64,000 bases of DNA, from positions 1,674,001 to 1,738,000 of the forward strand of contig NZ_JAWDIC010000001.1 of NCBI RefSeq assembly GCF_032464895.1, given 5' to 3'. Made by a program: the position numbers and the translations under genes. This DNA comes from Phycicoccus sp. M110.8 (GTDB lineage: Bacteria > Actinomycetota > Actinomycetes > Actinomycetales > Dermatophilaceae). Shown here piece after piece: positions 1-64,000 of this stretch. The notes under the pieces were generated by a model. It ran no database searches. It was not told the origin of the DNA and was given only the letters and a program-made list of their open reading frames with translations. The stretch's first letter is position 1, and every line of letters starts with the position of its first letter.

Positions 1-350
1 TGGCCGAGGACGGCCGGTGTGCGCACGGTCCTGGACTCGATCGCCCGCCGGGCCCACGGGTGGGCTCCCACCACCCGGCGTGCACCGTGCAGCGCCTCCC
101 GCACGCCGTCGCGCCACCGCGTGGGCGAGGACGGGGGCGGCACGGCCATCTCCGCGACGAGGACGTCGACCATGCCGGCGAGGAGGTCGTCCTTGTCCGC
201 GACGTGCTTGTAGAGCGCCATCGGCACGACGCCGAGGGCGTCCGCGAGCCGCCGCATCGTCACTGCGTCGAGGCCGTCGGTGTCCGCGAGCTCGACCGCA
301 GCGCGGAGGACCCTGGCGCGGGTGAGGGACTCCCGGCCGCCACGCGGCAT
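1..350 (-). CDS. TetR-family transcriptional regulator (3' end outside window)
   Basis: The reverse strand from an ATG at 350 encodes an N-terminal TetR-type helix-turn-helix. Residues about 10-55 include AVTMRRLADALGVVPMALYK, which fits the family's recognition helix, followed by HVADKDDLLAGMV. Only about 116 residues lie in the window, so the ligand-binding domain is missing here. It faces the DUF4386 gene across a 103-base gap holding two perfect 17-base palindromes, so it probably represses itself and that gene. The ligand cannot be told from this part. TetR assignment is firm; target assignment rests on the divergent layout and the operators. Confidence 0.9.
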   Translation of the reverse strand, partial: MPRGGRESLTRARVLRAAVELADTDGLDAVTMRRLADALGVVPMALYKHVADKDDLLAGMVDVLVAEMAVPPPSSPTRWRDGVREALHGARRVVGAHPWARRAIESRTVRTPAVLG

Positions 351-373
351 ACCGACTCCTGGAGATGGGGGGC

Positions 374-432
374 TTGACTTGGTGTACAGCGTACACCTAC
401 CGTCTCAACCATCGAGGTGTACGTCGTACACC
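374..432 (+). promoter_or_regulatory. Promoter with two perfect TetR-type operators
   Basis: Two perfect inverted repeats share the arms GGTGTAC and GTACACC around a 3-base centre, at 381-397 (centre AGC) and 416-432 (centre GTC). Their centres are 35 bases apart. A plausible promoter for the DUF4386 gene is TTGACT at 374-379 and TACCGT at 398-403 with an 18-base spacer. The first operator then fills the spacer and the second lies just downstream of the -10. Binding by the adjacent TetR protein is inferred. Confidence 0.75.
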
Positions 433-453
433 TCTGGCCCTGCTGGAGGAACC

Positions 454-1152
454 ATGACCGCACCCCGTCGCCTCGCCCTCGGCGCCGCCGCGCTGTACCT
501 CGTCACCTGGGTGACCTCGGTCGCAGCCGTGCCGCTCTACGGCGGCTCGGCGTTCGACGCCGGCGCGCCCCTCGCCGACCGCGGGTCCGTGCTGACCGCC
601 GGGCTGCTCGAGGTCGTCCTCGCGCTCGCCGTCGTGGGCACCGCGCTCGCCCTGTACCCGCTGCTGCGCCCGCACGGGCCCGGCGCCGCGTTGGGGTATG
701 CCGTGCTGCGCGCCCTCGAGGCGACGGTCATCCTCACCGGCGTGGTCGCCATCCTCCCCGCCGTGGCACGGCCCGCCTCGACGGCGGCACCGGGCCTGGA
801 CCCGGGTGTCGTCGCGGGCCTCCACCTCGTGCACGACTGGACGTTCCTGGTCGGTCCGGGGCTGGTCAACCCGGTGAATGCCGTCGTGCTGGCCGTCCTG
901 CTGCTGCGCCGGCGACTCGTACCGCGGTTCGTGCCGGCGCTCGGCATCGTCGGCGCCGTCCTCGTCGCGGCGATGAACGTGGAGGTGATGTTCGGCCTCA
1001 CCAGCCCCCAGCCCCTGCTGGCCGTGCCGCTCTTCGCCTGGGAGATCTGCCTCGCCTCGGTCCTGGCACTGAGGGGCATCCGCCCGGCCGACGGCGAGCT
1101 CCCCGCGCCGGCCGCCCGACCGGCGACCACCGCCGCCGCGTCCCCGGCCTGA
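454..1152 (+). CDS. DUF4386-family integral membrane protein
   Basis: This 232-residue protein has about six hydrophobic segments and the layout of the DUF4386 family: a first helix at about 7-27, a conserved-looking central stretch HLVHDWTFLVGPGLVNPVNA and a final helix before an Ala/Pro-rich tail. ATG 454 is chosen because GGAGGA sits six bases upstream and the operators lie just before it. DUF4386 genes are often found beside TetR regulators; no biochemical function is established that I know of. The paired operators imply induction by a small molecule sensed by the divergent TetR protein. It may act in export or membrane stress, which is inference. Confidence 0.8.
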   Translation: MTAPRRLALGAAALYLVTWVTSVAAVPLYGGSAFDAGAPLADRGSVLTAGLLEVVLALAVVGTALALYPLLRPHGPGAALGYAVLRALEATVILTGVVAILPAVARPASTAAPGLDPGVVAGLHLVHDWTFLVGPGLVNPVNAVVLAVLLLRRRLVPRFVPALGIVGAVLVAAMNVEVMFGLTSPQPLLAVPLFAWEICLASVLALRGIRPADGELPAPAARPATTAAASPA

Positions 1153-1246
1153 GGTCCGACGCCCCGGACCGGTCGGCAAGGGCCATCGGACCCTTCCTTC
1201 GCGGCGTCGGCGGCTGAAGACTGGCGGCACGAGCAAGGAGGACCCG

Positions 1247-1609
1247 ATGGGCAACCTGGCGACCCCCAACCTGCCGTCGCGCGACTTCGACGCGACGACG
1301 GAGTTCTACGCGGCGCTCGGGTTCGAGCCTGCGTACCGCGACGAGGGCTGGCTGATCCTCACGGGCCACGACGTCACGGTGGAGTTCTTCCTGTACCCGA
1401 CCCTCGACCCCGCGACGAGCTCGTTCAGCTGCTGCCTGCGGCTCGACGACGTCGACGGCTTCTACGAGACCTGCCGCGCGACCGGCATCCCGGAGACGGA
1501 TCGCGGGTGGCCGCGCCTGCACCCACCGCGGCTCGAGCACTCGGGCCTGCGGATCGGCTACCTCGTCGACCCCGACGGCACCCTGCTCCGGCTGGTGCAG
1601 AACGCCTGA
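1247..1609 (+). CDS. VOC-family protein (glyoxalase/bleomycin-resistance fold)
   Basis: This 120-residue single-domain protein opens with a PNLPSRDFDATTEFYAALGF motif typical of the vicinal oxygen chelate fold and ends with YLVDPDGTLLRLVQN, the usual last strand with a Glu/Gln-like metal or ligand position. It resembles the bleomycin-resistance subgroup, which binds ligands as a dimer and often needs no metal. AAGGAGGA lies about six bases before the ATG. It stands alone between the DUF4386 gene and an oxidoreductase gene. The substrate or ligand cannot be told; drug binding is only one possibility. Confidence 0.8.
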   Translation: MGNLATPNLPSRDFDATTEFYAALGFEPAYRDEGWLILTGHDVTVEFFLYPTLDPATSSFSCCLRLDDVDGFYETCRATGIPETDRGWPRLHPPRLEHSGLRIGYLVDPDGTLLRLVQNA

Positions 1610-1672
1610 CCTCGGCCGCGGGTACGGCGCCGGCACGAGGACGCGGCACCGGCGGGATGGCACGCTGACCCC

Positions 1673-3052
1673 GTGACGCGGATCCTCGACGCCGACTACC
1701 TCGTGGTGGGGGCCGGCGCGATGGGGATGGCGTTCACCGACGCGCTCGTCGACCACGACGACCGGGCACGCGTCGTCATGGTCGACCGGCGGCACGGCGT
1801 CGGCGGGCACTGGCTGGAGGCCTACCCCTTCGTGCGGCTGCACCAGTCGTCCAGCTTCTACGGCGTCGCCTCCACCCGGCTCGGGGGCGGCCGGCTGCAG
1901 CAGCGCGGACCTGAGCAGGGCCTGCAGGAGCGCGCCTCGCAGCCCGAGATCTGCGGGTACTACGCCGAGGTGCTCGAACGGCTCCTCGGCACCGGCAGGG
2001 TGGAGCTCCTCGCGAACAGCGAGTACGTCGGTGACCGCACCGTCGTCTCCCGGGTCTCAGGTCAGCGGTTCGAGGTCGGCCCCGGGTGCCGCGTGGTCGA
2101 CGCCCGCTACCTGGCTCCGTCGATCCCGGCCGAGGCGCCGCCGCCGTTCGCCGTGGCCGAGGACGCCCGGGTCGTACCCGTCAACGCGCTGGCGCGGGTG
2201 GAGGAGGCACCCAGCCGGTACGTCGTCGTCGGGTCGGGCAAGACCGCGACCGACGCTTGCATCTGGCTGCTGTCGCGGGGCGTCGACGCGGACGCGATCT
2301 GCTGGGTGCGGCCCCGCGACCCGTGGATGCTCAACCGTGCCGCGGTCCAGCCGGACCCGGGCGTCTACCTCGGCACGTCCGCCGACATCCTGCAGGCTGC
2401 GCACGAGGCCGGCTCCCTCGACGACTTCTACGTCCGGCTCGAGGGCGCCGGGGTCCTGCTGCGCATCGACCCCGAGATCCGGCCGACCATGGCCAAGGTG
2501 CCGACGCTCGCCGCGTGGGAGCTGGAGCAGCTGCGCACCATCGAGGACGTCGTGCGCCGAGGTCACCTGAGAGCGGTCGAGCGGGGCAGGCTGGTCCTCG
2601 ACGACGGCTCCGTCGCCGTCGCCGAGGACGCGCTCGTGGTGCACTGCGCCGCGGACGGCCTCAGGAACCCGCCCCTGGTCCCGATCTGGCGACCCGGGTC
2701 GATCACCCTGCAACCCGTCAGGACCGGCTTCCCCTGCTTCGGCGCCGCGCTGACCGGCTACGTCGAGGCGACGCGGCGCGAGGACGCGGAGAAGAACGGC
2801 GTCTGCCGGCCGTCCTACTTCGGGAACTCGTTGCAGCAGTGGGCCGGCATGAACCACGTCGGCCTGCGGAACACGCTCACCTTCTCCGCCGAGCCCGACA
2901 TCGCCGAGTGGTCGAGCGGGGTGGCGCTCAACCCCACGCGCGTGCCGCCGGGGTATGCCGGGTCGGCCCTCCTCGACGACGCCCGCGAGCGCTTCGCCGC
3001 CCACACCGAGCGCGGTCTGGCCGCCCTGGCCGCGCTGGCGGCACACCCCTGA
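1673..3052 (+). CDS. FAD/NAD(P)-binding oxidoreductase of unknown substrate
   Basis: This 459-residue protein begins at a GTG. The dinucleotide-binding motif VVGAGAMGMAF lies at residues 11-21, followed by the acidic end of strand two and a conserved RRHGVGGHWL segment as in flavin monooxygenase-like enzymes. A second Rossmann motif, VVVGSGKTATDA, near residue 185 fits NAD(P)H binding. The C-terminal third has a GMNHVGLRN segment and no membrane helix. The family is known mostly from annotation as FAD-dependent oxidoreductase or NAD(P)/FAD-binding protein. Its neighbours give no pathway, so the substrate is open. Confidence 0.75.
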   Translation: MTRILDADYLVVGAGAMGMAFTDALVDHDDRARVVMVDRRHGVGGHWLEAYPFVRLHQSSSFYGVASTRLGGGRLQQRGPEQGLQERASQPEICGYYAEVLERLLGTGRVELLANSEYVGDRTVVSRVSGQRFEVGPGCRVVDARYLAPSIPAEAPPPFAVAEDARVVPVNALARVEEAPSRYVVVGSGKTATDACIWLLSRGVDADAICWVRPRDPWMLNRAAVQPDPGVYLGTSADILQAAHEAGSLDDFYVRLEGAGVLLRIDPEIRPTMAKVPTLAAWELEQLRTIEDVVRRGHLRAVERGRLVLDDGSVAVAEDALVVHCAADGLRNPPLVPIWRPGSITLQPVRTGFPCFGAALTGYVEATRREDAEKNGVCRPSYFGNSLQQWAGMNHVGLRNTLTFSAEPDIAEWSSGVALNPTRVPPGYAGSALLDDARERFAAHTERGLAALAALAAHP

Positions 3053-3071
3053 CCCGGCGTTGGGCCGGAAG

Positions 3072-4304
3072 TCAGCGCCCGACGACCTCGCCGAGACCGG
3101 CCAGCAGGCGCTCGAGGTCGTCGGTGTCGGTGTAGGAGGCGAGGCCGATGCGCAGGCCGCCGGTGTCGCCGAGGCCGAGGGCACGGGACGCCTCGAGCGC
3201 GTAGAAGTGCCCGGCGGGGGCGTTGACGCCGCGGGCCGCGAGCTGGCGGGAGACGTCCTTGCTGTCGTGGCCCTCGAAGGTCACCAGGAACGTCGGCGTG
3301 CGCTCCTCGGCGCGGGAGTGGACGGTGGCGCCGGGGAGCTCGGCCAGTCGCGACTCGAGCTCTTCGCGCAGCTGCAGCTCGTGGGCGGCGACCGCCGCGA
3401 GCGAGGTGGTGAGCCTCTCCCGGCGGGAGCCGTCACCGGGGACGATTCCCGCGATCACGTCGATGGCAGCGGTGACGCCGGCCATCGACTCGTACGGCAG
3501 CGTGCCGAGCTCGAACCGTTCGGGCACGGCGTCGGACGACGGCACCAGCTTGTCGGGGTGCAGCGACTCGAGCAGCTCGGGTGCCGCGGCGAGCGCGCCG
3601 CAGTGCGGCCCGAAGAACTTGTACGGCGAGCACGCCACCAGGTCTGCGCCCATCGCCACCCGGTCGACGAGGCCGTGCGGCGCGAGGTGGACGGCATCGA
3701 CGAACAACAGCGCGCCCCGGTCGTGGGCGAGTGCGGCGATGGCGGGGAGGTCGGGCTTCGTGCCGATCAGGTTCGAGGCGGCGGTGACCGCGACCAGCCG
3801 GGTGCGGTCGCCCACGACCGCGCCGACCGCCTCGGCGGGCAGCTCACCGGTCGTCGGGTCGAACTCGGCCCACCGCACCGTCGCGCCGACCTGCTCCGCG
3901 GCGAGCAGCCACGGCCGGATGTTCGCGTCGTGGTCGAGCCGGCTGACGACGACCTCGTCGCCGGGGCCCCAGTGCTTGGCCAGGGTGCGGGCCAGCTCGA
4001 AGGTCAGCGCCGTCATGCTCCGCCCGAACACCACGCCGCGCGGGTCGGTGCCCATCAGGTCGCCGAGCGCCTGTCGTGCGCTGCGGACGGCCGCGTCGGA
4101 GTTGCGCTCGGCGGCGGTCACCTCGCCGCGGGTGGACATCGGGCTGGTCAGCTGCCGGGAGATCGCGTCGGCGACGGCCTGCGGCACCTGCGAGCCGCCC
4201 GGGCCGTCGAAGTGCGCCGCACCACCCTGCAGCGCGGGGAACTGCGCACGCAGCGCCTCGACGTCGAGGGTGGGTGCAGCCTGGGGCTCGGGGGTTGCCT
4301 GCAT
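3072..4304 (-). CDS. Cysteine-desulfurase-like PLP aminotransferase (class V)
   Basis: This 410-residue fold-type I PLP enzyme matches the cysteine desulfurase-like subgroup. HDANIRPW marks the cofactor-contacting region, LFVDAVHLAPHG carries the Asp that contacts the pyridine nitrogen, and SPYKFFGPHCG carries the Schiff-base Lys. No obvious mobile cysteine loop of the IscS type is seen, so iron-sulfur work is not certain; C-S or amine chemistry on another substrate is equally likely. The ATG at 4304 is used; an in-frame ATG at 4325 is an alternative. It is divergent from the DUF429 gene with only 49 bases between the chosen starts. Confidence 0.8.
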   Translation of the reverse strand: MQATPEPQAAPTLDVEALRAQFPALQGGAAHFDGPGGSQVPQAVADAISRQLTSPMSTRGEVTAAERNSDAAVRSARQALGDLMGTDPRGVVFGRSMTALTFELARTLAKHWGPGDEVVVSRLDHDANIRPWLLAAEQVGATVRWAEFDPTTGELPAEAVGAVVGDRTRLVAVTAASNLIGTKPDLPAIAALAHDRGALLFVDAVHLAPHGLVDRVAMGADLVACSPYKFFGPHCGALAAAPELLESLHPDKLVPSSDAVPERFELGTLPYESMAGVTAAIDVIAGIVPGDGSRRERLTTSLAAVAAHELQLREELESRLAELPGATVHSRAEERTPTFLVTFEGHDSKDVSRQLAARGVNAPAGHFYALEASRALGLGDTGGLRIGLASYTDTDDLERLLAGLGEVVGR

Positions 4305-4353
4305 GTCTGGCACTGTTTCACCCATCGACGGTTCGACGGGAGGCGGGATCGGC

Positions 4354-5253
4354 ATGGCGGGTGGTGGGGACGCTCGTGAGCTCTCGCGGCGGCTGGCTGA
4401 CCAGGCAGCCGCGCTCGTGGGGCTGCTCGACACGGACTCCCCCGATCCGGTCGCTGTCGAGGCCGCGCTGGTGGCCGCTCGCTCCACGGTGACCGAGCTC
4501 GAGGCGACCGTTGCCGTCGCGAGGGCTGGTTCCGGTCCGCAACCGCTGCCGCCGGTCGTCGTGTCGGCACCTGTTCTCGGCGTCGACGCGTGCCGGGCCG
4601 GGTGGGTCGGGGCGATCCTCGAGCCCGGCATCCCTCGCCCCCGCGTCGCGGTGGCTGAGACCGTCGACGCGCTGGTGGAGACGGTCCGCCGGTCGCTGGC
4701 GATCCAGGTGGTGGCGATCGACATCCCGATCGGGCTGCCCGACTCGACGACGCGCAGGGCTGACTCGCTGGCACGAAAGGCTTTGCGGCGCAAGGCCTCC
4801 TCGGTGTTCACGACGCTGACCCGCGCCGCCTACGGTGAGCCGACCCGGGGTGCCGCCGACCCGGTGAACCGCGCGCTGACCGGTCAGGGCGTGGGGGCGC
4901 AGGCGTTCGGGTTGCGTGCCAAGATCCTCGAGGTCGACGCGTGGGTGCGCAGTCGCCCGACGGTCCGGGTACTGGAGGCGCACCCCGAGCTCTGCTTCGC
5001 CACCATGTCCGGCGCGCCGATTCCGGCAGGCAAGAAGACGGACGACGGCAGGGCTGCGCGACTCGCCGCCCTCCGCGCCGCAGGCCTGGCATCTCCGTCG
5101 GTCCTCTCCGGGAGCGGGTATGCCGCGGACGACGTCCTCGACGCCTGCGCCGCCGCGTGGACGGCGGCCCGCTGGGTGAACGGCGAGGCCCGCTCGCTGC
5201 CGGATCCCCCGGAGACCTTCTCGGACGGCATACCCGCAGCGATCTGGGTGTGA
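4354..5253 (+). CDS. DUF429 domain protein
   Basis: This 299-residue protein has an N-terminal helical extension of about 75 residues followed by the DUF429 domain, which starts at GVDACRAGWVGAIL, an RNase H-like opening with an acidic residue. VVAIDIPIGLPD near residue 120 and the end EAHPELCFATMSG fit the domain. DUF429 proteins are predicted nuclease-like enzymes of unknown role. The ATG at 4354 follows a GGGAGG about ten bases upstream; an in-frame ATG at 4303 would add 17 residues and overlap the divergent gene. No partner is indicated. Confidence 0.75.
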   Translation: MAGGGDARELSRRLADQAAALVGLLDTDSPDPVAVEAALVAARSTVTELEATVAVARAGSGPQPLPPVVVSAPVLGVDACRAGWVGAILEPGIPRPRVAVAETVDALVETVRRSLAIQVVAIDIPIGLPDSTTRRADSLARKALRRKASSVFTTLTRAAYGEPTRGAADPVNRALTGQGVGAQAFGLRAKILEVDAWVRSRPTVRVLEAHPELCFATMSGAPIPAGKKTDDGRAARLAALRAAGLASPSVLSGSGYAADDVLDACAAAWTAARWVNGEARSLPDPPETFSDGIPAAIWV

Positions 5254-5308
5254 CGAGAAGCGACGTGCCCGACGTGGCGGCGAGCAGCATCGCAGCCGCG
5301 GACCGAGG

Positions 5309-5833
5309 TCAGAGCACGAGGTGCTGGTGTCCGTCGATGAGCTCGCGCACGGCGTCCAGGTGGCCGGCGTGCGTGGCGGTGTCGACCAACACGTGGACGA
5401 CGACACTGCGCAGGTCTGGGAAGGACAGGCCCGCATCCGGCCACCACGGCTCGGGCAGCGCGGGTGGGGCCTCCAGCTCGAGGCTCGCGATCACTGCGTC
5501 GGACGCCTCGATGGCACGCCGGTACTCCTCGAGGACCTCGGCCGGAGACTCCTCGTCGCCGACCCGCCAGTCCGCGGCACCGTCGTCCGGTCCCAGGCCC
5601 GCCGGCCAGTAGTCGAGCGGTGCACCTCCCATGACCGTCCCGAACCAGTACCGCTCGAGGCCCAGCGTGAGGTGCCGAACCAGCCCGACCGGGTTCCACC
5701 CCGACGGCAACACGGACCGGCGAAGCTGCTCGTCGGAGAGGCCGTCGACCGCCGCCAACACGTGCCGTCGTTGTCCGGCCAGACGTCCGAGGAGCAGGTC
5801 GCGCTCCGCGCCGGCGTGCACTTCCGCACCCAT
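5309..5833 (-). CDS. DinB-family (DUF664-like) protein
   Basis: This 174-residue protein looks like the DinB/DUF664 four-helix bundle. An early LSDEQLRRSVLPSGWNPVGL stretch carries a first-helix signature, LVRHLTLGLERYW carries one candidate metal His and VDTATHAGHLDAVRELIDG carries the C-terminal His pair. These proteins often bind a metal and some are thiol-dependent transferases; in mycothiol-producing actinobacteria several are mycothiol S-transferases, which is a family-level possibility only. Its ATG overlaps the dnaB stop as TGATG, so translation is probably coupled to dnaB, an unexpected partner. Confidence 0.8.
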   Translation of the reverse strand: MGAEVHAGAERDLLLGRLAGQRRHVLAAVDGLSDEQLRRSVLPSGWNPVGLVRHLTLGLERYWFGTVMGGAPLDYWPAGLGPDDGAADWRVGDEESPAEVLEEYRRAIEASDAVIASLELEAPPALPEPWWPDAGLSFPDLRSVVVHVLVDTATHAGHLDAVRELIDGHQHLVL

Positions 5834-7215
5834 CAGAAGCCGTCTCGGGCCATGTTGGCGAACCGGGCGTAGTGGCCCTGGAAGGCCAGCACCATGTCCT
5901 TGGTGGGGCCGTTGCGGTGCTTGGCCACGATGACGTCGACCTCGCCCTCGCGGCCCTCGACCTTGGGCTCGCGGTGCAGCAGGATCACCATGTCGGCGTC
6001 CTGCTCGATCGAGCCCGACTCACGCAGGTCGGACATCGCCGGCCGCTTGTCGGCGCGCTGCTCGGAGCCACGGTTCAGCTGGCTGATCGCGATGACCGGG
6101 ACCTCGAGCTCCTTGGCGAGCAGCTTGAGCGCACGGGAGAACTCCGAGACCTCCTGCTGGCGCGACTCGACCTTCTTGCCCGAGCTCATGAGCTGCAGGT
6201 AGTCGATGACGACGAGCTTGAGGTTGTGCTGCTGCTTGAGCCGGCGGCACTTCGCCCGGATCTCCATGAGCGACATGTTCGGGGAGTCGTCGATGAAGAG
6301 CGGGCTGTCGGAGATCTGCCCCATGATCCGGGCCAGCTTCTTCCAGCCCTGGTCGCCGATGGTGCCCTTGCGCAGGTCCTGGAGCTGGATCTGGGCCTCG
6401 GCCGACAGGCAGCGCATGGTGATCTCGGAGCGGCTCATCTCGAGGGAGAAGATGGCCGTGGCCTGCTTGTGCTTGATCGCCGCGGCGCGGGCGATGTCGA
6501 GGCCCATGGTCGACTTACCGACCGCGGGGCGGGCCGCGAGGACGATCATCTGGCCGGGGTGCAGGCCGTGGGTCAGCTCGTCGAGCTCGATGAACCCCGT
6601 CGGGACGCCCAGCATCTCGTTGGCGTCACGCCCGGCCGCGACCTCGATCTCGTTGAGCGTCTCCTCGAGGACGTCGCCGAGCGCGACGTAGTCCTCGCCC
6701 CCGCGCTTGTCGGCCACGGCATACACCTCGGCCTGGGCGGCATTGACGATGTCCTCGACGTCGCCGTTGCCCTGCTGGTACCCGAGCTGCACGATCCGGG
6801 TGCCCGCCTCGACGAGGCGGCGCAGCACGGCGCGCTCGGCGACGATCTCGGCGTAGTAGCCGGCATTCGCGGCGGTGGGGACGGCCTGGATGAGCTGGTG
6901 GAGGTACGCCTGGCCGCCGATGCGCTGCAGGTCACCGCGCTTGGACAGCTCGTCGGAGACGGTGATGGCGTCGGCCGGCTCGCCCCGGGAGTACAGGTCG
7001 AGGATGGCGTCGTAGATGAGCTCGTGCGCCGGCCGGTAGAAGTCGGTGCCCTTGAGGCCCTCGACACAGTCGGCGATCGCGTCCTTGGACAGCAGCATGC
7101 CGCCGAGGACGGACTGCTCGGCGTGGACGTCCTGCGGGGGGACGCGGTCGTCGCCACCGGGAGCACCGTCGCCGGCGGAGCCGAAGGCGCTGGTGCTCAA
7201 CTCGGCCAGTGACAC
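5833..7215 (-). CDS. dnaB: Replicative DNA helicase DnaB
   Basis: This 460-residue protein has the N-terminal primase-interacting helical domain (about 27-130), a linker and the RecA-like ATPase domain. The Walker A motif is ARPAVGKST near 228-236, the actinobacterial variant. VVIDYLQLM is the Walker B strand, followed by SRQQEVSEFSRALK and AISQLNRGSEQR. Length is normal and no intein interrupts it. It unwinds DNA at the fork and loads DnaG. The start is GTG at 7215, preceded by AGGGGAGT. The gene lies downstream of a region with DnaA-box-like words. In many actinobacteria it is close to rplI; here 25 kb separate them. Confidence 0.97.
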   Translation of the reverse strand: MSLAELSTSAFGSAGDGAPGGDDRVPPQDVHAEQSVLGGMLLSKDAIADCVEGLKGTDFYRPAHELIYDAILDLYSRGEPADAITVSDELSKRGDLQRIGGQAYLHQLIQAVPTAANAGYYAEIVAERAVLRRLVEAGTRIVQLGYQQGNGDVEDIVNAAQAEVYAVADKRGGEDYVALGDVLEETLNEIEVAAGRDANEMLGVPTGFIELDELTHGLHPGQMIVLAARPAVGKSTMGLDIARAAAIKHKQATAIFSLEMSRSEITMRCLSAEAQIQLQDLRKGTIGDQGWKKLARIMGQISDSPLFIDDSPNMSLMEIRAKCRRLKQQHNLKLVVIDYLQLMSSGKKVESRQQEVSEFSRALKLLAKELEVPVIAISQLNRGSEQRADKRPAMSDLRESGSIEQDADMVILLHREPKVEGREGEVDVIVAKHRNGPTKDMVLAFQGHYARFANMARDGF

Positions 7216-7582
7216 CGGCTACTCCCCTGTCTGTGCGGAACGAACGACACCCGTGTGGTTACCAGTGGACCAGTCGGTACCGACAGCGCCTCCAGCGGGT
7301 GACCGGGACACGCTAGGGCCGGGCGCGGAGAGCCGTCGAATCCCCCTTGTGGACGAGCTGGGGAGAAGATGTGGGCAACGCCGGGACGGCTTGTGCACAG
7401 TCGGGGGATAACCCTGTGGATTTCCGCGACGGTCCGTCCCTGAATGCGTCCTGACCTGCGCGTATGCCGTCCACGGGATGTGGAGGGAAGAAACTTCCGG
7501 GCGTGTCCCGGGCTGTGGGCGGTCGGGGGCGGAAAGCGGGTGACGAGGGACAACCGTGGCCCGCCGGACGTACCCTGCCCGC
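7216..7582. promoter_or_regulatory. dnaB upstream region with DnaA-box-like words
   Basis: This 367-base gene-free stretch separates dnaB from DUF2277. Close variants of the actinobacterial DnaA box (TTGTCCACA or its complement TGTGGACAA) occur at 7348-7356 (TGTGGACGA, 8 of 9), 7370-7378 (TGTGGGCAA, 8 of 9) and 7391-7399 (TTGTGCACA, 8 of 9). A weaker one, TGTGGATTT, is at 7415-7423 (6 of 9). The steps are 22, 21 and 24 bases, close to two helical turns. One copy of the 8-base word GTATGCCG lies at 7462. Direct DnaA control of dnaB is inference. Confidence 0.45.
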
Positions 7583-7855
7583 ATGTGCCGGAACATCCGC
7601 CAGCTGCACAACTTCGAGCCCCCGGCGACGTCCGAGGAGGTGCGCGCCGCCGCCCTGCAGTACGTGCGCAAGGTGAGCGGGAGCACCCGTCCGAGCCAGG
7701 CCAACCAGGCCGCGTTCGACGCCGCCGTCCTCGAGGTCGCGCACGCCACCCAGCACCTGCTCGACCACCTCACCACCACCGCGCCCCCCAAGGACCGCGA
7801 GGTGGAGGCCGAGAAGGCCCGCGAACGCGCCCGGGTCCGCTACGGCGTGGCCTGA
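7583..7855 (+). CDS. DUF2277 domain protein
   Basis: This 90-residue protein matches DUF2277 over its whole length. It opens MCRNIRQLHNFEPPAT, continues with AALQYVRKVSG and ends with the charged helix DREVEAEKARERARVRYG. The family is small, widespread in actinobacteria and of unknown function; the conserved Cys at residue 2 and Arg/Asn after it suggest a nucleic-acid or metal contact, which is inference. The start is the ATG that gives the conserved MCRNI opening; an upstream in-frame GTG would add nine residues not seen in the family. It is transcribed away from dnaB. Confidence 0.88.
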   Translation: MCRNIRQLHNFEPPATSEEVRAAALQYVRKVSGSTRPSQANQAAFDAAVLEVAHATQHLLDHLTTTAPPKDREVEAEKARERARVRYGVA

Positions 7856-7958
7856 CACCCCCGCACCTGACCGCCGCCACCTCGCGCCGCGGCACCGGCG
7901 TCGGCGGCTTTCCGCGGAGCACGCCCCCGACGGCCACCGAGCCGCTACCGTCCCGGCC

Positions 7959-8288
7959 ATGCCTGGACCGCCCGACGAGGACGACGCTGCCTCCCGGCTC
8001 GCAGCCGACTTGGGGCGGCTGACCGCGCGGGAGGCACTGGCCCACCTCCAAGACCCGAACCTGTCCCTCGACTGGTCCTCGCTGCCCACGGGCGTGAGGT
8101 CGGCCGACGGGGCGCGGTTGAGGTTCGACCGCCGCCGACGCTCCGTCGAAGTCCGACCCACCTCGGGTGAGCTGTGGGTGGTCGACCTGGGGCGCCGGGA
8201 CCGGATGCGCGGTCGTGAGGACGTGCTGACGCCGGACCTCGAGCGCGTGCAGGGCCCGGTCCTGGAGGTGACGGTGCGTGCGGAGTGA
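7959..8288 (+). CDS. Hypothetical protein, first of a small pair
   Basis: I do not recognise this 109-residue protein. It is soluble, with a helical N-terminal third rich in Ala, Leu and Asp and a basic, strand-rich middle (ARLRFDRRRRSVEVRP) followed by GELWVVDLGRR. No signal peptide or membrane segment is seen. Codon use is like its neighbours. The next gene starts three bases after its stop, so the two form an operon and may act together. No clear ribosome-binding site precedes the ATG. Confidence 0.55.
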   Translation: MPGPPDEDDAASRLAADLGRLTAREALAHLQDPNLSLDWSSLPTGVRSADGARLRFDRRRRSVEVRPTSGELWVVDLGRRDRMRGREDVLTPDLERVQGPVLEVTVRAE

Positions 8289-8291
8289 AGC

Positions 8292-8771
8292 ATGGGACGG
8301 GGGGACCTCGCCGTCCGTGACCCGCTGGACGCCCGGGTGGCGAAGGCGGCGACCTCGGTGCCCGCCGGCAGCTACCCCACGTCCCGGTACGTCGACGCGC
8401 GCGGGCGGACGGCCCTGGTGGCGGTCGGGGACCTCGAGGCGGTGTCCGGGTTCGGCACCTTCCTCATGGACGGCGGCGTCCAGTACGCGCACCTGCGCAC
8501 GACCTCGGGTCTGGGTTGCTTCCACGACGGGCGCCGGACCGGTTTCATGCGCGCCGTCACGCCGGACCTTGTCGAGCAGGCGCGGCGCGATGGCTTCGCG
8601 CCGGTGACGACCCGTCTCGGCCCGATCGGCGTCCTCTTCACCCTGGACGGGGAGGGCGACCACCTGGCCCTTGCCGCCTACGAACGCGGCACCGGCAACA
8701 GCATCGGCGTCGTGGTGGACCTGCGGCGCCCACCGGTGCGTGACGGCGCGATCGTCGACCCAGCTCGCTGA
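8292..8771 (+). CDS. Hypothetical protein, second of a small pair
   Basis: I do not recognise this 159-residue soluble protein. It has an alternating strand pattern, for example RTALVAVGDLEAVSGFGTF, and a central LGCFHDGRRTGF with one Cys and one His. The C-terminal half again looks beta-rich (RLGPIGVLFTLDGEGDHLA). There is no signal peptide. Its start, three bases after the previous stop, and the shared strand suggest joint expression with the 109-residue gene. A DUF4241-like or other small beta fold is possible, but I cannot support a family. Confidence 0.55.
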   Translation: MGRGDLAVRDPLDARVAKAATSVPAGSYPTSRYVDARGRTALVAVGDLEAVSGFGTFLMDGGVQYAHLRTTSGLGCFHDGRRTGFMRAVTPDLVEQARRDGFAPVTTRLGPIGVLFTLDGEGDHLALAAYERGTGNSIGVVVDLRRPPVRDGAIVDPAR

Positions 8772-8934
8772 GCCGGCGCAGGCCTTGGGTGGACGCCCGA
8801 CCCGTCGGACTCCTCGATAACCCGTTGAGTGCGGCAAGCGCCACCCGCGACGATGTGCGTCATGGACGAGCGATGAGTTCCGCGACCGACCCCGGTCGAA
8901 ACCCGTGAACCCGCCGACCCGAAGGACCTCTCCC

Positions 8935-10494
8935 ATGACTGCCACCACCGACGACACCGCTGTGCCTCCGGCCGCCGCGGCCGTCGCCCTCGACCCACCC
9001 CTCGCCGCCCGGGACCTGCCCGCGGAGCCGGCACCCCCCACACCGGCACCTGCCACACCCGCACCCGTCCCGGCGACCGTCGACACCACGCTGGTGCTGC
9101 GGATCCTCGTGCTCTCCACGTTCGTGGTCATCCTCAACGAGACGATCATGGTCAACGCGATCCCGCGGCTCATGCGGGACTTCGCGGTGCCGGCCACCAG
9201 CGCCCAGTGGCTCTCGACGGCGTTCATGCTCACCATGGCCGTCGTCATCCCGGCGACCGGCTGGTTCCTCCAGCGGGTCCGGACGCGCACGGCATACGCC
9301 CTCGCCATGGGGCTGTTCGTCACCGGCACCGCGCTGGCCGCCGCGGCCCCGACGTTCGGGGTCCTGCTGGCCGCCCGTGTCGTCCAGGCCAGCGGCACCG
9401 CGGTGATGATGCCCCTGCTGATGACTACGATGATGACGCTCGTCGCGCCGCAGGACCGCGGCCGGGTGATGGGCAACGTCACCCTCGTGATGTCGGTCGC
9501 CCCGGCCCTCGGGCCTGCCGTCTCGGGCGTCCTGCTGCAGCTCGGGTCGTGGCGGCTGATCTTCGCGGTGGTGCTCCCGATCGCCGGCGTGACCGCACTG
9601 CTCGGGCTCCGCGCCCTCGTCGACATCGGCGAGCCCAGCGCCACCCGGATCGACCTGCCCAGCGTGGTCCTTTCGGCCGTCGGCTTCGGCGCGCTCGTCT
9701 ACGGGCTCAGCGGGCTCGGCGAGGGCGGCCGGGCGAGCCACGCGGTGCCGCCGCTGCTCGTGACGGTCGTCGGGGTGCTCGCGCTGGCAGCGTTCGCGCT
9801 GCGCCAGGTGCGGCAGCAGCGTGGCGCCGGCCCGCTGCTCGACCTGCGCACGCTCACCTTCGGGCCGTTCACGATCGCGCTCGCGCTCATGTGCTCGGCG
9901 TTCATGGCGATGATGGGCGCGATGATCCTGCTCCCGCTGTACCTGCAGGACGTCCTCGGGCTCAGCACCCTGTCGACCGGGCTGCTGCTCATGCCCGGCG
10001 GCCTCGCGATGGGGGTGCTCGGCCCGGTCGTCGGCCGCGCGTACGACCGGCTCGGCGCACCCCGGCTCGTCATCCCCGGGGCGGTCGTCATGGCCGGGAC
10101 CCTGGCCCTGTTCACGCAGGTGACGCCGCAGACCTCGCCGTGGCTGGTGCTCGCCGCGCACGTCGTGCTCATGGTGTCGCTGGCACTGATCTTCACGCCC
10201 GTCTTCACCTCCGGCCTGTCCGTCCTGCCGCCGCACCTGTACGCCCACGGCAGCGCCGTCCTGGGGTCCCTGCAGCAGGTTGCGGCCGCGGCCGGCACCG
10301 CCGTCGTCGTGAGCGTCATGGCCGGGCGGGCCGCCACGGCCGCAGAGGGAGGCGCCGCACCGCTGGCCGCCCTCAGCGACGGCATCCGCTGGGGCTTCGG
10401 GGTCGGTGCCGTGCTTGCCGTCGCCGCGGTCGGTATCGCGTTCGCGGTCCGCACCCCGGCCACCACCGGCGAGGGCGGGCCCGCCGGCCACTGA
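8935..10494 (+). CDS. DHA2-family MFS drug:proton antiporter
   Basis: This 519-residue membrane protein has an Ala/Pro-rich cytoplasmic leader of about 45 residues and then about 14 transmembrane helices, the count of the DHA2 (EmrB/QacA) family. The first helix carries the NETIMVNAIPRLMRD form of the family's DxTIVNVALP motif, and helices four and five carry RVVQASGTAVMMP and GPAVSGVLL. Such proteins expel drugs or lipids with proton uptake. GAAGGA lies eight bases before the ATG at 8935; a GTG ten codons upstream is an alternative. No local regulator gene is adjacent, so the substrate is unknown. Confidence 0.9.
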   Translation: MTATTDDTAVPPAAAAVALDPPLAARDLPAEPAPPTPAPATPAPVPATVDTTLVLRILVLSTFVVILNETIMVNAIPRLMRDFAVPATSAQWLSTAFMLTMAVVIPATGWFLQRVRTRTAYALAMGLFVTGTALAAAAPTFGVLLAARVVQASGTAVMMPLLMTTMMTLVAPQDRGRVMGNVTLVMSVAPALGPAVSGVLLQLGSWRLIFAVVLPIAGVTALLGLRALVDIGEPSATRIDLPSVVLSAVGFGALVYGLSGLGEGGRASHAVPPLLVTVVGVLALAAFALRQVRQQRGAGPLLDLRTLTFGPFTIALALMCSAFMAMMGAMILLPLYLQDVLGLSTLSTGLLLMPGGLAMGVLGPVVGRAYDRLGAPRLVIPGAVVMAGTLALFTQVTPQTSPWLVLAAHVVLMVSLALIFTPVFTSGLSVLPPHLYAHGSAVLGSLQQVAAAAGTAVVVSVMAGRAATAAEGGAAPLAALSDGIRWGFGVGAVLAVAAVGIAFAVRTPATTGEGGPAGH

Positions 10495-10500
10495 GCGCCC

Positions 10501-10560
10501 ACCGCCTCGTCCCGCACCGCCTCGTCCCGCACCGTTTCGTCCCCCACCACCTCGTCTCGC
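10501..10560. repeat. 15-base tandem repeat, four copies
   Basis: Four head-to-tail copies of ACCGCCTCGTCCCGC occupy 10501-10560. The first two are identical; the third and fourth carry two to three changes each. The array sits directly behind the MFS stop codon and within the bracketed intergenic segment. Confidence 0.85.
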
Positions 10561-10608
10561 CATCGCGCCGGGATCCCGCCCAGGGTCCCGGCGTGGTGGC
10601 GCGCGGGA

Positions 10609-10645
10609 CTGAGTCAGTGATGCGTCCAGCGCATCACTGACTCAG
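10609..10645 (+). terminator. 16-base perfect hairpin after the MFS gene
   Basis: The arms CTGAGTCAGTGATGCG (10609-10624) and its exact complement (10630-10645) flank the loop TCCAG. No T-tract follows, as is common for actinobacterial terminators. The AT content is higher than its surroundings, so an operator or other protein site is also possible. Confidence 0.55.
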
Positions 10646-10761
10646 CACCACCTACGTCGTGTCCGTGGGCTGCGCCCTGCCGAGCGGCCTCGGCCTGAGG
10701 CCCGAGCCGTCGCGCTCAGGCCCGCCGGTCACTGAGCGCCCACCGTGATGGCTGGTGGGCC

Positions 10762-11463
10762 ATGCTGGCTCCCGTGACCCACCCGCTCGTCGAGGCCGTC
10801 CGCGACGCGCTCGCCCCGGCCGGCGACCCGCAGCGGGCCCGGGCCCAGCAGGCGTACATGAAGTCGGCCATGCCGTTCCGCGGCCTCACCTCGCCCGAGC
10901 TCAAGGCGCTGCTGCGCCCCCTGCTCGCCGACCCGGCGCTGCGCATCGGGGACCGCGCGACGTGGGAGGCGGCGGTGCGCGAGCTCTGGGACGAGGCCAC
11001 CCACCGCGAGGACCGGTATGCCGCGACGGCCCTCGCCGGCCACCGCGCCTACCGCGCGTGGCAGGACGCCGAGACGCTCCCCCTCTACCGGCACCTCGTC
11101 GTCACCGGCGCCTGGTGGGACCACGTCGACGAGGTCGCCACCCACCGGGTCGGCCCGATCCTGTTGTCGCACAAGGGGACCGTCACGCCGGTCGTCCGCT
11201 CCTGGGCCACCGACGAGGACCTGTGGCTGCGCCGCACGAGCGTGATCTGCCAGCTCGGCGCCCGCGACCGCACCGACGTGGAGCTGCTGCGGTACGCCGT
11301 CGAGTCCAACCTCGACGACCCCAGCTTCTGGCTGCGCAAGGCGATCGGCTGGGCGCTGCGCCAGTACGCGCGCACCGACCCCGACTGGGTCCGGGACCGG
11401 GTGGCCGAGTGGGACGGCCGGCTCAGCGGGCTCAGTCGGCGCGAGGCGCTGCGACACCTCTGA
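10762..11463 (+). CDS. AlkD-like DNA alkylation repair protein
   Basis: This 233-residue all-helical protein fits the AlkD/HEAT-repeat DNA glycosylase family, which removes alkylated purines by trapping the extruded nucleotide. KSAMPFRGLTSPELKALLRP is the family's early segment, WWDHVDEVATHRVG the central Asp-bearing helix, and DEDLWLRRTSVICQL and DPSFWLRKAIGWALRQYA are typical later repeats. Length is normal. The ATG at 10762 is used; a GTG four codons on is also possible. Its 3' end overlaps the convergent MFS gene by 32 bases. Confidence 0.88.
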   Translation: MLAPVTHPLVEAVRDALAPAGDPQRARAQQAYMKSAMPFRGLTSPELKALLRPLLADPALRIGDRATWEAAVRELWDEATHREDRYAATALAGHRAYRAWQDAETLPLYRHLVVTGAWWDHVDEVATHRVGPILLSHKGTVTPVVRSWATDEDLWLRRTSVICQLGARDRTDVELLRYAVESNLDDPSFWLRKAIGWALRQYARTDPDWVRDRVAEWDGRLSGLSRREALRHL

Positions 11464-12658
11464 CGACACCGGCGGCCACGACTCCGGCCAGCGCGGACGA
11501 CGCGGCCGCGACGAGGAACGCCCCCGCGATCCGGCCGGCGTCTGACAGCGACCCGGCCGCTGCGGCCCCCACCGACGACCCGACGAGGAACGCCGAGATC
11601 AGCCACGCGAAGGCCTCGGTCGTCGTCCCCCGCGGGGCCAGCCGGTCGACGAGCTGGAACACGCAGGTCAGCACCACCGGCAGCCCCACCCCGCTCGCCA
11701 CGGTGAGCACCGCCATGAGGGGCAGGCTCCGGGGCACCAGCGCCAGCGCGGCATACGTCAGGACGAGCACACCGACGCCGAGCAGCAGGTCACGTCGGGC
11801 GTCCCGGTGCGGAGCCCGCGGGCTGTAGCCGACGCCGCCGGCGAGCGCGCCGAGCGCGTTGGCGGCCACGAGCCACGGCGCCAGGCCGCGGTCGCCCGCC
11901 TGCTCGGCCCACGCGACGAGGGCGACCGCCGGCACGCCGATGGTGAGCCCGACGAGCAGCACCGCGGCATACAGGACGACGAGGCGGTGCGAGCGCAGCG
12001 GACCGAGCCAGTGCCGGTCCTCGTGCACCGGCGGCGTCCAGCCGCGCGACGCGCGGGTCGACGTGAACCACGCCGTGCCTGCGAGCCCGACCACGGCCGC
12101 GGCGACCAGCCCGCCCCCGGCACCGGCCAGCTGCGCGAGCAGCACGACGAGCGGACCGAGGACGAAGACGAGCTCCTGCGCGGCCGCGTCGAGCGCGAAG
12201 GCCGCCGGCACTTGGCGCGGGTGCAGGACCGAGGGCCACAGGGTGCGCAGCGCGGGTTCGAGCGGAGGCGTCGTCAGCCCCGCGACGAGGGCCACGGCCA
12301 GCCCCAGGGCCGTCGGGGTCACGGGGAGCAGCGCCAGGGCCAGCGACGACACCACGGCGCCCAGCACGAGCGGCACGCGCTGCCCGCGCAGGTCCATGGC
12401 GCGAGACAGCGCGGGGCCGCCGAGGCAGCAGCCCAGGGAGTATGCCGCGGTCAGCAGGCCCGCGCGCCCGTACCCGCTGCCGCTGTCGCGCGTGAAGAGG
12501 ACGAGGGCGAGCGGCACCATGCCGTTCGGCAGGCGCCCCACGAGTGCCGACACCAGCAGCCGGCCCACCTGCGGGCGGCGCAGCAGGTCGACCGGGTGGA
12601 CGCCCACGCCGGACGCCCCGGCTGGTGCGGCGGGTGCCGGTTCGTGCGGCTGCGCCAC
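11432..12658 (-). CDS. MFS transporter
   Basis: This 408-residue protein has about 12 transmembrane helices and the features of a major facilitator: LVGRLPNGMVPLALVLF in the first helix and DLRGQRVPLVLG as the loop between helices two and three. It resembles actinobacterial exporters of unknown specificity. Translation starts at a GTG at 12658, two bases before the end of the upstream PIG-L gene, so the two are co-transcribed. A partnership with a mycothiol or sugar deacetylase gene could mean export of a detoxified conjugate, which is inference only. Confidence 0.85.
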   Translation of the reverse strand: MAQPHEPAPAAPAGASGVGVHPVDLLRRPQVGRLLVSALVGRLPNGMVPLALVLFTRDSGSGYGRAGLLTAAYSLGCCLGGPALSRAMDLRGQRVPLVLGAVVSSLALALLPVTPTALGLAVALVAGLTTPPLEPALRTLWPSVLHPRQVPAAFALDAAAQELVFVLGPLVVLLAQLAGAGGGLVAAAVVGLAGTAWFTSTRASRGWTPPVHEDRHWLGPLRSHRLVVLYAAVLLVGLTIGVPAVALVAWAEQAGDRGLAPWLVAANALGALAGGVGYSPRAPHRDARRDLLLGVGVLVLTYAALALVPRSLPLMAVLTVASGVGLPVVLTCVFQLVDRLAPRGTTTEAFAWLISAFLVGSSVGAAAAGSLSDAGRIAGAFLVAAASSALAGVVAAGVVRGVAAPRAD

Positions 12659-12660
12659 GC

Positions 12661-13461
12661 TCAGCCGCCGAACGGCCAGCCCGGGCGCATCCCCGGCTCG
12701 GCACCGGGCTCGATGTAGTGCTCCGTGCCGAACGTCTGCGCGAAGACCTCCTCGGGCATGCCGAGCATCATCTCGATGTCGCTGGCCTGGCTCCGGTGGG
12801 CCTCCAGGGCGGCGCGCCGCTGCGCGAGGTAGCCGCTGACGTCGACCTGCCAGGTGATCTCGGCCTCGGGGGTGCCGAGCGGGTTGCCGTCGTCCATCGG
12901 CTGGTCCGGGTCGTAGGCCTGGTCGGCCATCCCCGCCTCGACCGCGGCCTGGTACGTCCGGCGGATCGCGTCACGGTTCATGGTCGACTCGAGCAGCCGC
13001 GGCCGGCGCCGGGCCAGCTCGGCGGCCCGGTGCACGACCGGGTTGACCTTGACGTGGTCGGGGTGCCCGTAGCCGCCGTGCCAGTCGTAGCCGACCAGCA
13101 CGTCAGCGTCCTCCTCGTCGAGGATGTCGGCCAGGCGGCGGGCGGCCTCGTCGACGTCCGCGCCGTGGAACGAGCCGTCGGCGCCGTTCTGGTCCCAGCC
13201 GCGCATGCCGGAGTCGGCGTAGCCGAGCCAGGCGACGCGCTGCACCCCGAGTGCGGCCGCCGAGGCCAGCGCCTCGCGGCGGCGCCAGTCGACGAGGGTC
13301 TCGCCCTCGGGCAGCCCGGACGCCGGGAGCTCGCCGTGGTCGCCGTTCGTGGCGAACACGGCGACGACGCGGCTGCCCTCGGCGACGGCGCGGGCCATCG
13401 AGCCGGAGGTCTGCGAGGCCTCGTCGTCGGGGTGGGCGTGGAGGAAGACGATCGTGGGCAC
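12661..13461 (-). CDS. PIG-L family deacetylase (MshB/Mca-like)
   Basis: This 266-residue protein carries the HPDDE zinc-site motif at residues 10-14 within LHAHPDDEASQTSGSMA and the second metal-site segment YDWHGGYGHPDH near residue 125. The PIG-L family includes MshB and the mycothiol S-conjugate amidase Mca as well as N-acetylglucosamine deacetylases. The sequence departs from classical Mca in its C-terminal half, so the exact substrate is open. GTG 13461 is chosen because it places VPTIVFLHAHPDDE at the expected N-terminus. It is divergent from the GH3 gene and precedes an MFS gene by two bases. Confidence 0.82.
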   Translation of the reverse strand: MPTIVFLHAHPDDEASQTSGSMARAVAEGSRVVAVFATNGDHGELPASGLPEGETLVDWRRREALASAAALGVQRVAWLGYADSGMRGWDQNGADGSFHGADVDEAARRLADILDEEDADVLVGYDWHGGYGHPDHVKVNPVVHRAAELARRRPRLLESTMNRDAIRRTYQAAVEAGMADQAYDPDQPMDDGNPLGTPEAEITWQVDVSGYLAQRRAALEAHRSQASDIEMMLGMPEEVFAQTFGTEHYIEPGAEPGMRPGWPFGG

Positions 13462-13588
13462 CGCGTCATTCTGCCTGCCGCCGCTGATGTCCTCGCCACC
13501 GGATTTCCGCGAACGGGCAGCGGCCCGCCTGCCGTCCGCCGGTCGACGCCGCAGCGACGGATCGGCCGTCGAGGGCGAGACTGGCACC

Positions 13589-16126
13589 GTGACCGACTAC
13601 GCCGCCCTCGTCGCCCGCCTCGACCTCGAGACCAAGGTGCGCCTCCTCACCGGGGCCACCTCCTTCACCCTCCACGGCGAGGAGTCGATCGGGCTGGCCC
13701 CGATGGCCTTCTCCGACGGCCCGACCGGGGTCCGCGGGCTGAAGTTCACCGGCGGCGAGGAGGTCGCGCTCGTCCCCACCGCCACGCTGCTGTCGGGCGC
13801 CTGGAACGAGGACACCGCCCGCGAGGTCGGCGAGCTGCTCGCCGAGGAGGCCGAGCGCCAGCAGATCCACGTCGTGCTCGGGCCGACCATCAACCTGCAC
13901 CGCACGCCGCTCGGCGGGCGGCTCTTCGAGGCGTACTCGGAGGACCCGCTGCTCACGGGCCGCCTCGCCGCGGCATACGTCAAGGGCCTGCAGGACAAGG
14001 GGATCGGCGCCTGCCCCAAGCACCTCGTGGCCAACGAGTCGGAGACGCTGCGCAACTACATGAACTCGGTGGTGAGCGAGGAGGCGCTGCGCGAGGTCTA
14101 CCTGCTGCCGTTCGAGATCACGGTCGACGACGCGAACCCGTGGTCGATCATGGCGGCCTACAACGACGTCAACGGCGTCGCCGCCACCGAGCAGGACCAC
14201 GTCAACAACGAGGTGGTCAAGGGCGAGTGGGGCTGGGACGGGCTGCTCATGTCCGACTGGTTCGCGACCAAGACGTCCGCGCCCGCCGCGCTGGGCGGCC
14301 TGGACCTCGTCATGCCCGGCCCGGACGGGCCGTGGGGCGAGGAGCTGGTGGCGGACGTGCGCTCCGGCGCGGTGCCCGAGTCGGTGGTGGACGAGCACGT
14401 CGTGCGCCTGCTGCGGCTCGCCGAGCGCGTCGGTGCGCTGGGCGCACCGCAGGACCGGCGGACCTGGCCCACCGACTCGCCCGCCCCGGACTCCCCGCAG
14501 CGCCGCGCCCAGCTGCGCCGCCTGGCCACCGACGGGATGGTGGTGCTGCGCAACGAGGACGGCGTCCTCCCGCTGTCGGGCGAGCAGAGCGTCGCCCTCC
14601 TCGGACGGCACGCGGTCGACACCGTGTGCATGGGCGGCGGCTCGGCGCAGGTGAACCCGCCGCACCAGGTCTCGATCGCCGAGGGGATGCACGCGGTGCT
14701 GGGCGACCGCCTCACCGTCGTCGACGGCGTCGAGGTCCGCGAGCGCGCGCTGCCCGCACCGACCGAGACGATCCGCGACCCGAGGACCGGCACGCCCGGC
14801 CTGCACGTCGAGCACGTGGACGCCGACGGCACGGTCATGCTGGCCGAGCACAGCGACTCCAGCTCGGTGACGACCGGCTGGGACGACACCCTGCCCCGCC
14901 CGACCGAGCAGCTGCGGCTGTCGGCCGAGCTCGTCGCCGGCGGTCCGGTGCGCCTCGGCGCCAGCGGCACCGGTCGCTGGCAGCTGCTCGTCGATGGCAC
15001 CGAGGTGGGCTCCGCCGACCTCGCCGCCGAGGGCGCCGACCCGGGTGAGTCCATGCTCAAGCCGCCGGTCTGGACCACCGACCTGGACCTGCCCGCCGGC
15101 ACCATCGTCGAGGCCGTCCTGACCGTCGTGCGGTCCGAGCCGCAGCCCGGCCCCGACGGGAAGATGAGCACCCTGTCGCACGCCATCGCCTCGGGCATGG
15201 GCATCAAGTCGCTCGTGGTCGCGCCGGTGCCGGCGCCGGCCGACGAGGTCATCGCCGCGGCGGTCGAGGCGGCCCGCGCGGCCGACGTCGCGGTCGTCGT
15301 CGTCGGACTCACGCCCGAGCAGGAGACCGAGGCCACCGACAAGACCACGCTCGCGCTGCCCGGTCGCCAGGACGACCTCGTCGCCGCCGTCGCCGCGGCC
15401 GCCCGCCGCACCGTGGTGGTCGTCAACGCCGCCACCCCGGTGCTCATGCCGTGGGCGCAGGACGTCGACGCGGTGCTCGTCGTCGGGCTCCCCGGGCAGG
15501 AGGGCGGCCACGCGGTGGCGGACGCCCTGCTCGGGATACGCGAGCCCGCCGGGCGGTTGGTCACCTCGTGGCCGGCTGCCGACGGCGCCGCGCCCGCTTG
15601 GGACGTCGAGCCCACCGACCTGCGGCTCGAGTACACCGACGGCACCTTCGTCGGGTACCGCGGCTTCCACGCCGGACGTGCGCCGGCGCCTGCCCACTGG
15701 CTGGGTGCGGGCGAGGGCTACGGCTCCTGGGAGTATGCCGACGCCCGCCTCGCCGGGACCGGCGCCGGGTCCGCTGGTGGGGCCGGTGTGCCCGGCGCAG
15801 CCGATGGGGCCGGGGCCGGTGACGATTCCGGCGCCACCACGCCGACCGTGGAGGTGACCGTGCGCAACACCTCGACGCGGGAGTCCCGCGAGGTCGTGCA
15901 GGTCTACTTCCAGCCCGCCGAGGAGGACCAGCCGGTCCGGCTCGTGGGCTGGACCGGGGTCAGCGTCCCGACCGGCACCGAGACGACCGTCGAGGTCGCG
16001 ACCGAGCCGCGGCTGTGGCGCCGCTGGGACACCGATGCCGGTGCCTGGGCGACCCTCTCGGGCGCGGGCGAGCTGCTCGTCGCCCGGGGGCTGGGGGACG
16101 TGCGCCACCGCATCCCGCTGGGGTGA
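13589..16126 (+). CDS. Glycoside hydrolase family 3 beta-glycosidase
   Basis: This 845-residue GH3 enzyme has the (beta/alpha)8-like domain with MAFSDGPTGVRG near 39-50, the substrate-binding CPKHL at 142-146 and the nucleophile Asp223 in LLMSDWFA. A middle insert (about 440-540) with GTGRWQLLVDGTEVGSADL resembles a PA14-type domain as in some beta-glucosidases. The FnIII-like C-terminal domain ends the protein. No signal peptide is visible, so it acts in the cytosol on imported oligosaccharides. GTG 13589 starts the conserved region. It is convergent with the catabolic operon to its right and may share its sugars, which is inference. Confidence 0.92.
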   Translation: MTDYAALVARLDLETKVRLLTGATSFTLHGEESIGLAPMAFSDGPTGVRGLKFTGGEEVALVPTATLLSGAWNEDTAREVGELLAEEAERQQIHVVLGPTINLHRTPLGGRLFEAYSEDPLLTGRLAAAYVKGLQDKGIGACPKHLVANESETLRNYMNSVVSEEALREVYLLPFEITVDDANPWSIMAAYNDVNGVAATEQDHVNNEVVKGEWGWDGLLMSDWFATKTSAPAALGGLDLVMPGPDGPWGEELVADVRSGAVPESVVDEHVVRLLRLAERVGALGAPQDRRTWPTDSPAPDSPQRRAQLRRLATDGMVVLRNEDGVLPLSGEQSVALLGRHAVDTVCMGGGSAQVNPPHQVSIAEGMHAVLGDRLTVVDGVEVRERALPAPTETIRDPRTGTPGLHVEHVDADGTVMLAEHSDSSSVTTGWDDTLPRPTEQLRLSAELVAGGPVRLGASGTGRWQLLVDGTEVGSADLAAEGADPGESMLKPPVWTTDLDLPAGTIVEAVLTVVRSEPQPGPDGKMSTLSHAIASGMGIKSLVVAPVPAPADEVIAAAVEAARAADVAVVVVGLTPEQETEATDKTTLALPGRQDDLVAAVAAAARRTVVVVNAATPVLMPWAQDVDAVLVVGLPGQEGGHAVADALLGIREPAGRLVTSWPAADGAAPAWDVEPTDLRLEYTDGTFVGYRGFHAGRAPAPAHWLGAGEGYGSWEYADARLAGTGAGSAGGAGVPGAADGAGAGDDSGATTPTVEVTVRNTSTRESREVVQVYFQPAEEDQPVRLVGWTGVSVPTGTETTVEVATEPRLWRRWDTDAGAWATLSGAGELLVARGLGDVRHRIPLG

Positions 16127-16208
16127 GCCCACGGCATACGCTGGCCGACGTCCCCGCCACCGTCCGGGCGCGCTGGGGCCGCTCCTGACGTCCGCGGGGT
16201 CCGGGCGA

Positions 16209-16940
16209 TCAGAGTGAGGCGCCCCCGCAGACCTGCCAGTGCTGGCCGGTCACCATGGCACCGTCCGGTCCGAGCAGGTGTGCCACCAGCGCGGCGACCT
16301 CCTCGGGCTCGACCAGCCGGCCGAGCGGCGGGACCGCGACGGGGGTGGCCGATCGACGTGGGTCCTGGAGCATCGCCGTCCGGGTGGGGCCGGGCTCGAC
16401 GACGTTGACGGTCACCCGGCGCGGCGCGAGCTCCTGCGCCCACGAGCGGGCGAGGCCGCGCAGCGCGGCCTTGCTCGCGGCATACAGGCTCTTGCCCGCC
16501 ACCCCGGCTGCGGTGCGGCTGCCGACGAGGACGATCCGTCCGCCGTCGTCGAGGCGGTCGACGAGCGCGTGTGCGAGGGTCGTCGCGGCGCCGACGTGCA
16601 CGTCGTACATGCGGCGCCCGGACTCCGGGTCGAGGTCGGCCAAGGTCCCGCTCTCCTGGAACCCGGCGGCGTGGACGAGCGCCCGCACCGAGGCCAGGTC
16701 GGCGGTCACGGCAGCCGGTGCCGCAGGGTCCGACAGGTCGCACGGTCGCCAGTCCAGGCCCTCGAGGCCCGGGTCCCGCCGGGACAACCCGACGACGCGC
16801 CAGCCGTCGGCGAGGAGGCGGACGGCGACCGCCCGGCCGATGCCCGAGCTCGCGCCCGTGACGACGGCGGTGCCGGCAGCGCCGGCCCCGGCGGTGCTCG
16901 CGCCGGCGCTGCGGGCGCCGGTGCTCCTGGCGCCGCTCAC
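16209..16940 (-). CDS. SDR-family NAD(P)-dependent oxidoreductase
   Basis: This 243-residue short-chain dehydrogenase has an unusual Ser/Ala/Gly/Thr repeat leader (residues 1-24), then the TGASSGIG cofactor motif at 28-35, catalytic Ser141, and YAASK with Tyr153 and Lys157. It ends the nine-gene operon; its GTG start overlaps the stop of the sialidase-fold gene as GTGA. Family members oxidise or reduce sugar or steroid hydroxyls. In this context it may oxidise a sugar or sugar-acid intermediate, which is inference. The low-complexity leader is probably a local expansion. Confidence 0.88.
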   Translation of the reverse strand: MSGARSTGARSAGASTAGAGAAGTAVVTGASSGIGRAVAVRLLADGWRVVGLSRRDPGLEGLDWRPCDLSDPAAPAAVTADLASVRALVHAAGFQESGTLADLDPESGRRMYDVHVGAATTLAHALVDRLDDGGRIVLVGSRTAAGVAGKSLYAASKAALRGLARSWAQELAPRRVTVNVVEPGPTRTAMLQDPRRSATPVAVPPLGRLVEPEEVAALVAHLLGPDGAMVTGQHWQVCGGASL

Positions 16941-18238
16941 GCCCTGTCGGCGGCCGTCTCGCCGGCGCCGGGCACCTGGCCGGCCGGGACGCGGACGTAG
17001 CGGATCGCCTTGCGGTGGTGGGTGAAGGCGACGTGCACGGTCCCGTCGGGCCCCTCGACCACCGAGGGGTAGCTGAGCTCGCGGTTGAGGCCGTCGCGGG
17101 AGTTGTTCGACAGCGCGTAGCCGTCGCCATCGGCGAGCACCCGCCGCCAGGGCCAGGTCAGGCCGTCGTCCCCCGAGACCGCGAGCGTGAGCGGCGCGCG
17201 GGGCGCCCCCCAGAAGGCGACCCGCGGAGCCCCGTCGCCGTGCGTGGGGCCGTCCGCGTGCCGCGGTCCGGTCCCTCCCGACACGCCCTCCGCGACCGGG
17301 ACCACCTCGGGCGCCGCACCCTCGGCGATGCCGTCGTCGTCGATCTCGTCGTAGAGCGAGGCCCGGCGGGCGGTCGCGTCGAGGCGGCTCGACTCGTTGA
17401 GCACCATGGCCGTCCGGCCACCGGCGAGGCGGACCGCCTGGATCGAGGAGTTGTTGTTGGGCAGCTCGACGGGGACAGGCGCGCTCCAGGCGCAGCCGTC
17501 CGGCGAGGTGCTGCGGCGGACGTGGTCGGCCCAGCGGCTGCGGTAGTACGCCGTCCACGCCCCGGAAGCGGCCGGCGGCACGACGCACATGTGCACGGCG
17601 CCGGTGGAGTCGGGGACGGGCTGCTCGAGCCAGTGCGCCCCCGCGTCGTCGGACACCCACACGCTGCTGGTGTCACGGTCGCCGACCCACCGCTCGCCGG
17701 GCACCGGCACGCAGGCGAAGGTCGGCAGCACCCACCTGCCGTCCGGCAGCACCACGGGAGGCTGGCGGACGAAGACACCCTCGCCGTCCTTGGCGAGCAG
17801 GGTCCGCTGGTCGCCCCAGGTCAGGCCGGCGTCGGAGGAGGTGCGCACCCGCACGACCGCCGTGTCCTGGTTGCCGGCGCGCTGCGCGGTCCAGAACAAC
17901 CAGAGGACGCCGTCGGGCGCGACGAACAGCACCGGGTTCTGCTCGGAGAGGTCCGGGTCGCTGCTGAGCCGCACCGGGTCCGACCACGGTGAGGTCTCGT
18001 CGTCCGGCCGCCGCGAGAACCAGACGCTGATGTCGGCCACGCCCTCCTGGGTGCCCCCGAACCAGACGCACCCGAGGTCGCCACCGGGCAGGACGGCGAG
18101 GTTCGCCGCGTGCGCCTGGACCGTGGGCGACGGCAGGTAGGCCTCGGTGAGCCCGTCCTCGCGCCGCCGCAGCACCCCGTCCGCGACCACCTCGGCGGCA
18201 GGGGGGCGCGAGGTGGCCGCGGGGTCGGAAGGGCTCAC
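16937..18238 (-). CDS. Sialidase-fold (BNR/Asp-box) protein, no signal peptide
   Basis: This 433-residue protein is a six-bladed sialidase-type propeller. Three perfect Asp boxes (SxDxGxxW) are visible: SSDAGLTW at about 134-141, SDDAGAHW near 200 and SGDDGLTW near 375; STSPDGCAW is a degenerate fourth. No N-terminal signal is seen, so it should be cytosolic. The usual sialic acid utilisation genes are absent, so a true sialidase role is doubtful. Related BNR proteins occur in sugar-acid operons with aldolases. It is linked by GTGA overlaps to the aldolase before it and the SDR after it. Confidence 0.8.
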   Translation of the reverse strand: MSPSDPAATSRPPAAEVVADGVLRRREDGLTEAYLPSPTVQAHAANLAVLPGGDLGCVWFGGTQEGVADISVWFSRRPDDETSPWSDPVRLSSDPDLSEQNPVLFVAPDGVLWLFWTAQRAGNQDTAVVRVRTSSDAGLTWGDQRTLLAKDGEGVFVRQPPVVLPDGRWVLPTFACVPVPGERWVGDRDTSSVWVSDDAGAHWLEQPVPDSTGAVHMCVVPPAASGAWTAYYRSRWADHVRRSTSPDGCAWSAPVPVELPNNNSSIQAVRLAGGRTAMVLNESSRLDATARRASLYDEIDDDGIAEGAAPEVVPVAEGVSGGTGPRHADGPTHGDGAPRVAFWGAPRAPLTLAVSGDDGLTWPWRRVLADGDGYALSNNSRDGLNRELSYPSVVEGPDGTVHVAFTHHRKAIRYVRVPAGQVPGAGETAADRA

Positions 18239-19038
18239 CGGTCGCCCCGCGCGGCCGAGAGGTGGTCGGCAGCAGCCCGCTCGAGGTGCACGAGGTCGGA
18301 GGAGACGGTCGCGAAGGTGAACCCCTCGGCGAGCCGCTTGGCGGCATCGGCACCGGCCGGGGTGTGGATGCCGGCGGCGACGCCCGCAGCCGCCGCCGCG
18401 GCGCGGATGCGCTCGAGCGCTGCCTCGAACACGTCGGCCACGGCCGGGTCGCCCGGGAACGCACCGCCGACGGCGAGGCACAGGTCGGACGGCCCGACGT
18501 AGACGCCCGTCAGCCCGGGGACGGCGCAGATCTCCTCGACCGCCTCCAGGCCCTCGGGCGTCTCGATCATCGCCAGGCAGGCGATCGCGGCGTTCGCCTC
18601 GGCCGGCACCGGCCCGACCCGCAGCCCGGAGCGCATCGGGCCGTAGGACCGCGTGCCCTGCGGCGGGTACGTCGCCGACGACACCGCACGGGCGGCGTCC
18701 TGCGCCGAGTTGACGAGGGGCACGATGACCCCGGCCGCACCCGCGTCGAGCGCCTGGCCGATGAGGAACGGGTCGTTGGCGCCGACCCGCACCAGGCCGA
18801 CCGACCGGCCGCCCGCGTCGACCGCGGTGAGCGCGCGCAGGATGCCGGAGTACTCGACGAGCCCGTGCTGGCCGTCGACGCAGACGTAGTCGTAGCCGAG
18901 CCGGGCGATCCGCTCCGTGGCGACCGGGGCGTCGAGCACGACCCAGTAGCCGACCGCGGCCTCGCGGCGGCGCAGCCGGTCGGTGAACGCCCTGGCGGTC
19001 GGGGGCACGGGCTCGGTGGTCAGGGGCTGCGTGGTCAC
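18235..19038 (-). CDS. HpcH/HpaI-family 2-keto-3-deoxy acid aldolase
   Basis: This 267-residue class II aldolase resembles 2-keto-3-deoxy-L-rhamnonate and 4-hydroxy-2-oxo-heptanedioate aldolases. DGQHGLVEY carries the catalytic His, VPLVNSAQDAARAV the phosphate or carboxylate-binding region, AMIETPEGLE the metal Glu and VGPSDL the metal Asp. Such enzymes split a 2-keto acid into pyruvate and an aldehyde. Its place between an aldo/keto reductase and a sialidase-fold gene suggests that it cleaves a sugar-acid intermediate of this operon. It starts at a GTG, and 54 bases separate it from the upstream reductase gene. Confidence 0.9.
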   Translation of the reverse strand: MTTQPLTTEPVPPTARAFTDRLRRREAAVGYWVVLDAPVATERIARLGYDYVCVDGQHGLVEYSGILRALTAVDAGGRSVGLVRVGANDPFLIGQALDAGAAGVIVPLVNSAQDAARAVSSATYPPQGTRSYGPMRSGLRVGPVPAEANAAIACLAMIETPEGLEAVEEICAVPGLTGVYVGPSDLCLAVGGAFPGDPAVADVFEAALERIRAAAAAAGVAAGIHTPAGADAAKRLAEGFTFATVSSDLVHLERAAADHLSAARGDR

Positions 19039-19092
19039 GTCGGGTCTCCGGTGTCGGTCGGTGTCGGTTTCGGTGCCGTGTCTGGTGCCGTG

Positions 19093-20075
<983 letters not shown>

Positions 20076-20079
<4 letters not shown>

Positions 20080-20963
20080 GAGGCCACCGCCTGGGCCGCC
20101 GCCTGGTTCTCGGCCGCCCGGGCCGCGGCGATCGCGCGGACCACGTCACGGGGTTTGCGCCCGGACATGAGGGCGGGGTCGAGGGCGCTGCGCCGCAGCT
20201 GGCGGGTGTACTCCTCGCGGGGCCGCGTCAGCAGCTCCTCGGTGTCACCCTGCTCGACGACCTGGCCGCGGCGCAGGACGAGCACCTGCTCGCTGATCGC
20301 CCGGACGACGCCGAGGTTGTGCGAGATGACGAGGTAGGTCAGCCCGGTCTCCCGGCGCAGCTCGGCCAGGATCTGGAGCACCTGCGCCTGCACGCTGACG
20401 TCGAGGGCGCTGGTCGCCTCGTCGAGGACGAGCACCTCCGGGTCGGACGCGAGCGCGCGGGCGATGCCGATGCGCTGGCGCTGTCCCCCGGAGAACTCGT
20501 GCGGCTTGCGGTCGAGGGCGGAGGCCGGCAGGCCCACCTGGTCGATGAGCTCGGCGGCACGCTTGCGCCGCACCGAGGCGGACCGCTCACCGCGGGCCCG
20601 CATCGGCTCGGCGACGATGTCGCGGGCCGACAGGTGCGGGTCCAGCGAGCCGTAGGGGTCCTGGAACACCATCTGTATGCGGTGCCGCAGCGGCCGCAGC
20701 TGCCGCTCGCCGAGGGTGGCGAGGTCGGTGCCGTCGAGGACGACCGAGCCCGACGTCGGCTTGAGCAGCCGGACGAGGGCCTTGGCGATGGTGGACTTGC
20801 CCGACCCGGACTCGCCGACGACGGCCAGGGAGCCGCCCGCCGGGACCGAGAACGACACGTCGTCGACCGCGCGGTAGGCGTGCTCGCCGGAGCCGTACTC
20901 GACGACGAGGTTGCGGACGTCCAGCAGCGGGGCGCCCGGTGTGCGCTGGCTCGTGGTGCTCAC
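20076..20963 (-). CDS. Oligopeptide-type ABC transporter ATP-binding protein (DppF-like)
   Basis: This 295-residue ATPase has Walker A GESGSGKST near 54-62, the Q-loop FQDPYGSLDP, the signature FSGGQRQRIGIARAL and Walker B VLVLDEATSALD, followed by the H-loop ISHNLGVVR. The YGSLDP form after the Q-loop is typical of the DppF/OppF subfamily. It works as a heterodimer with the preceding DppD-like ATPase to energise uptake. GTGA overlaps link it to both neighbours. Confidence 0.93.
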
Positions 20964-21853
20964 GCGACGTCTCCCTTCGTGGTGAGCAGGCGCGGGCGGT
21001 GGGCCGGCTCGGCGGCGCCCGCGACGGGGAGGCTGACCGGTTCCGGCGCCGCGTCGGGGTCCTCCCAGGGACCGAGCGCCGGTATGGCGGCGAGCAGCTG
21101 GCGCGTGTACGCGTGCTGCGGCGCGTCCACCACCTGCTCCACGGGGCCGCTCTCGACGAACGAGCCGGCCTTCATCACGTGGATGCGGTCGCTCATGAGG
21201 CGGGCGACGCCGAGGTCGTGCGTGATGAGCAGCATCGCCGCCCCCGTCTCCTCCTGGATCTCGAGCAGCAGGTCGAGGATGCCGGCCTGCACCGTCACGT
21301 CGAGGGCCGAGGTCGGCTCGTCGGCGACGATGAGGTCGGCCTCGGCCGACAGCGCCATCGCGATGAGCACCCGCTGCAGCATCCCGCCCGACAGCTGGTG
21401 CGGGTAGGACCTCAACCGGCGCTCGGGGACGCTCAGGTGCACCTGGCGCAGCAGCTCCAGGGCGCGGGCCGATGCCTCACGCTTGCCGAGCTCGGGGTGG
21501 CTGAGGCGGATCGCCTCGACCATCTGCCGCTCGATCGTGGCGATGGGGTTGAGCGCCGTCATCGGGTCCTGCGGGATGAGGGCGACCGTGCGACCGCGGA
21601 GCGCGGTGACGTGCTTGCGCGTGCCGACGACGTCCTTGCCGTCGATGGTGGCCGTGCCGCCGAGGACGGCGAGGTCGTCGGGCAGCAGCCGCAGCAGGGC
21701 CATCGCTGTCGTGGACTTGCCCGAGCCGGACTCGCCGATGATCGTCACGGTCTCGCCGCGGTCGATGTGGAAGCTCACGCCGTCGACCGCCCGCACGACG
21801 CCGTGCGGCGCCATCAGGTCGACCGTCAGGTCCTGCACGTCGACGATGCTCAT
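20960..21853 (-). CDS. Oligopeptide-type ABC transporter ATP-binding protein (DppD-like)
   Basis: This 297-residue ATPase carries Walker A GESGSGKSTT near 41-50, Q-loop IPQDPMTALNP, signature LSGGMLQRVLIAMAL and Walker B LIVADEPTSALD. MTALNP is typical of the DppD/OppD half. Many DppD and DppF proteins carry a C-terminal iron-sulfur or zinc cysteine cluster; none is visible here. Its ATG overlaps the permease stop as ATGA. Confidence 0.93.
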   Translation of the reverse strand: MSIVDVQDLTVDLMAPHGVVRAVDGVSFHIDRGETVTIIGESGSGKSTTAMALLRLLPDDLAVLGGTATIDGKDVVGTRKHVTALRGRTVALIPQDPMTALNPIATIERQMVEAIRLSHPELGKREASARALELLRQVHLSVPERRLRSYPHQLSGGMLQRVLIAMALSAEADLIVADEPTSALDVTVQAGILDLLLEIQEETGAAMLLITHDLGVARLMSDRIHVMKAGSFVESGPVEQVVDAPQHAYTRQLLAAIPALGPWEDPDAAPEPVSLPVAGAAEPAHRPRLLTTKGDVA

Positions 21854-22755
21854 GACTCGCTCCCCGCCTTGGCGCGGCGGACCCGGTCGCGCAGGCCGTC
21901 GCCGAGCAGGTTGACCCCGAGGACCAGCAGCGCGATCGCGATGCCCGGGACGGTGACGAGCCACCACTCGCCGGTCACGAACAGCTCCCGGCCGTCGGAG
22001 ATGATGCCGCCCCAGGTCGGGTAGGGCCGCTGTACGCCGGCGCCGAGGAAGGACAGCGCGCTCTCGAGCAACACCGCCTGCGCCAGCAGCAGGAACACCA
22101 CGACCAGGGTCTGGGACAGGATGTTGGGGATGATGTGCCGCACGATGATCGTCATGCGGCGCAGGCCGAGGACCTGGGCCGCGGCGACGTACGGCTTCTC
22201 CCGCTCCACGAGCACCAGCGCCCGGGTGAGGCGGGCCGGCTCGGGCCACTGCGCGAGCGCGATGACGAGGGTGATCACCGGGACCGAGGGCCCGAACAGC
22301 GCGACCACCAGCAGCAGCATGAGCAGCAGCGGCAGCGACATCTGGGCCTCGAGCAGACGCGAGACGACCGAGTCGACCCAGCCGCCGAGGTAGCCCGCCG
22401 CGGCGCCGGCGACCACGCCGACCACGCCGGACAGGAGGATGGCGAGGAAGCCGATCAGCAGCGAGGTCTGGCCGCCGAAGAGGATGCGCGAGAGCAGGTC
22501 GCGCCCGTTCGGGTCGGTGCCGAGGACGTGCCCCGGGCTGAACGGCGGCAGGTGCGAGGCCGAGAGGTTGCCGCGGATGGGGTCGGGCAGCGGCAGCACG
22601 TCGGCCAGCAGGACCGGCACCACCACCACCGCGGCGCAGAGCGCGCCCAGCCAGATCTTGACGGTGCTGTACCGCGCCTTGCGGGCGGCCGCGGAGCGGC
22701 GCAGCAGTCGCGCCGGGACGGCGACGCGGGGGCGGGGCAGGGCGGTGTCGCTCAT
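21850..22755 (-). CDS. ABC transporter permease (DppC-like)
   Basis: This 301-residue permease has a cytoplasmic N-terminus, a first helix at about 35-55 and five further helices with the EAA-type loop near EKPYVAAAQVLGLRRMTI. HVLGTDPNGRDLLSRILFGG is the conserved DppC segment before helix two. It forms the channel with the DppB-like subunit. The ATG overlaps the preceding stop as ATGA. Confidence 0.93.
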   Translation of the reverse strand: MSDTALPRPRVAVPARLLRRSAAARKARYSTVKIWLGALCAAVVVVPVLLADVLPLPDPIRGNLSASHLPPFSPGHVLGTDPNGRDLLSRILFGGQTSLLIGFLAILLSGVVGVVAGAAAGYLGGWVDSVVSRLLEAQMSLPLLLMLLLVVALFGPSVPVITLVIALAQWPEPARLTRALVLVEREKPYVAAAQVLGLRRMTIIVRHIIPNILSQTLVVVFLLLAQAVLLESALSFLGAGVQRPYPTWGGIISDGRELFVTGEWWLVTVPGIAIALLVLGVNLLGDGLRDRVRRAKAGSES

Positions 22756-23687
22756 GCGCGGGCCTCCTGTCCGAGTCGGACCCGGGGGTCCATGAGGGGG
22801 TAGAGCAGGTCGACCAGGAGCTGGACGACCAGGGCGAGGACGACGGTCACCAGCACCGTGGCCTGGATCAGCGGGAAGTCGCGGCGCTGGAGCGCGTCGA
22901 CGACCAGCTCACCGACACCGGGCCACTTGAAGACGACCTCGACGATGACGACGCCGTTGAGCATCGCGGCGAACCGGGTGCCCAGGGCGGTGACGACCGG
23001 GATCGCGGAGTTCGCGAACGCGTACCGCCACGTGAGGCGGCGCTCGGAGACCCCGCGCGAGCGGGCGATGGTGACGTACGGAGCGGTGAGGTTCGTGACC
23101 ATCTCGCGCCGCACGAGCCGGGAGATCAGCGCCACCTGCAGGATCACGATCGTCAGGCAGGGCAGCACGATCGAGCTCATCGACGTGAAGCCCGAGGGCG
23201 AGAAGACCTGCAGGTTCACCGCGAAGACGATGAGCAGCACGAACCCGATCCAGAAGTCCGGCATCGACTGCCCGGCGATGGTCGCCATGTTCGCCCCGAG
23301 CTCGGGGGCGGTGTCGCGACGGCGCGCCATCCACACCCCCAGCGGGACCGCGACCAGCGCCGTGACGACGATCGCGACCACCGCCAGGGTGATGGTGTAC
23401 GGAAGCCGCTGCATCACCACGTCCAGCGCCTGCTGGCGGAACTGGAACGACTGCCCGAGGTCGCCGCGCAGCACCTGGCCGAGGTAGGTGAAGTACTGCT
23501 GCAGCACGGGCTGGTCGAGCCCGAACTGGTGGCGGATCGCCTCGAGCTGCTCCGACGACGGGTTCGGCGGCGCGTAGTTGACGGCCGGGTCGCCCGGCGC
23601 CATCCGGAGCAGGACGAACACGGCGGTGACGGTCAGCCAGGCGGTGAGCACCGTCTGGGCGACGCGTTTGAGCACGTACCGGCGCAT
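22752..23687 (-). CDS. ABC transporter permease (DppB-like)
   Basis: This 311-residue permease begins MRRYVLKRVAQTVLTAWLTV, the standard DppB N-terminus. It has about six helices, a periplasmic MAPGDPAVNYAPPNP stretch and the EAA loop YVTIARSRGVSERRLTWRYA. It pairs with the DppC-like subunit. Only four bases separate it from the lipoprotein gene upstream, so expression is coupled. Confidence 0.93.
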   Translation of the reverse strand: MRRYVLKRVAQTVLTAWLTVTAVFVLLRMAPGDPAVNYAPPNPSSEQLEAIRHQFGLDQPVLQQYFTYLGQVLRGDLGQSFQFRQQALDVVMQRLPYTITLAVVAIVVTALVAVPLGVWMARRRDTAPELGANMATIAGQSMPDFWIGFVLLIVFAVNLQVFSPSGFTSMSSIVLPCLTIVILQVALISRLVRREMVTNLTAPYVTIARSRGVSERRLTWRYAFANSAIPVVTALGTRFAAMLNGVVIVEVVFKWPGVGELVVDALQRRDFPLIQATVLVTVVLALVVQLLVDLLYPLMDPRVRLGQEARA

Positions 23688-23691
23688 GGGG

Positions 23692-25317
23692 TCAGCCTGA
23701 CACCTTGACCTTGGACAGGTCGTAGGAGTTCGCGGGCGACAGGTCGAGCGCGGTGACCCGCTTGCGCTTGGCCAGGACGACGTCCGGGGTCCACGCCCAC
23801 ATGGCCGGCCACAGCGCCCAGATCTTCTTCTGCGCCTCGGCGAGCAGCGCGTTGCGCTTGCCCTCGTCGGCCTCGCCGGACGCCTGGTCGAGCAGCGCCA
23901 CGACGTCCGGGGCGACGAAGCCCTGGTAGGTGTCGCGGGTCTTCTCCTTCTCCGGCGTCCCGCCGTACTGGCCCTGCAGGTTGGTCAGGGCCAGGCCGGT
24001 CTGGTTGCCGTAGCCGTTGGCCAGCACGTCCCAGTCCCCGGCCTCGCCGCGACGCCACGCGTTGATGTCGCCGCCCTTGGGGATCATCTTGAGGACCGAC
24101 TTCACGCCCACGTCCGACAGCATCCCCGAGATCGCCTCGAGCACGCGGGCCGCGCCGGCGAACTCCGAGTCCTCCCAGATGAAGGTGAGCGTGAGGTTCG
24201 AGACCCCGGCCGCCGCCAGCATCGACTTCGCCTTGGCCGGGTCGAAGGTGTAGTCACCGGTCTTGACGTAGCCCGCGAGGGTCGTGGGGACGACACCCTC
24301 GGCGGAGCGGACCAGGCCGTTCATGAGGCTCTTGATGAGGGCGTCGTGGTCGACCGCGTGCGAGAGCGCCTCGCGCACCTCGGGCCGCGAGAGCGGGTGC
24401 GACGACGGCTTGCGGAAGTTGTAGAACAGGTGGATCAGCCGGGTGCCCGGCTCCTGCACGATGTCGATGTCCTTCTTGGACTTCAGGGCCGCCGTCGACT
24501 CCGGGGTGATCGTGTCGATGACGTCGGCCTGGCCGGAGGTGATCGCGATGACGCGGGCACCCTCCTCCTCCTGGTAGGAGACCTTGACCTCCTTGAGGAG
24601 TGCCTTCTCGCCCCAGTAGTTCTCGTTGCGCACGAGGCGGTAGGTCCCGGTTCCCGAGTCGGCCTCGGCGACGGTGAAGGGGCCGGAGCCGATGCCGTCG
24701 CGCAGCTCCTCGGGCTTGTTGGCCTTGGCCGGCGTGATGAGGATGTTGGACATCAGCGAGTTCAGCGTGGCGAGCGGCTTCTTCGTCGTCAGGGTGAAGG
24801 TCGTGTCGTCGACCTTGGCGAACGTCGGCTGCTCGGGGAACTGGGAGGCGACATAGCCGGCCTTGACCTGGAAGTAGAGCTTGAGCGCGGTGTCGACGTC
24901 CTCGACCGTGACCGGCGACTTGTCGGAGTAGTGGATGCCGTCGCGCAGCTTCACCGTCCAGACCGTGGGCGACGTCTGCTCGAACGACTGCGCCAGGACG
25001 AGCTCGGGCTTGAGGTCGTTGCCGATGCGGGTCAGGGCCTGGCGGACCGCGCGCTGCACGGTGACCGCGGCGTCGTACTGGTTGAGCTTGTTGTCCAGGC
25101 TCACGAGGTTGCGGTTGAGGACGATGCTGATGCTGCCGCCGTCGGCCGCGGCGGACCCACCGGACCCGGCCGCCGACTGCGGACCGGCGCACGCGCTCAC
25201 GGCTGCGCCGACCGCGGTGCTGAGGCCGATGAGGCCGGCGAACTGCAGCACGGCTCGGCGGGACACACCCTCGCTCCCGGAAACTGTGGCCTCGAGGGAC
25301 CGGACGATGTCGGACAT
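23692..25317 (-). CDS. Solute-binding lipoprotein of a peptide/opine/nickel-family ABC transporter
   Basis: This 541-residue family-5 solute-binding protein has twin arginines (SRRAVLQFAG at 19-28) and a lipobox ending at Cys43 (AVSAC), so it is probably exported by Tat and lipidated. The mature part follows the SBP_bac_5 pattern, with VWTVKLRDGIHYSDKSPVT and EVREALSHAVDHDALI. Members bind peptides but also oligosaccharides or opines. It heads the nine-gene leftward operon. GGAGGAAG lies just before the ATG at 25317, and a palindromic operator lies 72 bases upstream. The enzyme content of the operon favours a sugar-acid or glycoside substrate, which is inference. Confidence 0.92.
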   Translation of the reverse strand: MSDIVRSLEATVSGSEGVSRRAVLQFAGLIGLSTAVGAAVSACAGPQSAAGSGGSAAADGGSISIVLNRNLVSLDNKLNQYDAAVTVQRAVRQALTRIGNDLKPELVLAQSFEQTSPTVWTVKLRDGIHYSDKSPVTVEDVDTALKLYFQVKAGYVASQFPEQPTFAKVDDTTFTLTTKKPLATLNSLMSNILITPAKANKPEELRDGIGSGPFTVAEADSGTGTYRLVRNENYWGEKALLKEVKVSYQEEEGARVIAITSGQADVIDTITPESTAALKSKKDIDIVQEPGTRLIHLFYNFRKPSSHPLSRPEVREALSHAVDHDALIKSLMNGLVRSAEGVVPTTLAGYVKTGDYTFDPAKAKSMLAAAGVSNLTLTFIWEDSEFAGAARVLEAISGMLSDVGVKSVLKMIPKGGDINAWRRGEAGDWDVLANGYGNQTGLALTNLQGQYGGTPEKEKTRDTYQGFVAPDVVALLDQASGEADEGKRNALLAEAQKKIWALWPAMWAWTPDVVLAKRKRVTALDLSPANSYDLSKVKVSG

Positions 25318-25388
25318 GAACTTCCTCCTTGAAGTCTCCGGGGTGCGCCCAGGGGGGCGTCTCTGCTCCGACGGCCACGATGGCACAG

Positions 25389-25405
25389 TTGCGCGTTGTG
25401 CGCAA
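25389..25405. promoter_or_regulatory. Operator 1 between the divergent catabolic operons
   Basis: A perfect inverted repeat has arms TTGCGC and GCGCAA around five bases; read on the reverse strand it is TTGCGCACAACGCGCAA. It lies in the 226-base gap between the lipoprotein gene and the kinase gene. TTGCGC at 25389 with TAGCGT at 25412-25417 forms a possible kinase promoter with a 17-base spacer, so the operator would cover its -35. Control by the DeoR-family protein encoded downstream is inferred. Confidence 0.65.
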
Positions 25406-25543
25406 TAGCTGTAGCGTGAATTGCGTTATGTGAACGCTGGTGCAGAGCCGCACCGCTTCTCCAGCCACTGGCGTGAGCACGCACCACCACTGCGAAAACC
25501 GCTGTGGTACTTGAATTTCGAAGGGTTCGGGGAGGTCGCGTCG

Positions 25544-26755
25544 ATGACGGAGCAGCTCATCCTGGCGGACGACCTTTCCGGCGCGTCCGAGGCAGCGGCG
25601 CAGTTCTTGTTGCGCACAACGCGCATTCTGGTGGATTGTTCGCCGCAGCCGGCGACCGGGCGGTCCGCCACCCGCGTCCGCTGCGTCGACCTGCACACCC
25701 GGCACGCGCCGGGACCCGTGGTCACCGACCGGGTGCGCACGGCGCTCGCGGCGGCCGGCTGCCCCCAGCACGTCCTGGTCAAGGTCGACTCGCTGCTGCG
25801 TGGCACCCCCGAGCACCTCGTGCGCGCGGTCCGTGAGGCGCTCACCCCGCCCGGGTACCCGGCTCCCCCCGTGGTCATCTGTCCCGCGACCCCGACCGCA
25901 GGGCGCACCGTCGTCGGAGGTGTCGTGCACGTCGCCGGCCGCCCCCTGCACGAGACGGACCTCTGGCACGCCGAGCACCGGACTCCTCCGGGCAGGGCCG
26001 CCGAGGCGCTGCCCGGCCTGGACGTCCTGGCCGTGCCGCTGGACGTCGTGCGCGGTCCGCGCAGCCGGCTGGTCGCCGCCATGCTCGACGCGACCCGCAC
26101 CGGCCGGACCTGCTTCTGCGACGCCGAGACGGATGCCGACCTCGACACGCTCGTGGCCGCGGCCGCGGAGCTCCCCGGCGCCGTGCTCGTCGGTGCGGGC
26201 GGCCTGGCCGCCGCCGCCGCCCGTGCCCTCCGCCCGGACGTGGAGGAGGGGGACGTATGCCGTGACGGTGCCGCACCCGCGTCCCGCGTCCTCGTCGTGG
26301 CCGGCTCCGCAGCACCGGGCCTCGCCCGCGAGGTCGCGGAGCTCGCGGCCGCCGGCGCCGACGTGGTGGAACCCACCGTCGCCGACCTGCTCGCCGGCAC
26401 CGCCGTGCTGCCCGACCTCGGCGCCTCGGCGCCGGTCACCGTGGTCCGCCCGGCGGCCGCGCCCGTCGACCCGTCCGTCTCGACCCACCTGGTCGCCGCG
26501 CTGGCCGACGCCGTCGTGCCCGCAGTGCCGGCCACCGCCGCACTGGTCCTCACCGGCGGCGAGACGGCCCGCGCCGTCCTCGACCGGCTGGGCGTGCGCA
26601 GCCTGCGACCCGTCCGCGCGGACGCCGGCGCCGTCACCGCCCTGGCCGACGACGGCCGCACCGTCGTCACCCGCCCCGGAAGCTTCGGCCACGGCGCCGC
26701 CCTGGCCGACATCGTCACGACCCTCACCCACCGACCCCACCAGGAGCCGTCATGA
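25544..26755 (+). CDS. Four-carbon acid sugar kinase (DUF1537 family)
   Basis: This 403-residue protein belongs to the four-carbon acid sugar kinase family, whose members phosphorylate D-threonate, D-erythronate, L-threonate or 3-oxo-tetronate. The N-terminal LADDLSGASEAA at 7-18 is the substrate-binding DD motif, VKVDSLLRGTPEHLV follows, and the nucleotide-binding domain ends LVLTGGETARAVLDRLGV. GGGGAGG lies about eight bases before the ATG at 25544. Its stop overlaps the pdxA2-type gene as ATGA. Kinase followed by PdxA2 is the known D-threonate/D-erythronate route giving dihydroxyacetone phosphate and CO2. A second copy of the operator lies inside its 5' end. Confidence 0.88.
   Translation: MTEQLILADDLSGASEAAAQFLLRTTRILVDCSPQPATGRSATRVRCVDLHTRHAPGPVVTDRVRTALAAAGCPQHVLVKVDSLLRGTPEHLVRAVREALTPPGYPAPPVVICPATPTAGRTVVGGVVHVAGRPLHETDLWHAEHRTPPGRAAEALPGLDVLAVPLDVVRGPRSRLVAAMLDATRTGRTCFCDAETDADLDTLVAAAAELPGAVLVGAGGLAAAAARALRPDVEEGDVCRDGAAPASRVLVVAGSAAPGLAREVAELAAAGADVVEPTVADLLAGTAVLPDLGASAPVTVVRPAAAPVDPSVSTHLVAALADAVVPAVPATAALVLTGGETARAVLDRLGVRSLRPVRADAGAVTALADDGRTVVTRPGSFGHGAALADIVTTLTHRPHQEPS
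25610..25626. promoter_or_regulatory. Operator 2 inside the kinase gene
   Basis: TTGCGCACAACGCGCAT matches the reverse-strand form of operator 1 at 16 of 17 positions. It lies 66 bases inside the kinase coding region. The centres (25397 and 25618) are 221 bases apart, close to 21 turns of B-DNA at 10.5 bases per turn, which would suit repression by looping. Function is inferred. Confidence 0.55.
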
Positions 26756-27756
26756 GCACAACCCCCACCATCGCCGTCACCATGGGCGACGGCGCCGGCA
26801 TCGGCCCCGAGATCGTGGTGCGCGCGCTGCTCGACCCGGAGGTCACCGGGGGTGCGCACTGCGTGGTGGTGGGTGACGCCCGGCGGCTGCGCACCGCGGC
26901 GGACATCGTCGGCCTGCAGGCCGACGTCGTCGCGGTCGACGGTGTCGCCGACGCCGAGTACACCCCCGGGCGCATCAACGTCATCGACCTCGGCCTGCTG
27001 CCCGAGGACCTGCCGTTCGGCCAGCTGTCGGCCGTCGCCGGCGACGCCGCCTACCACTACATCCGCGTGGCCAGCGAGCTCGCCATGTCCGGCGACGTCC
27101 AGGCCATCTGCACCGCGCCCCTCAACAAGGAGGCCCTGCACGCCGGTGGCCACGTCTTCCCCGGGCACACCGAGCTGCTGGCGAAGCTCACCGACACCCC
27201 CGAGGTGTCGATGATGCTGTCCACACCTCGCGTCAAGGTCATCCACGTGACCACCCACATCGGCCTCATCGACGCCGTGGCCAAGATCGAGCCGGGCCTC
27301 GTCGAGCGCACGATCCGTCGCGGTCACCGCGCCCTGGTCGACGCTGGCGTGAGCCACCCCCGCATCGGCGTCTGCGGCATCAACCCGCACGCCGGCGAGA
27401 ACGGCCTGTTCGGCCACGGCGAGGAGGAGAGCAAGATCAACCCGGGCGTCGAGGCGTGCCGCGCCGACGGCATCGACGTCCACGGTGCCCTGCCCGCCGA
27501 CACGCTGTTCTTCCTCGCGGGTCGCGGCGACTACGACCTCGTCGTCGCGATGTACCACGACCAGGGCCATGGCCCGGTGAAGGTGCTGGGGCTCGAGGCC
27601 GGCGTCAACGTCACGGTGGGGTTGCCCGTCATCCGCACCTCGGTCGACCACGGCACCGCCTTCGACATCGCGGGCAAGGGCATCGCGGACCACCGATCGA
27701 TGGTCGAGGCCCTGCGGCTCGCCCGGGAGATGGCGCCCGAACCCGTCGCCTCGTGA
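26752..27756 (+). CDS. pdxA2: PdxA2-type 4-phospho-D-threonate/erythronate dehydrogenase
   Basis: This 334-residue PdxA-family protein opens VTMGDGAGIGPEIVVRAL. It has the metal-site histidines in GHTELLAKL, HVTTHIGLIDA and MYHDQGHGPVK, and the conserved CTAPLNKEAL and GINPHAGENG segments. Classical PdxA works in vitamin B6 synthesis. The link to a DUF1537 kinase (ATGA overlap) and a DeoR regulator fits the PdxA2 branch, which oxidises 4-phospho-D-threonate or erythronate with loss of CO2. Length is normal. Confidence 0.9.
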   Translation: MSTTPTIAVTMGDGAGIGPEIVVRALLDPEVTGGAHCVVVGDARRLRTAADIVGLQADVVAVDGVADAEYTPGRINVIDLGLLPEDLPFGQLSAVAGDAAYHYIRVASELAMSGDVQAICTAPLNKEALHAGGHVFPGHTELLAKLTDTPEVSMMLSTPRVKVIHVTTHIGLIDAVAKIEPGLVERTIRRGHRALVDAGVSHPRIGVCGINPHAGENGLFGHGEEESKINPGVEACRADGIDVHGALPADTLFFLAGRGDYDLVVAMYHDQGHGPVKVLGLEAGVNVTVGLPVIRTSVDHGTAFDIAGKGIADHRSMVEALRLAREMAPEPVAS

Positions 27757-27785
27757 GCGCCGCGTCGACTAGGGTGCGCCCAACC

Positions 27786-28580
27786 ATGGACAGGCTTCGA
27801 TCCGGACCCCGGCGCGACCGCATCGTGGAGATGGCCTCGTCGAACGGGCTGACCAGCGTCGAGGAGCTCTCGGCCACCTTCGGCGTCACCCCCTCCACGA
27901 TCCGTCGCGACCTCGCCCTGCTCACGACGCAGGGCAAGCTGGCCCGCACCTACGGCGGTGCGCTCAGCCTCGAGCCGCACCCCGAGGCCTCCCTGCGCCA
28001 GCGGCTCGGGCAGGCCCACGCCGCCAAGCGCGCCATCGCGGCCTGGGCCGCCTCGCAGATCGTCCCGGGTGAGAGCGTGCTCCTGGACGGTGGGTCGACG
28101 ACCGCGGCACTCGCCCAGGAGCTGACCGGGCTGCGCCACCTGTCGGTGTCGACCATCGGCCTGCCCGCGCTCGAGGTCCTCGTCGAGGCCGAACCCGCGG
28201 ACCTCGAGATCGTGCTGCTCGGTGGCCGGCTGCGGCCGATGAGCCAGAGCTTCGTCGGGCCCGTCACCGAGCAGGCGCTCGAGCGGATGACCTTCGACCG
28301 GGCCTTCATGGGTGCCGACGGCGTCCGCGCCGACCGCGGCATCAACGAGAAGGACCTCGAGCAGACCCGGCTGAAGGAGCTCATGATGAGCCGCGCCGAC
28401 CACGTCTACGTCCTCGCCGACGCCTCGAAGATCGGCCAGGCCCCGTTCCACGCCTGGGCCGTCATGCCGGCCCGCTGGACCCTGGTCACCGACTCCGGGG
28501 TCGACCCGGCCGCCCTCGAGCCGTTCCGCGCCAAGGGCATCGACGTCGAGGTGGCGCCCGACCTGCCGGGCACCGACTGA
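27786..28580 (+). CDS. DeoR-family transcriptional repressor
   Basis: This 264-residue protein has the DeoR HTH at about 6-60 (RRDRIVEMASSNGLTSVEEL, then FGVTPSTIRRDLALL) and the sugar-phosphate isomerase-like effector domain with LLDGGSTTAALAQEL and FMGADGVRADRGI. Such repressors sense phosphorylated sugars. It lies 29 bases after pdxA2 and closes the rightward operon. The paired TTGCGC-N5-GCGCAA sites are its likely targets, and phosphorylated four-carbon acids or dihydroxyacetone phosphate its likely effector; both points are inference. ATG 27786 is used. Confidence 0.92.
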   Translation: MDRLRSGPRRDRIVEMASSNGLTSVEELSATFGVTPSTIRRDLALLTTQGKLARTYGGALSLEPHPEASLRQRLGQAHAAKRAIAAWAASQIVPGESVLLDGGSTTAALAQELTGLRHLSVSTIGLPALEVLVEAEPADLEIVLLGGRLRPMSQSFVGPVTEQALERMTFDRAFMGADGVRADRGINEKDLEQTRLKELMMSRADHVYVLADASKIGQAPFHAWAVMPARWTLVTDSGVDPAALEPFRAKGIDVEVAPDLPGTD

Positions 28581-28610
28581 CCGCCGCCCCCACGTCGGTA
28601 CCGTGGCGCG

Positions 28611-30008
28611 GTGCGCACCGCAGGAGGGGACGTTCCGGAGCAGCCGGGCCCGGAGCAGGACGGCCCCGAGCAGGTCGGCTCGGGCCAGGCCGGCGACGTC
28701 CTGCGGCTGGCGGTCCCTGCCTTCCTCGCCCTCGTCGCCGAACCGCTCTTCCTGCTCGCCGACTCGGCGATCATCGGCCACCTCGGTACCGCCCAACTGG
28801 CCGGCCTCGGCGTCGCCAGCGCCACCCTCATCACCGCGGCGAACATCTTCGTCTTCCTCGCCTACGGCACCACCTCCATCGTGGCCCGGCAGGTCGGGGC
28901 GGGCAGCGAGCGCGGTGCCCTGACCGCAGGGGTGGACGGCACCTGGCTCGCGGTCGGGCTCGGGGCGCTGACCGCCGTCGCGGTGGGCCTGGCCGCCGAG
29001 CCGCTGTGCCGCCTCTTCGGGGCCTCGGACGCCGCCATCGACTACGCCGCGACCTACCTGCGGATCTCCGCGCTCGGCATCCCGGCCATGCTCGTCGCGC
29101 TCGCCGCGACCGGGGTCCTGCGCGGGCTGCAGGACACGCGCACCCCGCTCGTCGCCTCGGTCGTTGGTTTCACGTCGAACATCGCCCTCAACCTGCTCTT
29201 CGTCTACGGCTTCCACTGGGGCATCGCCGGCTCGGCCTGGGGCACCGTGATCGCCCAGACCGGCATGGCCGCCGGGCTCGCGGCCGTGCTCGTCGGCCAC
29301 GCCCGCCGCGCCGGCGCGACCCTGCACCCCCACCCGGGGCGGGTCCTGCGGGCCGGGCTCACCGGCATACCGCTGCTCGTGCGGACCCTGGCGCTGCGGG
29401 CGATCCTCCTGCTCACCACGTGGGTCGCCGCCGGGCTCGGCGACGTGCCGCTCGCGTCGCACCAGGTCGCGACGACGGTGTGGAGCTTCCTGGCCTTCGC
29501 GCTCGACGCCCTCGCGATCGCCGCTCAGGCGCTCACCGGCAAGGCGCTCGGGGCCGGTGACGTGGTGGCTGCGCGCTCGGCCACGACCCTGATGCTGCGC
29601 TGGGGGGTCTGGGGCGGCGCCGTCCTGGGCCTGCTGCTGCTGGCGGTCCACCGCCTGCTGCCGGCGCTGTTCACCTCGGACCCGGCCGTCCGCTCGGCCC
29701 TCGCCGCGGCCCTGGTCGTCGTCGCCCTCGGCCAGCCGCTGGCCGGGTACGTCTTCGTGGTGGACGGCGTCCTCATCGGCGCCGGCGACGGCCGCTGGCT
29801 GGCGGGCGCGATGGCCGCGACGCTCGTGCTCTACGCGCCGCTGGCGGTGTGGGTCCACCTCGCCGGCGACGACCTGCTCGCCCACGGGGCGCCGTATGCC
29901 GTGACGGTGCTGTGGGTGGTGTTCACGGCGTTCATGGCGATCCGGGCCGCGTTCTTCTGGTGGCGGGTCCGCGGCGACGCCTGGGTCGTCACCGGCGCCT
30001 CCCGCTGA
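28611..30008 (+). CDS. MATE-family efflux transporter (DinF-like)
   Basis: This 465-residue protein has 12 predicted helices in two six-helix halves. VAEPLFLLADSAIIGHLGTA and LITAANIFVFLAYGTTSIVA are typical of the DinF branch of MATE exporters, and the mirrored second half begins near LVRTLALRAILLLTTW with LASHQVATTVWSFL. A Gln/Glu/Gly/Pro-rich leader of about 28 residues precedes helix one. These pumps export cationic compounds with Na+ or H+. The start is the GTG at 28611; no strong ribosome-binding site is seen. It ends at a bidirectional hairpin. Confidence 0.9.
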   Translation: MRTAGGDVPEQPGPEQDGPEQVGSGQAGDVLRLAVPAFLALVAEPLFLLADSAIIGHLGTAQLAGLGVASATLITAANIFVFLAYGTTSIVARQVGAGSERGALTAGVDGTWLAVGLGALTAVAVGLAAEPLCRLFGASDAAIDYAATYLRISALGIPAMLVALAATGVLRGLQDTRTPLVASVVGFTSNIALNLLFVYGFHWGIAGSAWGTVIAQTGMAAGLAAVLVGHARRAGATLHPHPGRVLRAGLTGIPLLVRTLALRAILLLTTWVAAGLGDVPLASHQVATTVWSFLAFALDALAIAAQALTGKALGAGDVVAARSATTLMLRWGVWGGAVLGLLLLAVHRLLPALFTSDPAVRSALAAALVVVALGQPLAGYVFVVDGVLIGAGDGRWLAGAMAATLVLYAPLAVWVHLAGDDLLAHGAPYAVTVLWVVFTAFMAIRAAFFWWRVRGDAWVVTGASR

Positions 30009-30050
30009 GGCTCCCTCCCGCAACCCCTCCGCGGCGACCTCTCGGCACTT

Positions 30051-30090
30051 GGGTGCCCAGACGGGCGGATTCCCGCCCGTCTGGGCACCC
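30051..30090. terminator. Bidirectional terminator hairpin
   Basis: A perfect 18-base stem (GGGTGCCCAGACGGGCGG at 30051-30068 and its complement at 30073-30090) closes a 4-base loop. It lies between the convergent MATE and gamma-glutamyltransferase genes and can serve both strands. No strong T-tract is present on either side. Confidence 0.8.
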
Positions 30091-30118
30091 GATCCCGCAG
30101 CGGGGACAGGCGCGCAGG

Positions 30119-31645
30119 TCAGGCGGAGACGCGGGTGGCGGCCTCGCGGCGGGGGTCGCCGGCAGCGGCCAGGGTGCCGCCGGAGTCCCGCCACGCGGCA
30201 CCGACCCCACCGAAGAACATCGAGCGCGGCCCGTGCGAGTACGCCGGGAGCCCGAGTGCCCCGATGGCGGCCACCAGCGCCTCGTCGTCCTCGTGGTCGA
30301 CCTGCACGTCCCCGTCGAGCACCCGCACGTGCACCCGTGGGGCGTCGATCGCCTCCTGCACCGGGTCGCCGTGCAGGCAGTGCCGGGCCAGGACCTGCAT
30401 CAGCGCCGTCGTGATCCGGTCGGCGCCGGGGCTGCCGACGGCGAGCACTGAGCCGTCGTGCGCCCGGGCCACCGAGGGCGCCATGTTCGAGGCGAGCCGG
30501 GTGCCGGGCTCGAGGGCGTGCAGGCCGAGCCGGTTGAGCTCGGGCTCGCCGAGGCAGTTGTTGAGCATCATCCCCGTGCCCGGCACGGTCGCCCCCGACC
30601 CGTACCCGCTCGAGGCCGTGATCGCGCACACCGTCCCGTCGCTGTCGGCCGCCGACACGTGCGCCGTCGACGAGGACGTGGGCAGGCCCGCGAGGCCGTG
30701 ACGCTCGACCGCCTCGAGCAGCGCGTACCCGTCCTCCTCCAGGTCGGTCGACAGGTCGTGCACCCGGGTGCGGTAGGTCAGGACCCGCCGCTGCACCTCG
30801 ACCACCCAGGCCCAGTCCCAGCCCTCGGCCGCTGCGAGCTCGCCCAGCATCACCGCGAGCATCGGGCCGCCCACCGACGGCGGCGGGTTCGTCGCGAGGT
30901 CCCAGTCGCCGAGCCGGATCCGCAGCGGGGTGCGCACCTGCGCCCGGTATGCCGTGAGGTCCGCGGCCGTGACCAGCCCGCCGCGCTCATGCATGTCGGC
31001 CGCGATCCGGGCGCCGAGGTCGCCGGTGTACAGGCTGCGCGCACCCTCGGCACCGATGTGCTCGAGGGTGGTCGCGAGGTCCGGGTTGCGGACGAGGTCG
31101 CCCGCCTGCACCGGGCTGCCGTCCGCCCGGCGCACGAGTGGCCGGGTGTGCGGGTCCCAGCCGAAGACGCTCTCCCCCGTCAGCGCGAGGTAGCTCGCGG
31201 CCGCCGCGCCCACGGCATACCCGTCCCGCGCAGCGGTGACGCCCGGGGCCAGGACCTCGCGCCACGGCGCGGTCCCGTGGCGGTCGTGGGCAACCCCCAG
31301 GGCCGCGAACGCGCCGGGGGTGGCGACGCTGCCGTGCCCGGCGTACAGGGTGAGCCCGCCGCCGTAGCTGGTGGTGACCTCGCGCAGTCCGGTCCCGAAC
31401 CGTTCGCGCGGCAGGCCCCGGCCCGGCATCTCGACGTTGCCGTCGACCACCTCGGGTTCGCCGCCGGCAGGCCACACAGTGACGAACGCGCCGCCGAGCA
31501 CCGACACGATCCCGGGCTCGGTCGTCATCGCCGCGACCATGGCCGCGATGGCTGCGTCCACCGCGTTCCCCCCGGCCGCGGCTGCCGCCATCCCCGCGTC
31601 GGCGGAGACCGGACCCGTCGCCGCCACCGCCACCCGCCTGCCCAT
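30119..31645 (-). CDS. Gamma-glutamyltransferase family protein
   Basis: This 508-residue Ntn-hydrolase has the large-subunit opening AGMAAAAAGGNAVDAAIAAM, the autocatalytic Thr327 in TSSSTAHVS, and the small-subunit features GYGSGATVPGTGMMLNN and SNMAPSV. Cleavage before Thr327 would give the two subunits. It transfers or hydrolyses gamma-glutamyl groups. No signal peptide is seen, unlike many bacterial enzymes, so a cytosolic role is likely. Overall length is a little short for the family. ATG 31645 is used; an ATG three codons upstream is possible. Confidence 0.87.
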   Translation of the reverse strand: MGRRVAVAATGPVSADAGMAAAAAGGNAVDAAIAAMVAAMTTEPGIVSVLGGAFVTVWPAGGEPEVVDGNVEMPGRGLPRERFGTGLREVTTSYGGGLTLYAGHGSVATPGAFAALGVAHDRHGTAPWREVLAPGVTAARDGYAVGAAAASYLALTGESVFGWDPHTRPLVRRADGSPVQAGDLVRNPDLATTLEHIGAEGARSLYTGDLGARIAADMHERGGLVTAADLTAYRAQVRTPLRIRLGDWDLATNPPPSVGGPMLAVMLGELAAAEGWDWAWVVEVQRRVLTYRTRVHDLSTDLEEDGYALLEAVERHGLAGLPTSSSTAHVSAADSDGTVCAITASSGYGSGATVPGTGMMLNNCLGEPELNRLGLHALEPGTRLASNMAPSVARAHDGSVLAVGSPGADRITTALMQVLARHCLHGDPVQEAIDAPRVHVRVLDGDVQVDHEDDEALVAAIGALGLPAYSHGPRSMFFGGVGAAWRDSGGTLAAAGDPRREAATRVSA

Positions 31646-31759
31646 GCGGACCATCCTGACCCGACCGGTCGGTCCGCGCCACGCCACGACCGCGGGACGG
31701 CACGGTCGGCACGGTCGGCAAGGGACGCGCGGGAGCTCAGGGCGTCGCCGCCCTGCCGG

Positions 31760-32275
31760 TCACCAGGTGCCGCGGTGCACGACCTCGTCGAAGGGTCGCC
31801 GGTCCAGCCGGGTGAGCACCGCGAGCGGCTTGTCCGCGGGGTAGCCGACCGACAGCACGTAGGCGAGGAACCGCCCGTCGGGGAAGCCGAGCACCGCCCG
31901 CGCCTGGCGCTGGTCCGTGGCCGCGGCGTGCCCCGTCCCGATGCCCAGGTCTGCCGCCGCGACGGTCATCGCGTCGGTGGCCTGGCCCAGGTCGTACTGG
32001 AGCAGCCCGGCCTGGCGCTCGTCCTCCGGCTGCGGGGCGACCAGCGCGATGGCGGCGGCCGCCCCCGCCACGTGGCCGGCGCCCTGCCAGACCTTGGCGA
32101 GCTCGGCCAGCTGCGCCCTGTCGGTCACGACCACGAAGTCCCACGGCTGCCAGTTGCCGGCCGAGGGCGCGCGCCTGCCCGCGTCGAGGATCCGGTCGAG
32201 CGCGTCATCGGGAACCGGCTGGCTGCTGAACCGCCTGACGTTGCGTCTCGCCCGCAGGGCGTCCCACGTCTCCAT
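31760..32275 (-). CDS. Nitroreductase-family protein
   Basis: This 171-residue FMN-dependent nitroreductase starts METWDALRARRNVRRFSSQP, the family's Arg-rich FMN phosphate contact, followed by APSAGNWQPWDFVVV. GIGTGHAAATDQ is the second cofactor-contact segment. Length is that of short single-domain members. It lies downstream of the rplI terminator, so it probably has its own promoter, and upstream of the gamma-glutamyltransferase gene with 114 bases between. The substrate is unknown. Confidence 0.9.
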   Translation of the reverse strand: METWDALRARRNVRRFSSQPVPDDALDRILDAGRRAPSAGNWQPWDFVVVTDRAQLAELAKVWQGAGHVAGAAAAIALVAPQPEDERQAGLLQYDLGQATDAMTVAAADLGIGTGHAAATDQRQARAVLGFPDGRFLAYVLSVGYPADKPLAVLTRLDRRPFDEVVHRGTW

Positions 32276-32308
32276 GGAGTCATGGTGCGCCCGGACGGCG
32301 GCAGACGA

Positions 32309-32342
32309 AAGGGCCCGACCCCCGTGAGGGGATCGGGCCCTT
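32309..32342 (-). terminator. Terminator of the rpsF-rplI operon
   Basis: Arms AAGGGCCCGA (32309-32318) and TCGGGCCCTT (32333-32342) pair perfectly and enclose a second CCCC/GGGG helix with a GTGA tip. On the reverse strand the stem ends with CTTTCG, giving a short T-run. It separates rplI from the nitroreductase gene. Confidence 0.85.
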
Positions 32343-32450
32343 GTCGACCTGGTGTCGTCAGCCCTCGCTCAGCCGGCACTCACCCGGCTGACTCCTCGAC
32401 CCTGCGGGCCTCCCTCGCCGGAGCTCGGTCGGGTCCTCGGGCCGTCGTCG

Positions 32451-32897
32451 TCAGCCCGCGACGACGTCGAGCTTGACCGTGGCCTGCACCTCGGGGTGCA
32501 GCCGGACGGTCGCCTGGTGCGAGCCCACCGACTTGATCGGGGTGGGGATCTCGATCCGGCGGCGGTCGAGCTCCGGGCCACCGGCAGCCTTGACGGCGTC
32601 GGCGACGTCGGCGGGCGAGACCGCACCGAACAGGCGGCCGGACTGGCCGGCGTGGGCGACGACCTTGACGGTGCCGTTCTCGAGGTTGCCCTTGATGGAC
32701 TTGGCCTCCTCGAGGGTCTTCACCTCGCGGACCTCACGGCCCTTGGCGATGGCGTCGACCTGCTTCTGCCCGCCCTTGGTCCACGCGGTGGCCAGGCCAC
32801 GGCGGAACAGGAAGTTGCGGGCGTAGCCGTCCTTGACGTCGACGACGTCACCGGCGGTGCCGAGGCTGCTCACCTCGTGCGTCAGGATGACCTTCAT
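32451..32897 (-). CDS. rplI: 50S ribosomal protein L9
   Basis: This 148-residue protein has the L9 N-domain [20 protein letters not shown] with [16 protein letters not shown], the long connecting helix and the C-terminal domain with [16 protein letters not shown] and [17 protein letters not shown]. It binds 23S rRNA at the base of the L1 stalk. It is the last gene of rpsF-ssb-rpsR-rplI and is followed by a strong hairpin. The length is standard. Confidence 0.98.
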
Positions 32898-32922
32898 GTC
32901 AGTTCCTTCCTAGCGCCCGAGC

Positions 32923-33159
32923 TCAGCGGGACGAGCTGGAGTAGGGCAGCAGCGCCATCTCGCGGGCGTTCTTGACCGCGGTGGCGATGAGCCGCTGCTC
33001 CTGGACGGACACACCGGTCACCCGGCGAGCGCGGATCTTGCCGCGGTCGGAGATGAACTTGCGCAGCAGCGCAGTGTCCTTGTAGTCGATGTTCTCGACC
33101 TTCGCCGCCTTCAGCGGGTTGGCCTTCTTCTTGGGCTTGCGCACAACGGGCTTGGCCAT
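32923..33159 (-). CDS. rpsR: 30S ribosomal protein S18, zinc-free form
   Basis: This 78-residue S18 contains [19 protein letters not shown] and [19 protein letters not shown]. The CxxC-type zinc ligands of the C+ form are absent: the usual cysteine stretch reads [12 protein letters not shown] and no Cys occurs in the whole protein. Such C-minus S18 proteins are usual in the main operon of Micrococcales. It binds 16S rRNA with S6. It lies between ssb and rplI. Confidence 0.97.
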
Positions 33160-33311
33160 CGTGGTGCTCTCCTTCGAGTTTCAGGATGAGCCCTGGTTCC
33201 CCAGGGATGGTGGTGGTGCTGTCTTGCTGGAGGTATGCCCCGTGCTCACCGCGAGCGGTGCGCCGCCGGCATACCGGGTGATCCGGACCGAGGGGTCAGG
33301 CGCCGGGTCGG

Positions 33312-33866
33312 TCAGAACGGGGGCTCGTCGTAGGACGGGGCCTGGCCCCATCCACCGCCCTGCTGGCCGCCACCCTGCTGCTGGCCGCCCTGGTTGCCAC
33401 CGGAGGGACCGGTCGCCCAGGGGTCGTCCTGCTGCTGGCCGCCGCCGTAGCCGCCGCCCTGCTGGCCGCCACCGCCGAAGCCACCGCCGCCACCGCCGGA
33501 GCGCTGGGTCTTGTTGACCTTGGCCGTCGCGTACCGCAGCGAGGGGCCGACCTCGTCGACCTCCATCTCGATGACGGTGCGCTTCTCGCCCTCCTTGGTC
33601 TCGTACGAGCGAGACTTCAGGCGGCCGGTGACGATGACCCGGGTGCCACGCTGCAGCGACTCGGCGACGTTCTCCGCCGCGTCACGCCACACCGAGCAGC
33701 GCATGAACAGCGTCTCGCCGTCCTTCCACTCGTTGCTCTGCCGGTCGAACTGCCGCGGCGTCGAGGCCACGGTGAAGTTCGCGACGGCAGCGCCCGAGGG
33801 GGTGAAGCGCAGCTCGGGGTCGCCGGTGATGTTGCCGATGACGGTGATGACGGTGTCGCCAGCCAT
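33312..33866 (-). CDS. ssb: Single-stranded DNA-binding protein
   Basis: This 184-residue protein has the OB-fold (residues 1-110) with [20 protein letters not shown] and [19 protein letters not shown] flexible Gly/Gln-rich region (about 120-175) follows, and the acidic tip DEPPF recruits partner proteins. It is the essential actinobacterial SsbA-type protein from its position between rpsF and rpsR. GTG/ATG choice is clear: ATG 33866 with the conserved start [12 protein letters not shown]. Confidence 0.97.
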
Positions 33867-33938
33867 GGAGCGTGTCCCCTGTTCGTGTCAGGTGGTCCGG
33901 GTCGCGCGGTGCGGGACCTGGGTTCGGATCGGTGCTGC

Positions 33939-34226
33939 TCAGGCGCCGGGGCGCAGGAGCTTGGTGCGCATGACCGACTCGTTCAGGCCGAGCTGGCGGT
34001 CCAGCTCCTTGGCCGTGGCCGGCTCAGCGGTGAAGTTGACGACGGCGTAGATGCCCTCGGACTTCTTCTTGATGTCGTAGGCCAGGCGACGACGGCCCCA
34101 GACGTCGACGTTGTCGACGGTGCCCTTGTCCTTGGTCACGACGGTGAGGAACTTGTCGAGCGAGGGAGCGACCGTGCGGTCGTCCAGCTCGGGGTCGAGG
34201 ATGACCATCAGTTCGTACTGACGCAT
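33939..34226 (-). CDS. rpsF: 30S ribosomal protein S6
   Basis: This 95-residue S6 starts [19 protein letters not shown] and holds [21 protein letters not shown] and [11 protein letters not shown]. It pairs with S18 on the 30S platform. AAAGGAGG lies about 11 bases before the ATG at 34226. It is the first gene of the ribosomal operon, behind a 168-base leader region with a hairpin. Confidence 0.98.
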
Positions 34227-34394
34227 GCTGGTAACCCGCCTCCTTTGGTCTGTGGCGGTCACGGTCCTTCCGTGACAGGAGGGTTGCAGTGCGATCCCCC
34301 GCCGGCTCGTGCCGTGGGGGAACCTGACAAGGGTACCGGCCCGCGACGACAACTCCGAATCGTTCTCCACAGGCCCGGCCGAGCCGGGCCCGCC
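34227..34394 (-). promoter_or_regulatory. rpsF promoter and leader with hairpin
   Basis: On the reverse strand TACCCT (about 34333-34338) is a candidate -10 of the rpsF operon, although no good -35 is seen. The leader then contains a perfect 7-base hairpin, GTCACGG/CCGTGAC with a 5-base loop, at 34258-34276. Many bacteria have an S6:S18-binding RNA in this leader; a CACGGCACGAGCC segment near 34300-34312 could be part of one, which I cannot confirm by eye. Confidence 0.4.
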
Positions 34395-35816
34395 TCAGGT
34401 GATCCGCACGAGCAGCCGGTCGGGTGCCCCCGCGAAGTCGCCGGCGAGCTCATCGTCGTCCTCCTCGTCGTCGACGTCGTCGACGGCCGCACTGGTGTCC
34501 TCACCGGGCGGGGCGTATGCCGTGGGCACGGGTTCACGTCGCGCCGGCACGGCCGCGTGGGTGCGCCAGACCCGGACGACCAGCCAGGCGACCCCGGCCA
34601 CGCGGAGCAGCAGGAACACGGCATACCAGCCCGGCGGGAGGCCGCGGTTGGGCGTGGACAGTCCCGCGACGTACAGCCACACCATGGCGAAGTGCAGCGC
34701 CTCGGCGCCTGCCCACACCAGGTGGTCGCGCCAGCGCAGGCCGCACAGGGCGACCAGCGGCACCAGCCACAGCGACGCCTGGACCGGGAACGCCTTGCCG
34801 GTGAGCAGCACGAGGGCCACCAGCACCAGCGACACCTGCGCCAGCGTGGGGCGCGGGCCCGGGCGCAGGGCGAAGACGGTGCCCGCCAGCAGCGCGAGCA
34901 CGCCGGTGGCGATCGAGAGCAGGGTGGCGAGGCCGGGGGGCAGCGGGTCCAGGCCGACCAGCTGCGGCAGCATCCACACCGAGCCGAGCCCGGGCGCGCT
35001 CTGCCACCACACGTCGATGCTGCGCAGGATCGCGCCGGGGTTGCCGAGCAGGAACGGGACCAGCACGACGGCGACGGCGACGACGGCCCCGAGCAGCGCG
35101 CGGCCCACCGCGGCGAACCGCCCGGTGCGGACGCCGAGCAGCAGCAGCGCGAGCAGGACGAGCAGCGGGTAGGTGCGGGCCGTGACGGCCAGGCCCAGCA
35201 GGACTCCCGCGGCCAGCGGTTGGCGTCGCGCCCACAGCCACAGCCCGGCGCTCACCAGCACCACCCCGAAGAGGTCGACCGACACCATCGCGGCGAGCAG
35301 CAGCACCGGGCTGAGGGCGACGTGCGCCGCCAGGGCCGCGTGCCGGGGGCGGGTGGCGGCCGTCAGCCAGACGATGCCGAGCGCGCAGGCCGTGGCCACG
35401 ACCGCCCAGAGCAGGACGAACCAGCGGGTCTGGTCGAGGAACGCGCCGTCCGGGACCAGTCCGCCCAGCAGCGCGAGCAGGCTCCCGCTGAGCACCGGGT
35501 GGTCCGACGTGGTGCCCGATCCGGTGAGGTAGGAGCCGAGCCCGTCGTGCAGGCGGCCCAGCTGGTAGAGCGACGGCAGGTCGGAGAAGCAGCCGTGCCA
35601 GAACTGGTCCGACCCCGCCCAGCCCTTCTGGATGCAGTGCGACCGCTGGAGCACCGACAGCGCCATGGTGACCGCCGCCGCGACCAGCAGCGGCAGCACC
35701 GTGGCCGGCCACGACGCGGCCCGGGCGGACGCGTGCCGGCCGAGCGGGCCGCCCGCGAGGGCCAGCGCGTCGCCCGGCAGACCCTGGTCCTGCCGCTCCG
35801 GGGCCGCCGCCGTCAC
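34395..35816 (-). CDS. GT87-like integral membrane glycosyltransferase
   Basis: This 473-residue protein has about 11-12 membrane helices and the look of GT-C polyprenol-dependent mannosyltransferases (GT87, DUF2029). The outer loop after helix one carries QFWHGCFSDLPSLYQLGRL, and HALSPVL-like and TARTYPLLVLLALL helices follow. The C-terminus has an acidic cytoplasmic tail, VDDVDDEEDDDELAGD. Actinobacterial homologues stand beside ponA and are linked to cell-envelope mannosylation. It begins at a GTG overlapping the PBP stop as GTGA, so it is co-translated with it. Confidence 0.82.
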   Translation of the reverse strand: MTAAAPERQDQGLPGDALALAGGPLGRHASARAASWPATVLPLLVAAAVTMALSVLQRSHCIQKGWAGSDQFWHGCFSDLPSLYQLGRLHDGLGSYLTGSGTTSDHPVLSGSLLALLGGLVPDGAFLDQTRWFVLLWAVVATACALGIVWLTAATRPRHAALAAHVALSPVLLLAAMVSVDLFGVVLVSAGLWLWARRQPLAAGVLLGLAVTARTYPLLVLLALLLLGVRTGRFAAVGRALLGAVVAVAVVLVPFLLGNPGAILRSIDVWWQSAPGLGSVWMLPQLVGLDPLPPGLATLLSIATGVLALLAGTVFALRPGPRPTLAQVSLVLVALVLLTGKAFPVQASLWLVPLVALCGLRWRDHLVWAGAEALHFAMVWLYVAGLSTPNRGLPPGWYAVFLLLRVAGVAWLVVRVWRTHAAVPARREPVPTAYAPPGEDTSAAVDDVDDEEDDDELAGDFAGAPDRLLVRIT

Positions 35817-38059
35817 GGCGCCGCGGTGGTCTGCTGCGGTGTCGCCCCGCCCAGCGTCAGGGTCGTCGGTGGGGGCACCGTCACCGTCGGCTTGCCCGTG
35901 CCGTTCGTCTTGGTGGGCGTCGGCGTCGTGGTGGTCGTCGTCGGCGGGGTCGTGGTGGTCGTCGTCGTGGTGGTCGTGGTGGTCGTCGACGACGTGGTGG
36001 TGGGCGGCGGCGTGTAGACCTGGTCGTCGCCGAGGCCGGCGCGCTGCGGGAAGTCGATCACCTTCTGGCCCTTGAGCGCAGCGGTCATGAAGTCGGTCCA
36101 GATGCGCAGGGGCACCGTGTTGCCGGTGAGCTCCCCGCTCGTCCCCGGACCGAAGATCCCCGGCACGTTGTTCATCGACAGCTCCGTGCCGTTCTTGCCC
36201 GAGGAGTAGACGCCGACCGCGGTGGCCAGCTGGGGCGTGAACCCGTCGAACCAGGCGGCCTTGTTGTCGGTCGTGGTGCCGGTCTTGCCGGCGGCGGGAC
36301 GGCCGAGGTTCTGGGCGTACGTGCCGGTGCCCTGCTTGACGACCTGCTCCATGGCGTCGGTCGCGTCGGCCGTCACGCTCTTGTCGAAGGCCGCCTTGCG
36401 GGCCGGCTTGGCCTTGTAGTTGAGGTCGCCGGGGCCGCCGGTGACGCTGCGGATGAAATAGGGACTGGTCCGCACACCCTGCGAGGCGATGGTGGCGTAG
36501 GCGTTCGCCATGTCGATGACCTTCACCGAGGAGGTGCCGAGCACGTTGGCGTAGTTGGTCCCGAGCCCCTTGCTCGGCAGGCCCGCGGCGACGGCGGCGT
36601 CCTTGGTCTTGTCCGGGCCGACCTTGATGTTGAGCTGGGCGTAGACCGTGTTGACCGAGTGGGCCGTCGCCGTGCGCAGGTCGATGTTCCCGAACTGCTC
36701 ACCCGGGAAGGGCCCGAAGTTCCGGACCCCACCGCGCCGCAGGAAGTCGGTGGCCGCCGACTTGTCCGCGAACTCCGGGAAGTACTGCGGGCTGCGGCCG
36801 TCGAACCTGGTCTTGGTGGAGATCGGCTTGTCCTGGGACAGGGCCGCCAGCAGGGTGAAGGCCTTGAAGGTCGACCCCGCCTGCATCGTCGCGTCGGTCG
36901 CGGTGTTGAACTGCTCCTTGCGGTAGTCCGCGCCGCCGTACATCGCGACGACCGCGCCGTCGCCGGGCTTGATCGCCGTCAGCCCGACGCGCAGGCTCTC
37001 GGTCCCCTTGCCCTTCGGCATGCGGGCCTTGACCGCGTCGATGGCGGCCTTCTGGGCCCGGGCGTCGATGGTCGTGACGATCCGGAAGCCACCCCGGTCG
37101 ATGTCCTGGTCGGTGAGCTTGAGCTTGGCCTTGAGCTCGTTCTTGACCAGGGCGGTGATGAAGCCGTTGGGCCCGGACTTGCTCTTGGCCGGCTCGTACT
37201 TCACCAGGCTCTTGGTCGGGAACTGGGCCTTGTCACGCTCGGCCTGGGTGATCCAGCCCTTGGTGACCATGCCGTCCATGACGTAGTTCCAGCGCGCCTC
37301 GGCGTTGGCCTTCTGCTTCTCCCCCAGGCCCGGGTCGAAGTAGGTCGGGCCCTTGACGACCGAGGCCAGCAGGGCGCCCTCGGAGACGGTCAGCTTGGAG
37401 ACGTCCTTGCCGAAGTACGCCTTCGACGCGGTCTGGATGCCGTACGCACCGCGGCCGTAGTAGATCGTGTTGAGGTAGTTCTGCAGGATCGTGTCCTTGG
37501 ACTCCTGCTTGGCGATCTTGATCGAGATGATGATCTCCTTCCCCTTGCGGGAAAGGGTCTGGTCCTGGGTGAGGAAGTAGTTCTTCACGTACTGCTGCGT
37601 GATCGTCGACCCCGACTGCACCTCGCCGCCGCGCAGCGTCGCCCAGGCACCGCGCAGGATGCCGGTCGGGCTGATGCCGGAGTTGCTGTAGAAGTCGCGG
37701 TCCTCCGCGGACAGGTGCGCCTCCTGGACGGGCTTGGGCACCTGGGACAGCTGGACGTCCTCGCGGTTGATCTCGCTGATCCGGTCGAGCTCGGTCTTGC
37801 CGTCGGCGAAGTAGATGATCGACGCCTGCCGGTCGGCGAGCTCGTTCGGCTGCGGCACCTTGACCATCGCGTAGGCGACGAAGAAGGCGATCACGCCGAG
37901 GAGGACGCCGGCCAGCGCCACGAGGCCGAGCCGCTTCGCCCAGACCTTCCCGCGGCCACCACGGCCGCGTTGGCCGGTGCTGCGTGGGCTGCTGGACTTC
38001 TCCCTGCGGGTGCGCGCCGCCTTGGCGCCGGCCCGCGTACTGGGACGTGAGGAGCTCAT
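35813..38059 (-). CDS. ponA: Bifunctional penicillin-binding protein (class A, PonA-type)
   Basis: This 748-residue protein has a basic cytoplasmic leader, a membrane helix at 43-65, a GT51 transglycosylase domain with catalytic Glu in SAEDRDFYSN (Glu119) and QSGSTITQQYVKN, and a transpeptidase domain with STFK at 396-399, SVN at 468-470 and KTGTT near 610. It polymerises and crosslinks peptidoglycan. A Thr/Pro tail of about 60 residues, including a run of 13 Thr, ends the protein and probably spans or decorates the wall. ATG 38059. It forms an operon with the GT87-like gene and is divergent from padR. Confidence 0.95.
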   Translation of the reverse strand: MSSSRPSTRAGAKAARTRREKSSSPRSTGQRGRGGRGKVWAKRLGLVALAGVLLGVIAFFVAYAMVKVPQPNELADRQASIIYFADGKTELDRISEINREDVQLSQVPKPVQEAHLSAEDRDFYSNSGISPTGILRGAWATLRGGEVQSGSTITQQYVKNYFLTQDQTLSRKGKEIIISIKIAKQESKDTILQNYLNTIYYGRGAYGIQTASKAYFGKDVSKLTVSEGALLASVVKGPTYFDPGLGEKQKANAEARWNYVMDGMVTKGWITQAERDKAQFPTKSLVKYEPAKSKSGPNGFITALVKNELKAKLKLTDQDIDRGGFRIVTTIDARAQKAAIDAVKARMPKGKGTESLRVGLTAIKPGDGAVVAMYGGADYRKEQFNTATDATMQAGSTFKAFTLLAALSQDKPISTKTRFDGRSPQYFPEFADKSAATDFLRRGGVRNFGPFPGEQFGNIDLRTATAHSVNTVYAQLNIKVGPDKTKDAAVAAGLPSKGLGTNYANVLGTSSVKVIDMANAYATIASQGVRTSPYFIRSVTGGPGDLNYKAKPARKAAFDKSVTADATDAMEQVVKQGTGTYAQNLGRPAAGKTGTTTDNKAAWFDGFTPQLATAVGVYSSGKNGTELSMNNVPGIFGPGTSGELTGNTVPLRIWTDFMTAALKGQKVIDFPQRAGLGDDQVYTPPPTTTSSTTTTTTTTTTTTTPPTTTTTTPTPTKTNGTGKPTVTVPPPTTLTLGGATPQQTTAAP

Positions 38060-38088
38060 CTGACCTTCCCGATCGGCATACGTGCGTG

Positions 38089-38108
38089 GGGTCGCCCGGG
38101 GGCGACCC
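38089..38108. promoter_or_regulatory. Palindrome on the ponA side of the ponA-padR gap
   Basis: Arms GGGTCGCCC (38089-38097) and GGGCGACCC (38100-38108) form a perfect inverted repeat with two central bases, 30 bases upstream of the ponA start codon. It could be an operator or a leader hairpin for ponA. The DNA is very GC-rich, so chance is more likely than for AT-rich sites. Confidence 0.4.
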
Positions 38109-38162
38109 GGGTCAAGTATGGCCTGCTCTTCCTGTGAGGGCTCGCCCGGCGGAATCGCGCGC

Positions 38163-38185
38163 GGATATATCGCGCCGATATATCC
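38163..38185. promoter_or_regulatory. Probable PadR operator upstream of padR-ino1
   Basis: A 23-base palindrome has arms GGATATATC (38163-38171) and GATATATCC (38177-38185) around GCGCC. An ATAT-rich site is striking in this GC-rich DNA. TACGCT at 38191-38196 is a plausible -10, so the palindrome would overlap the -35 region of padR. AT-rich dyads of this kind are common PadR targets, so autoregulation of padR-ino1 is likely. Confidence 0.75.
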
Positions 38186-38267
38186 AGTGCTACGCTTCCC
38201 GCCAACCGGTCACCGCGAGGTGGCCGCTGACCCCCCGTTCGTCCGCCGTCCCGTGGAAGGAGGCCCC

Positions 38268-38888
38268 GTGAGTCGCCGGTCCGAGCTGCTCGAGTTCGCC
38301 GTCCTGGGCCTGCTCCACGAGAGCCCGATGCACGGCTACGAGCTGCGCAAGCGGCTCAACGCGGCGCTCGGCGTCTTCCGGGCGCTGTCGTACGGGACGC
38401 TCTACCCCTGCCTGCGGGGGCTGCTCGACCGGGGCCTCATCACCGAGGTCGCCGACACCGCCGCGGCGGGGACGGTGGGGTCCAAGCGGGCCCGGATCGT
38501 CTACGAGCTCACCGCAGACGGCAAGGAGCACTTCCAGGACCTCGCCAAGGAGGCCGGGCCGACGGCGTGGGAAGACGACACGTTCGACGTCCACCTCGCG
38601 TTCTTCGCCCGCACCGAGGCCGAGGTCCGGCTGCGGATCCTGGAGGGCCGGCGCAGCCGGCTCGAGGAGCGGCTGGCGACCATCCGGTCGGCGTCCGCGA
38701 AGAACCGCGAGCGCCTCGACGCGTACACCACCGCGCTGCAGCAGCACGGTGAGGACGCCGCCGAGCGCGAGGTCCGCTGGCTCAACGAGCTCATCACCGC
38801 GGAGCGGAACATCCCCGCGTCCACCCCGCGGTCCACCCCGGCCGGCAGCCCCGCGGCCACCAACCCCATCACAGGAAACAAGGAGTAA
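38268..38888 (+). CDS. PadR-family transcriptional regulator
   Basis: This 206-residue protein has the PadR winged helix with [20 protein letters not shown] and [18 protein letters not shown] at residues 5-60, then a helical dimerisation region of the AphA-like kind ([20 protein letters not shown]). A Pro/Ser/Thr-rich tail ends it. The GTG at 38268 follows AAGGAGG. Its stop codon overlaps the ribosome-binding site of ino1, four bases before the ino1 ATG, so the two are co-transcribed. The padR-ino1 pair is conserved in actinobacteria, and control of inositol synthesis is the likely role. Confidence 0.93.
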
Positions 38889-38892
38889 CCCC

Positions 38893-39984
38893 ATGGGATC
38901 CGTGCGCGTCGCCATCGTCGGCGTCGGCAACTGTGCCAGCTCGCTGGTGCAGGGTGTCGAGTACTACAAGGACGCCGACCCGGCCGGCACCGTGCCTGGC
39001 CTCATGCACGTCCAGTTCGGTGAGTACCACGTCAAGGACGTCGAGTTCGTCGCCGCCTTCGACGTGGACGCCAAGAAGGTCGGCTTCGACCTGTCCGAGG
39101 CGATCAACAACTCCGAGAACAACACCATCAAGATCGCGGACGTCCCGCCGACCGGTGTCACCGTGCAGCGCGGCCACACCCTCGACGGCATCGGCAAGTA
39201 CTACGCCATGACCATCGAGGAGTCCGACGCCGAGCCCGTGGACGTCGTCCAGGTGCTCAAGGACACCCAGGCCGACGTGCTCGTCTCCTACCTGCCGGTG
39301 GGCTCCGAGGACGCCGACAAGTTCTACGCCCAGTGCGCGATCGACGCGGGTGTCGCGTTCGTCAACGCGCTCCCGGTCTTCATCGCCTCCGACCCGGAGT
39401 GGGCGGCGAAGTTCGAGGCGGCCGGCGTGCCGATCATCGGCGACGACATCAAGAGCCAGGTCGGTGCCACCATCACCCACCGCGTCATGGCCAAGCTGTT
39501 CGAGGACCGCGGCGTCACGCTGGACCGCACCTACCAGCTCAACGTCGGCGGCAACATGGACTTCAAGAACATGCTCGAGCGCGAGCGCCTCGAGTCCAAG
39601 AAGGTCTCCAAGACCCAGGCCGTCACCTCCAACCTGACCGGCCCGCTGGCCGACAAGAAGGACGACCGCAACGTCCACATCGGCCCGTCGGACTACGTCG
39701 CGTGGCTCGACGACCGCAAGTGGGCGTACGTCCGCCTCGAGGGCCGCGCGTTCGGCGACGTGCCGCTGAACCTCGAGTACAAGCTCGAGGTCTGGGACTC
39801 CCCGAACTCGGCCGGCATCATCATCGACGCCATCCGTGCGGCGAAGATCGCCAAGGACCGCGGCATCGGCGGCGCGCTGCTCAGCGCCTCGTCCTACCTC
39901 ATGAAGTCCCCGCCCGTGCAGCGCGAGGACACCGAGGGCCGCGCCAAGCTCGAGGCCTTCATCGCCGGCACCGAAGAGCGCTGA
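38893..39984 (+). CDS. ino1: Inositol-3-phosphate synthase
   Basis: This 363-residue enzyme converts glucose 6-phosphate to inositol 3-phosphate with bound NAD+. [16 protein letters not shown] at 6-21 binds [23 protein letters not shown] and [19 protein letters not shown] are the conserved catalytic segments. The product feeds phosphatidylinositol and mycothiol synthesis in actinobacteria. AAGGAGT lies seven bases before the ATG. It ends the padR-ino1 unit and is followed by a strong hairpin. Confidence 0.97.
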
Positions 39985-40022
39985 CCGCGCTGCTCGGCTG
40001 AGCAGACCGCACACGCCGAAGG

Positions 40023-40051
40023 GCGCCTCCCGCACTGGTTGCGGGAGGCGC
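40023..40051. terminator. Terminator between ino1 and the transglutaminase-like gene
   Basis: Arms GCGCCTCCCGCA (40023-40034) and TGCGGGAGGCGC (40040-40051) form a perfect 12-base stem with loop CTGGT, followed by TCTCG. It lies between convergent genes and can act in both directions. Confidence 0.85.
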
Positions 40052-40152
40052 TCTCGCGTATGCCGGGTGCCCACCCCTCCCCGACTTCGGGCCACTGGAC
40101 CCCCGACCAGACGGCCCGGACCGGGGTCGGGTGGCCCGAAGTGCGAAAGGGG

Positions 40153-42639
40153 TCAGGCGGGCTGGGGCTCGCGGTCGGTCGTACGCGCCGCCTCACCCGG
40201 GCCCGCCGGTCCGGGAGGTGCCCCCTTGGCCGTGCGCGCCGGACGGGCCGGGCCCTTGCTGAACAGGGGGCGCAGGTCGACGTCGGAGCGCAGGCGGCGC
40301 CAGAAGTCGGCGTTCGCGCGCAGGTCCGAGCGCGCCTCGTTCGTGGCCGCCCAGTACGCCGCGGCGTCGGCGTCCGAGGGCACGCCCGGTCCGAAGACGA
40401 GCGAGTTGGCCGACACCGCGAGCGGTCGCGTGTCGACCGGCCCGGAGATCGCCGCCGCCTGCTCCAGCCGGGTGGCCCGCCGGGGCGGGTGGTGGCCGTA
40501 GGAGCGCGCGCTGGCGACGAGGTCGCTCCACGCCCAGGCGACCCGGGCCGGTGTGGGACCGCGGGTCGCGTGCCGGCGTCGGCGCCACGCCTTGAGCCCG
40601 CGGACCAGCCAGTAGAGCACCGTGAGCACGAGCAGCGGCAGCAGCACGTAGAGCACGAGCACCCGCAGCCACCACGGCCAGGACGAGGGGTCGAGCAGCT
40701 TCTTCGGCGGCTTCTTGAGGTTGGTGGCGTTCTGCGCCTGGTCCGGCCCCTGCAGCACGCTCGGCGGGTTGCTGCCCGGCGGCGGCGGCACGAGCGCGCC
40801 GACCTTGCGGTCCTGGACCTTGGTCTGCAGCTCCTTGGGCTTGCGGTCGCGGTCGGGCAGGAAGTTGTCCTGCAGCACCGGCACCCACGTCCCGGTGGCG
40901 TCGCGGACCTCGACCCAGGCGTGCACGTCCTTGCCCTGCACCTGCCCGGAGGCCGGAACGATCGCGCCCATGACGACCCGGGTCGGGATGCCGAGGCGGT
41001 TCCCGACGAGGGCGAGGGTCGCGGCGTACTGCTCGTCGTCGCCGGCGAGCTGCGGGATGGAGGTGAACCGCGAGAGCCGGCCGATGCTGTGGCCCGGCAG
41101 GTAGAACCGCTCGACCGAGTTCTCCGTGCCGCCGTCGGTGTAGGCGCCCTCGGACTGCATCACCCGCGCGACGGAGCGGAACTGCGCCCAGGGGTCGGGC
41201 TCCTCACCGGTCCAGGCGTCGAGCTTGGCGTCGAGGAACGAGGTGTCGGTGCCCTCGGTGAGCGAGCCGGTCGAGGTCGACAGCGACTGCGGCATCCTCG
41301 CGACCGTCTGCGGGACGAGCGCGGTGAACGTGTAGGTGTCGCCCGCCTCGAGCCGGGCCGGGACCAGCGCGGTGTTGGTGTCGACGTTGAGCCACAGCTG
41401 GGAGGCCAGCGCGTCCTGCCGGGCGCCGGTGAACCGGAAGCCCGTCACGGTGCCGGCGGTCGGGAGCCACACGTCGCTGTACCCGCCGTCGGGCACGGTG
41501 ACCGTCACCGTCGTGGGGCGGCCGGGGCCCTGCGCCGCGACGGTGCGGCCCACCTGCTGGAACGACGCCCCCGGCACCACCGACCCGCTGTTGGCCCGGC
41601 TCGCCGCGCCCCAGACGGAGCCGTCGTAGGAGTCGAGGGTGGCGAACCGCAGCGGGGTGCCGGCGGGCAGGCCGCGCACGTCGAGCACGGGCGTGTTGTA
41701 GAGGTCCGCCTTGTTGGGCTCGGTGTACTTGCGGAAGCCGGCCAGCGGGCTCGCGAACGCGGCGATGTCGATCGGCGGCGTCACGTGCGCTCGGGCCACC
41801 AGCCGGGGGTTGGCGTCGCCACCGGGCAGGTGCGGCCCGACGACGAGGCCGGCGACCGCCGCCAGGGCGACCAGGCCGGTGCCCACCCCGAGCCGCGTGG
41901 TGCGGCCGGCACCGTTCTGCAGCGGCGCGCGAGTGCGCGCGGAGCGCTCGACCATCCAGCCGATCGCCACGACGGCGAACCCGACACCCTGCACGGCGAG
42001 CGCCGCCGGCTCGAGGGTCCCGAGCACGATGACCAGGCCGAGCACGGCCAGCGGTGCCAGCACCACGGCATACGGCGAGCGCAGGCGGCGCGCGACGGCG
42101 TAGGTGACGGCCCCGCCGACCAGGCCCACGGCCCAGGGCAGCGCGTGCAGCTCGGCGGTCGCGTCGACGGGCGGCAGGAGCGTGACGAGCCGCTTCCAGC
42201 CGTGGACCGCCGTCTGCGCCAGGTCGGCGAACGTCCGCAGGCTCGGCACGACCCCACCGACGAGGTCGCCCCGGACGGCGAACGGGCCCCCGAGCAGGAA
42301 GTACGCCACGACGACCGCTGCCAGCGTGACGGCGGCGGGCAGCCGCAGGGCGGCGGTGACGTGCGCGAGGAGCAGCCCCACCACGAGTCCGCCGGCCGCG
42401 GCCAGCACCCAGGCGTACCCGGCGAAGTCGGTGCGGAAGCCCAGCAGGGCCAGGCCCACGAGGACGACGGTGAAGGCGGCGTCGACGAGCGCGTACCGGC
42501 CGGGCACCAGCCCGCGCCCCTCGGCGTCGGCGCGTGCCCGGGCGCGGGTGACCGTCCACGACCGGGCACGGGTCAGCCCCGGCGCCGTGCGGTCGCGGTG
42601 CGGGCCGGTGGGACCGCTGGGGTATGCCGTGTCGCTCAC
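40153..42639 (-). CDS. Transglutaminase-like (TgpA/DUF3488) membrane protein lacking the catalytic Cys
   Basis: This 828-residue protein has about six N-terminal helices (50-270), an extracytoplasmic transglutaminase-like domain (about 490-620), a Pro-rich linker, one membrane helix in WWLRVLVLYVLLPLL and a cytoplasmic C-terminal region ending in a basic Pro/Ala tail. The usual GxCEQF core reads AGDDEQYA, so the nucleophile position is Asp535; His573 in KDVHAWVEV is kept. It may therefore bind peptides without catalysis or use other chemistry. The GTG at 42639 overlaps the DUF58 stop as GTGA. MoxR, DUF58 and TgpA genes often occur together. Confidence 0.88.
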   Translation of the reverse strand: MSDTAYPSGPTGPHRDRTAPGLTRARSWTVTRARARADAEGRGLVPGRYALVDAAFTVVLVGLALLGFRTDFAGYAWVLAAAGGLVVGLLLAHVTAALRLPAAVTLAAVVVAYFLLGGPFAVRGDLVGGVVPSLRTFADLAQTAVHGWKRLVTLLPPVDATAELHALPWAVGLVGGAVTYAVARRLRSPYAVVLAPLAVLGLVIVLGTLEPAALAVQGVGFAVVAIGWMVERSARTRAPLQNGAGRTTRLGVGTGLVALAAVAGLVVGPHLPGGDANPRLVARAHVTPPIDIAAFASPLAGFRKYTEPNKADLYNTPVLDVRGLPAGTPLRFATLDSYDGSVWGAASRANSGSVVPGASFQQVGRTVAAQGPGRPTTVTVTVPDGGYSDVWLPTAGTVTGFRFTGARQDALASQLWLNVDTNTALVPARLEAGDTYTFTALVPQTVARMPQSLSTSTGSLTEGTDTSFLDAKLDAWTGEEPDPWAQFRSVARVMQSEGAYTDGGTENSVERFYLPGHSIGRLSRFTSIPQLAGDDEQYAATLALVGNRLGIPTRVVMGAIVPASGQVQGKDVHAWVEVRDATGTWVPVLQDNFLPDRDRKPKELQTKVQDRKVGALVPPPPGSNPPSVLQGPDQAQNATNLKKPPKKLLDPSSWPWWLRVLVLYVLLPLLVLTVLYWLVRGLKAWRRRRHATRGPTPARVAWAWSDLVASARSYGHHPPRRATRLEQAAAISGPVDTRPLAVSANSLVFGPGVPSDADAAAYWAATNEARSDLRANADFWRRLRSDVDLRPLFSKGPARPARTAKGAPPGPAGPGEAARTTDREPQPA

Positions 42640-44189
42640 GTGAGTGCCCCGCTCGCGAGGACGGCGCGCAGGTCCTGGATGCGCCGGATGTTGAGGCGGA
42701 CGACCCCGCCGATGTGCCGGACGCCGGTCTCCTGCATGGCGTCGATGGTCAGGACCACCTTGGTGACCTCCAGCTCGAACCGGTCGAGGGCGCGCTGGGC
42801 CTCGATGAACGGGCGGCGGGGGCCGGTCACGAGCACGGCGATGGAGGTGTCGGGCGCGAGGGCCAGGGCCTCGCCGCACTGGGCGTAGAGGTCGGAGCTG
42901 CCCAGGGTGACGCGCGCGAACGCGTCGAGGGTGAGGGAGGCGGTGGTCCGGGAGACCTTCTCGGCCCGGCAGACGACCGTCGTGTCCTTGTCGTCGAGGA
43001 TCGAGCGGCGGGCGAGCGAGGCGGCGGCGGAGATGGCGGTCTCGACCTCGTCCTCGCCACCCTCGTAGTGCTCCGGGTCGGCGTCGACGACGAGGCACAG
43101 GTGCGAGCGCCGCGTGTCGAGGAACTGCCGGACGAGCAGCCGGCCCGCCTTGGCCGAGGAGCGCCAGTGGATGTAGCGCCGGTCGTCACCGGGCTGGTAC
43201 TCGCGCAGGGCGTGGAAGGCCAGGTCCGACATCGACAGGTCCTGGGTGGTCTCGCCCTCGAGGTCGCGGAGCAGGCCGGCCCCGAGCGACTCCAGCGACA
43301 CGGTCCGCGGGTGGACGTACAGGTCGGTGACGTCGGTCCACTGCTCGGTGCGGCGCACGAGCCCGAGCGGGTCGCCCTGGACGGTCGAGGCAGGACCCAC
43401 CGGGATGACCCCACGGCGGTGGGTGGGCACGACGAAGAGCTCCTCGTGCTCCTTGCCGGCGGCCAGGGTGGGCAGGGTGAACCGGGCGGCGGAGACGCCG
43501 ACCGGCAGCTCGACGACGACGGGCAGCATCGGGCGCTTGCTGGCGTTCGCGACGGTCACCCGCCCGGTCGCCGGCTCCCCGACGCTCACCCGCACGGGCT
43601 CGAGCTCGGTGGTGATCCGCACCCGGGTGCGACCGAGCGCGAGCAGCAGACAGGCCAGCCACAGGACGAGGCAGGCGGCGGCGAGCATCAGGAGCTCGGT
43701 CCAGCCGGTGCGCACGCCGACGACCCAGCCGACGACACCGAGGGCGAGCACGGCCCACCCGAGGGCCGCGACCCAGCGCGCCGTGTCGAGCACCGGGCTC
43801 CAGGCGCCACGGGTGCGGTCGCGCACGTCCGCCGCCCGCGTACCCACCTGGGCGCTGACCCGGTCCAGCCTCGCGCGGGCGGCCGGCGGGAGCACCACAC
43901 CGGCCGTTCCGCCCGCCCTGCCGGTCGTGCCGAACGACGGCAGCGACACCGAGGGGCGCGGGATGGACCGCAGCGAGGGCACACGCCGCGCGCCCGAGGG
44001 CGCGGCACCGGCACCAGCACCGGCACCGCGCGCAGCCCTGCGAGGGGCACCGCCACCGCGGGCAGCCTTGCGGGCGGCACCGGCACCGCGCGCACCCGAG
44101 CGGGCGCGCAGCTCGGCACGGCTGACCGTCCGCTCCTCCGGAGCGGGGTCGGGCGGGGGTCCGGGAGCCGGACCGGTGGACTGGGACAT
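42636..44189 (-). CDS. DUF58 domain protein (VWA-like)
   Basis: This 517-residue protein has a Gly/Ala/Arg/Pro-rich cytoplasmic leader of about 100 residues, two helices (about 150-190), a beta-rich region and the DUF58 core. REYQPGDDRRYIHWRSSAK is the family signature, and DTRRSHLCLVVDADPE begins the VWA-like fold. DUF58 proteins work beside MoxR ATPases, probably in assembling or activating partner proteins. ATG 44189 lies one base after the moxR stop, and the 3' end overlaps the transglutaminase-like gene. Confidence 0.9.
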   Translation of the reverse strand: MSQSTGPAPGPPPDPAPEERTVSRAELRARSGARGAGAARKAARGGGAPRRAARGAGAGAGAAPSGARRVPSLRSIPRPSVSLPSFGTTGRAGGTAGVVLPPAARARLDRVSAQVGTRAADVRDRTRGAWSPVLDTARWVAALGWAVLALGVVGWVVGVRTGWTELLMLAAACLVLWLACLLLALGRTRVRITTELEPVRVSVGEPATGRVTVANASKRPMLPVVVELPVGVSAARFTLPTLAAGKEHEELFVVPTHRRGVIPVGPASTVQGDPLGLVRRTEQWTDVTDLYVHPRTVSLESLGAGLLRDLEGETTQDLSMSDLAFHALREYQPGDDRRYIHWRSSAKAGRLLVRQFLDTRRSHLCLVVDADPEHYEGGEDEVETAISAAASLARRSILDDKDTTVVCRAEKVSRTTASLTLDAFARVTLGSSDLYAQCGEALALAPDTSIAVLVTGPRRPFIEAQRALDRFELEVTKVVLTIDAMQETGVRHIGGVVRLNIRRIQDLRAVLASGALT

Positions 44190-44190
44190 G

Positions 44191-45159
44191 TCAGGCGACG
44201 CGCTCGACCGGCGGCTCGACCTCGCCGAGGACCTGGGTGATGACCTGATCCACGGTGACGTTCGCGAACTGCGCCTCGGCCGTCAGCAGCAGGCGGTGGC
44301 ACAGCACCGGCTGGGCGAGGGCCTTGATGTCGTCGGGGATGACGTGCGTGCGACCCTGGCTGGCCGCCCACGTCTTGGCACAGCGGATGAAGGCGAGGCA
44401 GCCGCGGACCGAGAGGCCGAGCTTGACCGACACGTGCCGCCGGGAGGCCTCGGCGATCTGCGAGACGTAGGCGAGGATCGCGGGGTCGACGTGGATCTCG
44501 TCGGCGAGCGCGGCCATGTCGGTGACGACGCTGCTGGTGACCACGGCGGACAGCGACCCGGCGCGGTCACGCACCTTGGCGTCGCGCAGGACGGCGACGG
44601 TGGCCTCGACGTCGGGGTAGCCCAGGCTCGTCTTCATGAGGAACCGGTCGAGCTGCGCCTCGGGCAGCCGGTAGGTGCCGGCCTGCTCGATCGGGTTCTG
44701 GGTGGCGATGACCATGAACGGCCTGCCGGCCTCGTGCCGCACGCCGTCGACGGTGACGTGGGCCTCCTCCATGACCTCGAGCAGGGCCGACTGCGTCTTC
44801 GGCGAGGCGCGGTTGATCTCGTCGGCCAGCACGATGTTGGCGAAGATCGGGCCCGGGTGGAAGTCGAACGTCTGCCTGCTCGGGTCATAGATCGTCACGC
44901 CCGTGACGTCGCTCGGCAGCAGGTCGGGCGTGAACTGGATCCGGTTGTTGGTGCCCTGCACGGTGCTCGCGAGCGCCCGGGCCAGCTGCGTCTTGCCGGT
45001 GCCCGGGAAGTCCTCGAGCAGGATGTGCCCCTCGGACAGCATGCAGGTCACCGCGAGCCGGATGACGTGCTCCTTGCCGAGCACCGCCTTCTCGACGTTG
45101 CCCACCATCTGGCGGAAGGCCTGCTCGAACCACTGGGCCTGGTCCTGGGTGACGGTCAT
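44191..45159 (-). CDS. MoxR-family AAA+ ATPase
   Basis: This 322-residue ATPase has Walker A FPGTGKTQ at 51-58, Walker B VLADEIN at 110-116 and sensor 1 in VIATQNPIEQAGTY, followed by the MoxR helical lid with YRLPEAQLDRFLMK. MoxR proteins act as chaperones for VWA-domain partners; here the adjoining DUF58 gene supplies one. The ATG at 45159 overlaps the stop of the 56-codon ORF as ATGA. The giant Ig/FnIII protein upstream could be a client, which is inference. Confidence 0.95.
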   Translation of the reverse strand: MTVTQDQAQWFEQAFRQMVGNVEKAVLGKEHVIRLAVTCMLSEGHILLEDFPGTGKTQLARALASTVQGTNNRIQFTPDLLPSDVTGVTIYDPSRQTFDFHPGPIFANIVLADEINRASPKTQSALLEVMEEAHVTVDGVRHEAGRPFMVIATQNPIEQAGTYRLPEAQLDRFLMKTSLGYPDVEATVAVLRDAKVRDRAGSLSAVVTSSVVTDMAALADEIHVDPAILAYVSQIAEASRRHVSVKLGLSVRGCLAFIRCAKTWAASQGRTHVIPDDIKALAQPVLCHRLLLTAEAQFANVTVDQVITQVLGEVEPPVERVA

Positions 45160-45326
45160 CGCTGCGTGTCTTCCTTCGGGGTCGTGGTGCGAGGGTTCGT
45201 GGTGCGAGGGGTCGTGCTGCGGGAGTTCGTGGCGGTCCCCGGGTTCGTGGCGGTGCCCGGGTTCGGGGCGGTGCGCGGGTGCGGGGCGGTGCGCGGGTGC
45301 GGGGCGGTGCGCGGGTGGATCACCAT
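45156..45326 (-). CDS. Possible 56-residue repeat protein bridging the giant gene and moxR
   Basis: An ATG at 45326 lies inside the ATGGTGA that ends the giant gene, and the stop at 45156-45158 overlaps the moxR start as ATGA. The 56 residues are Pro, Thr and Arg-rich, with HPRTAP repeated three times, then NPGTAT twice and a Thr/Pro/Arg end. No known domain is seen. It could be a real coupled peptide that carries ribosomes to moxR, or a decayed tail of the giant protein. I do not recognise a family. The repeats come from an 18-base tandem array. Confidence 0.35.
   Translation of the reverse strand: MVIHPRTAPHPRTAPHPRTAPNPGTATNPGTATNSRSTTPRTTNPRTTTPKEDTQR
45223..45312. repeat. 18-base tandem repeat, five copies
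   Basis: Five head-to-tail 18-base units lie between the giant gene and moxR. The units at 45277-45294 and 45295-45312 are identical (GGGTGCGGGGCGGTGCGC), and the other three differ at one to six positions. Eighteen bases are six codons, so the array keeps reading frame in the 56-codon ORF. Related 15-base units continue to about 45180. Confidence 0.8.
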
Positions 45327-48300
45327 GTGATGCTGTCCCTCACTCCGCCCGTGCACGAGGCGGTGACGGTATGGCCTGAGTAGCCGTAGAAGTTGTTGCT
45401 CTCCTTGTAGTTGTTCGGCCCGAGCGTGAGGTCGTACCAGCCGCTGACCGACTGCCCGTCGGCGGTGAAGGAGCACGTCACGCGGGTGCCGCCGGGGTAG
45501 TTGGCGGTGCGCACCGCGATCCACCGGCAGGCCGAGGACGTGCAGGACCCGTTGCCGGTGTTGCACGAGCGCTGGCTGCAGGTCTGTCCCTTGAGGACCG
45601 TGACGCTCGGTTTCACCGGCGCCGCCTCGGCCTGCTGCGTCATGGTCAGCGCGTTGTCCGACCAGCCGGCCGCCGAGTATGCGAAGACCTTCACCGTCCA
45701 GCTCTGGGAGTAGTTGCCCGTGAAGGAGATCGACGTCTTCGCCGAGCCGTAGACCGTGCCGTTGATCTTGACCTGGGTGATCGCCCGCCCGTTGGTCGGC
45801 AGCGACCAGGAGAAGTTCACCGTCTTGCCCGAGGCCGAGTGCCGGCCGTTGTTCGGCGTCGGCGTCGGCCCGTACGGGCGGATGGTCACGGCGGTGGACC
45901 AGGGTCCGGCCCGGCCGGCGGTGTTGATGCCGCGGACCTTGAGCCCGTAGCCGGAGGCACTGACCGGGAGGTTCGCGTTCGTGGTGAGGTCGGGGGTACG
46001 GGCCCCCTCGGGGCACGCGCAGGAGACGATCCCGCTCTTGCCGCCGGCCGACCACTCGACTGCCTTGTAGCCGTTGGCGTTGGACTCGTTCAGCACGACG
46101 CTGAACTGCGCCTTGTAGTTCGGCGAGTCCGTCCTGGCCTTGAGCCCGGTCGGCGTCGTCGGGAACCCGGTGGGCTTGATCGTCGACACGTTCGCCTTGG
46201 CCGACTCGTTGGAGGCGCCGTTGGTGGCCGTGACGACGTAGCCGTAGGTCTCGCCCGAGTAGCTCACCCCGTCGTCGCGGAAGAACGTCGTCCCGGGTGA
46301 GGTCGTCCCCCGCTTGGTCCACGCGCCCGTGCCGGTGCGCCGGTAGACGGTGTAGCCCACCAGCGTCGGGCCGTTCGGGGCCACGGGGTTCCAGTTCACG
46401 TCGACCGAGCTGCTGGTGGCGCCCTGGGCGGGGGCCGGCGTCGTGAGGGTCGGGGCACCGACGGCCTGCGGCGTGCCGGCCGACTGCAGGTCGGCGGAGG
46501 GGCCGTAGGGGCCGGCGCCGAGCCGGTTCACCGCGCGCACCGAGACCCGCTGCACGTGGTCGTTGACGAGCCCGGCGATGCGGGCCTGCGTGCCCGGGGC
46601 CGTGACGCTGGTGCGCTTGGCCGAGCCGGTGGTCGTGTCGACCACCTGCACCTGGTAGCTGCTGACCGGGCTGCCCTTGCGGGGCGGCTCGGTCCAGCCG
46701 ACCACGAGGTAGCCGTCGCCGCGGGACACCATGTGCACGCCCGTGACCGGGTTGGGCAGGGTGTCGGGCTCGACCGGGGCGGACGGGCCCGCCTTGGGTC
46801 CCTCGCCGACGCCGTTCGTGGCGCTGACCGAGAACGTGTACTGCTGCCCGTCGGTGAGGCCGGGGACGGTGCACGGTGACGCCGAGCACTGCTGGGGGCC
46901 CGGGGCGCCAGGACCCGTGGTGTAGACGGTGTAGGAGGTGATCGGCGACCCGCCGTCGAACGTCGGCGGGGTCCAGGACACGCGGGCCGTGCCGCCGTTG
47001 ACCCGGTCGGCGGTCGCCGACACGCCGCCCGGCGCGAGCGGCCGGCCTAGCACGCTGATGGTCCCGCGGCCCACGGCGTTGCGGCCCGGACCGTCGGAGA
47101 CCGACACCTCGACGACGCCCTTGCCCGAGGAGTCGGGCCCGGCAGTCACCGTGACCGAGCAGCCGGACGCGCTGGCCGTGAGCTGCTTGCCGCTGACGAT
47201 GCGCGCGGCCCCGACGGTGCAGGACGGCTTGTCCAGCGGGGAGTCGAGGTAGCCGTGCAGGTCGACCGTCTGGGACGAGCCGGCCTTGAGCCCGTCGACC
47301 GCGAACGGCCGCACCCGCGGCGGTGGCGCCGTCTGCAGGGGGTTGCCCTGCTGGTCGACCGCGGCCTTGGCCGGGTCGGTGTCGAGCCCGAGGACGGTGA
47401 CCCGGATGTAGGACGGCGAGCCGTTCTCGGGCTGCACCCGCACCCGGCCGCCGACGCTGCTCGGGGCGTCACGCCCGGCGCGCAGGACGACCTCCCGGCC
47501 GCCCGTGCCCGCCTGCTCCAGGTCGACGCCCTTGGACTCGGGGTCCCAGCCGGCCTGGTACTTCACCTGGTCCGCGGTGAGGCCCGGCGGCAGCCAGGCG
47601 TGGCACAGGGTCGGGATGTCGAGGGAGCGGGGTCGGCCGGCCGCGGTGAGGCTCACCGAGAAGTCCGGGCAGGTCAGCAGCGGCACCTTCGGCCCAATCT
47701 GGACCGGGATCGAGACGTATGCCGTGCGGGCGTCGGTCTGCTGCGCGTTCTCCTTGTCGGTCACCTCGAGCAGCACCGCGCCCGGGCCGACGTACCCGTT
47801 GGACGACGTCAGGGTCAGGGTGTTGCGGCCGTCGTTCTCCACCGCGAGGTTCCCGGCCGGGGACGCGCTGAGGGTGTCGGGGGTGGTGAGCGACACGACC
47901 CGCGCCCGCGGTGACTTCACGTAGTCGCCGATCGCGACCGTCTTGGTGGAGTCCTTGCCCATCTCGATGAGCGAGCCGTCGGCGACGAACGGTGCGCCGT
48001 TGCTGCCGGTCGGCACGTAGATCAGGGCCATCGCGGTCTCGCCGTCGGCGTCCTCGATGACGTAGGGGACGGTGTGCGGGTGGTCCAGGACGCGCACCCG
48101 GACCTTGTTGCCCTCGACGACCCCCTCGGGGGACAGGGTGCGCACGATCCGCAGCTCGCTGTGGTCGCCGTCGACGTCGCGGTCGTTGGCGAGTGCGTCG
48201 ACCAGGGTGGTCTGCTCGTCCGCCTTGGGCTTGGCGACGTCGTCCACCGCCACCGGGCGGTTCTTCCAGCCCTTGACCGGGACGACCGCGATCGTCGACC

Positions 48301-51300
48301 GGGACGGGTCGAAGACGCCATTGTCGATGCCGTACGTCAGCCGGCGCGGGCCGTCCGCCACCGGCGGGACGGTCGTGCGGAAGGTGCTCGCCCCGGCGTC
48401 GATGCGCCACTTCGCCAGCTCGCCGGCGGGGTTGAGGTCCTTGTACGTCAGGTCGACGACGTCGCCGCGGGCGATGAGGTCGTTCTCGGTCGGGTCGATG
48501 GTGACGGTCTTGCCGGGGGCGGCACGGACCTCGTCCTCGACGGCGACGGGGGGCTGGGGGTCACCCGGCTGGACGACCCCGATCCGCACGAAGCCGGTGC
48601 TCTCCGCGCCGTAGCGGTCGGCGACGCGGTAGTGCAGCACCTCGGTGCCCGCCGCCCGCGGGTACGCCTCGTACTTGATCGTGGAGGCGCCGAACCCCGT
48701 GACCCGGCCCAGCGACAGCTCGACCGGCCCGCCGTCCTCGCCCTCGATGCCCTGCACCGTGACGCTGTCGCCGTCGGGGTCGACCCCGGACGTGGGCACG
48801 GTGATCGTCAGCGGCTCGCCGGCGACGACGCTGGCGGAGAAGCTGCGCGCGGTCGGCGCCTGGTTGGGGCTCGTCGGACCGGGCGGGGGCTTGACGGTGA
48901 CGGTGACACGGGCCGACTGCTCCTTGCTCTTGTCGCCGATCGGGTACGCGCCGTACTCGATGGTGACGACCTTCTCCGCCGCGATCGGCTTGGTCGTGTC
49001 GGGCACGTAGCGCAGCACGTTCCCGGACGCGAACGCGTCCTGCGCCTCCCCGCCGAGGACCTTCACCGAGTCGGGGTCGAGCACGAGCGGGACGCCCTCG
49101 GCCATCGAGTCGTTGTCGAGGACCGGCACGGTCACGGTGTCCCCGTAACGCACGACCGCGGTGTCGTCCTGCACGATCGGCAGGGCGCTGTCGTCGGCCG
49201 GCCGCTGGGTCACGGTGAGCTCACCGGTGGAGAACTTGCGCCCGTCGCTGACGACGTAGCGCACCGTGCCGGTGCGGGGTGCGCTGCCGGTGTACGGCTC
49301 GAGCGCCTCGACCCGCACCCAGCGCCCCTGGTAGATCGACGGGCGCAGCCAGTCGCTGTCGGCGTCGGTGGAGACGCTGCGGGTCACCAGCACGTCGGCC
49401 CGCGGCGAGTAGTCGTTGGCGAGGACGTCGGCCATGACCGGCGTCTGCTCGCGCACGGTGGCCGAGTCCCCGTTGGCCACGGGCGGGGCGTCCGGGTCGG
49501 GGTTCTCGATGAGGTCGACGCGGATCCGGCCGGGCGCGACCCCCTGCCCCACCTGCGCGGCATACGTCAGCTGGTAGGTCCCCTTGGCGGAGCCGGTGAT
49601 GGTCACGACACCGGTGTCGAGCTCGGTCTGCACGGTGAGCGAGCCCTGCGAGCGCACCTCGGTGGCCAGGCGCATCCGGGCGTCCGGCTCCTGCGGGTCG
49701 GCGCCGGCGATGTCGTTGCCGAGGGGCTCGATCTGCAGCGGCTTGCCGACCACGCCGCGCACGACGTCCGGCTGGGTGCCGGGGGCGCGGAACTTGGAGT
49801 CCTTGCCGAGCACGTTGAGCGTCACCTTGGCCTTGGTGCGGGCACCGTGGTCGTCCTCGACGGTGTAGTCGACCGCCTCGGACCCCGCCTTCTGGCCGGC
49901 GCGCACGACGAGCCGGCCGAGGCCGTCGACGAGGCTGCCGGAGTCGGTGGGGGCCACCGAGACCGGGTCGCACTCGGGGTCACGCCAGTCGCCGAGGACC
50001 TGCAGCGGCAGGCGCCCGCCCGCCACGACGGGGTATGCCGTGGTGGCGATCTTGGCCTGCCCGTCACGCAGCGTGGGGGGCGAGTTGACCGAGTCGTCGA
50101 CCACGGTGACCGAGACGGTGGCCTGGGCGTGCGGCGCCGAGGTGCCGTTGTTGACCTTGTAGGAGAGGGAGAACGAGCGCGCCTGCGGCCTGGCCGGGAC
50201 GGTGATGTCGATGCTCTGCCCGTCGCCGGCGACCGTCGTGACGACGCCGGGGACGTTGGGCGTCGTCACCTCGTCGGGCGCGATGGCCAGGATCGAGCCC
50301 GCGCTGTCGGTGTCGTTGTCGAGGACGTGCAGCTTGGAGGTGCGCCCCGCCCGGACCTTGTAGGTGTCCGGCTCCGCCTTGGGCGGCTGCGGGGTGCTCG
50401 TGTCGTCGACGACGTTCTTGTCCTTGTTCTTGGAGTTGTCGTCGGTCTGGCTCGGGGGGACGACCGAGTCCCAGTTGTCGACCTTGAGCGGCTTGGAGTC
50501 CAGGTCCCAGGCATCGCCGGTGTCGAGGTCGTTGAGCACCACGAGGCCGTGGTTGGTGCGCAGGGCCATGCCGTCGCGCAGCGGCACGTCGCCGGGCCGG
50601 GTCAGGGTGCCGGCCGAGGTCGCGTCGTCCTGGCCGCAGTTCACGCCGTAGTACGCCTCGGCCGTCCGGGCCCACGCGCCGTGGACGCACGACCCGAGCC
50701 GCAGGGGCCGGCTGACCATCGGCGACTCGGCCGCGCCGGTGGCGTTGGGCAGGCGGATACCGCCCTGGTCGGGCTGCCCGCCGAGGCCGATGACCCGCAC
50801 CTCGGTGGCCGTCTCGAGCGCGACCGAATCCGAGGCCGGACCCGCCTGCTGGAGCGCGGCGTAGGCCAGCGACCCGGTGCGCCGGACGCCGCCGGCCACG
50901 GGCGCGTCGAGACCCTGCGCGAACAGCTGGTCGTCCACCGGGTCGTACACGACCCAGCGGGTGCCGACCGCGGTGATGTCCACGGCACTGGCCCGCAGCT
51001 TGATCCGCGAGGTGACCGGCTTGCCGAAGGAGTCGCCGGCCGCGGGGATCGTCACGACGGTGCCGGTGGCCGCGGAGACGGCGTGCACGCCGCCGGTGAC
51101 GTCGACGGTCACGGCGGCGACGGCACCGACCTTGGCGACCGGGTCGGCGGTCGTCGACAGGTCGAGCCCCTGCAGCGGCCCCGAGGTGCCGACGCGCTGG
51201 GCCCAGACCTTGCCCGACGTCGGGTCGACCATGGCGACGGTGCCGCCGCGCAGGTCGACGGTCGGGGGGACGTACTCGTTCGCGACCCGCTTGGTGCGGG

Positions 51301-51655
51301 CCGGGTAGGTGACGGCCGCCGAGGAGTCGAGGCGGCCGGTCTGGGGGTCGATGGGCAGGAGCTGGTTCGTCGCGAGGCTGGCACCGAGGACGGCGGACCC
51401 GTCCTGCAGCACGTCCAGGCCCGAGCCGGGCGTGACGTTGGCCTGCACGCCCGCGTCGAACTGCTTGGCGGCCTTGTTCATCCGCGCGAACTGGGCGTGG
51501 TTGGTCGCCGAGACCCACACCCCGCCGTCGTTGAGGTCGGCCTCGTGGACCGTCTCGCCCTTGGACTGCACCGCGAAGAAGGTCAGGCTGGCAGCAGCCA
51601 GCGCGACCACGACCCCCGACGCGATGCCCGCCCTCCGGTGGAACACCGGGCTCAT
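45320..51655 (-). CDS. Giant membrane-anchored Ig-like/fibronectin type III protein
   Basis: This 2111-residue protein starts MSPVFHRRAGIASG with one membrane helix at about 9-29, so it is an N-terminally anchored surface protein. Residues 30-430 look like a propeller with repeated short strands. About 435-1530 hold Ig-like or cadherin-like modules with VLDNDTDSAG, DVLANDYSPR and DALANDRDVDGD motifs, which may bind Ca2+. From about 1538 to 2010 lie about five FnIII modules (SWTPPTFDGGSPITSYTVY). The end has paired cysteines (GQTCSQRSC, CTSSACRW). No LPXTG is seen. A cell-surface sensor, adhesin or wall-binding role is inferred. It sits inside the phospho-signalling and MoxR operon. Confidence 0.9.
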   Translation of the reverse strand: MSPVFHRRAGIASGVVVALAAASLTFFAVQSKGETVHEADLNDGGVWVSATNHAQFARMNKAAKQFDAGVQANVTPGSGLDVLQDGSAVLGASLATNQLLPIDPQTGRLDSSAAVTYPARTKRVANEYVPPTVDLRGGTVAMVDPTSGKVWAQRVGTSGPLQGLDLSTTADPVAKVGAVAAVTVDVTGGVHAVSAATGTVVTIPAAGDSFGKPVTSRIKLRASAVDITAVGTRWVVYDPVDDQLFAQGLDAPVAGGVRRTGSLAYAALQQAGPASDSVALETATEVRVIGLGGQPDQGGIRLPNATGAAESPMVSRPLRLGSCVHGAWARTAEAYYGVNCGQDDATSAGTLTRPGDVPLRDGMALRTNHGLVVLNDLDTGDAWDLDSKPLKVDNWDSVVPPSQTDDNSKNKDKNVVDDTSTPQPPKAEPDTYKVRAGRTSKLHVLDNDTDSAGSILAIAPDEVTTPNVPGVVTTVAGDGQSIDITVPARPQARSFSLSYKVNNGTSAPHAQATVSVTVVDDSVNSPPTLRDGQAKIATTAYPVVAGGRLPLQVLGDWRDPECDPVSVAPTDSGSLVDGLGRLVVRAGQKAGSEAVDYTVEDDHGARTKAKVTLNVLGKDSKFRAPGTQPDVVRGVVGKPLQIEPLGNDIAGADPQEPDARMRLATEVRSQGSLTVQTELDTGVVTITGSAKGTYQLTYAAQVGQGVAPGRIRVDLIENPDPDAPPVANGDSATVREQTPVMADVLANDYSPRADVLVTRSVSTDADSDWLRPSIYQGRWVRVEALEPYTGSAPRTGTVRYVVSDGRKFSTGELTVTQRPADDSALPIVQDDTAVVRYGDTVTVPVLDNDSMAEGVPLVLDPDSVKVLGGEAQDAFASGNVLRYVPDTTKPIAAEKVVTIEYGAYPIGDKSKEQSARVTVTVKPPPGPTSPNQAPTARSFSASVVAGEPLTITVPTSGVDPDGDSVTVQGIEGEDGGPVELSLGRVTGFGASTIKYEAYPRAAGTEVLHYRVADRYGAESTGFVRIGVVQPGDPQPPVAVEDEVRAAPGKTVTIDPTENDLIARGDVVDLTYKDLNPAGELAKWRIDAGASTFRTTVPPVADGPRRLTYGIDNGVFDPSRSTIAVVPVKGWKNRPVAVDDVAKPKADEQTTLVDALANDRDVDGDHSELRIVRTLSPEGVVEGNKVRVRVLDHPHTVPYVIEDADGETAMALIYVPTGSNGAPFVADGSLIEMGKDSTKTVAIGDYVKSPRARVVSLTTPDTLSASPAGNLAVENDGRNTLTLTSSNGYVGPGAVLLEVTDKENAQQTDARTAYVSIPVQIGPKVPLLTCPDFSVSLTAAGRPRSLDIPTLCHAWLPPGLTADQVKYQAGWDPESKGVDLEQAGTGGREVVLRAGRDAPSSVGGRVRVQPENGSPSYIRVTVLGLDTDPAKAAVDQQGNPLQTAPPPRVRPFAVDGLKAGSSQTVDLHGYLDSPLDKPSCTVGAARIVSGKQLTASASGCSVTVTAGPDSSGKGVVEVSVSDGPGRNAVGRGTISVLGRPLAPGGVSATADRVNGGTARVSWTPPTFDGGSPITSYTVYTTGPGAPGPQQCSASPCTVPGLTDGQQYTFSVSATNGVGEGPKAGPSAPVEPDTLPNPVTGVHMVSRGDGYLVVGWTEPPRKGSPVSSYQVQVVDTTTGSAKRTSVTAPGTQARIAGLVNDHVQRVSVRAVNRLGAGPYGPSADLQSAGTPQAVGAPTLTTPAPAQGATSSSVDVNWNPVAPNGPTLVGYTVYRRTGTGAWTKRGTTSPGTTFFRDDGVSYSGETYGYVVTATNGASNESAKANVSTIKPTGFPTTPTGLKARTDSPNYKAQFSVVLNESNANGYKAVEWSAGGKSGIVSCACPEGARTPDLTTNANLPVSASGYGLKVRGINTAGRAGPWSTAVTIRPYGPTPTPNNGRHSASGKTVNFSWSLPTNGRAITQVKINGTVYGSAKTSISFTGNYSQSWTVKVFAYSAAGWSDNALTMTQQAEAAPVKPSVTVLKGQTCSQRSCNTGNGSCTSSACRWIAVRTANYPGGTRVTCSFTADGQSVSGWYDLTLGPNNYKESNNFYGYSGHTVTASCTGGVRDSITW

Positions 51656-51657
51656 GA

Positions 51658-52401
51658 CTACTTCCCCCCAGGTCCTTCACTGTCGATCGCGTCGAGGAGC
51701 ACGAGGTCCGCCTCCGTCACCAGACGGGTCGACAGCGCGTGCTCGACCAGCCTGGACTTCCTGTTGCTCGCGAGCTTCCCCGGGCCCCCGTGCAGTCCAC
51801 GAGTACCAGCATCCGCGAGCTTTTGACACACATTGTCCAGTTTTCGGTTGAACTTCGTGACCTTCCACCCCAGCCGCGCCGCCGCGTCCGCGGACGACGG
51901 GATCTGGCCGGGCCCGGCATACGACCGGCGCAGGAGCGGCTCCGCCAGGGCCACGATCAGCAGCTTCTGGTCGGGGGTGAAGGTCACCCGCCCCACCGTG
52001 GTCTCGCCGGTCGCGGCGTCCTCCTCGAGCGCCTCGGTGCCCGTCGAGGTGAAGGCCGGGCTCCCCACGACGACGTCGAAGTCGTAGGTCGTCGGGCCGG
52101 CCGTGAACCACACGGTGAACCGCTCGAGCGCCAGCGGGATCCGCGCGCCGGGGTTGAGCCACGCCTGGAACAGGCCCTTCTTGTCGGCGACCGTCGCGGT
52201 CAGGGTCGTGCCGACGTTGCTCAGCCACCACAGGCCGCCGTCGTGCACGACCTGCAGGAAGCTGCGGTGCAGGAACGGGTTGTCGTCGATCTCGACGTCG
52301 CCGGTGCGCCCGATGGTCAGCGGCGTGCCGGGGACCGCGACGAACTCCTCGCCGCAGAACTCGACCGTCACCGTGCCCGCGTCCACCGCTGCCGCGCTCA
52401 C
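51658..52401 (-). CDS. FHA-like protein with C-terminal helical region
   Basis: This 247-residue protein has an FHA-like domain at about 10-115, with GTPLTIGRTGDVEIDDNPFL and HRSFLQVVHDGGLWWLSNVG as the phosphothreonine-site loops. A C-terminal helical half (about 150-247) contains SADAAARLGWKVTKFNRKL and may be a winged helix, which is uncertain. The GTG at 52401 overlaps the kinase stop as GTGA. It lies two bases upstream of the giant gene and may read phosphorylation made by the neighbouring kinase. It ends with a TAG stop. Confidence 0.8.
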   Translation of the reverse strand: MSAAAVDAGTVTVEFCGEEFVAVPGTPLTIGRTGDVEIDDNPFLHRSFLQVVHDGGLWWLSNVGTTLTATVADKKGLFQAWLNPGARIPLALERFTVWFTAGPTTYDFDVVVGSPAFTSTGTEALEEDAATGETTVGRVTFTPDQKLLIVALAEPLLRRSYAGPGQIPSSADAAARLGWKVTKFNRKLDNVCQKLADAGTRGLHGGPGKLASNRKSRLVEHALSTRLVTEADLVLLDAIDSEGPGGK

Positions 52402-53999
52402 TTCGCCACCGCGCAGACCGGTGTCGAGTAGTCCGAGGCCGCGCCGTTGCGGTTGGTCCTGACCTGGGCACACACCTGGGTTCCCGCCTTCGCTGAGATG
52501 GTCGTCGTCGCCGTGTCGAGGGGTCCGCGGTCCTGGGCCTGGGCCAGGGCGGAGGTGTCCGCGCCGGAGCGGACGAAGAACCGGTCCTGCTTCTGGGGCG
52601 CGAGGTAGGTCCAGGTCAGCCGCACGCCCTTGGCCACCCCGGTCGCCTCCACGCGGGGGGCGTCGGGCACGTCGAGGGCCACGTCCCCGGTCTGGCTCGC
52701 CGCCGTGGTCGGCGAGTCGGTCGCCGTGTCGTCGCCGCCGCGACCCCCGAAGAGGAACGAGAAGAGGGCGACGAGGGCGACCGCGCCCACGGCGAGCGCC
52801 GCGAACGTGACCGCCGGGTTCCGCGCGGGCGCCGGGGCCGGCGCCTCGGGCGTGGCCACGGTGCTCGTGCCGAGCCGGTCGCGGCTCACCGTGCCCTCCG
52901 GGACGTCGCCGGGCACCGGCCTGCGCTCGTATGCCGCGTGGGTGCCGGGAGCGGTCGAGACCCCCTGCGCGCCGGTGACTGCGTGCGTGCCACCGACCGA
53001 GCGGGGCGGGCGCGGCGGGACGACGGGCGCCTGGCCCTGCACCGCCTGGGGGGCGCGGACCCGGGTGCGGTCGCCGTCGCCGCCCTCGGTGCCACCGGTC
53101 TGGTCGGCGAGGGTGGTCTGGCCCTGCTCGTCGAGGACGACGATGGCCGATCGGGCGAACCGCTGCTCCTGCTCGATCTCCTGCAGGGCGCGCGCGAAGG
53201 CCAGCGCCGACTGCGGCCGGGCGTCGGGGTCCTTGGCCATCGCCTGGGCCAGCAACCGCTCGAGCGAGACCGGCACGTCGGCACGCCCGGTCGCGGGCAC
53301 GGGGCTGGTACGGATGCGAGGCATGAGCCCGTAGGCCGAGTTGTCACCGCCCGGGATCTCGAACGGCGAGCGCCCGACGAGCAGCTGCCAGAGGGTGGCG
53401 GCGAGCGAGTACACGTCGGAGCGGACGTCGCCGCTCGACTGGCCGAACAGGACCTCCGGCGGGGCCCACGGCACGCTGACGCCCACGTCGTCGTCATCGT
53501 CCTCGGCGGCGCCGTGGCCGAGCTGGCCGGCGATGCCGAAGTCGGTCAGGCCCGGCGCGCCGTACTGGCTGACCAGCACGTTCGCCGGCTTGATGTCGCG
53601 GTGGGTGATGCCCGCCCGGTGCGCCGTCTCCACCGCGCTGGCCAGCTGGATGCCGGTGCGCAGCACCTCCTCGACCGACAGCCGCTCGCTGCGCGAGCGC
53701 ATCGCGAGGTTCGGCGGCGGGTAGTACTTCATGACGAGGTAGGGACGGCCGTCGGTCGAGGTGCCGGAGCGGAACACCTGGACGATGTAGGGGTGGTCGG
53801 CGAGCTGGGCCATGGTGTCGGCCTCGTCGCGGAACTGGCGGCGGATCGCGTCGGTGATGCCCTCGCCCTTGAGCACCTTCACCGCGACCCGCATCCGGGG
53901 AGCCTGCTGCTCGTAGAGGTACACGTCGGCATACCCACCCGAGCCGATGCGCTCGCGGTAGACCAGGCCCTCGAGCTCGGGCGGTGCGGCAGTGCTCAC
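52398..53999 (-). CDS. Transmembrane Ser/Thr protein kinase with FnIII-like outer domain
   Basis: This 533-residue kinase has the Gly loop GSGGYADV at 19-26, Lys41 in VAVKVL, HRDIKPAN at 133-140 and DFG at 153-155. A Pro-rich juxtamembrane linker (about 285-394) leads to one helix at 395-418. The outer region (440-533) reads as an FnIII-like domain (PRVEATGVAKGVRLTWTYL) with two Cys. No PASTA repeats occur, unlike PknB. The GTG at 53999 overlaps the upstream FHA gene as GTGA. It probably phosphorylates operon partners. Confidence 0.93.
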   Translation of the reverse strand: MSTAAPPELEGLVYRERIGSGGYADVYLYEQQAPRMRVAVKVLKGEGITDAIRRQFRDEADTMAQLADHPYIVQVFRSGTSTDGRPYLVMKYYPPPNLAMRSRSERLSVEEVLRTGIQLASAVETAHRAGITHRDIKPANVLVSQYGAPGLTDFGIAGQLGHGAAEDDDDDVGVSVPWAPPEVLFGQSSGDVRSDVYSLAATLWQLLVGRSPFEIPGGDNSAYGLMPRIRTSPVPATGRADVPVSLERLLAQAMAKDPDARPQSALAFARALQEIEQEQRFARSAIVVLDEQGQTTLADQTGGTEGGDGDRTRVRAPQAVQGQAPVVPPRPPRSVGGTHAVTGAQGVSTAPGTHAAYERRPVPGDVPEGTVSRDRLGTSTVATPEAPAPAPARNPAVTFAALAVGAVALVALFSFLFGGRGGDDTATDSPTTAASQTGDVALDVPDAPRVEATGVAKGVRLTWTYLAPQKQDRFFVRSGADTSALAQAQDRGPLDTATTTISAKAGTQVCAQVRTNRNGAASDYSTPVCAVAK

Positions 54000-55720
54000 G
54001 GGCGCACCTCGTAGGTGAAGGTGACCTCGTCGGCCATGCCGACCACGGTGCCGGGTTCGATGACCTGGCTGTCGCTGGGGCGCAGCCGCACCGGCTGCTG
54101 CCCGGGCAGGGTGACGGTGGTGCCGTTGGTCGACCCGAGGTCGCGGACCAGGACGTGCCACCCCTCGAGGACGACCTCGACGTGGTTGCGCGAGATGTCG
54201 TTCTCGGCGCTGACGACCCGCACGAGGTGCGGCCGGTCGGCCGCGGGCAGGTCGGCGTTGAGCTTCGGGGCCCGGCCGAGGAGCACCCCGCGGTCGAGGG
54301 TGACGACGTCGCCGCCGGAGAGGCGGATCGTCCCCAGCGGGGGTCGCGGGGTCTGGAACGGCTGCTGCGGCGGGATCTCGCGGTCGCACACGCGGCAGGT
54401 GACGGCGTGCGGCGGGCTGGGGTGGCCGGCCGGGCACAGCACGGCCAGCACGATGGGGCCGCGCGGGATCGACCCGGTGGCGGTCACGGGCAGGCTGGCC
54501 CGGTCGACCGTGGCCTCCTCGGGCTCGACCGGTGCGGGAGCGGGGGCCGGCTGCTGCGGCGGCGCGTACGGCAGGGGTGCCGACGGCACCGGCGGCGCCG
54601 CTGGGGTGGGCGGCGCCGGACTGGCCGGCGCCGAGGTCGGCGCGGCCGGACGGTCGGGCTCGACCGGGATGACCGGCCTGGTGGGCGGCGCCGACGCAGG
54701 GGGGACCGGCCCCGGCACCGGGTCGGACGCCGACGGCAGGGGCGGCAGTGCGCCCCATCCGGCGGGCGCGGAAGGGTGCTGCCCGGCGGGACGCTCTCGC
54801 TCCGGCGTGGACGACTGAGGCGCCGGTGGCTGGGGCGCTGCTGGCTGGGTTGAAGGCGGGGGCGTCGCTGCTTGGCTTGAAGGCGCGGCGTCGGTCGCGG
54901 GCGGCTGCTCCGTCGACCGGTCGGCCGGCGGCACGTTGCTGCCCCCGCGGCGCCACGGGACCGAGTCGATCAGGCCGCTGCCCCGGCCCTCCTCCCGGGC
55001 AGGTGCGGGCGAAGTCGACGGGCGCCCCTGCTGGGTGTGCTGCGGAGGCGGCAAGGTGTGGGCCGAGGAGTCGTCGAGGCCGCCGGCCTCCTCCATCGGC
55101 GCCCGGCCGATGGGCGGCTCGGAGAGCGAGCCGGTGTCGTGGTTGCCCAGGAAGGGCGGCGTGCCGGTCGAGCCGGGTGCGCCGAACAGGTAGTCGTAGC
55201 CCGGCACGTCCTGCACCTCGGGCTGGTCGCGGCCGGGCGCCTGCTGCTCGCGCGGCGGGCCCCCACGGCGCAGCCGGGCCGGCAGCTGCCAGCCCTTGAC
55301 CGCACCCGGGCGGTCGAGCTCGCCGTCCGGCAGCCCCTCGGGCTCCGGTTCGGGGAGCGGCTCGCCGGAGTGCAGCACCACCTCCGTGGCGCCGGCCGGG
55401 GCGTCCTCGTCGGTCCACGGTCCCCGACCCGCGCGGACCTCCACGTCGCCATCGGGGCCGGACACCACGGCATACGCGGTGCCACGGGCGACCACGCGCA
55501 CGGGGTCGCCGTCGAGGACGGCCACGAAGTCCGGCGCCCGGCGCAGGCCCTCGGCCGACAGGGCGTCGAGGACGTCGTCGAGGTCGCCGGTGTGGACCGC
55601 CTCGGCGACCCGCTTGACCACGTCGTCGGACTCCACACCGCGCACGAGGGCGGACACGGCGCCAGCCGAGATGGCGGACCATCCCGGCTGGTCGGGGGCG
55701 GAGAACCGGACCTCGCTCAT
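53996..55720 (-). CDS. FHA domain protein with Pro-rich linker and zinc-ribbon-like motif
   Basis: This 574-residue protein has a conserved N-terminal region of about 120 residues that I do not recognise, a long Pro/Ala-rich linker (about 120-420), a CPAGH...CRVC cysteine pattern near 435-455 that may bind zinc, and a canonical FHA domain at about 465-574. In that domain RNHVEVVLEGWHVLVRDLGS and NGTTVTLP hold the key Arg, His and Asn. It should bind phosphothreonine proteins and bridge kinase and targets. ATG 55720; it overlaps both the phosphatase and the kinase gene. Confidence 0.9.
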   Translation of the reverse strand: MSEVRFSAPDQPGWSAISAGAVSALVRGVESDDVVKRVAEAVHTGDLDDVLDALSAEGLRRAPDFVAVLDGDPVRVVARGTAYAVVSGPDGDVEVRAGRGPWTDEDAPAGATEVVLHSGEPLPEPEPEGLPDGELDRPGAVKGWQLPARLRRGGPPREQQAPGRDQPEVQDVPGYDYLFGAPGSTGTPPFLGNHDTGSLSEPPIGRAPMEEAGGLDDSSAHTLPPPQHTQQGRPSTSPAPAREEGRGSGLIDSVPWRRGGSNVPPADRSTEQPPATDAAPSSQAATPPPSTQPAAPQPPAPQSSTPERERPAGQHPSAPAGWGALPPLPSASDPVPGPVPPASAPPTRPVIPVEPDRPAAPTSAPASPAPPTPAAPPVPSAPLPYAPPQQPAPAPAPVEPEEATVDRASLPVTATGSIPRGPIVLAVLCPAGHPSPPHAVTCRVCDREIPPQQPFQTPRPPLGTIRLSGGDVVTLDRGVLLGRAPKLNADLPAADRPHLVRVVSAENDISRNHVEVVLEGWHVLVRDLGSTNGTTVTLPGQQPVRLRPSDSQVIEPGTVVGMADEVTFTYEVRP

Positions 55721-56535
55721 GCGGGGAACCCCGTCACCTCGCTGCGGGGAGCCGTGTCGGCGTCCGGGTCGTCGTCGCTGTCGGCCCGGCCGTCGAGGGC
55801 GACGACCACGACCGTGACGTTGTCGCGACCGCCGGCGTCGACCGCGGCGCGGACCAGCGCTTCGGCGGCGTCCTGGGGGTCCTCGTGCGTGGACAGCAGG
55901 TGGGAGATCTGGGCGTCGGACAGCTCGCCGTTCAGGCCGTCGGAGCAGACGAGGAAGCGCTCGCCCGGCTGCGGCGGGAACACCCAGAGGTCGACCGCCG
56001 GCATGGTGTCGGAGCCCAGCGAGCGGGTCACGACGTTGCGCAGGGGGTGCCGGGCGGCCTCGGCCTCGGTGATGAGGCCGGCGTCGACGAGCTCGCGCAC
56101 CTCGGAGTGGTCGACGGTCACCGGCTCCATCCGGCCGTTCGCCAGCCGGTAGACGCGGGAGTCGCCCACGTTGAAGACGGCCCAGTGGCTCGACCCGCCC
56201 TGGGACACGATCGCCAGGCCCGCGGCGGTGGTGCCCATGCCGGTCTGGGCGGGGTGGCGGGCGACCGAGCGCAGGATGCGGTCGTTGGCCTCGGTGAGCG
56301 CGCGCACCACGTCGTCGCGCACGACGACCGCTCGCGAGGTCACCTCCTGCACGGTCTCGACGGCGATCCGGCTGGCGACCTCGCCCGCGGCGTGCCCGCC
56401 CATGCCGTCGGCGACGAGGTACAGGCCGCCCGTGGCGAGGTGGCAGTCCTCGTTGTGGTCGCGGACGCGGCCGACGTCGGTGGCCGCGCCGACGCGCAGC
56501 GTCAGCCCGTGCACCGTCGTCGGGGCGGCGCTCAC
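55717..56535 (-). CDS. PP2C-family Ser/Thr protein phosphatase
   Basis: This 272-residue phosphatase has the metal motifs RDHNEDC at 25-31, VADGMGGHAAGE at 41-52 and GDSRVYRL in the middle, and ends with GGRDNVTVVVVAL. It is a soluble single-domain PP2C of normal length and should reverse the phosphorylation done by the operon's kinase. The GTG at 56535 overlaps the stop of the upstream DUF1795-like gene as GTGA. Confidence 0.95.
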   Translation of the reverse strand: MSAAPTTVHGLTLRVGAATDVGRVRDHNEDCHLATGGLYLVADGMGGHAAGEVASRIAVETVQEVTSRAVVVRDDVVRALTEANDRILRSVARHPAQTGMGTTAAGLAIVSQGGSSHWAVFNVGDSRVYRLANGRMEPVTVDHSEVRELVDAGLITEAEAARHPLRNVVTRSLGSDTMPAVDLWVFPPQPGERFLVCSDGLNGELSDAQISHLLSTHEDPQDAAEALVRAAVDAGGRDNVTVVVVALDGRADSDDDPDADTAPRSEVTGFPA

Positions 56536-57005
56536 CGGGTCACCCGGACGGTCTGCATGAGCTCCTGCACCGTGGCGTACTCGGACTCCACCTCGGGCCC
56601 GCCCACCGACCCCGTCACCTGGATGAGGTCGACGACCTGGCCGCGGCGCGCCCCCGCGAACAGGTGCGCCTGCACGACGTCCCCCACCTTCTCGTCGGTC
56701 CACGACACGTTGACGCCCACGAAGGGCACGTCGGCGATCTCGACCTCGAACGGGTCGTCCATCTCGCCGTCGGGCCGCTCCTGCACGAACGCCTTGAGCT
56801 CGGCCAGGGCCCGCCCGATGGTGAACTCGGCCGACCTGGTGAACCCGCGGACGACCAGGTTGGGCGCGAACGCGCCGCCCTTCTCGCCCCGCCGCGCGGC
56901 GAGCAGGGTGCCCGGGACGCGCACCGGCGACCAGCCGTCGGGGATGTCGACGGTGACCGAGGGCGGGCCGGGGAACTGCTCGCTCGGGTACTTCAGGGTG
57001 GGCAT
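56532..57005 (-). CDS. LpqN/DUF1795-like protein, first gene of the signalling operon
   Basis: This 157-residue protein has the alpha/beta pattern of the LpqN/DUF1795 family: TVDIPDGWSPVRVPGTLLAA, APNLVVRGFTRSAEFTIGRA and LIQVTGSV near the end. Family members are small lipoproteins or type VII secretion-linked chaperone-like proteins; this one lacks a signal peptide and lipobox, so it is cytosolic. The ATG at 57005 is preceded by AAAGG. It is the first gene of the 17-kb operon, with the promoter and a palindrome just upstream. Confidence 0.65.
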   Translation of the reverse strand: MPTLKYPSEQFPGPPSVTVDIPDGWSPVRVPGTLLAARRGEKGGAFAPNLVVRGFTRSAEFTIGRALAELKAFVQERPDGEMDDPFEVEIADVPFVGVNVSWTDEKVGDVVQAHLFAGARRGQVVDLIQVTGSVGGPEVESEYATVQELMQTVRVTR

Positions 57006-57343
57006 CGGGACCTTTCGGGGGGCCAGGCGGCAGCCGTCGCCGCACCGGCAAAGGCTAGGTGGCGTGGGGAGCCCTGCCGATGGGGAGGACTCCCCATCGC
57101 CGGCACCCCGCCGCGTCACCCCGCCGGCACAGACGTGGGCAAGGTTCCCACACCGGACGCGACACCGAAACCTCGCCCATTTCGGACCTGCCCGGACGCC
57201 CTCGCACCCGCGCGCTCACCCTCACCGCACCCGCTGCCCGGAGGTCTGCGCACAGACGAGCGTGCGAGTGCGCAGGGAGCGGATCCGTGCGCAGTGGGAC
57301 GGAGGTGTGTGCGCAGACGCGCGTGCCCGGGGCGTATGCCGGG
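57006..57343 (-). promoter_or_regulatory. Promoter and palindrome of the signalling operon; repeat-bearing gap
   Basis: This 338-base gap holds the operon promoter. On the reverse strand TAGCCT (57052-57057) is a plausible -10 and TCGGCA (57075-57080) a -35 with a 17-base spacer. A perfect 10-base inverted repeat, CGATGGGGAG at 57078-57087 and CTCCCCATCG at 57090-57099, overlaps the -35 edge and may be an operator. Farther up, GTGCGCAG occurs at 57268, 57287 and 57309 and inverted at 57246; one pairing could end the glycerophosphodiesterase transcript. One GTATGCCG copy is at 57334. Confidence 0.55.
57246..57316. repeat. Four GTGCGCAG words at about two-turn spacing
   Basis: CTGCGCAC at 57246-57253 is followed by its complement GTGCGCAG at 57268-57275, 57287-57294 and 57309-57316. 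Steps between starts are 22, 19 and 22 bases. They can form alternative hairpins or serve as binding sites between the glycerophosphodiesterase and the signalling operon. Confidence 0.6.
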
Positions 57344-58105
57344 TCAGTCGGCGAGGTCGGCGAGCTGGGGCAGGGTGCGGGGCACGTCGTCGACGACCAC
57401 CGCGTCGACCCCCGCCTCGAGCAGGGCGCGCGCCTCGGGCAGCTTCGGGCACCACGCCACCACCTCGAGGCCGGCCTCGTGCGCCAGCCCGACGGCATAC
57501 TCCGGCGACCGGAAGGCGGGCGCGCGGTCCACCGGGTTGGGGCCGAACGAGGACCAGTGCGCGGCGACTGCCTCCACACCGAGGTGGGCCGCGGCGGGCA
57601 GCGCCTTGCGCAACGGGAAGCCGACCCAGGTGAGGAACGAGCGCGGCACGTCCGGCGCGAGCTCGCCGAGGATGAGCAGGGCCGAGGGGTCGAAGGACGA
57701 CACGAGCAGCGGCCGGTGCAGTGCCGCAGCGGTGGCGACGGGCGCGAGCGCGGCGGCGGTGGTGCGGCCCCGGCGGCGGACGGCGTCCTCCATCGAGGTC
57801 TTGAGGTCGAGGTTGACGCCGACGTCCGCGGGCAGGGCGTCGAGCACCTCCTCGAGGGTCACCGCCCCGAGCTCGCGAGCGCGGGTGAGGGACAGGTCGG
57901 CGACGAACTCGGCGTCACCCACGGTCGGGTAGTGGCCGACGACGAGCTGGTCGTCGGCCGTGCGCCGCACGTCGAACTCGACCCAGCGCAGCCCGCAGCG
58001 CGCCGCCGCGACGATCGACCCGACCGAGTTCTCGACCAGGCCGTCGACCTCGTCGCGCCCCAGGCCGCGGTGGCCCAGGACCGTCGGCCTCCCGAAGACG
58101 CTCAC
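57344..58105 (-). CDS. Glycerophosphodiester phosphodiesterase
   Basis: This 253-residue TIM-barrel enzyme has the GDPD motifs LGHRGLGRDEV, ENSVGSIVAAARCG with the metal Glu, and EFDVRRTADDQLVVGH. It hydrolyses glycerophosphodiesters to glycerol phosphate and an alcohol. No signal peptide is seen, so it works on imported or internal lipids. The GTG at 58105 overlaps the CCA-adding enzyme stop as GTGA. Confidence 0.93.
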   Translation of the reverse strand: MSVFGRPTVLGHRGLGRDEVDGLVENSVGSIVAAARCGLRWVEFDVRRTADDQLVVGHYPTVGDAEFVADLSLTRARELGAVTLEEVLDALPADVGVNLDLKTSMEDAVRRRGRTTAAALAPVATAAALHRPLLVSSFDPSALLILGELAPDVPRSFLTWVGFPLRKALPAAAHLGVEAVAAHWSSFGPNPVDRAPAFRSPEYAVGLAHEAGLEVVAWCPKLPEARALLEAGVDAVVVDDVPRTLPQLADLAD

Positions 58106-59691
58106 CGTCCGGTCACTCCCCCCGCCGGGTCGGTCTGCCCGTCGGGCTCGCCGCCGGTCCCGGGCTCGCCGCCGCTCTCGCGCGGGGTTCCGGTCTCCGC
58201 GCCGGACTCCGGCTGCTGCGCCCACCAGGACCGCAGCTCGCCCTCGACCGCCTCACGTCCGATGACCCCGCGGTCCAGCCGGACCTCGAGCAGGTGCTTG
58301 TACGCGCGCCCCAGGACCGGGCCGGGGCGGATGCCCAGCACCTGCCCGATCTCGTTGCCGTCGAGCTCGGGGCGCACGGCCGCGAGCTCCTCCTGCTCCT
58401 GCAGCCGCTCGATCCGCCGCTCGAGCTCGTCGTACGTCGTCGACAGCCGCTGGGCCTTGCGGGCGTTGCGGGTCGTGGAGTCCGAGCGGGTCAGCCGGTG
58501 CAGCCGGGGCAGCAGCGGGCCCGCGTCGGTGACATAGCGGCGCACGGCCGAGTCGGTCCACTGCCCCTCGCCGTACCCGTGGAACCGCAGGTGCAGCTCG
58601 GTCAGCCGCGCGACGGCCTTGACCGTGTCCTTGTCGAACCGCAGCGCCTTGAGCCGCTTGGCCGCCAGCTTGGCGCCGACCACCTCGTGGTGGTGGAACG
58701 AGACGCCCCCACCGGACTCGAACCGCCGGGTCGCGGGCTTGCCGATGTCGTGGAGGAGCGCGGCGAGCCGCAGCACGAGGTCGGGGCCGGGCACCGACTC
58801 GGGCGGGCCGTCGGCCGGGCCCTCGAGCGCGATCGCCTGGTCCAGCACGGTCAGCGAGTGCTCGTAGACGTCCTTGTGCCGGTGGTGCTCGTCGATCTCG
58901 AGCCGCAGCGCGGGCACCTCGGGCAGCACGTGGTCGGCGAGCCCGGTGTCGACGAGCAGCCGCAGGCCGCCACGCGGGCGGGGGGCGAGGAGCAGCTTGG
59001 ACAGCTCGTCGCGCACCCGCTCGGCCGAGACGATCCCGATCGAGCCGGCCATCTCGGTCATGGCCGCCCGCACCTCCGGCGCCACGTCGAACCCCAGCTG
59101 GGCCACGAACCGGCACGCGCGCATCATCCTCAGCGGGTCGTCGCCGAACGACACCTCCGGCGCCCCGGGGGTGCGCAGGCGACGGGCGGCGAGGTCGGCC
59201 AGCCCGGCATACGGGTCGACGAACTCCATGTCCGGCAGCCGCAGCGCCATGGCGTTGACGGTGAAGTCGCGCCGCACCAGGTCGTCGGAGAGGTTGTCGC
59301 CGAAGGCGACGACGGGCTTGCGGGTGAGGCCGTCGTAGGCGTCGGCACGGTAGGTCGTGACCTCGACGGTGGTGTCCCCGCGCCGGGCGCCGATGGTGCC
59401 GAACTCGCGCCCCACGTCCCAGTGCGCGTCGGCCCACGGCCGCAGGACCGCCAGGGTCTGGTCCGGTGAGGCACTCGTCGTGAAGTCGAGGTCGGGGCTG
59501 GTCCGCCCGAGGAAGGCGTCCCGGACGGGGCCGCCGACGAGGGCCAGCTCGTGCCCCGCCGCGGCGAACCGCTCGCCCAGCTCGGTCAGGAGCGGGACGA
59601 CGGGCGCGAGGTGAGCGGTGGCGCGGCGCAGCAGCTCCAGCTGCGGCGCGGACCCGGCCGCGTGCGGCTCGCGGGGATCGGCGGAGGACAC
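58102..59691 (-). CDS. CCA-adding tRNA nucleotidyltransferase with HD domain
   Basis: This 529-residue class II enzyme has LALVGGPVRDAFLGR at 49-63, DLDF at 67-70 with the two catalytic Asp, and RRDFTVNAMA. An HD domain with LLHDIGKPA follows near 315. It repairs or adds the CCA end of tRNA. An acidic, Gly/Pro-rich tail ends the protein. Actinobacterial genes of this kind are often labelled pcnA. The GTG at 59691 is preferred; a TTG three codons upstream is an alternative. It is divergent from the Nudix gene with only 35 bases between the starts. Confidence 0.94.
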   Translation of the reverse strand: MSSADPREPHAAGSAPQLELLRRATAHLAPVVPLLTELGERFAAAGHELALVGGPVRDAFLGRTSPDLDFTTSASPDQTLAVLRPWADAHWDVGREFGTIGARRGDTTVEVTTYRADAYDGLTRKPVVAFGDNLSDDLVRRDFTVNAMALRLPDMEFVDPYAGLADLAARRLRTPGAPEVSFGDDPLRMMRACRFVAQLGFDVAPEVRAAMTEMAGSIGIVSAERVRDELSKLLLAPRPRGGLRLLVDTGLADHVLPEVPALRLEIDEHHRHKDVYEHSLTVLDQAIALEGPADGPPESVPGPDLVLRLAALLHDIGKPATRRFESGGGVSFHHHEVVGAKLAAKRLKALRFDKDTVKAVARLTELHLRFHGYGEGQWTDSAVRRYVTDAGPLLPRLHRLTRSDSTTRNARKAQRLSTTYDELERRIERLQEQEELAAVRPELDGNEIGQVLGIRPGPVLGRAYKHLLEVRLDRGVIGREAVEGELRSWWAQQPESGAETGTPRESGGEPGTGGEPDGQTDPAGGVTGR

Positions 59692-59726
59692 GGGGACCAA
59701 GCCTAGGCGCTCGTTAGAGTGACGGG

Positions 59727-60212
59727 GTGACCTCCCCCGCGCCCGAACCGGACCGCATGGCCCGCAGGCTGCCCGCGGTGGAGGAGCGCTCGGCCGGGGG
59801 GATCGTCGTCGACGTCGTGGACGGCGTCGCCCGGATCGCGGTCATCGCCCGCCGCAACCGGGCCGGTCGGATCGAGTGGTGCCTGCCCAAGGGCCACCGC
59901 GAGGACGGCGAGACGCTCATCGAGGCCGCGGCCCGCGAGGTGGCCGAGGAGACCGGCATCGAGGGGCGCGTGCTCACCGAGCTCGGCACCATCGACTACT
60001 GGTTCGCGACCGGCGAGCGCCGGGTCCACAAGTTCGTCCACCACTACCTGCTCGAGGCCACCGGCGGCGACCTCACCATCGAGAACGACCCCGACCACGA
60101 GGCCGTGGACGTCGCCTGGCTGCCGCTGCACGAGGCGCACGAGCACCTCACCTTCCCCAACGAGCGACGCATCGCCCGGCAGGCCTGGGCCCGCCTCTCC
60201 GGGGACGGCTGA
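59727..60212 (+). CDS. Nudix hydrolase
   Basis: This 161-residue protein has a perfect Nudix box from Gly56 to Ile78 (GHREDGE, then REVAEETGI). It also has the strand SAGGIVVDVVDGVARIAVIA and a Tyr/Trp-rich HKFVHHYLLEA segment. Such enzymes hydrolyse nucleoside diphosphate derivatives. Its place between the CCA-adding enzyme and murJ is conserved in actinobacteria. The GTG start lacks a clear upstream ribosome-binding site. Its stop overlaps the DUF6049 ATG as TGATG. Confidence 0.94.
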   Translation: MTSPAPEPDRMARRLPAVEERSAGGIVVDVVDGVARIAVIARRNRAGRIEWCLPKGHREDGETLIEAAAREVAEETGIEGRVLTELGTIDYWFATGERRVHKFVHHYLLEATGGDLTIENDPDHEAVDVAWLPLHEAHEHLTFPNERRIARQAWARLSGDG

Positions 60213-62425
60213 TGGTCGGCGGTCCCCGGCGCCGCGCGCTCGGCGCGGCGGCCCTGGTGCTGTCCGCCGTGCCCCTCCTGCTCGGCGCCGGTGCGCCGGC
60301 CGGGTATGCCGCGGGTGCGCCGGCTGAGCTGGCGACCTCCCCCGCCGCGGCCGCCGACCCCGCGGTGGCGGCCGATCCCGCGGTGGCGGCCGATCCCGCG
60401 CTGGCGGCCGACCCCGCGGTGGCGGCCGACCCGGGCGTCCCCGCGAGCGCCCCCGCCGCCGGCGCCGGGGGCACCGAGCTGACCCTGACGTCGGTGAGCC
60501 CCGCGGTCGTGCAGTCCGGCCAGGACCTCGTGGTCACCGGCTCGCTGCGCAACGGGACCGGCACGCCCCTCGCCAAGCCGACCGTGCGGGTGGTCCTGGG
60601 CGACACGCCGGTCGAGCGGTCCCGCGAGCGCGTGCAGGAGTGGGCGGGCGCCACCGGTCCGGCCCGCGGCGCCGTGGTGGGCCAGACGCGCCTGGGCGGG
60701 ACTCTGGCGCCGGGAGCCAGCGGGGGCTTCCGGGTGGTGGTGACGAAGCTCGCGTCCCGCGCCACCGGGTCCACCTACGGAGCCCTGCCGATCAGCGTCG
60801 AGAGCGGCGGGACGAGCGTGCGGACCTTCGCCGGGTACCAGCGGGTCAAGCAGTACCAGCCGCTGTCGGTCGCGTGGGCCGTCCCGCTGACCCTGGACCC
60901 CGACCCCGACCTGTTCTCCGCCGAGGGCCAGCCCCGCGAGGACGCCTGGCAGCGGGCGCTCGGTGACGGCTCGCGGCTCAGCCGCGTCCTCGACGCCACC
61001 CAGGACACCACCGTCACCTGGGCCGTCGACCCGACGCTGACGCCGAGCCTGCTCCAGGGCCAGCACGACGTCGCCACGGGTGCGTCCGCGGCCGGCGAGC
61101 GGGCGCTGCGATCGGCCACCGAGGGCCGCATCACCAGCGGCGCCCAGCGGCACACCCCCTGGGTCCTGCCCGACACCGACGCCGACCTCGCCGCCGTGGT
61201 GGGCACCCCCGCCGGCGACTCGCTGATGCGCGGCTACGTCGGGCGCTCGACGCCGGTGGCCCAGGCCCTCGAGGGTCGCTCGGACGTGGCGTGGCCGGCG
61301 GACGGCGCGTACACGACCAGCCGCGAGACCGCCCTGCGCCGGGTCTTCCGGGTCCCGGCCCTCGCCGGCCAGGTCATCTCCTCCTCCGTGCTCGCGGCCA
61401 CCACCACGACCAGCACCCCCGTGGCCGCGCAGCGCTCGCTGACCGGCCTGCCGCTGCTCGCCTACGACGACGAGCTCAGCAGCCTCCTCGCCCGCACCCG
61501 GTCGCCGCAGGAGGGGGTGCTCAGCGCCCAGCAGTTCGTCGCCGACACCGCCGCGCTGCTCAACGAGCTGCCCGGGACCGAGGGCCGGACGCTGTTCGTC
61601 GTGGCACCGCGCTCCTGGGGCCCCGACCCGGCCGCGGCCCGCGCCTTCTTCACGACCGCCGCCGCCATCCCCTGGCTCGTCCCCACCACGACCGACGCCG
61701 AGCTCGCACGGGCCCGGCGGGCCACGCCCTCCCCGGCCGCCCCGGTGACGCGGCCCACCACTCCGCTCCAGGGTGGCCGACCCGTGCTGACCGCGGGGCG
61801 GGTGGCCGAGCTGGAGAGCACCGTCCGCACGGTGCAGGGGGTGGCGACCATCCGCGACGACGGCGACCAGTTCGGCCGCACGTGGACCCGGGCGGCCGAG
61901 CAGCTCGCCTCGACCCGCTGGCGGGCAGCCCCGACCGCCTGGAACACCCTCGAGGGCCGGGTCGACCAGGCCGCCGCGCAGACCACGTCGGCCGTCAAGG
62001 TGCTCGCCGGCACCATCAACTTCCTCGCCGAGTCCGGGCGCCTGCAGATCACCGTCACCAACGACCTCACCGTTCCGGTGGAGAACGTGCGGCTGGCGGT
62101 CGAGGCCTCCAACCCGCGCCTGCGCATCGACAGCCAGCCGCCGATCCTGCGCATCGGGCCCCGCAGCCGGGCGACCGTCAGCGTCGGCGTCACCGCCCTG
62201 GCCGCAGGACCGGTCCCCCTGCGCACCACCCTGACGACGCCCGACGGCACCGTCATCGGGCAGGGGGCCGACGTGCAGGTCCGCGTCACCCCCACGGGAG
62301 ACTGGGTCTACTGGGCCCTCGGCGGGCTCGCAGGGCTGATCCTGCTCGCCGGGCTCGTGCGCACCTTCCGCCGCCGTCCCCGCCGACGCCTGACCGCCCC
62401 CACCACCCTCGAGGTTCCCCGATGA
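60212..62425 (+). CDS. DUF6049-family secreted membrane-anchored protein
   Basis: This 737-residue protein has a signal peptide (1-33, GAAALVLSAVPLLLGAGAPA), an Ala/Asp/Pro/Val repeat region (about 48-77), an extracytoplasmic body with an Ig-like TLTSVSPAVVQSGQDLVVTG opening, and one C-terminal helix (YWALGGLAGLILLAGLV) with a basic cytoplasmic tail. DUF6049 genes lie between the Nudix gene and murJ in most actinobacteria and may act with the flippase; their function is not established. It overlaps both neighbours (TGATG and ATGA). Confidence 0.9.
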   Translation: MVGGPRRRALGAAALVLSAVPLLLGAGAPAGYAAGAPAELATSPAAAADPAVAADPAVAADPALAADPAVAADPGVPASAPAAGAGGTELTLTSVSPAVVQSGQDLVVTGSLRNGTGTPLAKPTVRVVLGDTPVERSRERVQEWAGATGPARGAVVGQTRLGGTLAPGASGGFRVVVTKLASRATGSTYGALPISVESGGTSVRTFAGYQRVKQYQPLSVAWAVPLTLDPDPDLFSAEGQPREDAWQRALGDGSRLSRVLDATQDTTVTWAVDPTLTPSLLQGQHDVATGASAAGERALRSATEGRITSGAQRHTPWVLPDTDADLAAVVGTPAGDSLMRGYVGRSTPVAQALEGRSDVAWPADGAYTTSRETALRRVFRVPALAGQVISSSVLAATTTTSTPVAAQRSLTGLPLLAYDDELSSLLARTRSPQEGVLSAQQFVADTAALLNELPGTEGRTLFVVAPRSWGPDPAAARAFFTTAAAIPWLVPTTTDAELARARRATPSPAAPVTRPTTPLQGGRPVLTAGRVAELESTVRTVQGVATIRDDGDQFGRTWTRAAEQLASTRWRAAPTAWNTLEGRVDQAAAQTTSAVKVLAGTINFLAESGRLQITVTNDLTVPVENVRLAVEASNPRLRIDSQPPILRIGPRSRATVSVGVTALAAGPVPLRTTLTTPDGTVIGQGADVQVRVTPTGDWVYWALGGLAGLILLAGLVRTFRRRPRRRLTAPTTLEVPR
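60353..60439. repeat. 18-base in-frame tandem repeat in the DUF6049 gene
   Basis: Four full copies of GCCGACCCCGCGGTGGCG (one or two changes each) and one partial copy run from 60353. They encode repeats of Ala-Asp-Pro-Ala-Val-Ala behind the signal peptide. Such arrays are prone to length change. Confidence 0.85.
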
Positions 62426-64000
62426 CCCAGTCCAGCCTGGCCCGCTCGTCCGCCGTGATGGCCGGCGGCACCGTGGTCTCGCGCGCGCTCGGCTTCGTCC
62501 GGGCGTCCATGCTGGCCGCGGTGATCGGGGCGACCGGCCTGGCGGCCGACGCCTTCGACGTCGCCAACACCCTGCCGAACCTGTTCTACCTCCTGCTCGC
62601 CGGTGGCGTGCTCAACGCCGTGCTGGTCCCGCAGATCACCAAGGCCGCCACCCACGACGACGGCGGCCACGAGTTCGTCAACCGCCTGCTCACGATCTCG
62701 ATCGCGATCATCGCCGCCGGCACGGTCCTCGTCACTGCCGCTGCGCCGCTGCTCGTCCGGGCCTTCGCCGACTTCTCGGACCCGCGGGCGGTCGAGCTGG
62801 CCACCGCGTTCGCGTTCCTGTGCCTGCCCCAGATGTTCTTCTACGGGCTCTACACGGTCCTCGGCCAGGTCCTCAACGCGCGAGCCCAGTTCGGCGCCTA
62901 CATGTGGGCGCCCGCGCTGGCCAACGTCGTGATGATCGCCGGTCTGCTCGTCCTGCTGACCGGCTTCCCGACGCAGGTCGGACCGGGGTCGTGGACGCCT
63001 GCGATGGTCTGGATCCTCAGCGGGACGACGACCCTGGGCATCGTCGCCCAGGCCCTCGTCCTCATCGTCCCGCTGCGCCGCGGGGGCTTCCGGTTCACCC
63101 CCGTCTGGGGCTTCCGCGGCACCGGGCTGGGATCGGCCTCGCGGGTGGCGCTGTGGACGTTCGCGGCGCTCGCGGTCAGCCAGCTCGGGTTCGTCGTCAC
63201 CTCGCGGGTGCTGACCCGCGCGACCCAGGTCCTCGCCCACGACAACCAGGTCGGGGCCGGCAAGGCGGCCTACAGCAACGCCTTCCTGCTCTTCATGCTC
63301 CCGCACTCCCTGATCACCCTGTCGCTGGTGACCGCGCTCTTCACCCGGATGTCCACGGCAGCGAGTGCCGGACGGACCGCGGAGGTCGTGGCCGACCTCG
63401 GTCGAGGGGTGCGGATGCCGGCGGTGCTGCTGCTGCCGGGCATGGTCTTCGCGGTGCTCTTCGGGCAACCTGCCGTCCGGGTCCTGTTCCCCGGCAACTC
63501 CGTGGCCGAGACCCAGGCCATCGCCCACGTCATGATCGCGATGATCGTGGGGATCCTGCCCTTCGGCTGGCTCTACCTCGTCCAGCGGGTCTACTACGCC
63601 TACGAGGACGCGCGGACGCCGTTCCTGCTGCAGCTCGTCGTCACGGCGATCGCCACCGCGGTCAACCTCTTCGCCTTCACCGTCGACGCGCGCCAGGCCG
63701 GCGTGGTCGTCGGCGTCGGCCAGACCCTGAGCAACCTGGTCGCGGCGGGGCTCGGGTTCGCCCTCCTGCGCCGCCGCCTGGGGCCCCTCGCCCTGCGGTC
63801 GGCGGTGCGGCTGTACGCCCGCCTGGCCGTCGCCGCCCTCGTCGCCGGCGCGGTCGCCTGGCCGCTCGACCGCCTCCTCGCCACCCGGCTCCCCGACACG
63901 CACCTCGCCGCGCTGGTCGAGGTCGTGGTCGGCGGTGGTGTCTTCCTCGCCGTCGCCCTGGGCCTGGCCCACGTCATGCGGGTCGAGGAGGTCGGGCAGC
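62422..64000 (+). CDS. murJ: Lipid II flippase MurJ (3' end outside window)
   Basis: The first 526 codons of an MVF-family flippase lie in the window, starting at an ATG that overlaps the DUF6049 stop as ATGA. SSAVMAGGTVVSRALGFVRA is the conserved first segment, with NTLPNLFYLLLAGGVLNAVL for helix two, and about 13 helices are present. MurJ moves lipid II across the membrane for peptidoglycan synthesis; mycobacterial homologues carry a kinase-like cytoplasmic extension, and whether this one does cannot be seen because the window ends. The location next to Nudix and DUF6049 fits the conserved block leading towards oriC. Confidence 0.96.
   Translation, partial: MTQSSLARSSAVMAGGTVVSRALGFVRASMLAAVIGATGLAADAFDVANTLPNLFYLLLAGGVLNAVLVPQITKAATHDDGGHEFVNRLLTISIAIIAAGTVLVTAAAPLLVRAFADFSDPRAVELATAFAFLCLPQMFFYGLYTVLGQVLNARAQFGAYMWAPALANVVMIAGLLVLLTGFPTQVGPGSWTPAMVWILSGTTTLGIVAQALVLIVPLRRGGFRFTPVWGFRGTGLGSASRVALWTFAALAVSQLGFVVTSRVLTRATQVLAHDNQVGAGKAAYSNAFLLFMLPHSLITLSLVTALFTRMSTAASAGRTAEVVADLGRGVRMPAVLLLPGMVFAVLFGQPAVRVLFPGNSVAETQAIAHVMIAMIVGILPFGWLYLVQRVYYAYEDARTPFLLQLVVTAIATAVNLFAFTVDARQAGVVVGVGQTLSNLVAAGLGFALLRRRLGPLALRSAVRLYARLAVAALVAGAVAWPLDRLLATRLPDTHLAALVEVVVGGGVFLAVALGLAHVMRVEEVGQ

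What the first reader, a model, noticed from the sequence alone, without database searches (positions are those of the whole stretch)
345..60311. An 8-base word, CGGCATAC/GTATGCCG, is strongly over-represented across the window
I found 42 copies by eye, 19 in one orientation and 23 in the other. If G+C is about 73%, base composition alone predicts about two in 64 kb on both strands. The word occurs in coding and intergenic DNA (7462, 16132, 33267, 38074, 40058, 57334). In genes it is read as TAT-GCC (Tyr-Ala), GCA-TAC (Ala-Tyr), GGC-ATA (Gly-Ile) and GTA-TGC (Val-Cys), so the DNA word and not a peptide seems to be kept, and it brings in the rare codons TAT, GCA, ATA and GTA. Of 43 seven-base cores, 42 extend to the full eight bases. 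Strand balance argues against a polar signal like KOPS or Chi. It resembles the HIP1 word of cyanobacteria or a DNA uptake word. I know of no description in this lineage.
Basis: partly seen in the sequence, partly recalled or inferred. Interest (0 to 1): 0.75.

Follow-up and report, generated by a model that had tools for sequence, protein, structure and literature searches.

The report
Family-wide DNA word with dialects
A soil bacterium and many of its relatives carry thousands of copies of one eight-letter DNA word, spelled slightly differently in different branches, which most likely works as a password that lets the cells recognise and take up DNA of their own kind.

Summary
The window holds 42 exact CGGCATAC/GTATGCCG sites (23 and 19 by strand); a third-order Markov model expects 1.9. 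The genome holds 2476, against 135 for the reversed control word. The word is abundant in 106 of 186 genomes of the family; none of the 273 genomes sampled from other families of the order has more than 177 copies. Beyond the finding: several word-poor relatives carry other words one or two letters away. CGGCATCC, CGGCGTAC and CCGCATAC were counted genome-wide; others were seen in 15-100 kb samples. Sites are conserved 1.4-3.4 times better than matched 8-mers between congeners. The word is non-palindromic and shows no local strand bias; 19 of the window's 27 TAT codons lie in it. RecBCD/Chi is rejected. The genome encodes ComEA, ComEC and a Tad cluster beside an FtsK/SpoIIIE gene, laid out like the tad-1 locus that Micrococcus luteus needs for transformation. 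Best reading: a DNA-uptake word with dialects, the first I know of in Actinobacteria. No receptor was found; uptake was not tested.

The parts
345..352 (+). word CGGCATAC, site 1
696..703 (-). word, site 2
2953..2960 (-). word, site 3
5118..5125 (-). word, site 4 (outside called genes)
5226..5233 (+). word, site 5 (outside called genes)
6717..6724 (+). word, site 6
7462..7469 (-). word, site 7 (outside called genes)
9290..9297 (+). word, site 8
11016..11023 (-). word, site 9
11749..11756 (+). word, site 10
11965..11972 (+). word, site 11
12440..12447 (-). word, site 12
13971..13978 (+). word, site 13
15733..15740 (-). word, site 14
16132..16139 (+). word, site 15 (outside called genes)
16478..16485 (+). 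word, site 16 (outside called genes)
19102..19109 (-). word, site 17
19500..19507 (+). word, site 18
19908..19915 (+). word, site 19
26255..26262 (-). word, site 20
29363..29370 (+). word, site 21
29894..29901 (-). word, site 22
30947..30954 (-). word, site 23
31213..31220 (+). word, site 24
33267..33274 (+). word, site 25 (outside called genes)
34515..34522 (-). word, site 26
34619..34626 (+). word, site 27
38074..38081 (+). word, site 28 (outside called genes)
40058..40065 (-). word, site 29 (outside called genes)
42066..42073 (+). word, site 30
42622..42629 (-). word, site 31
47717..47724 (-). word, site 32
49558..49565 (+). word, site 33
50033..50040 (-). word, site 34
51915..51922 (+). 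word, site 35
52929..52936 (-). word, site 36 (outside called genes)
53927..53934 (+). word, site 37 (outside called genes)
55468..55475 (+). word, site 38
57334..57341 (-). word, site 39 (outside called genes)
57493..57500 (+). word, site 40
59205..59212 (+). word, site 41
60304..60311 (-). word, site 42

Best explanation
CGGCATAC is a DNA-uptake (self-recognition) word of a natural-transformation system in a family of high-G+C Actinobacteria (genus called Pedococcus here, family Dermatophilaceae, both from recall plus matched record titles). Inferred mechanism: a surface protein, perhaps a minor pilin of the Tad (Flp) pilus or a protein tied to it, binds the word in free DNA. The pilus brings word-bearing DNA to ComEA and ComEC, and one strand is imported and recombined. 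Because DNA carrying the word enters preferentially, copies that arise by mutation are spread and kept by recombination. The genome thus fills with copies in both orientations, in genes and between them. When the receptor drifts in specificity the word drifts too, which gives dialects; when the system is lost the word decays. Shown here: the excess, spread, conservation, lack of local polarity, dialects, repeated change of state on a tree, and the presence of the gene set in the window's genome. Inferred: that the cells are transformable, that the word acts in uptake, and what the receptor is.
For: Excess: 42 against 1.9 in the window and 2476 against 135 genome-wide, about 0.6 per kb. Spread: all 11 genomes of the genus, 625-3986 copies; 106 of 186 family genomes over a cut of 400 copies and 2.4 times control; at most 177 copies in 273 genomes from other families of the order. 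Single-letter dialects genome-wide: CGGCATCC 2099-4480 copies in 7 of 184 genomes, 241-1336 in the other 177; CGGCGTAC 785-4185 in 11 of 184, 33-1011 in the other 173; CCGCATAC 511-1204 in 4 of 184, at most 476 in the others. In g15 two genomes mix CGGCATAC and CGGCATCC. In the window's genus the two genomes poorest in CGGCATAC (G007, G010) are the richest in CGGCGTAC. Conservation: 237 of 421 (0.56) against 0.20 for matched 8-mers at flank identity 0.7-0.8, 225 of 346 (0.65) against 0.31 at 0.8-0.9. No local strand bias and 19 of 27 TAT codons. ComEC in 179 of 184 genomes; ComEA with SLBB and HHH domains. In the window's genome a cluster tadA-tadB-tadC-tadE-(weak tadE/F)-tadG lies beside a divergent FHA-FtsK/SpoIIIE gene, the layout of M. 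luteus tad-1, needed for transformation there (PMC4322843 and PMC8467076, passages). Among genomes at least 95% complete, 103 of 103 word-bearing have three or more T2SSF matches, against 39 of 47 wordless; at least 90% complete, 110 of 111 against 43 of 52; all, 119 of 125 against 47 of 59.
Against: No uptake, binding or transformation data exist here. ComEC is equally present in wordless genomes. The Tad association is not significant once relatedness is allowed for: of 8 independent pairs that differ in the word, 2 agree, about 0.1 disagree and about 6 do not differ (sign test p 0.5); its cut of more than two matches was set after seeing the counts. In one search the four wordless genomes G048, G107, G032 and G011 were picked because one search had shown one or two matches in them, so their lack of a second TadB/TadC pair is no independent support. 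Two genomes without CGGCATAC (G093, G103) have a pair with tad-1-like spacing, so that cluster is at best necessary; the typing is by spacing, and only the window's genome was read there. Type IVa pilins, the class of the Neisseria receptor ComP, match in only 4 of 184 genomes, so the receptor would be new. The one phage read (TJE1, 2 word and 2 control sites in 49 kb) has a host of unknown word status. A methyltransferase that tracks the word was never searched for.
Confidence: 0.65

Rival explanations
1. A HIP1-like word: a DNA methyltransferase modifies the word (or part of it) and a methylation-dependent repair process creates and keeps copies; dialects follow changes of methyltransferase specificity.
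For: HIP1 is also a GC-rich 8-mer in very high copy, with alternates that track different methyltransferases (PMC4390886, abstract). Patchy spread, losses and variants would fit.
Against: HIPs are palindromes and this word is not. Single-mismatch neighbours are not broadly depleted in word-bearing genomes relative to seven relatives without CGGCATAC, although a repair process that makes the word should use them up; CGGCGTAC and CGGCATGC are lower (10.1 against 17.9 and 2.6 against 5.7 per 100 kb), but the seven include G094, which is itself rich in CGGCGTAC. Methyltransferases were not searched for, so this is open.
Confidence: 0.15
2. A binding site for a chromosome-organising or nucleoid-associated protein needed at high density, with co-evolving protein and sites.
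For: Dense, strand-neutral, conserved and found in and outside called genes. Spacing is slightly even in the two samples tested against random placement, not significantly by gap variation (0.27 and 0.08; smallest gap 0.06 and 0.03).
Against: Copy number varies more than six-fold between congeners and the word changes state many times on the tree, which is odd for a housekeeping function.
Confidence: 0.1
3. A Chi-like recombination hot-spot word for the RecBCD- or AdnAB-type end-resection enzyme.
For: Eight bases and asymmetric, like E. coli Chi (recalled).
Against: RecC is absent from the window's genome and 9 of the 10 other genomes of the genus yet present in wordless genera such as g27. 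No local strand bias. AdnAB was not tested.
Confidence: 0.04
4. A by-product of codon-pair or dipeptide preference.
For: 28 of 31 genic copies read Tyr-Ala or Ala-Tyr.
Against: 11 of 42 copies lie outside called genes. 19 of 27 TAT codons are in the word, so the codon follows the word. Seven relatives without the word have 1.4 per 100 kb against 55 in the genus.
Confidence: 0.01

Closest known systems
Neisseriaceae DNA uptake sequence (DUS) and its dialects
   Same: Short, thousands of copies, dialects in related species (eight in Neisseriaceae; PMC3630211, abstract); non-palindromic (recalled).
   Different: Different word and a different phylum (monoderm, high G+C). The DUS receptor ComP is a type IVa minor pilin (class recalled), and that class is nearly absent here; Tad/Flp pili are present instead.
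Pasteurellaceae uptake signal sequence (USS)
   Same: A word of similar length and density tied to competence (recalled).
   Different: Word, lineage and pilus type.
HIP1 and alternate HIPs of cyanobacteria
   Same: GC-rich 8-mer, high frequency, patchy, with alternates (PMC4390886, abstract).
   Different: HIPs are palindromic and tied to methyltransferases; this word is asymmetric and its link to methylation is untested.
Micrococcus luteus tad-1/tad-2 plus comEA/comEC transformation system
   Same: The window's genome has comEA, comEC, a tadA-tadB-tadC-tadE-(tadE/F)-tadG cluster and a neighbouring FtsK/SpoIIIE gene, like tad-1 and Mlut_07490 (PMC4322843 and PMC8467076, passages).
   Different: Term searches inside these two papers found no mention of an uptake sequence. 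I did not test M. luteus for an over-represented word.
Chi and KOPS
   Same: 8-base asymmetric words read by DNA translocases (recalled).
   Different: Those are oriented along the chromosome (recalled); this word shows no local strand bias.

Membership tests
DNA uptake sequence (DUS/USS) | Short word in great excess over the whole genome | tested here: met
DNA uptake sequence (DUS/USS) | Both orientations, genes and intergenic DNA, no replication polarity | tested here: met
   local stretches only; a whole-replichore test was not possible
DNA uptake sequence (DUS/USS) | Related species share the word or use near-identical dialects | tested here: met
DNA uptake sequence (DUS/USS) | Transformation machinery in the same genome | tested here: met
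   ComEC, ComEA, tad-1-like cluster and FtsK-like gene; ComEC does not separate word-bearing from wordless genomes
DNA uptake sequence (DUS/USS) | A cognate DNA-binding receptor, ComP-type pilin in Neisseria | tested here: inconclusive
   type IVa pilin family in 4 of 184 genomes, so not ComP-like; no candidate receptor identified
DNA uptake sequence (DUS/USS) | Word-bearing DNA is taken up preferentially | not testable with these tools
   needs a transformation assay
HIP1 | Palindromic word | tested here: not met
   CGGCATAC is not its own reverse complement
HIP1 | Cognate DNA methyltransferase present when the word is abundant | not tested
Chi (RecBCD) | RecBCD present | tested here: not met
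   RecC matches in 88 of 184 genomes, not in the window's genome
Chi / KOPS | Orientation bias along the chromosome | tested here: not met
   23 and 19 in the window; in 20 stretches of the genus the most uneven is 2 against 6

The most novel reading that the evidence does not exclude
An uptake-sequence system in monoderm Actinobacteria that works through Tad (Flp) pili with an unknown sequence-specific receptor, perhaps a TadE/F/G minor pilin or the FtsK/SpoIIIE-like translocase beside tad-1. At least four genome-wide word spellings act as mating-type-like barriers between relatives. It evolved independently of the DUS and USS of Proteobacteria.
Probability: 0.58. Interest if true: 0.9.

Novelty: new variant of a known kind. 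Interest (0 to 1): 0.82.

Why it matters
Uptake words are known to me only from Neisseriaceae and Pasteurellaceae (recalled). An independent case in Gram-positive bacteria with a different pilus would show that sequence-marked sex evolved more than once. It would supply a dense comparative series of dialect shifts and losses, and a handle (word plus Tad-1) for genetic tools in a large group of soil and sludge bacteria. If it is not uptake, a conserved asymmetric 8-mer in over a hundred genomes, with dialects, is an unexplained genome-wide force. Which reading is right can be decided by one transformation experiment and one methylation data set.

Tried and rejected
RecBCD/Chi as cause: RecC does not track the word. 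Type IVa pili as the uptake organelle: pilin family in 4 of 184 genomes. ComEC as a correlate: near-universal. Codon-pair explanation: refuted. Gene content around comEC: no gene of G000 or G094 was in all word-bearing and no other loci in a rough comparison of 23 word-bearing and 7 loci then taken as wordless (gene calls are crude, loci differ in length, and G094 later proved to carry the CGGCGTAC/CGCCGTAC word). Regular spacing: not clearly significant. Phage test: one phage, uninformative. Words in other lineages: among the loci of at least 15 kb from other organisms, the highest score of a dispersed 8-mer was 8.1, against 27 for the word in the window on the same scale. Of ten word-poor relatives read to 100 kb, four have a related word (G094, G099, G024 and weakly G184), G093 has CCGCATCG of unclear relation, G160 has CGGCATCC weakly (33 against 11.6), G074 and G103 share CGAAGGGGG, which looks like a different feature, and G048 and G109 have nothing clear. 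G018 and G124, word-poor members of word-bearing genera, show no related word in 40 kb each. Failed script: (wrong file name).

Limits of the counts. The word-bearing cut (at least 400 copies and 2.4 times the control) and the dialect lists were chosen after seeing the tables. The 60 genomes below the cut include G140 (394 copies, 74% complete) and G181 (341, 68%), which probably bear the word. G014 (785 CGGCGTAC) was counted in and G029 (752) out, while both were labelled CGGCGTAC on the tree. The control word is itself raised in some genera (g4, g18), where the ratio can be as low as 2.5. Genus g46, counted as wordless, has CGGCGTAC at about five times its control in several genomes (for example 517 against 92 in G153) and two genomes with 1210 and 1336 CGGCATCC, so it may be a weak or decaying case. 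Searches after one search covered 184 of the 186 genomes (G132 and G140 were left out by the tool). Conservation counts reuse sites over all ordered species pairs and are not independent; above 0.9 flank identity the gain is only 0.66 against 0.47. The tree rests on one protein (LeuS) and 77 of 90 sampled genomes: 79 gave a match, two were too short.
Full report
OBSERVATION. The window has 42 exact copies of CGGCATAC/GTATGCCG, 23 on one strand and 19 on the other. Third-order Markov expectation is 1.9, and 100 dinucleotide shuffles give 0.93 on average, never above 4. The window is bases 1674001-1738000 of contig 1 of a 4.12-Mb genome that has 1242 forward and 1234 reverse copies, against 61 and 74 of the same word read backwards. 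In a rough gene call, 31 copies are in genes and 11 outside, some of which may be in missed genes. Of 27 TAT codons in the called genes 19 are inside the word. In the 458 kb of sequence from the genus (the window included) the word is 55 per 100 kb, against 1.4 in 140 kb from seven relatives. Single-mismatch neighbours are about as rare as in those relatives, apart from lower CGGCGTAC and CGGCATGC; one of the seven (G094) is itself rich in CGGCGTAC. Outside the eight bases there is only a weak preference, mainly C at -2, a purine at -1 and C at +1.

SPREAD. All 11 genomes of the genus have it, 625 to 3986 copies. Of 186 genomes of the family, 106 have at least 400 copies and at least 2.4 times the control, median ratio 11.9. 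Of 297 genomes sampled from the order, 24 are of this family and 273 of 19 other families; among the 273 the largest count is 177 and ratios to the control reach about 4 only where both counts are small. Within the family the pattern is patchy, and genera g4, g33 and g42 mix bearers with a poor species (G018, G094, G124).

DIALECTS. Reading 13-20 kb at the comEC locus from 80 genomes (one only 5 kb) and 35-40 kb from ten of the genus showed that several word-poor genomes have a different over-represented word one letter away. Genome-wide counts in 184 genomes confirm three. CGGCATCC: 4480, 3619, 2195 and 2099 in the four g15 genomes, 3816 and 3838 in g9 (one matches a Humibacillus record), 3949 in G178; 241-1336 in the other 177. 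A titled Humibacillus locus (L076) shows the same word, 16 against 1.5 expected. CGGCGTAC: 2111, 4185 and 3903 in g35; 2366, 2618 and 785 in g3; 2216 in G025; 1125 and 2529 in two of four g5 genomes; 1359 in G024; 1463 in G094; 33-1011 in the other 173. CCGCATAC: 1204, 511, 878 and 988 in g13; at most 476 in the others. Smaller samples suggest CGNCATAC in g14, g4 and G167, SGGCATAC in g42 genomes such as G127 and G128, CGGCATTC together with CGGCATAC in G057, and CGCCGTAC in G094. Intermediate states exist: two g15 genomes have CGGCATAC and CGGCATCC together, and in the window's genus the two genomes lowest in CGGCATAC (G007 625, G010 836) are highest in CGGCGTAC (865, 1011). On a LeuS tree of 77 genomes the five word classes (one of them mixed) and 'none' need 19 changes, and word against none needs 8.

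MAINTENANCE. Between ten species of the genus aligned over up to 40 kb, a word is intact at the matching place in 80 of 167 cases at flank identity 0.6-0.7 (controls 0.14), 237 of 421 at 0.7-0.8 (6415 of 31356), 225 of 346 at 0.8-0.9 (11834 of 38197) and 78 of 119 at 0.9-1.0 (7233 of 15464); controls are 8-mers with the same number of A/T (ordered pairs, not independent). Local strand counts are not one-sided in 20 stretches. Spacing is not clearly different from random.

MACHINERY. ComEC is in 179 of 184 genomes, wordless ones included. Type IVa pilins are in 4 of 184. RecC is in 88 of 184, not in the window's genome nor in nine of the ten other genomes of the genus, but in wordless g27, which removes RecBCD/Chi. 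T2SSF proteins (TadB/TadC) are in 181 of 184. Among genomes at least 95% complete, three or more T2SSF matches are found in 103 of 103 word-bearing and 39 of 47 wordless genomes (Fisher p 6e-5; over all 184 genomes 119 of 125 against 47 of 59, p 0.002). Only two phylogenetically independent pairs are informative, both in the expected direction, so this is not significant in itself. Coordinates in ten genomes chosen by these counts show that G000, G164, G017 and G115 (word-bearing) have a TadB/TadC pair about 1.03-1.06 kb apart plus at least one match of another type, while G048, G107, G032 and G011 have only matches of the other type; G103 and G093, also without CGGCATAC, have a pair with the first spacing. 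In the window's genome the first type is tadA-tadB-tadC-tadE, a weak tadE/F (below Pfam's cut-off) and a TadE/G-like gene, with no flp among ORFs of at least 70 aa (shorter ones were not examined). Divergently beside it lies an FHA-FtsK/SpoIIIE gene. That is the layout of tad-1 of Micrococcus luteus. There tad-1 and tad-2 are both needed for transformation, flp lies in tad-2, and a mutation in the FtsK/SpoIIIE gene next to tad-1 gave a strain with an at least 1000-fold lower value (PMC4322843 and PMC8467076, passages read); the need for comEA and comEC is recalled. ComEA here has SLBB and helix-hairpin-helix domains.

INTERPRETATION. A short asymmetric word at about 0.6 per kb, not locally polar, conserved, spelled in dialects and often absent, in a genome with a Micrococcus-type transformation set, is what a DNA-uptake word predicts; dialects in Neisseriaceae are the closest precedent (PMC3630211, abstract). 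What is missing is the receptor and any uptake experiment. The HIP1-like methylation rival (PMC4390886, abstract) fails the palindrome test, but methyltransferases were not searched for. An FtsK-like protein that reads the word, as FtsK reads KOPS (recalled), is an idea without evidence.

LITERATURE. No paper in the held library bears the word as a motif as far as one search shows: one paper holds the string CGGCATAC, and only its title and the start of its abstract, on Ralstonia typing, were seen. Searches for uptake sequences in Actinobacteria or Actinomycetota gave nothing on point in the rows listed (listings only, 74 and 76 showing 12 rows each of more). Searches were also listings. Preprints and most subscription papers are not held.

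Noticed in passing
It may be part of transcription terminators or another genome-wide word.
   Followed up: no
L208-L211 and L055 (G093): CCGCATCG/CGATGCGG, 87 copies per 100 kb against 19 expected; a possible more distant dialect.
   Followed up: no
window, whole: The palindromes TGCGCA (104 against 33 expected) and ATCGCGAT (12 against 0.9), both counted on both strands, and CGCGAACGCG (9 against 0.5) are also in excess in the window.
   Followed up: no
G000:C1:647949-649330 (inside L248): The window's genome has a further TadB/TadC pair about 45 kb from the tad-1-like cluster.
   Followed up: no
L249:3071-3559, - strand: The second TadE/F-like protein of the tad-1-like cluster carries a closely spaced cysteine pair (CDGDPC), a possible small disulfide loop.
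   Followed up: no
family-wide: RecC is patchy in this family: 88 of 184 genomes, one of eleven in the window's genus.
   Followed up: no
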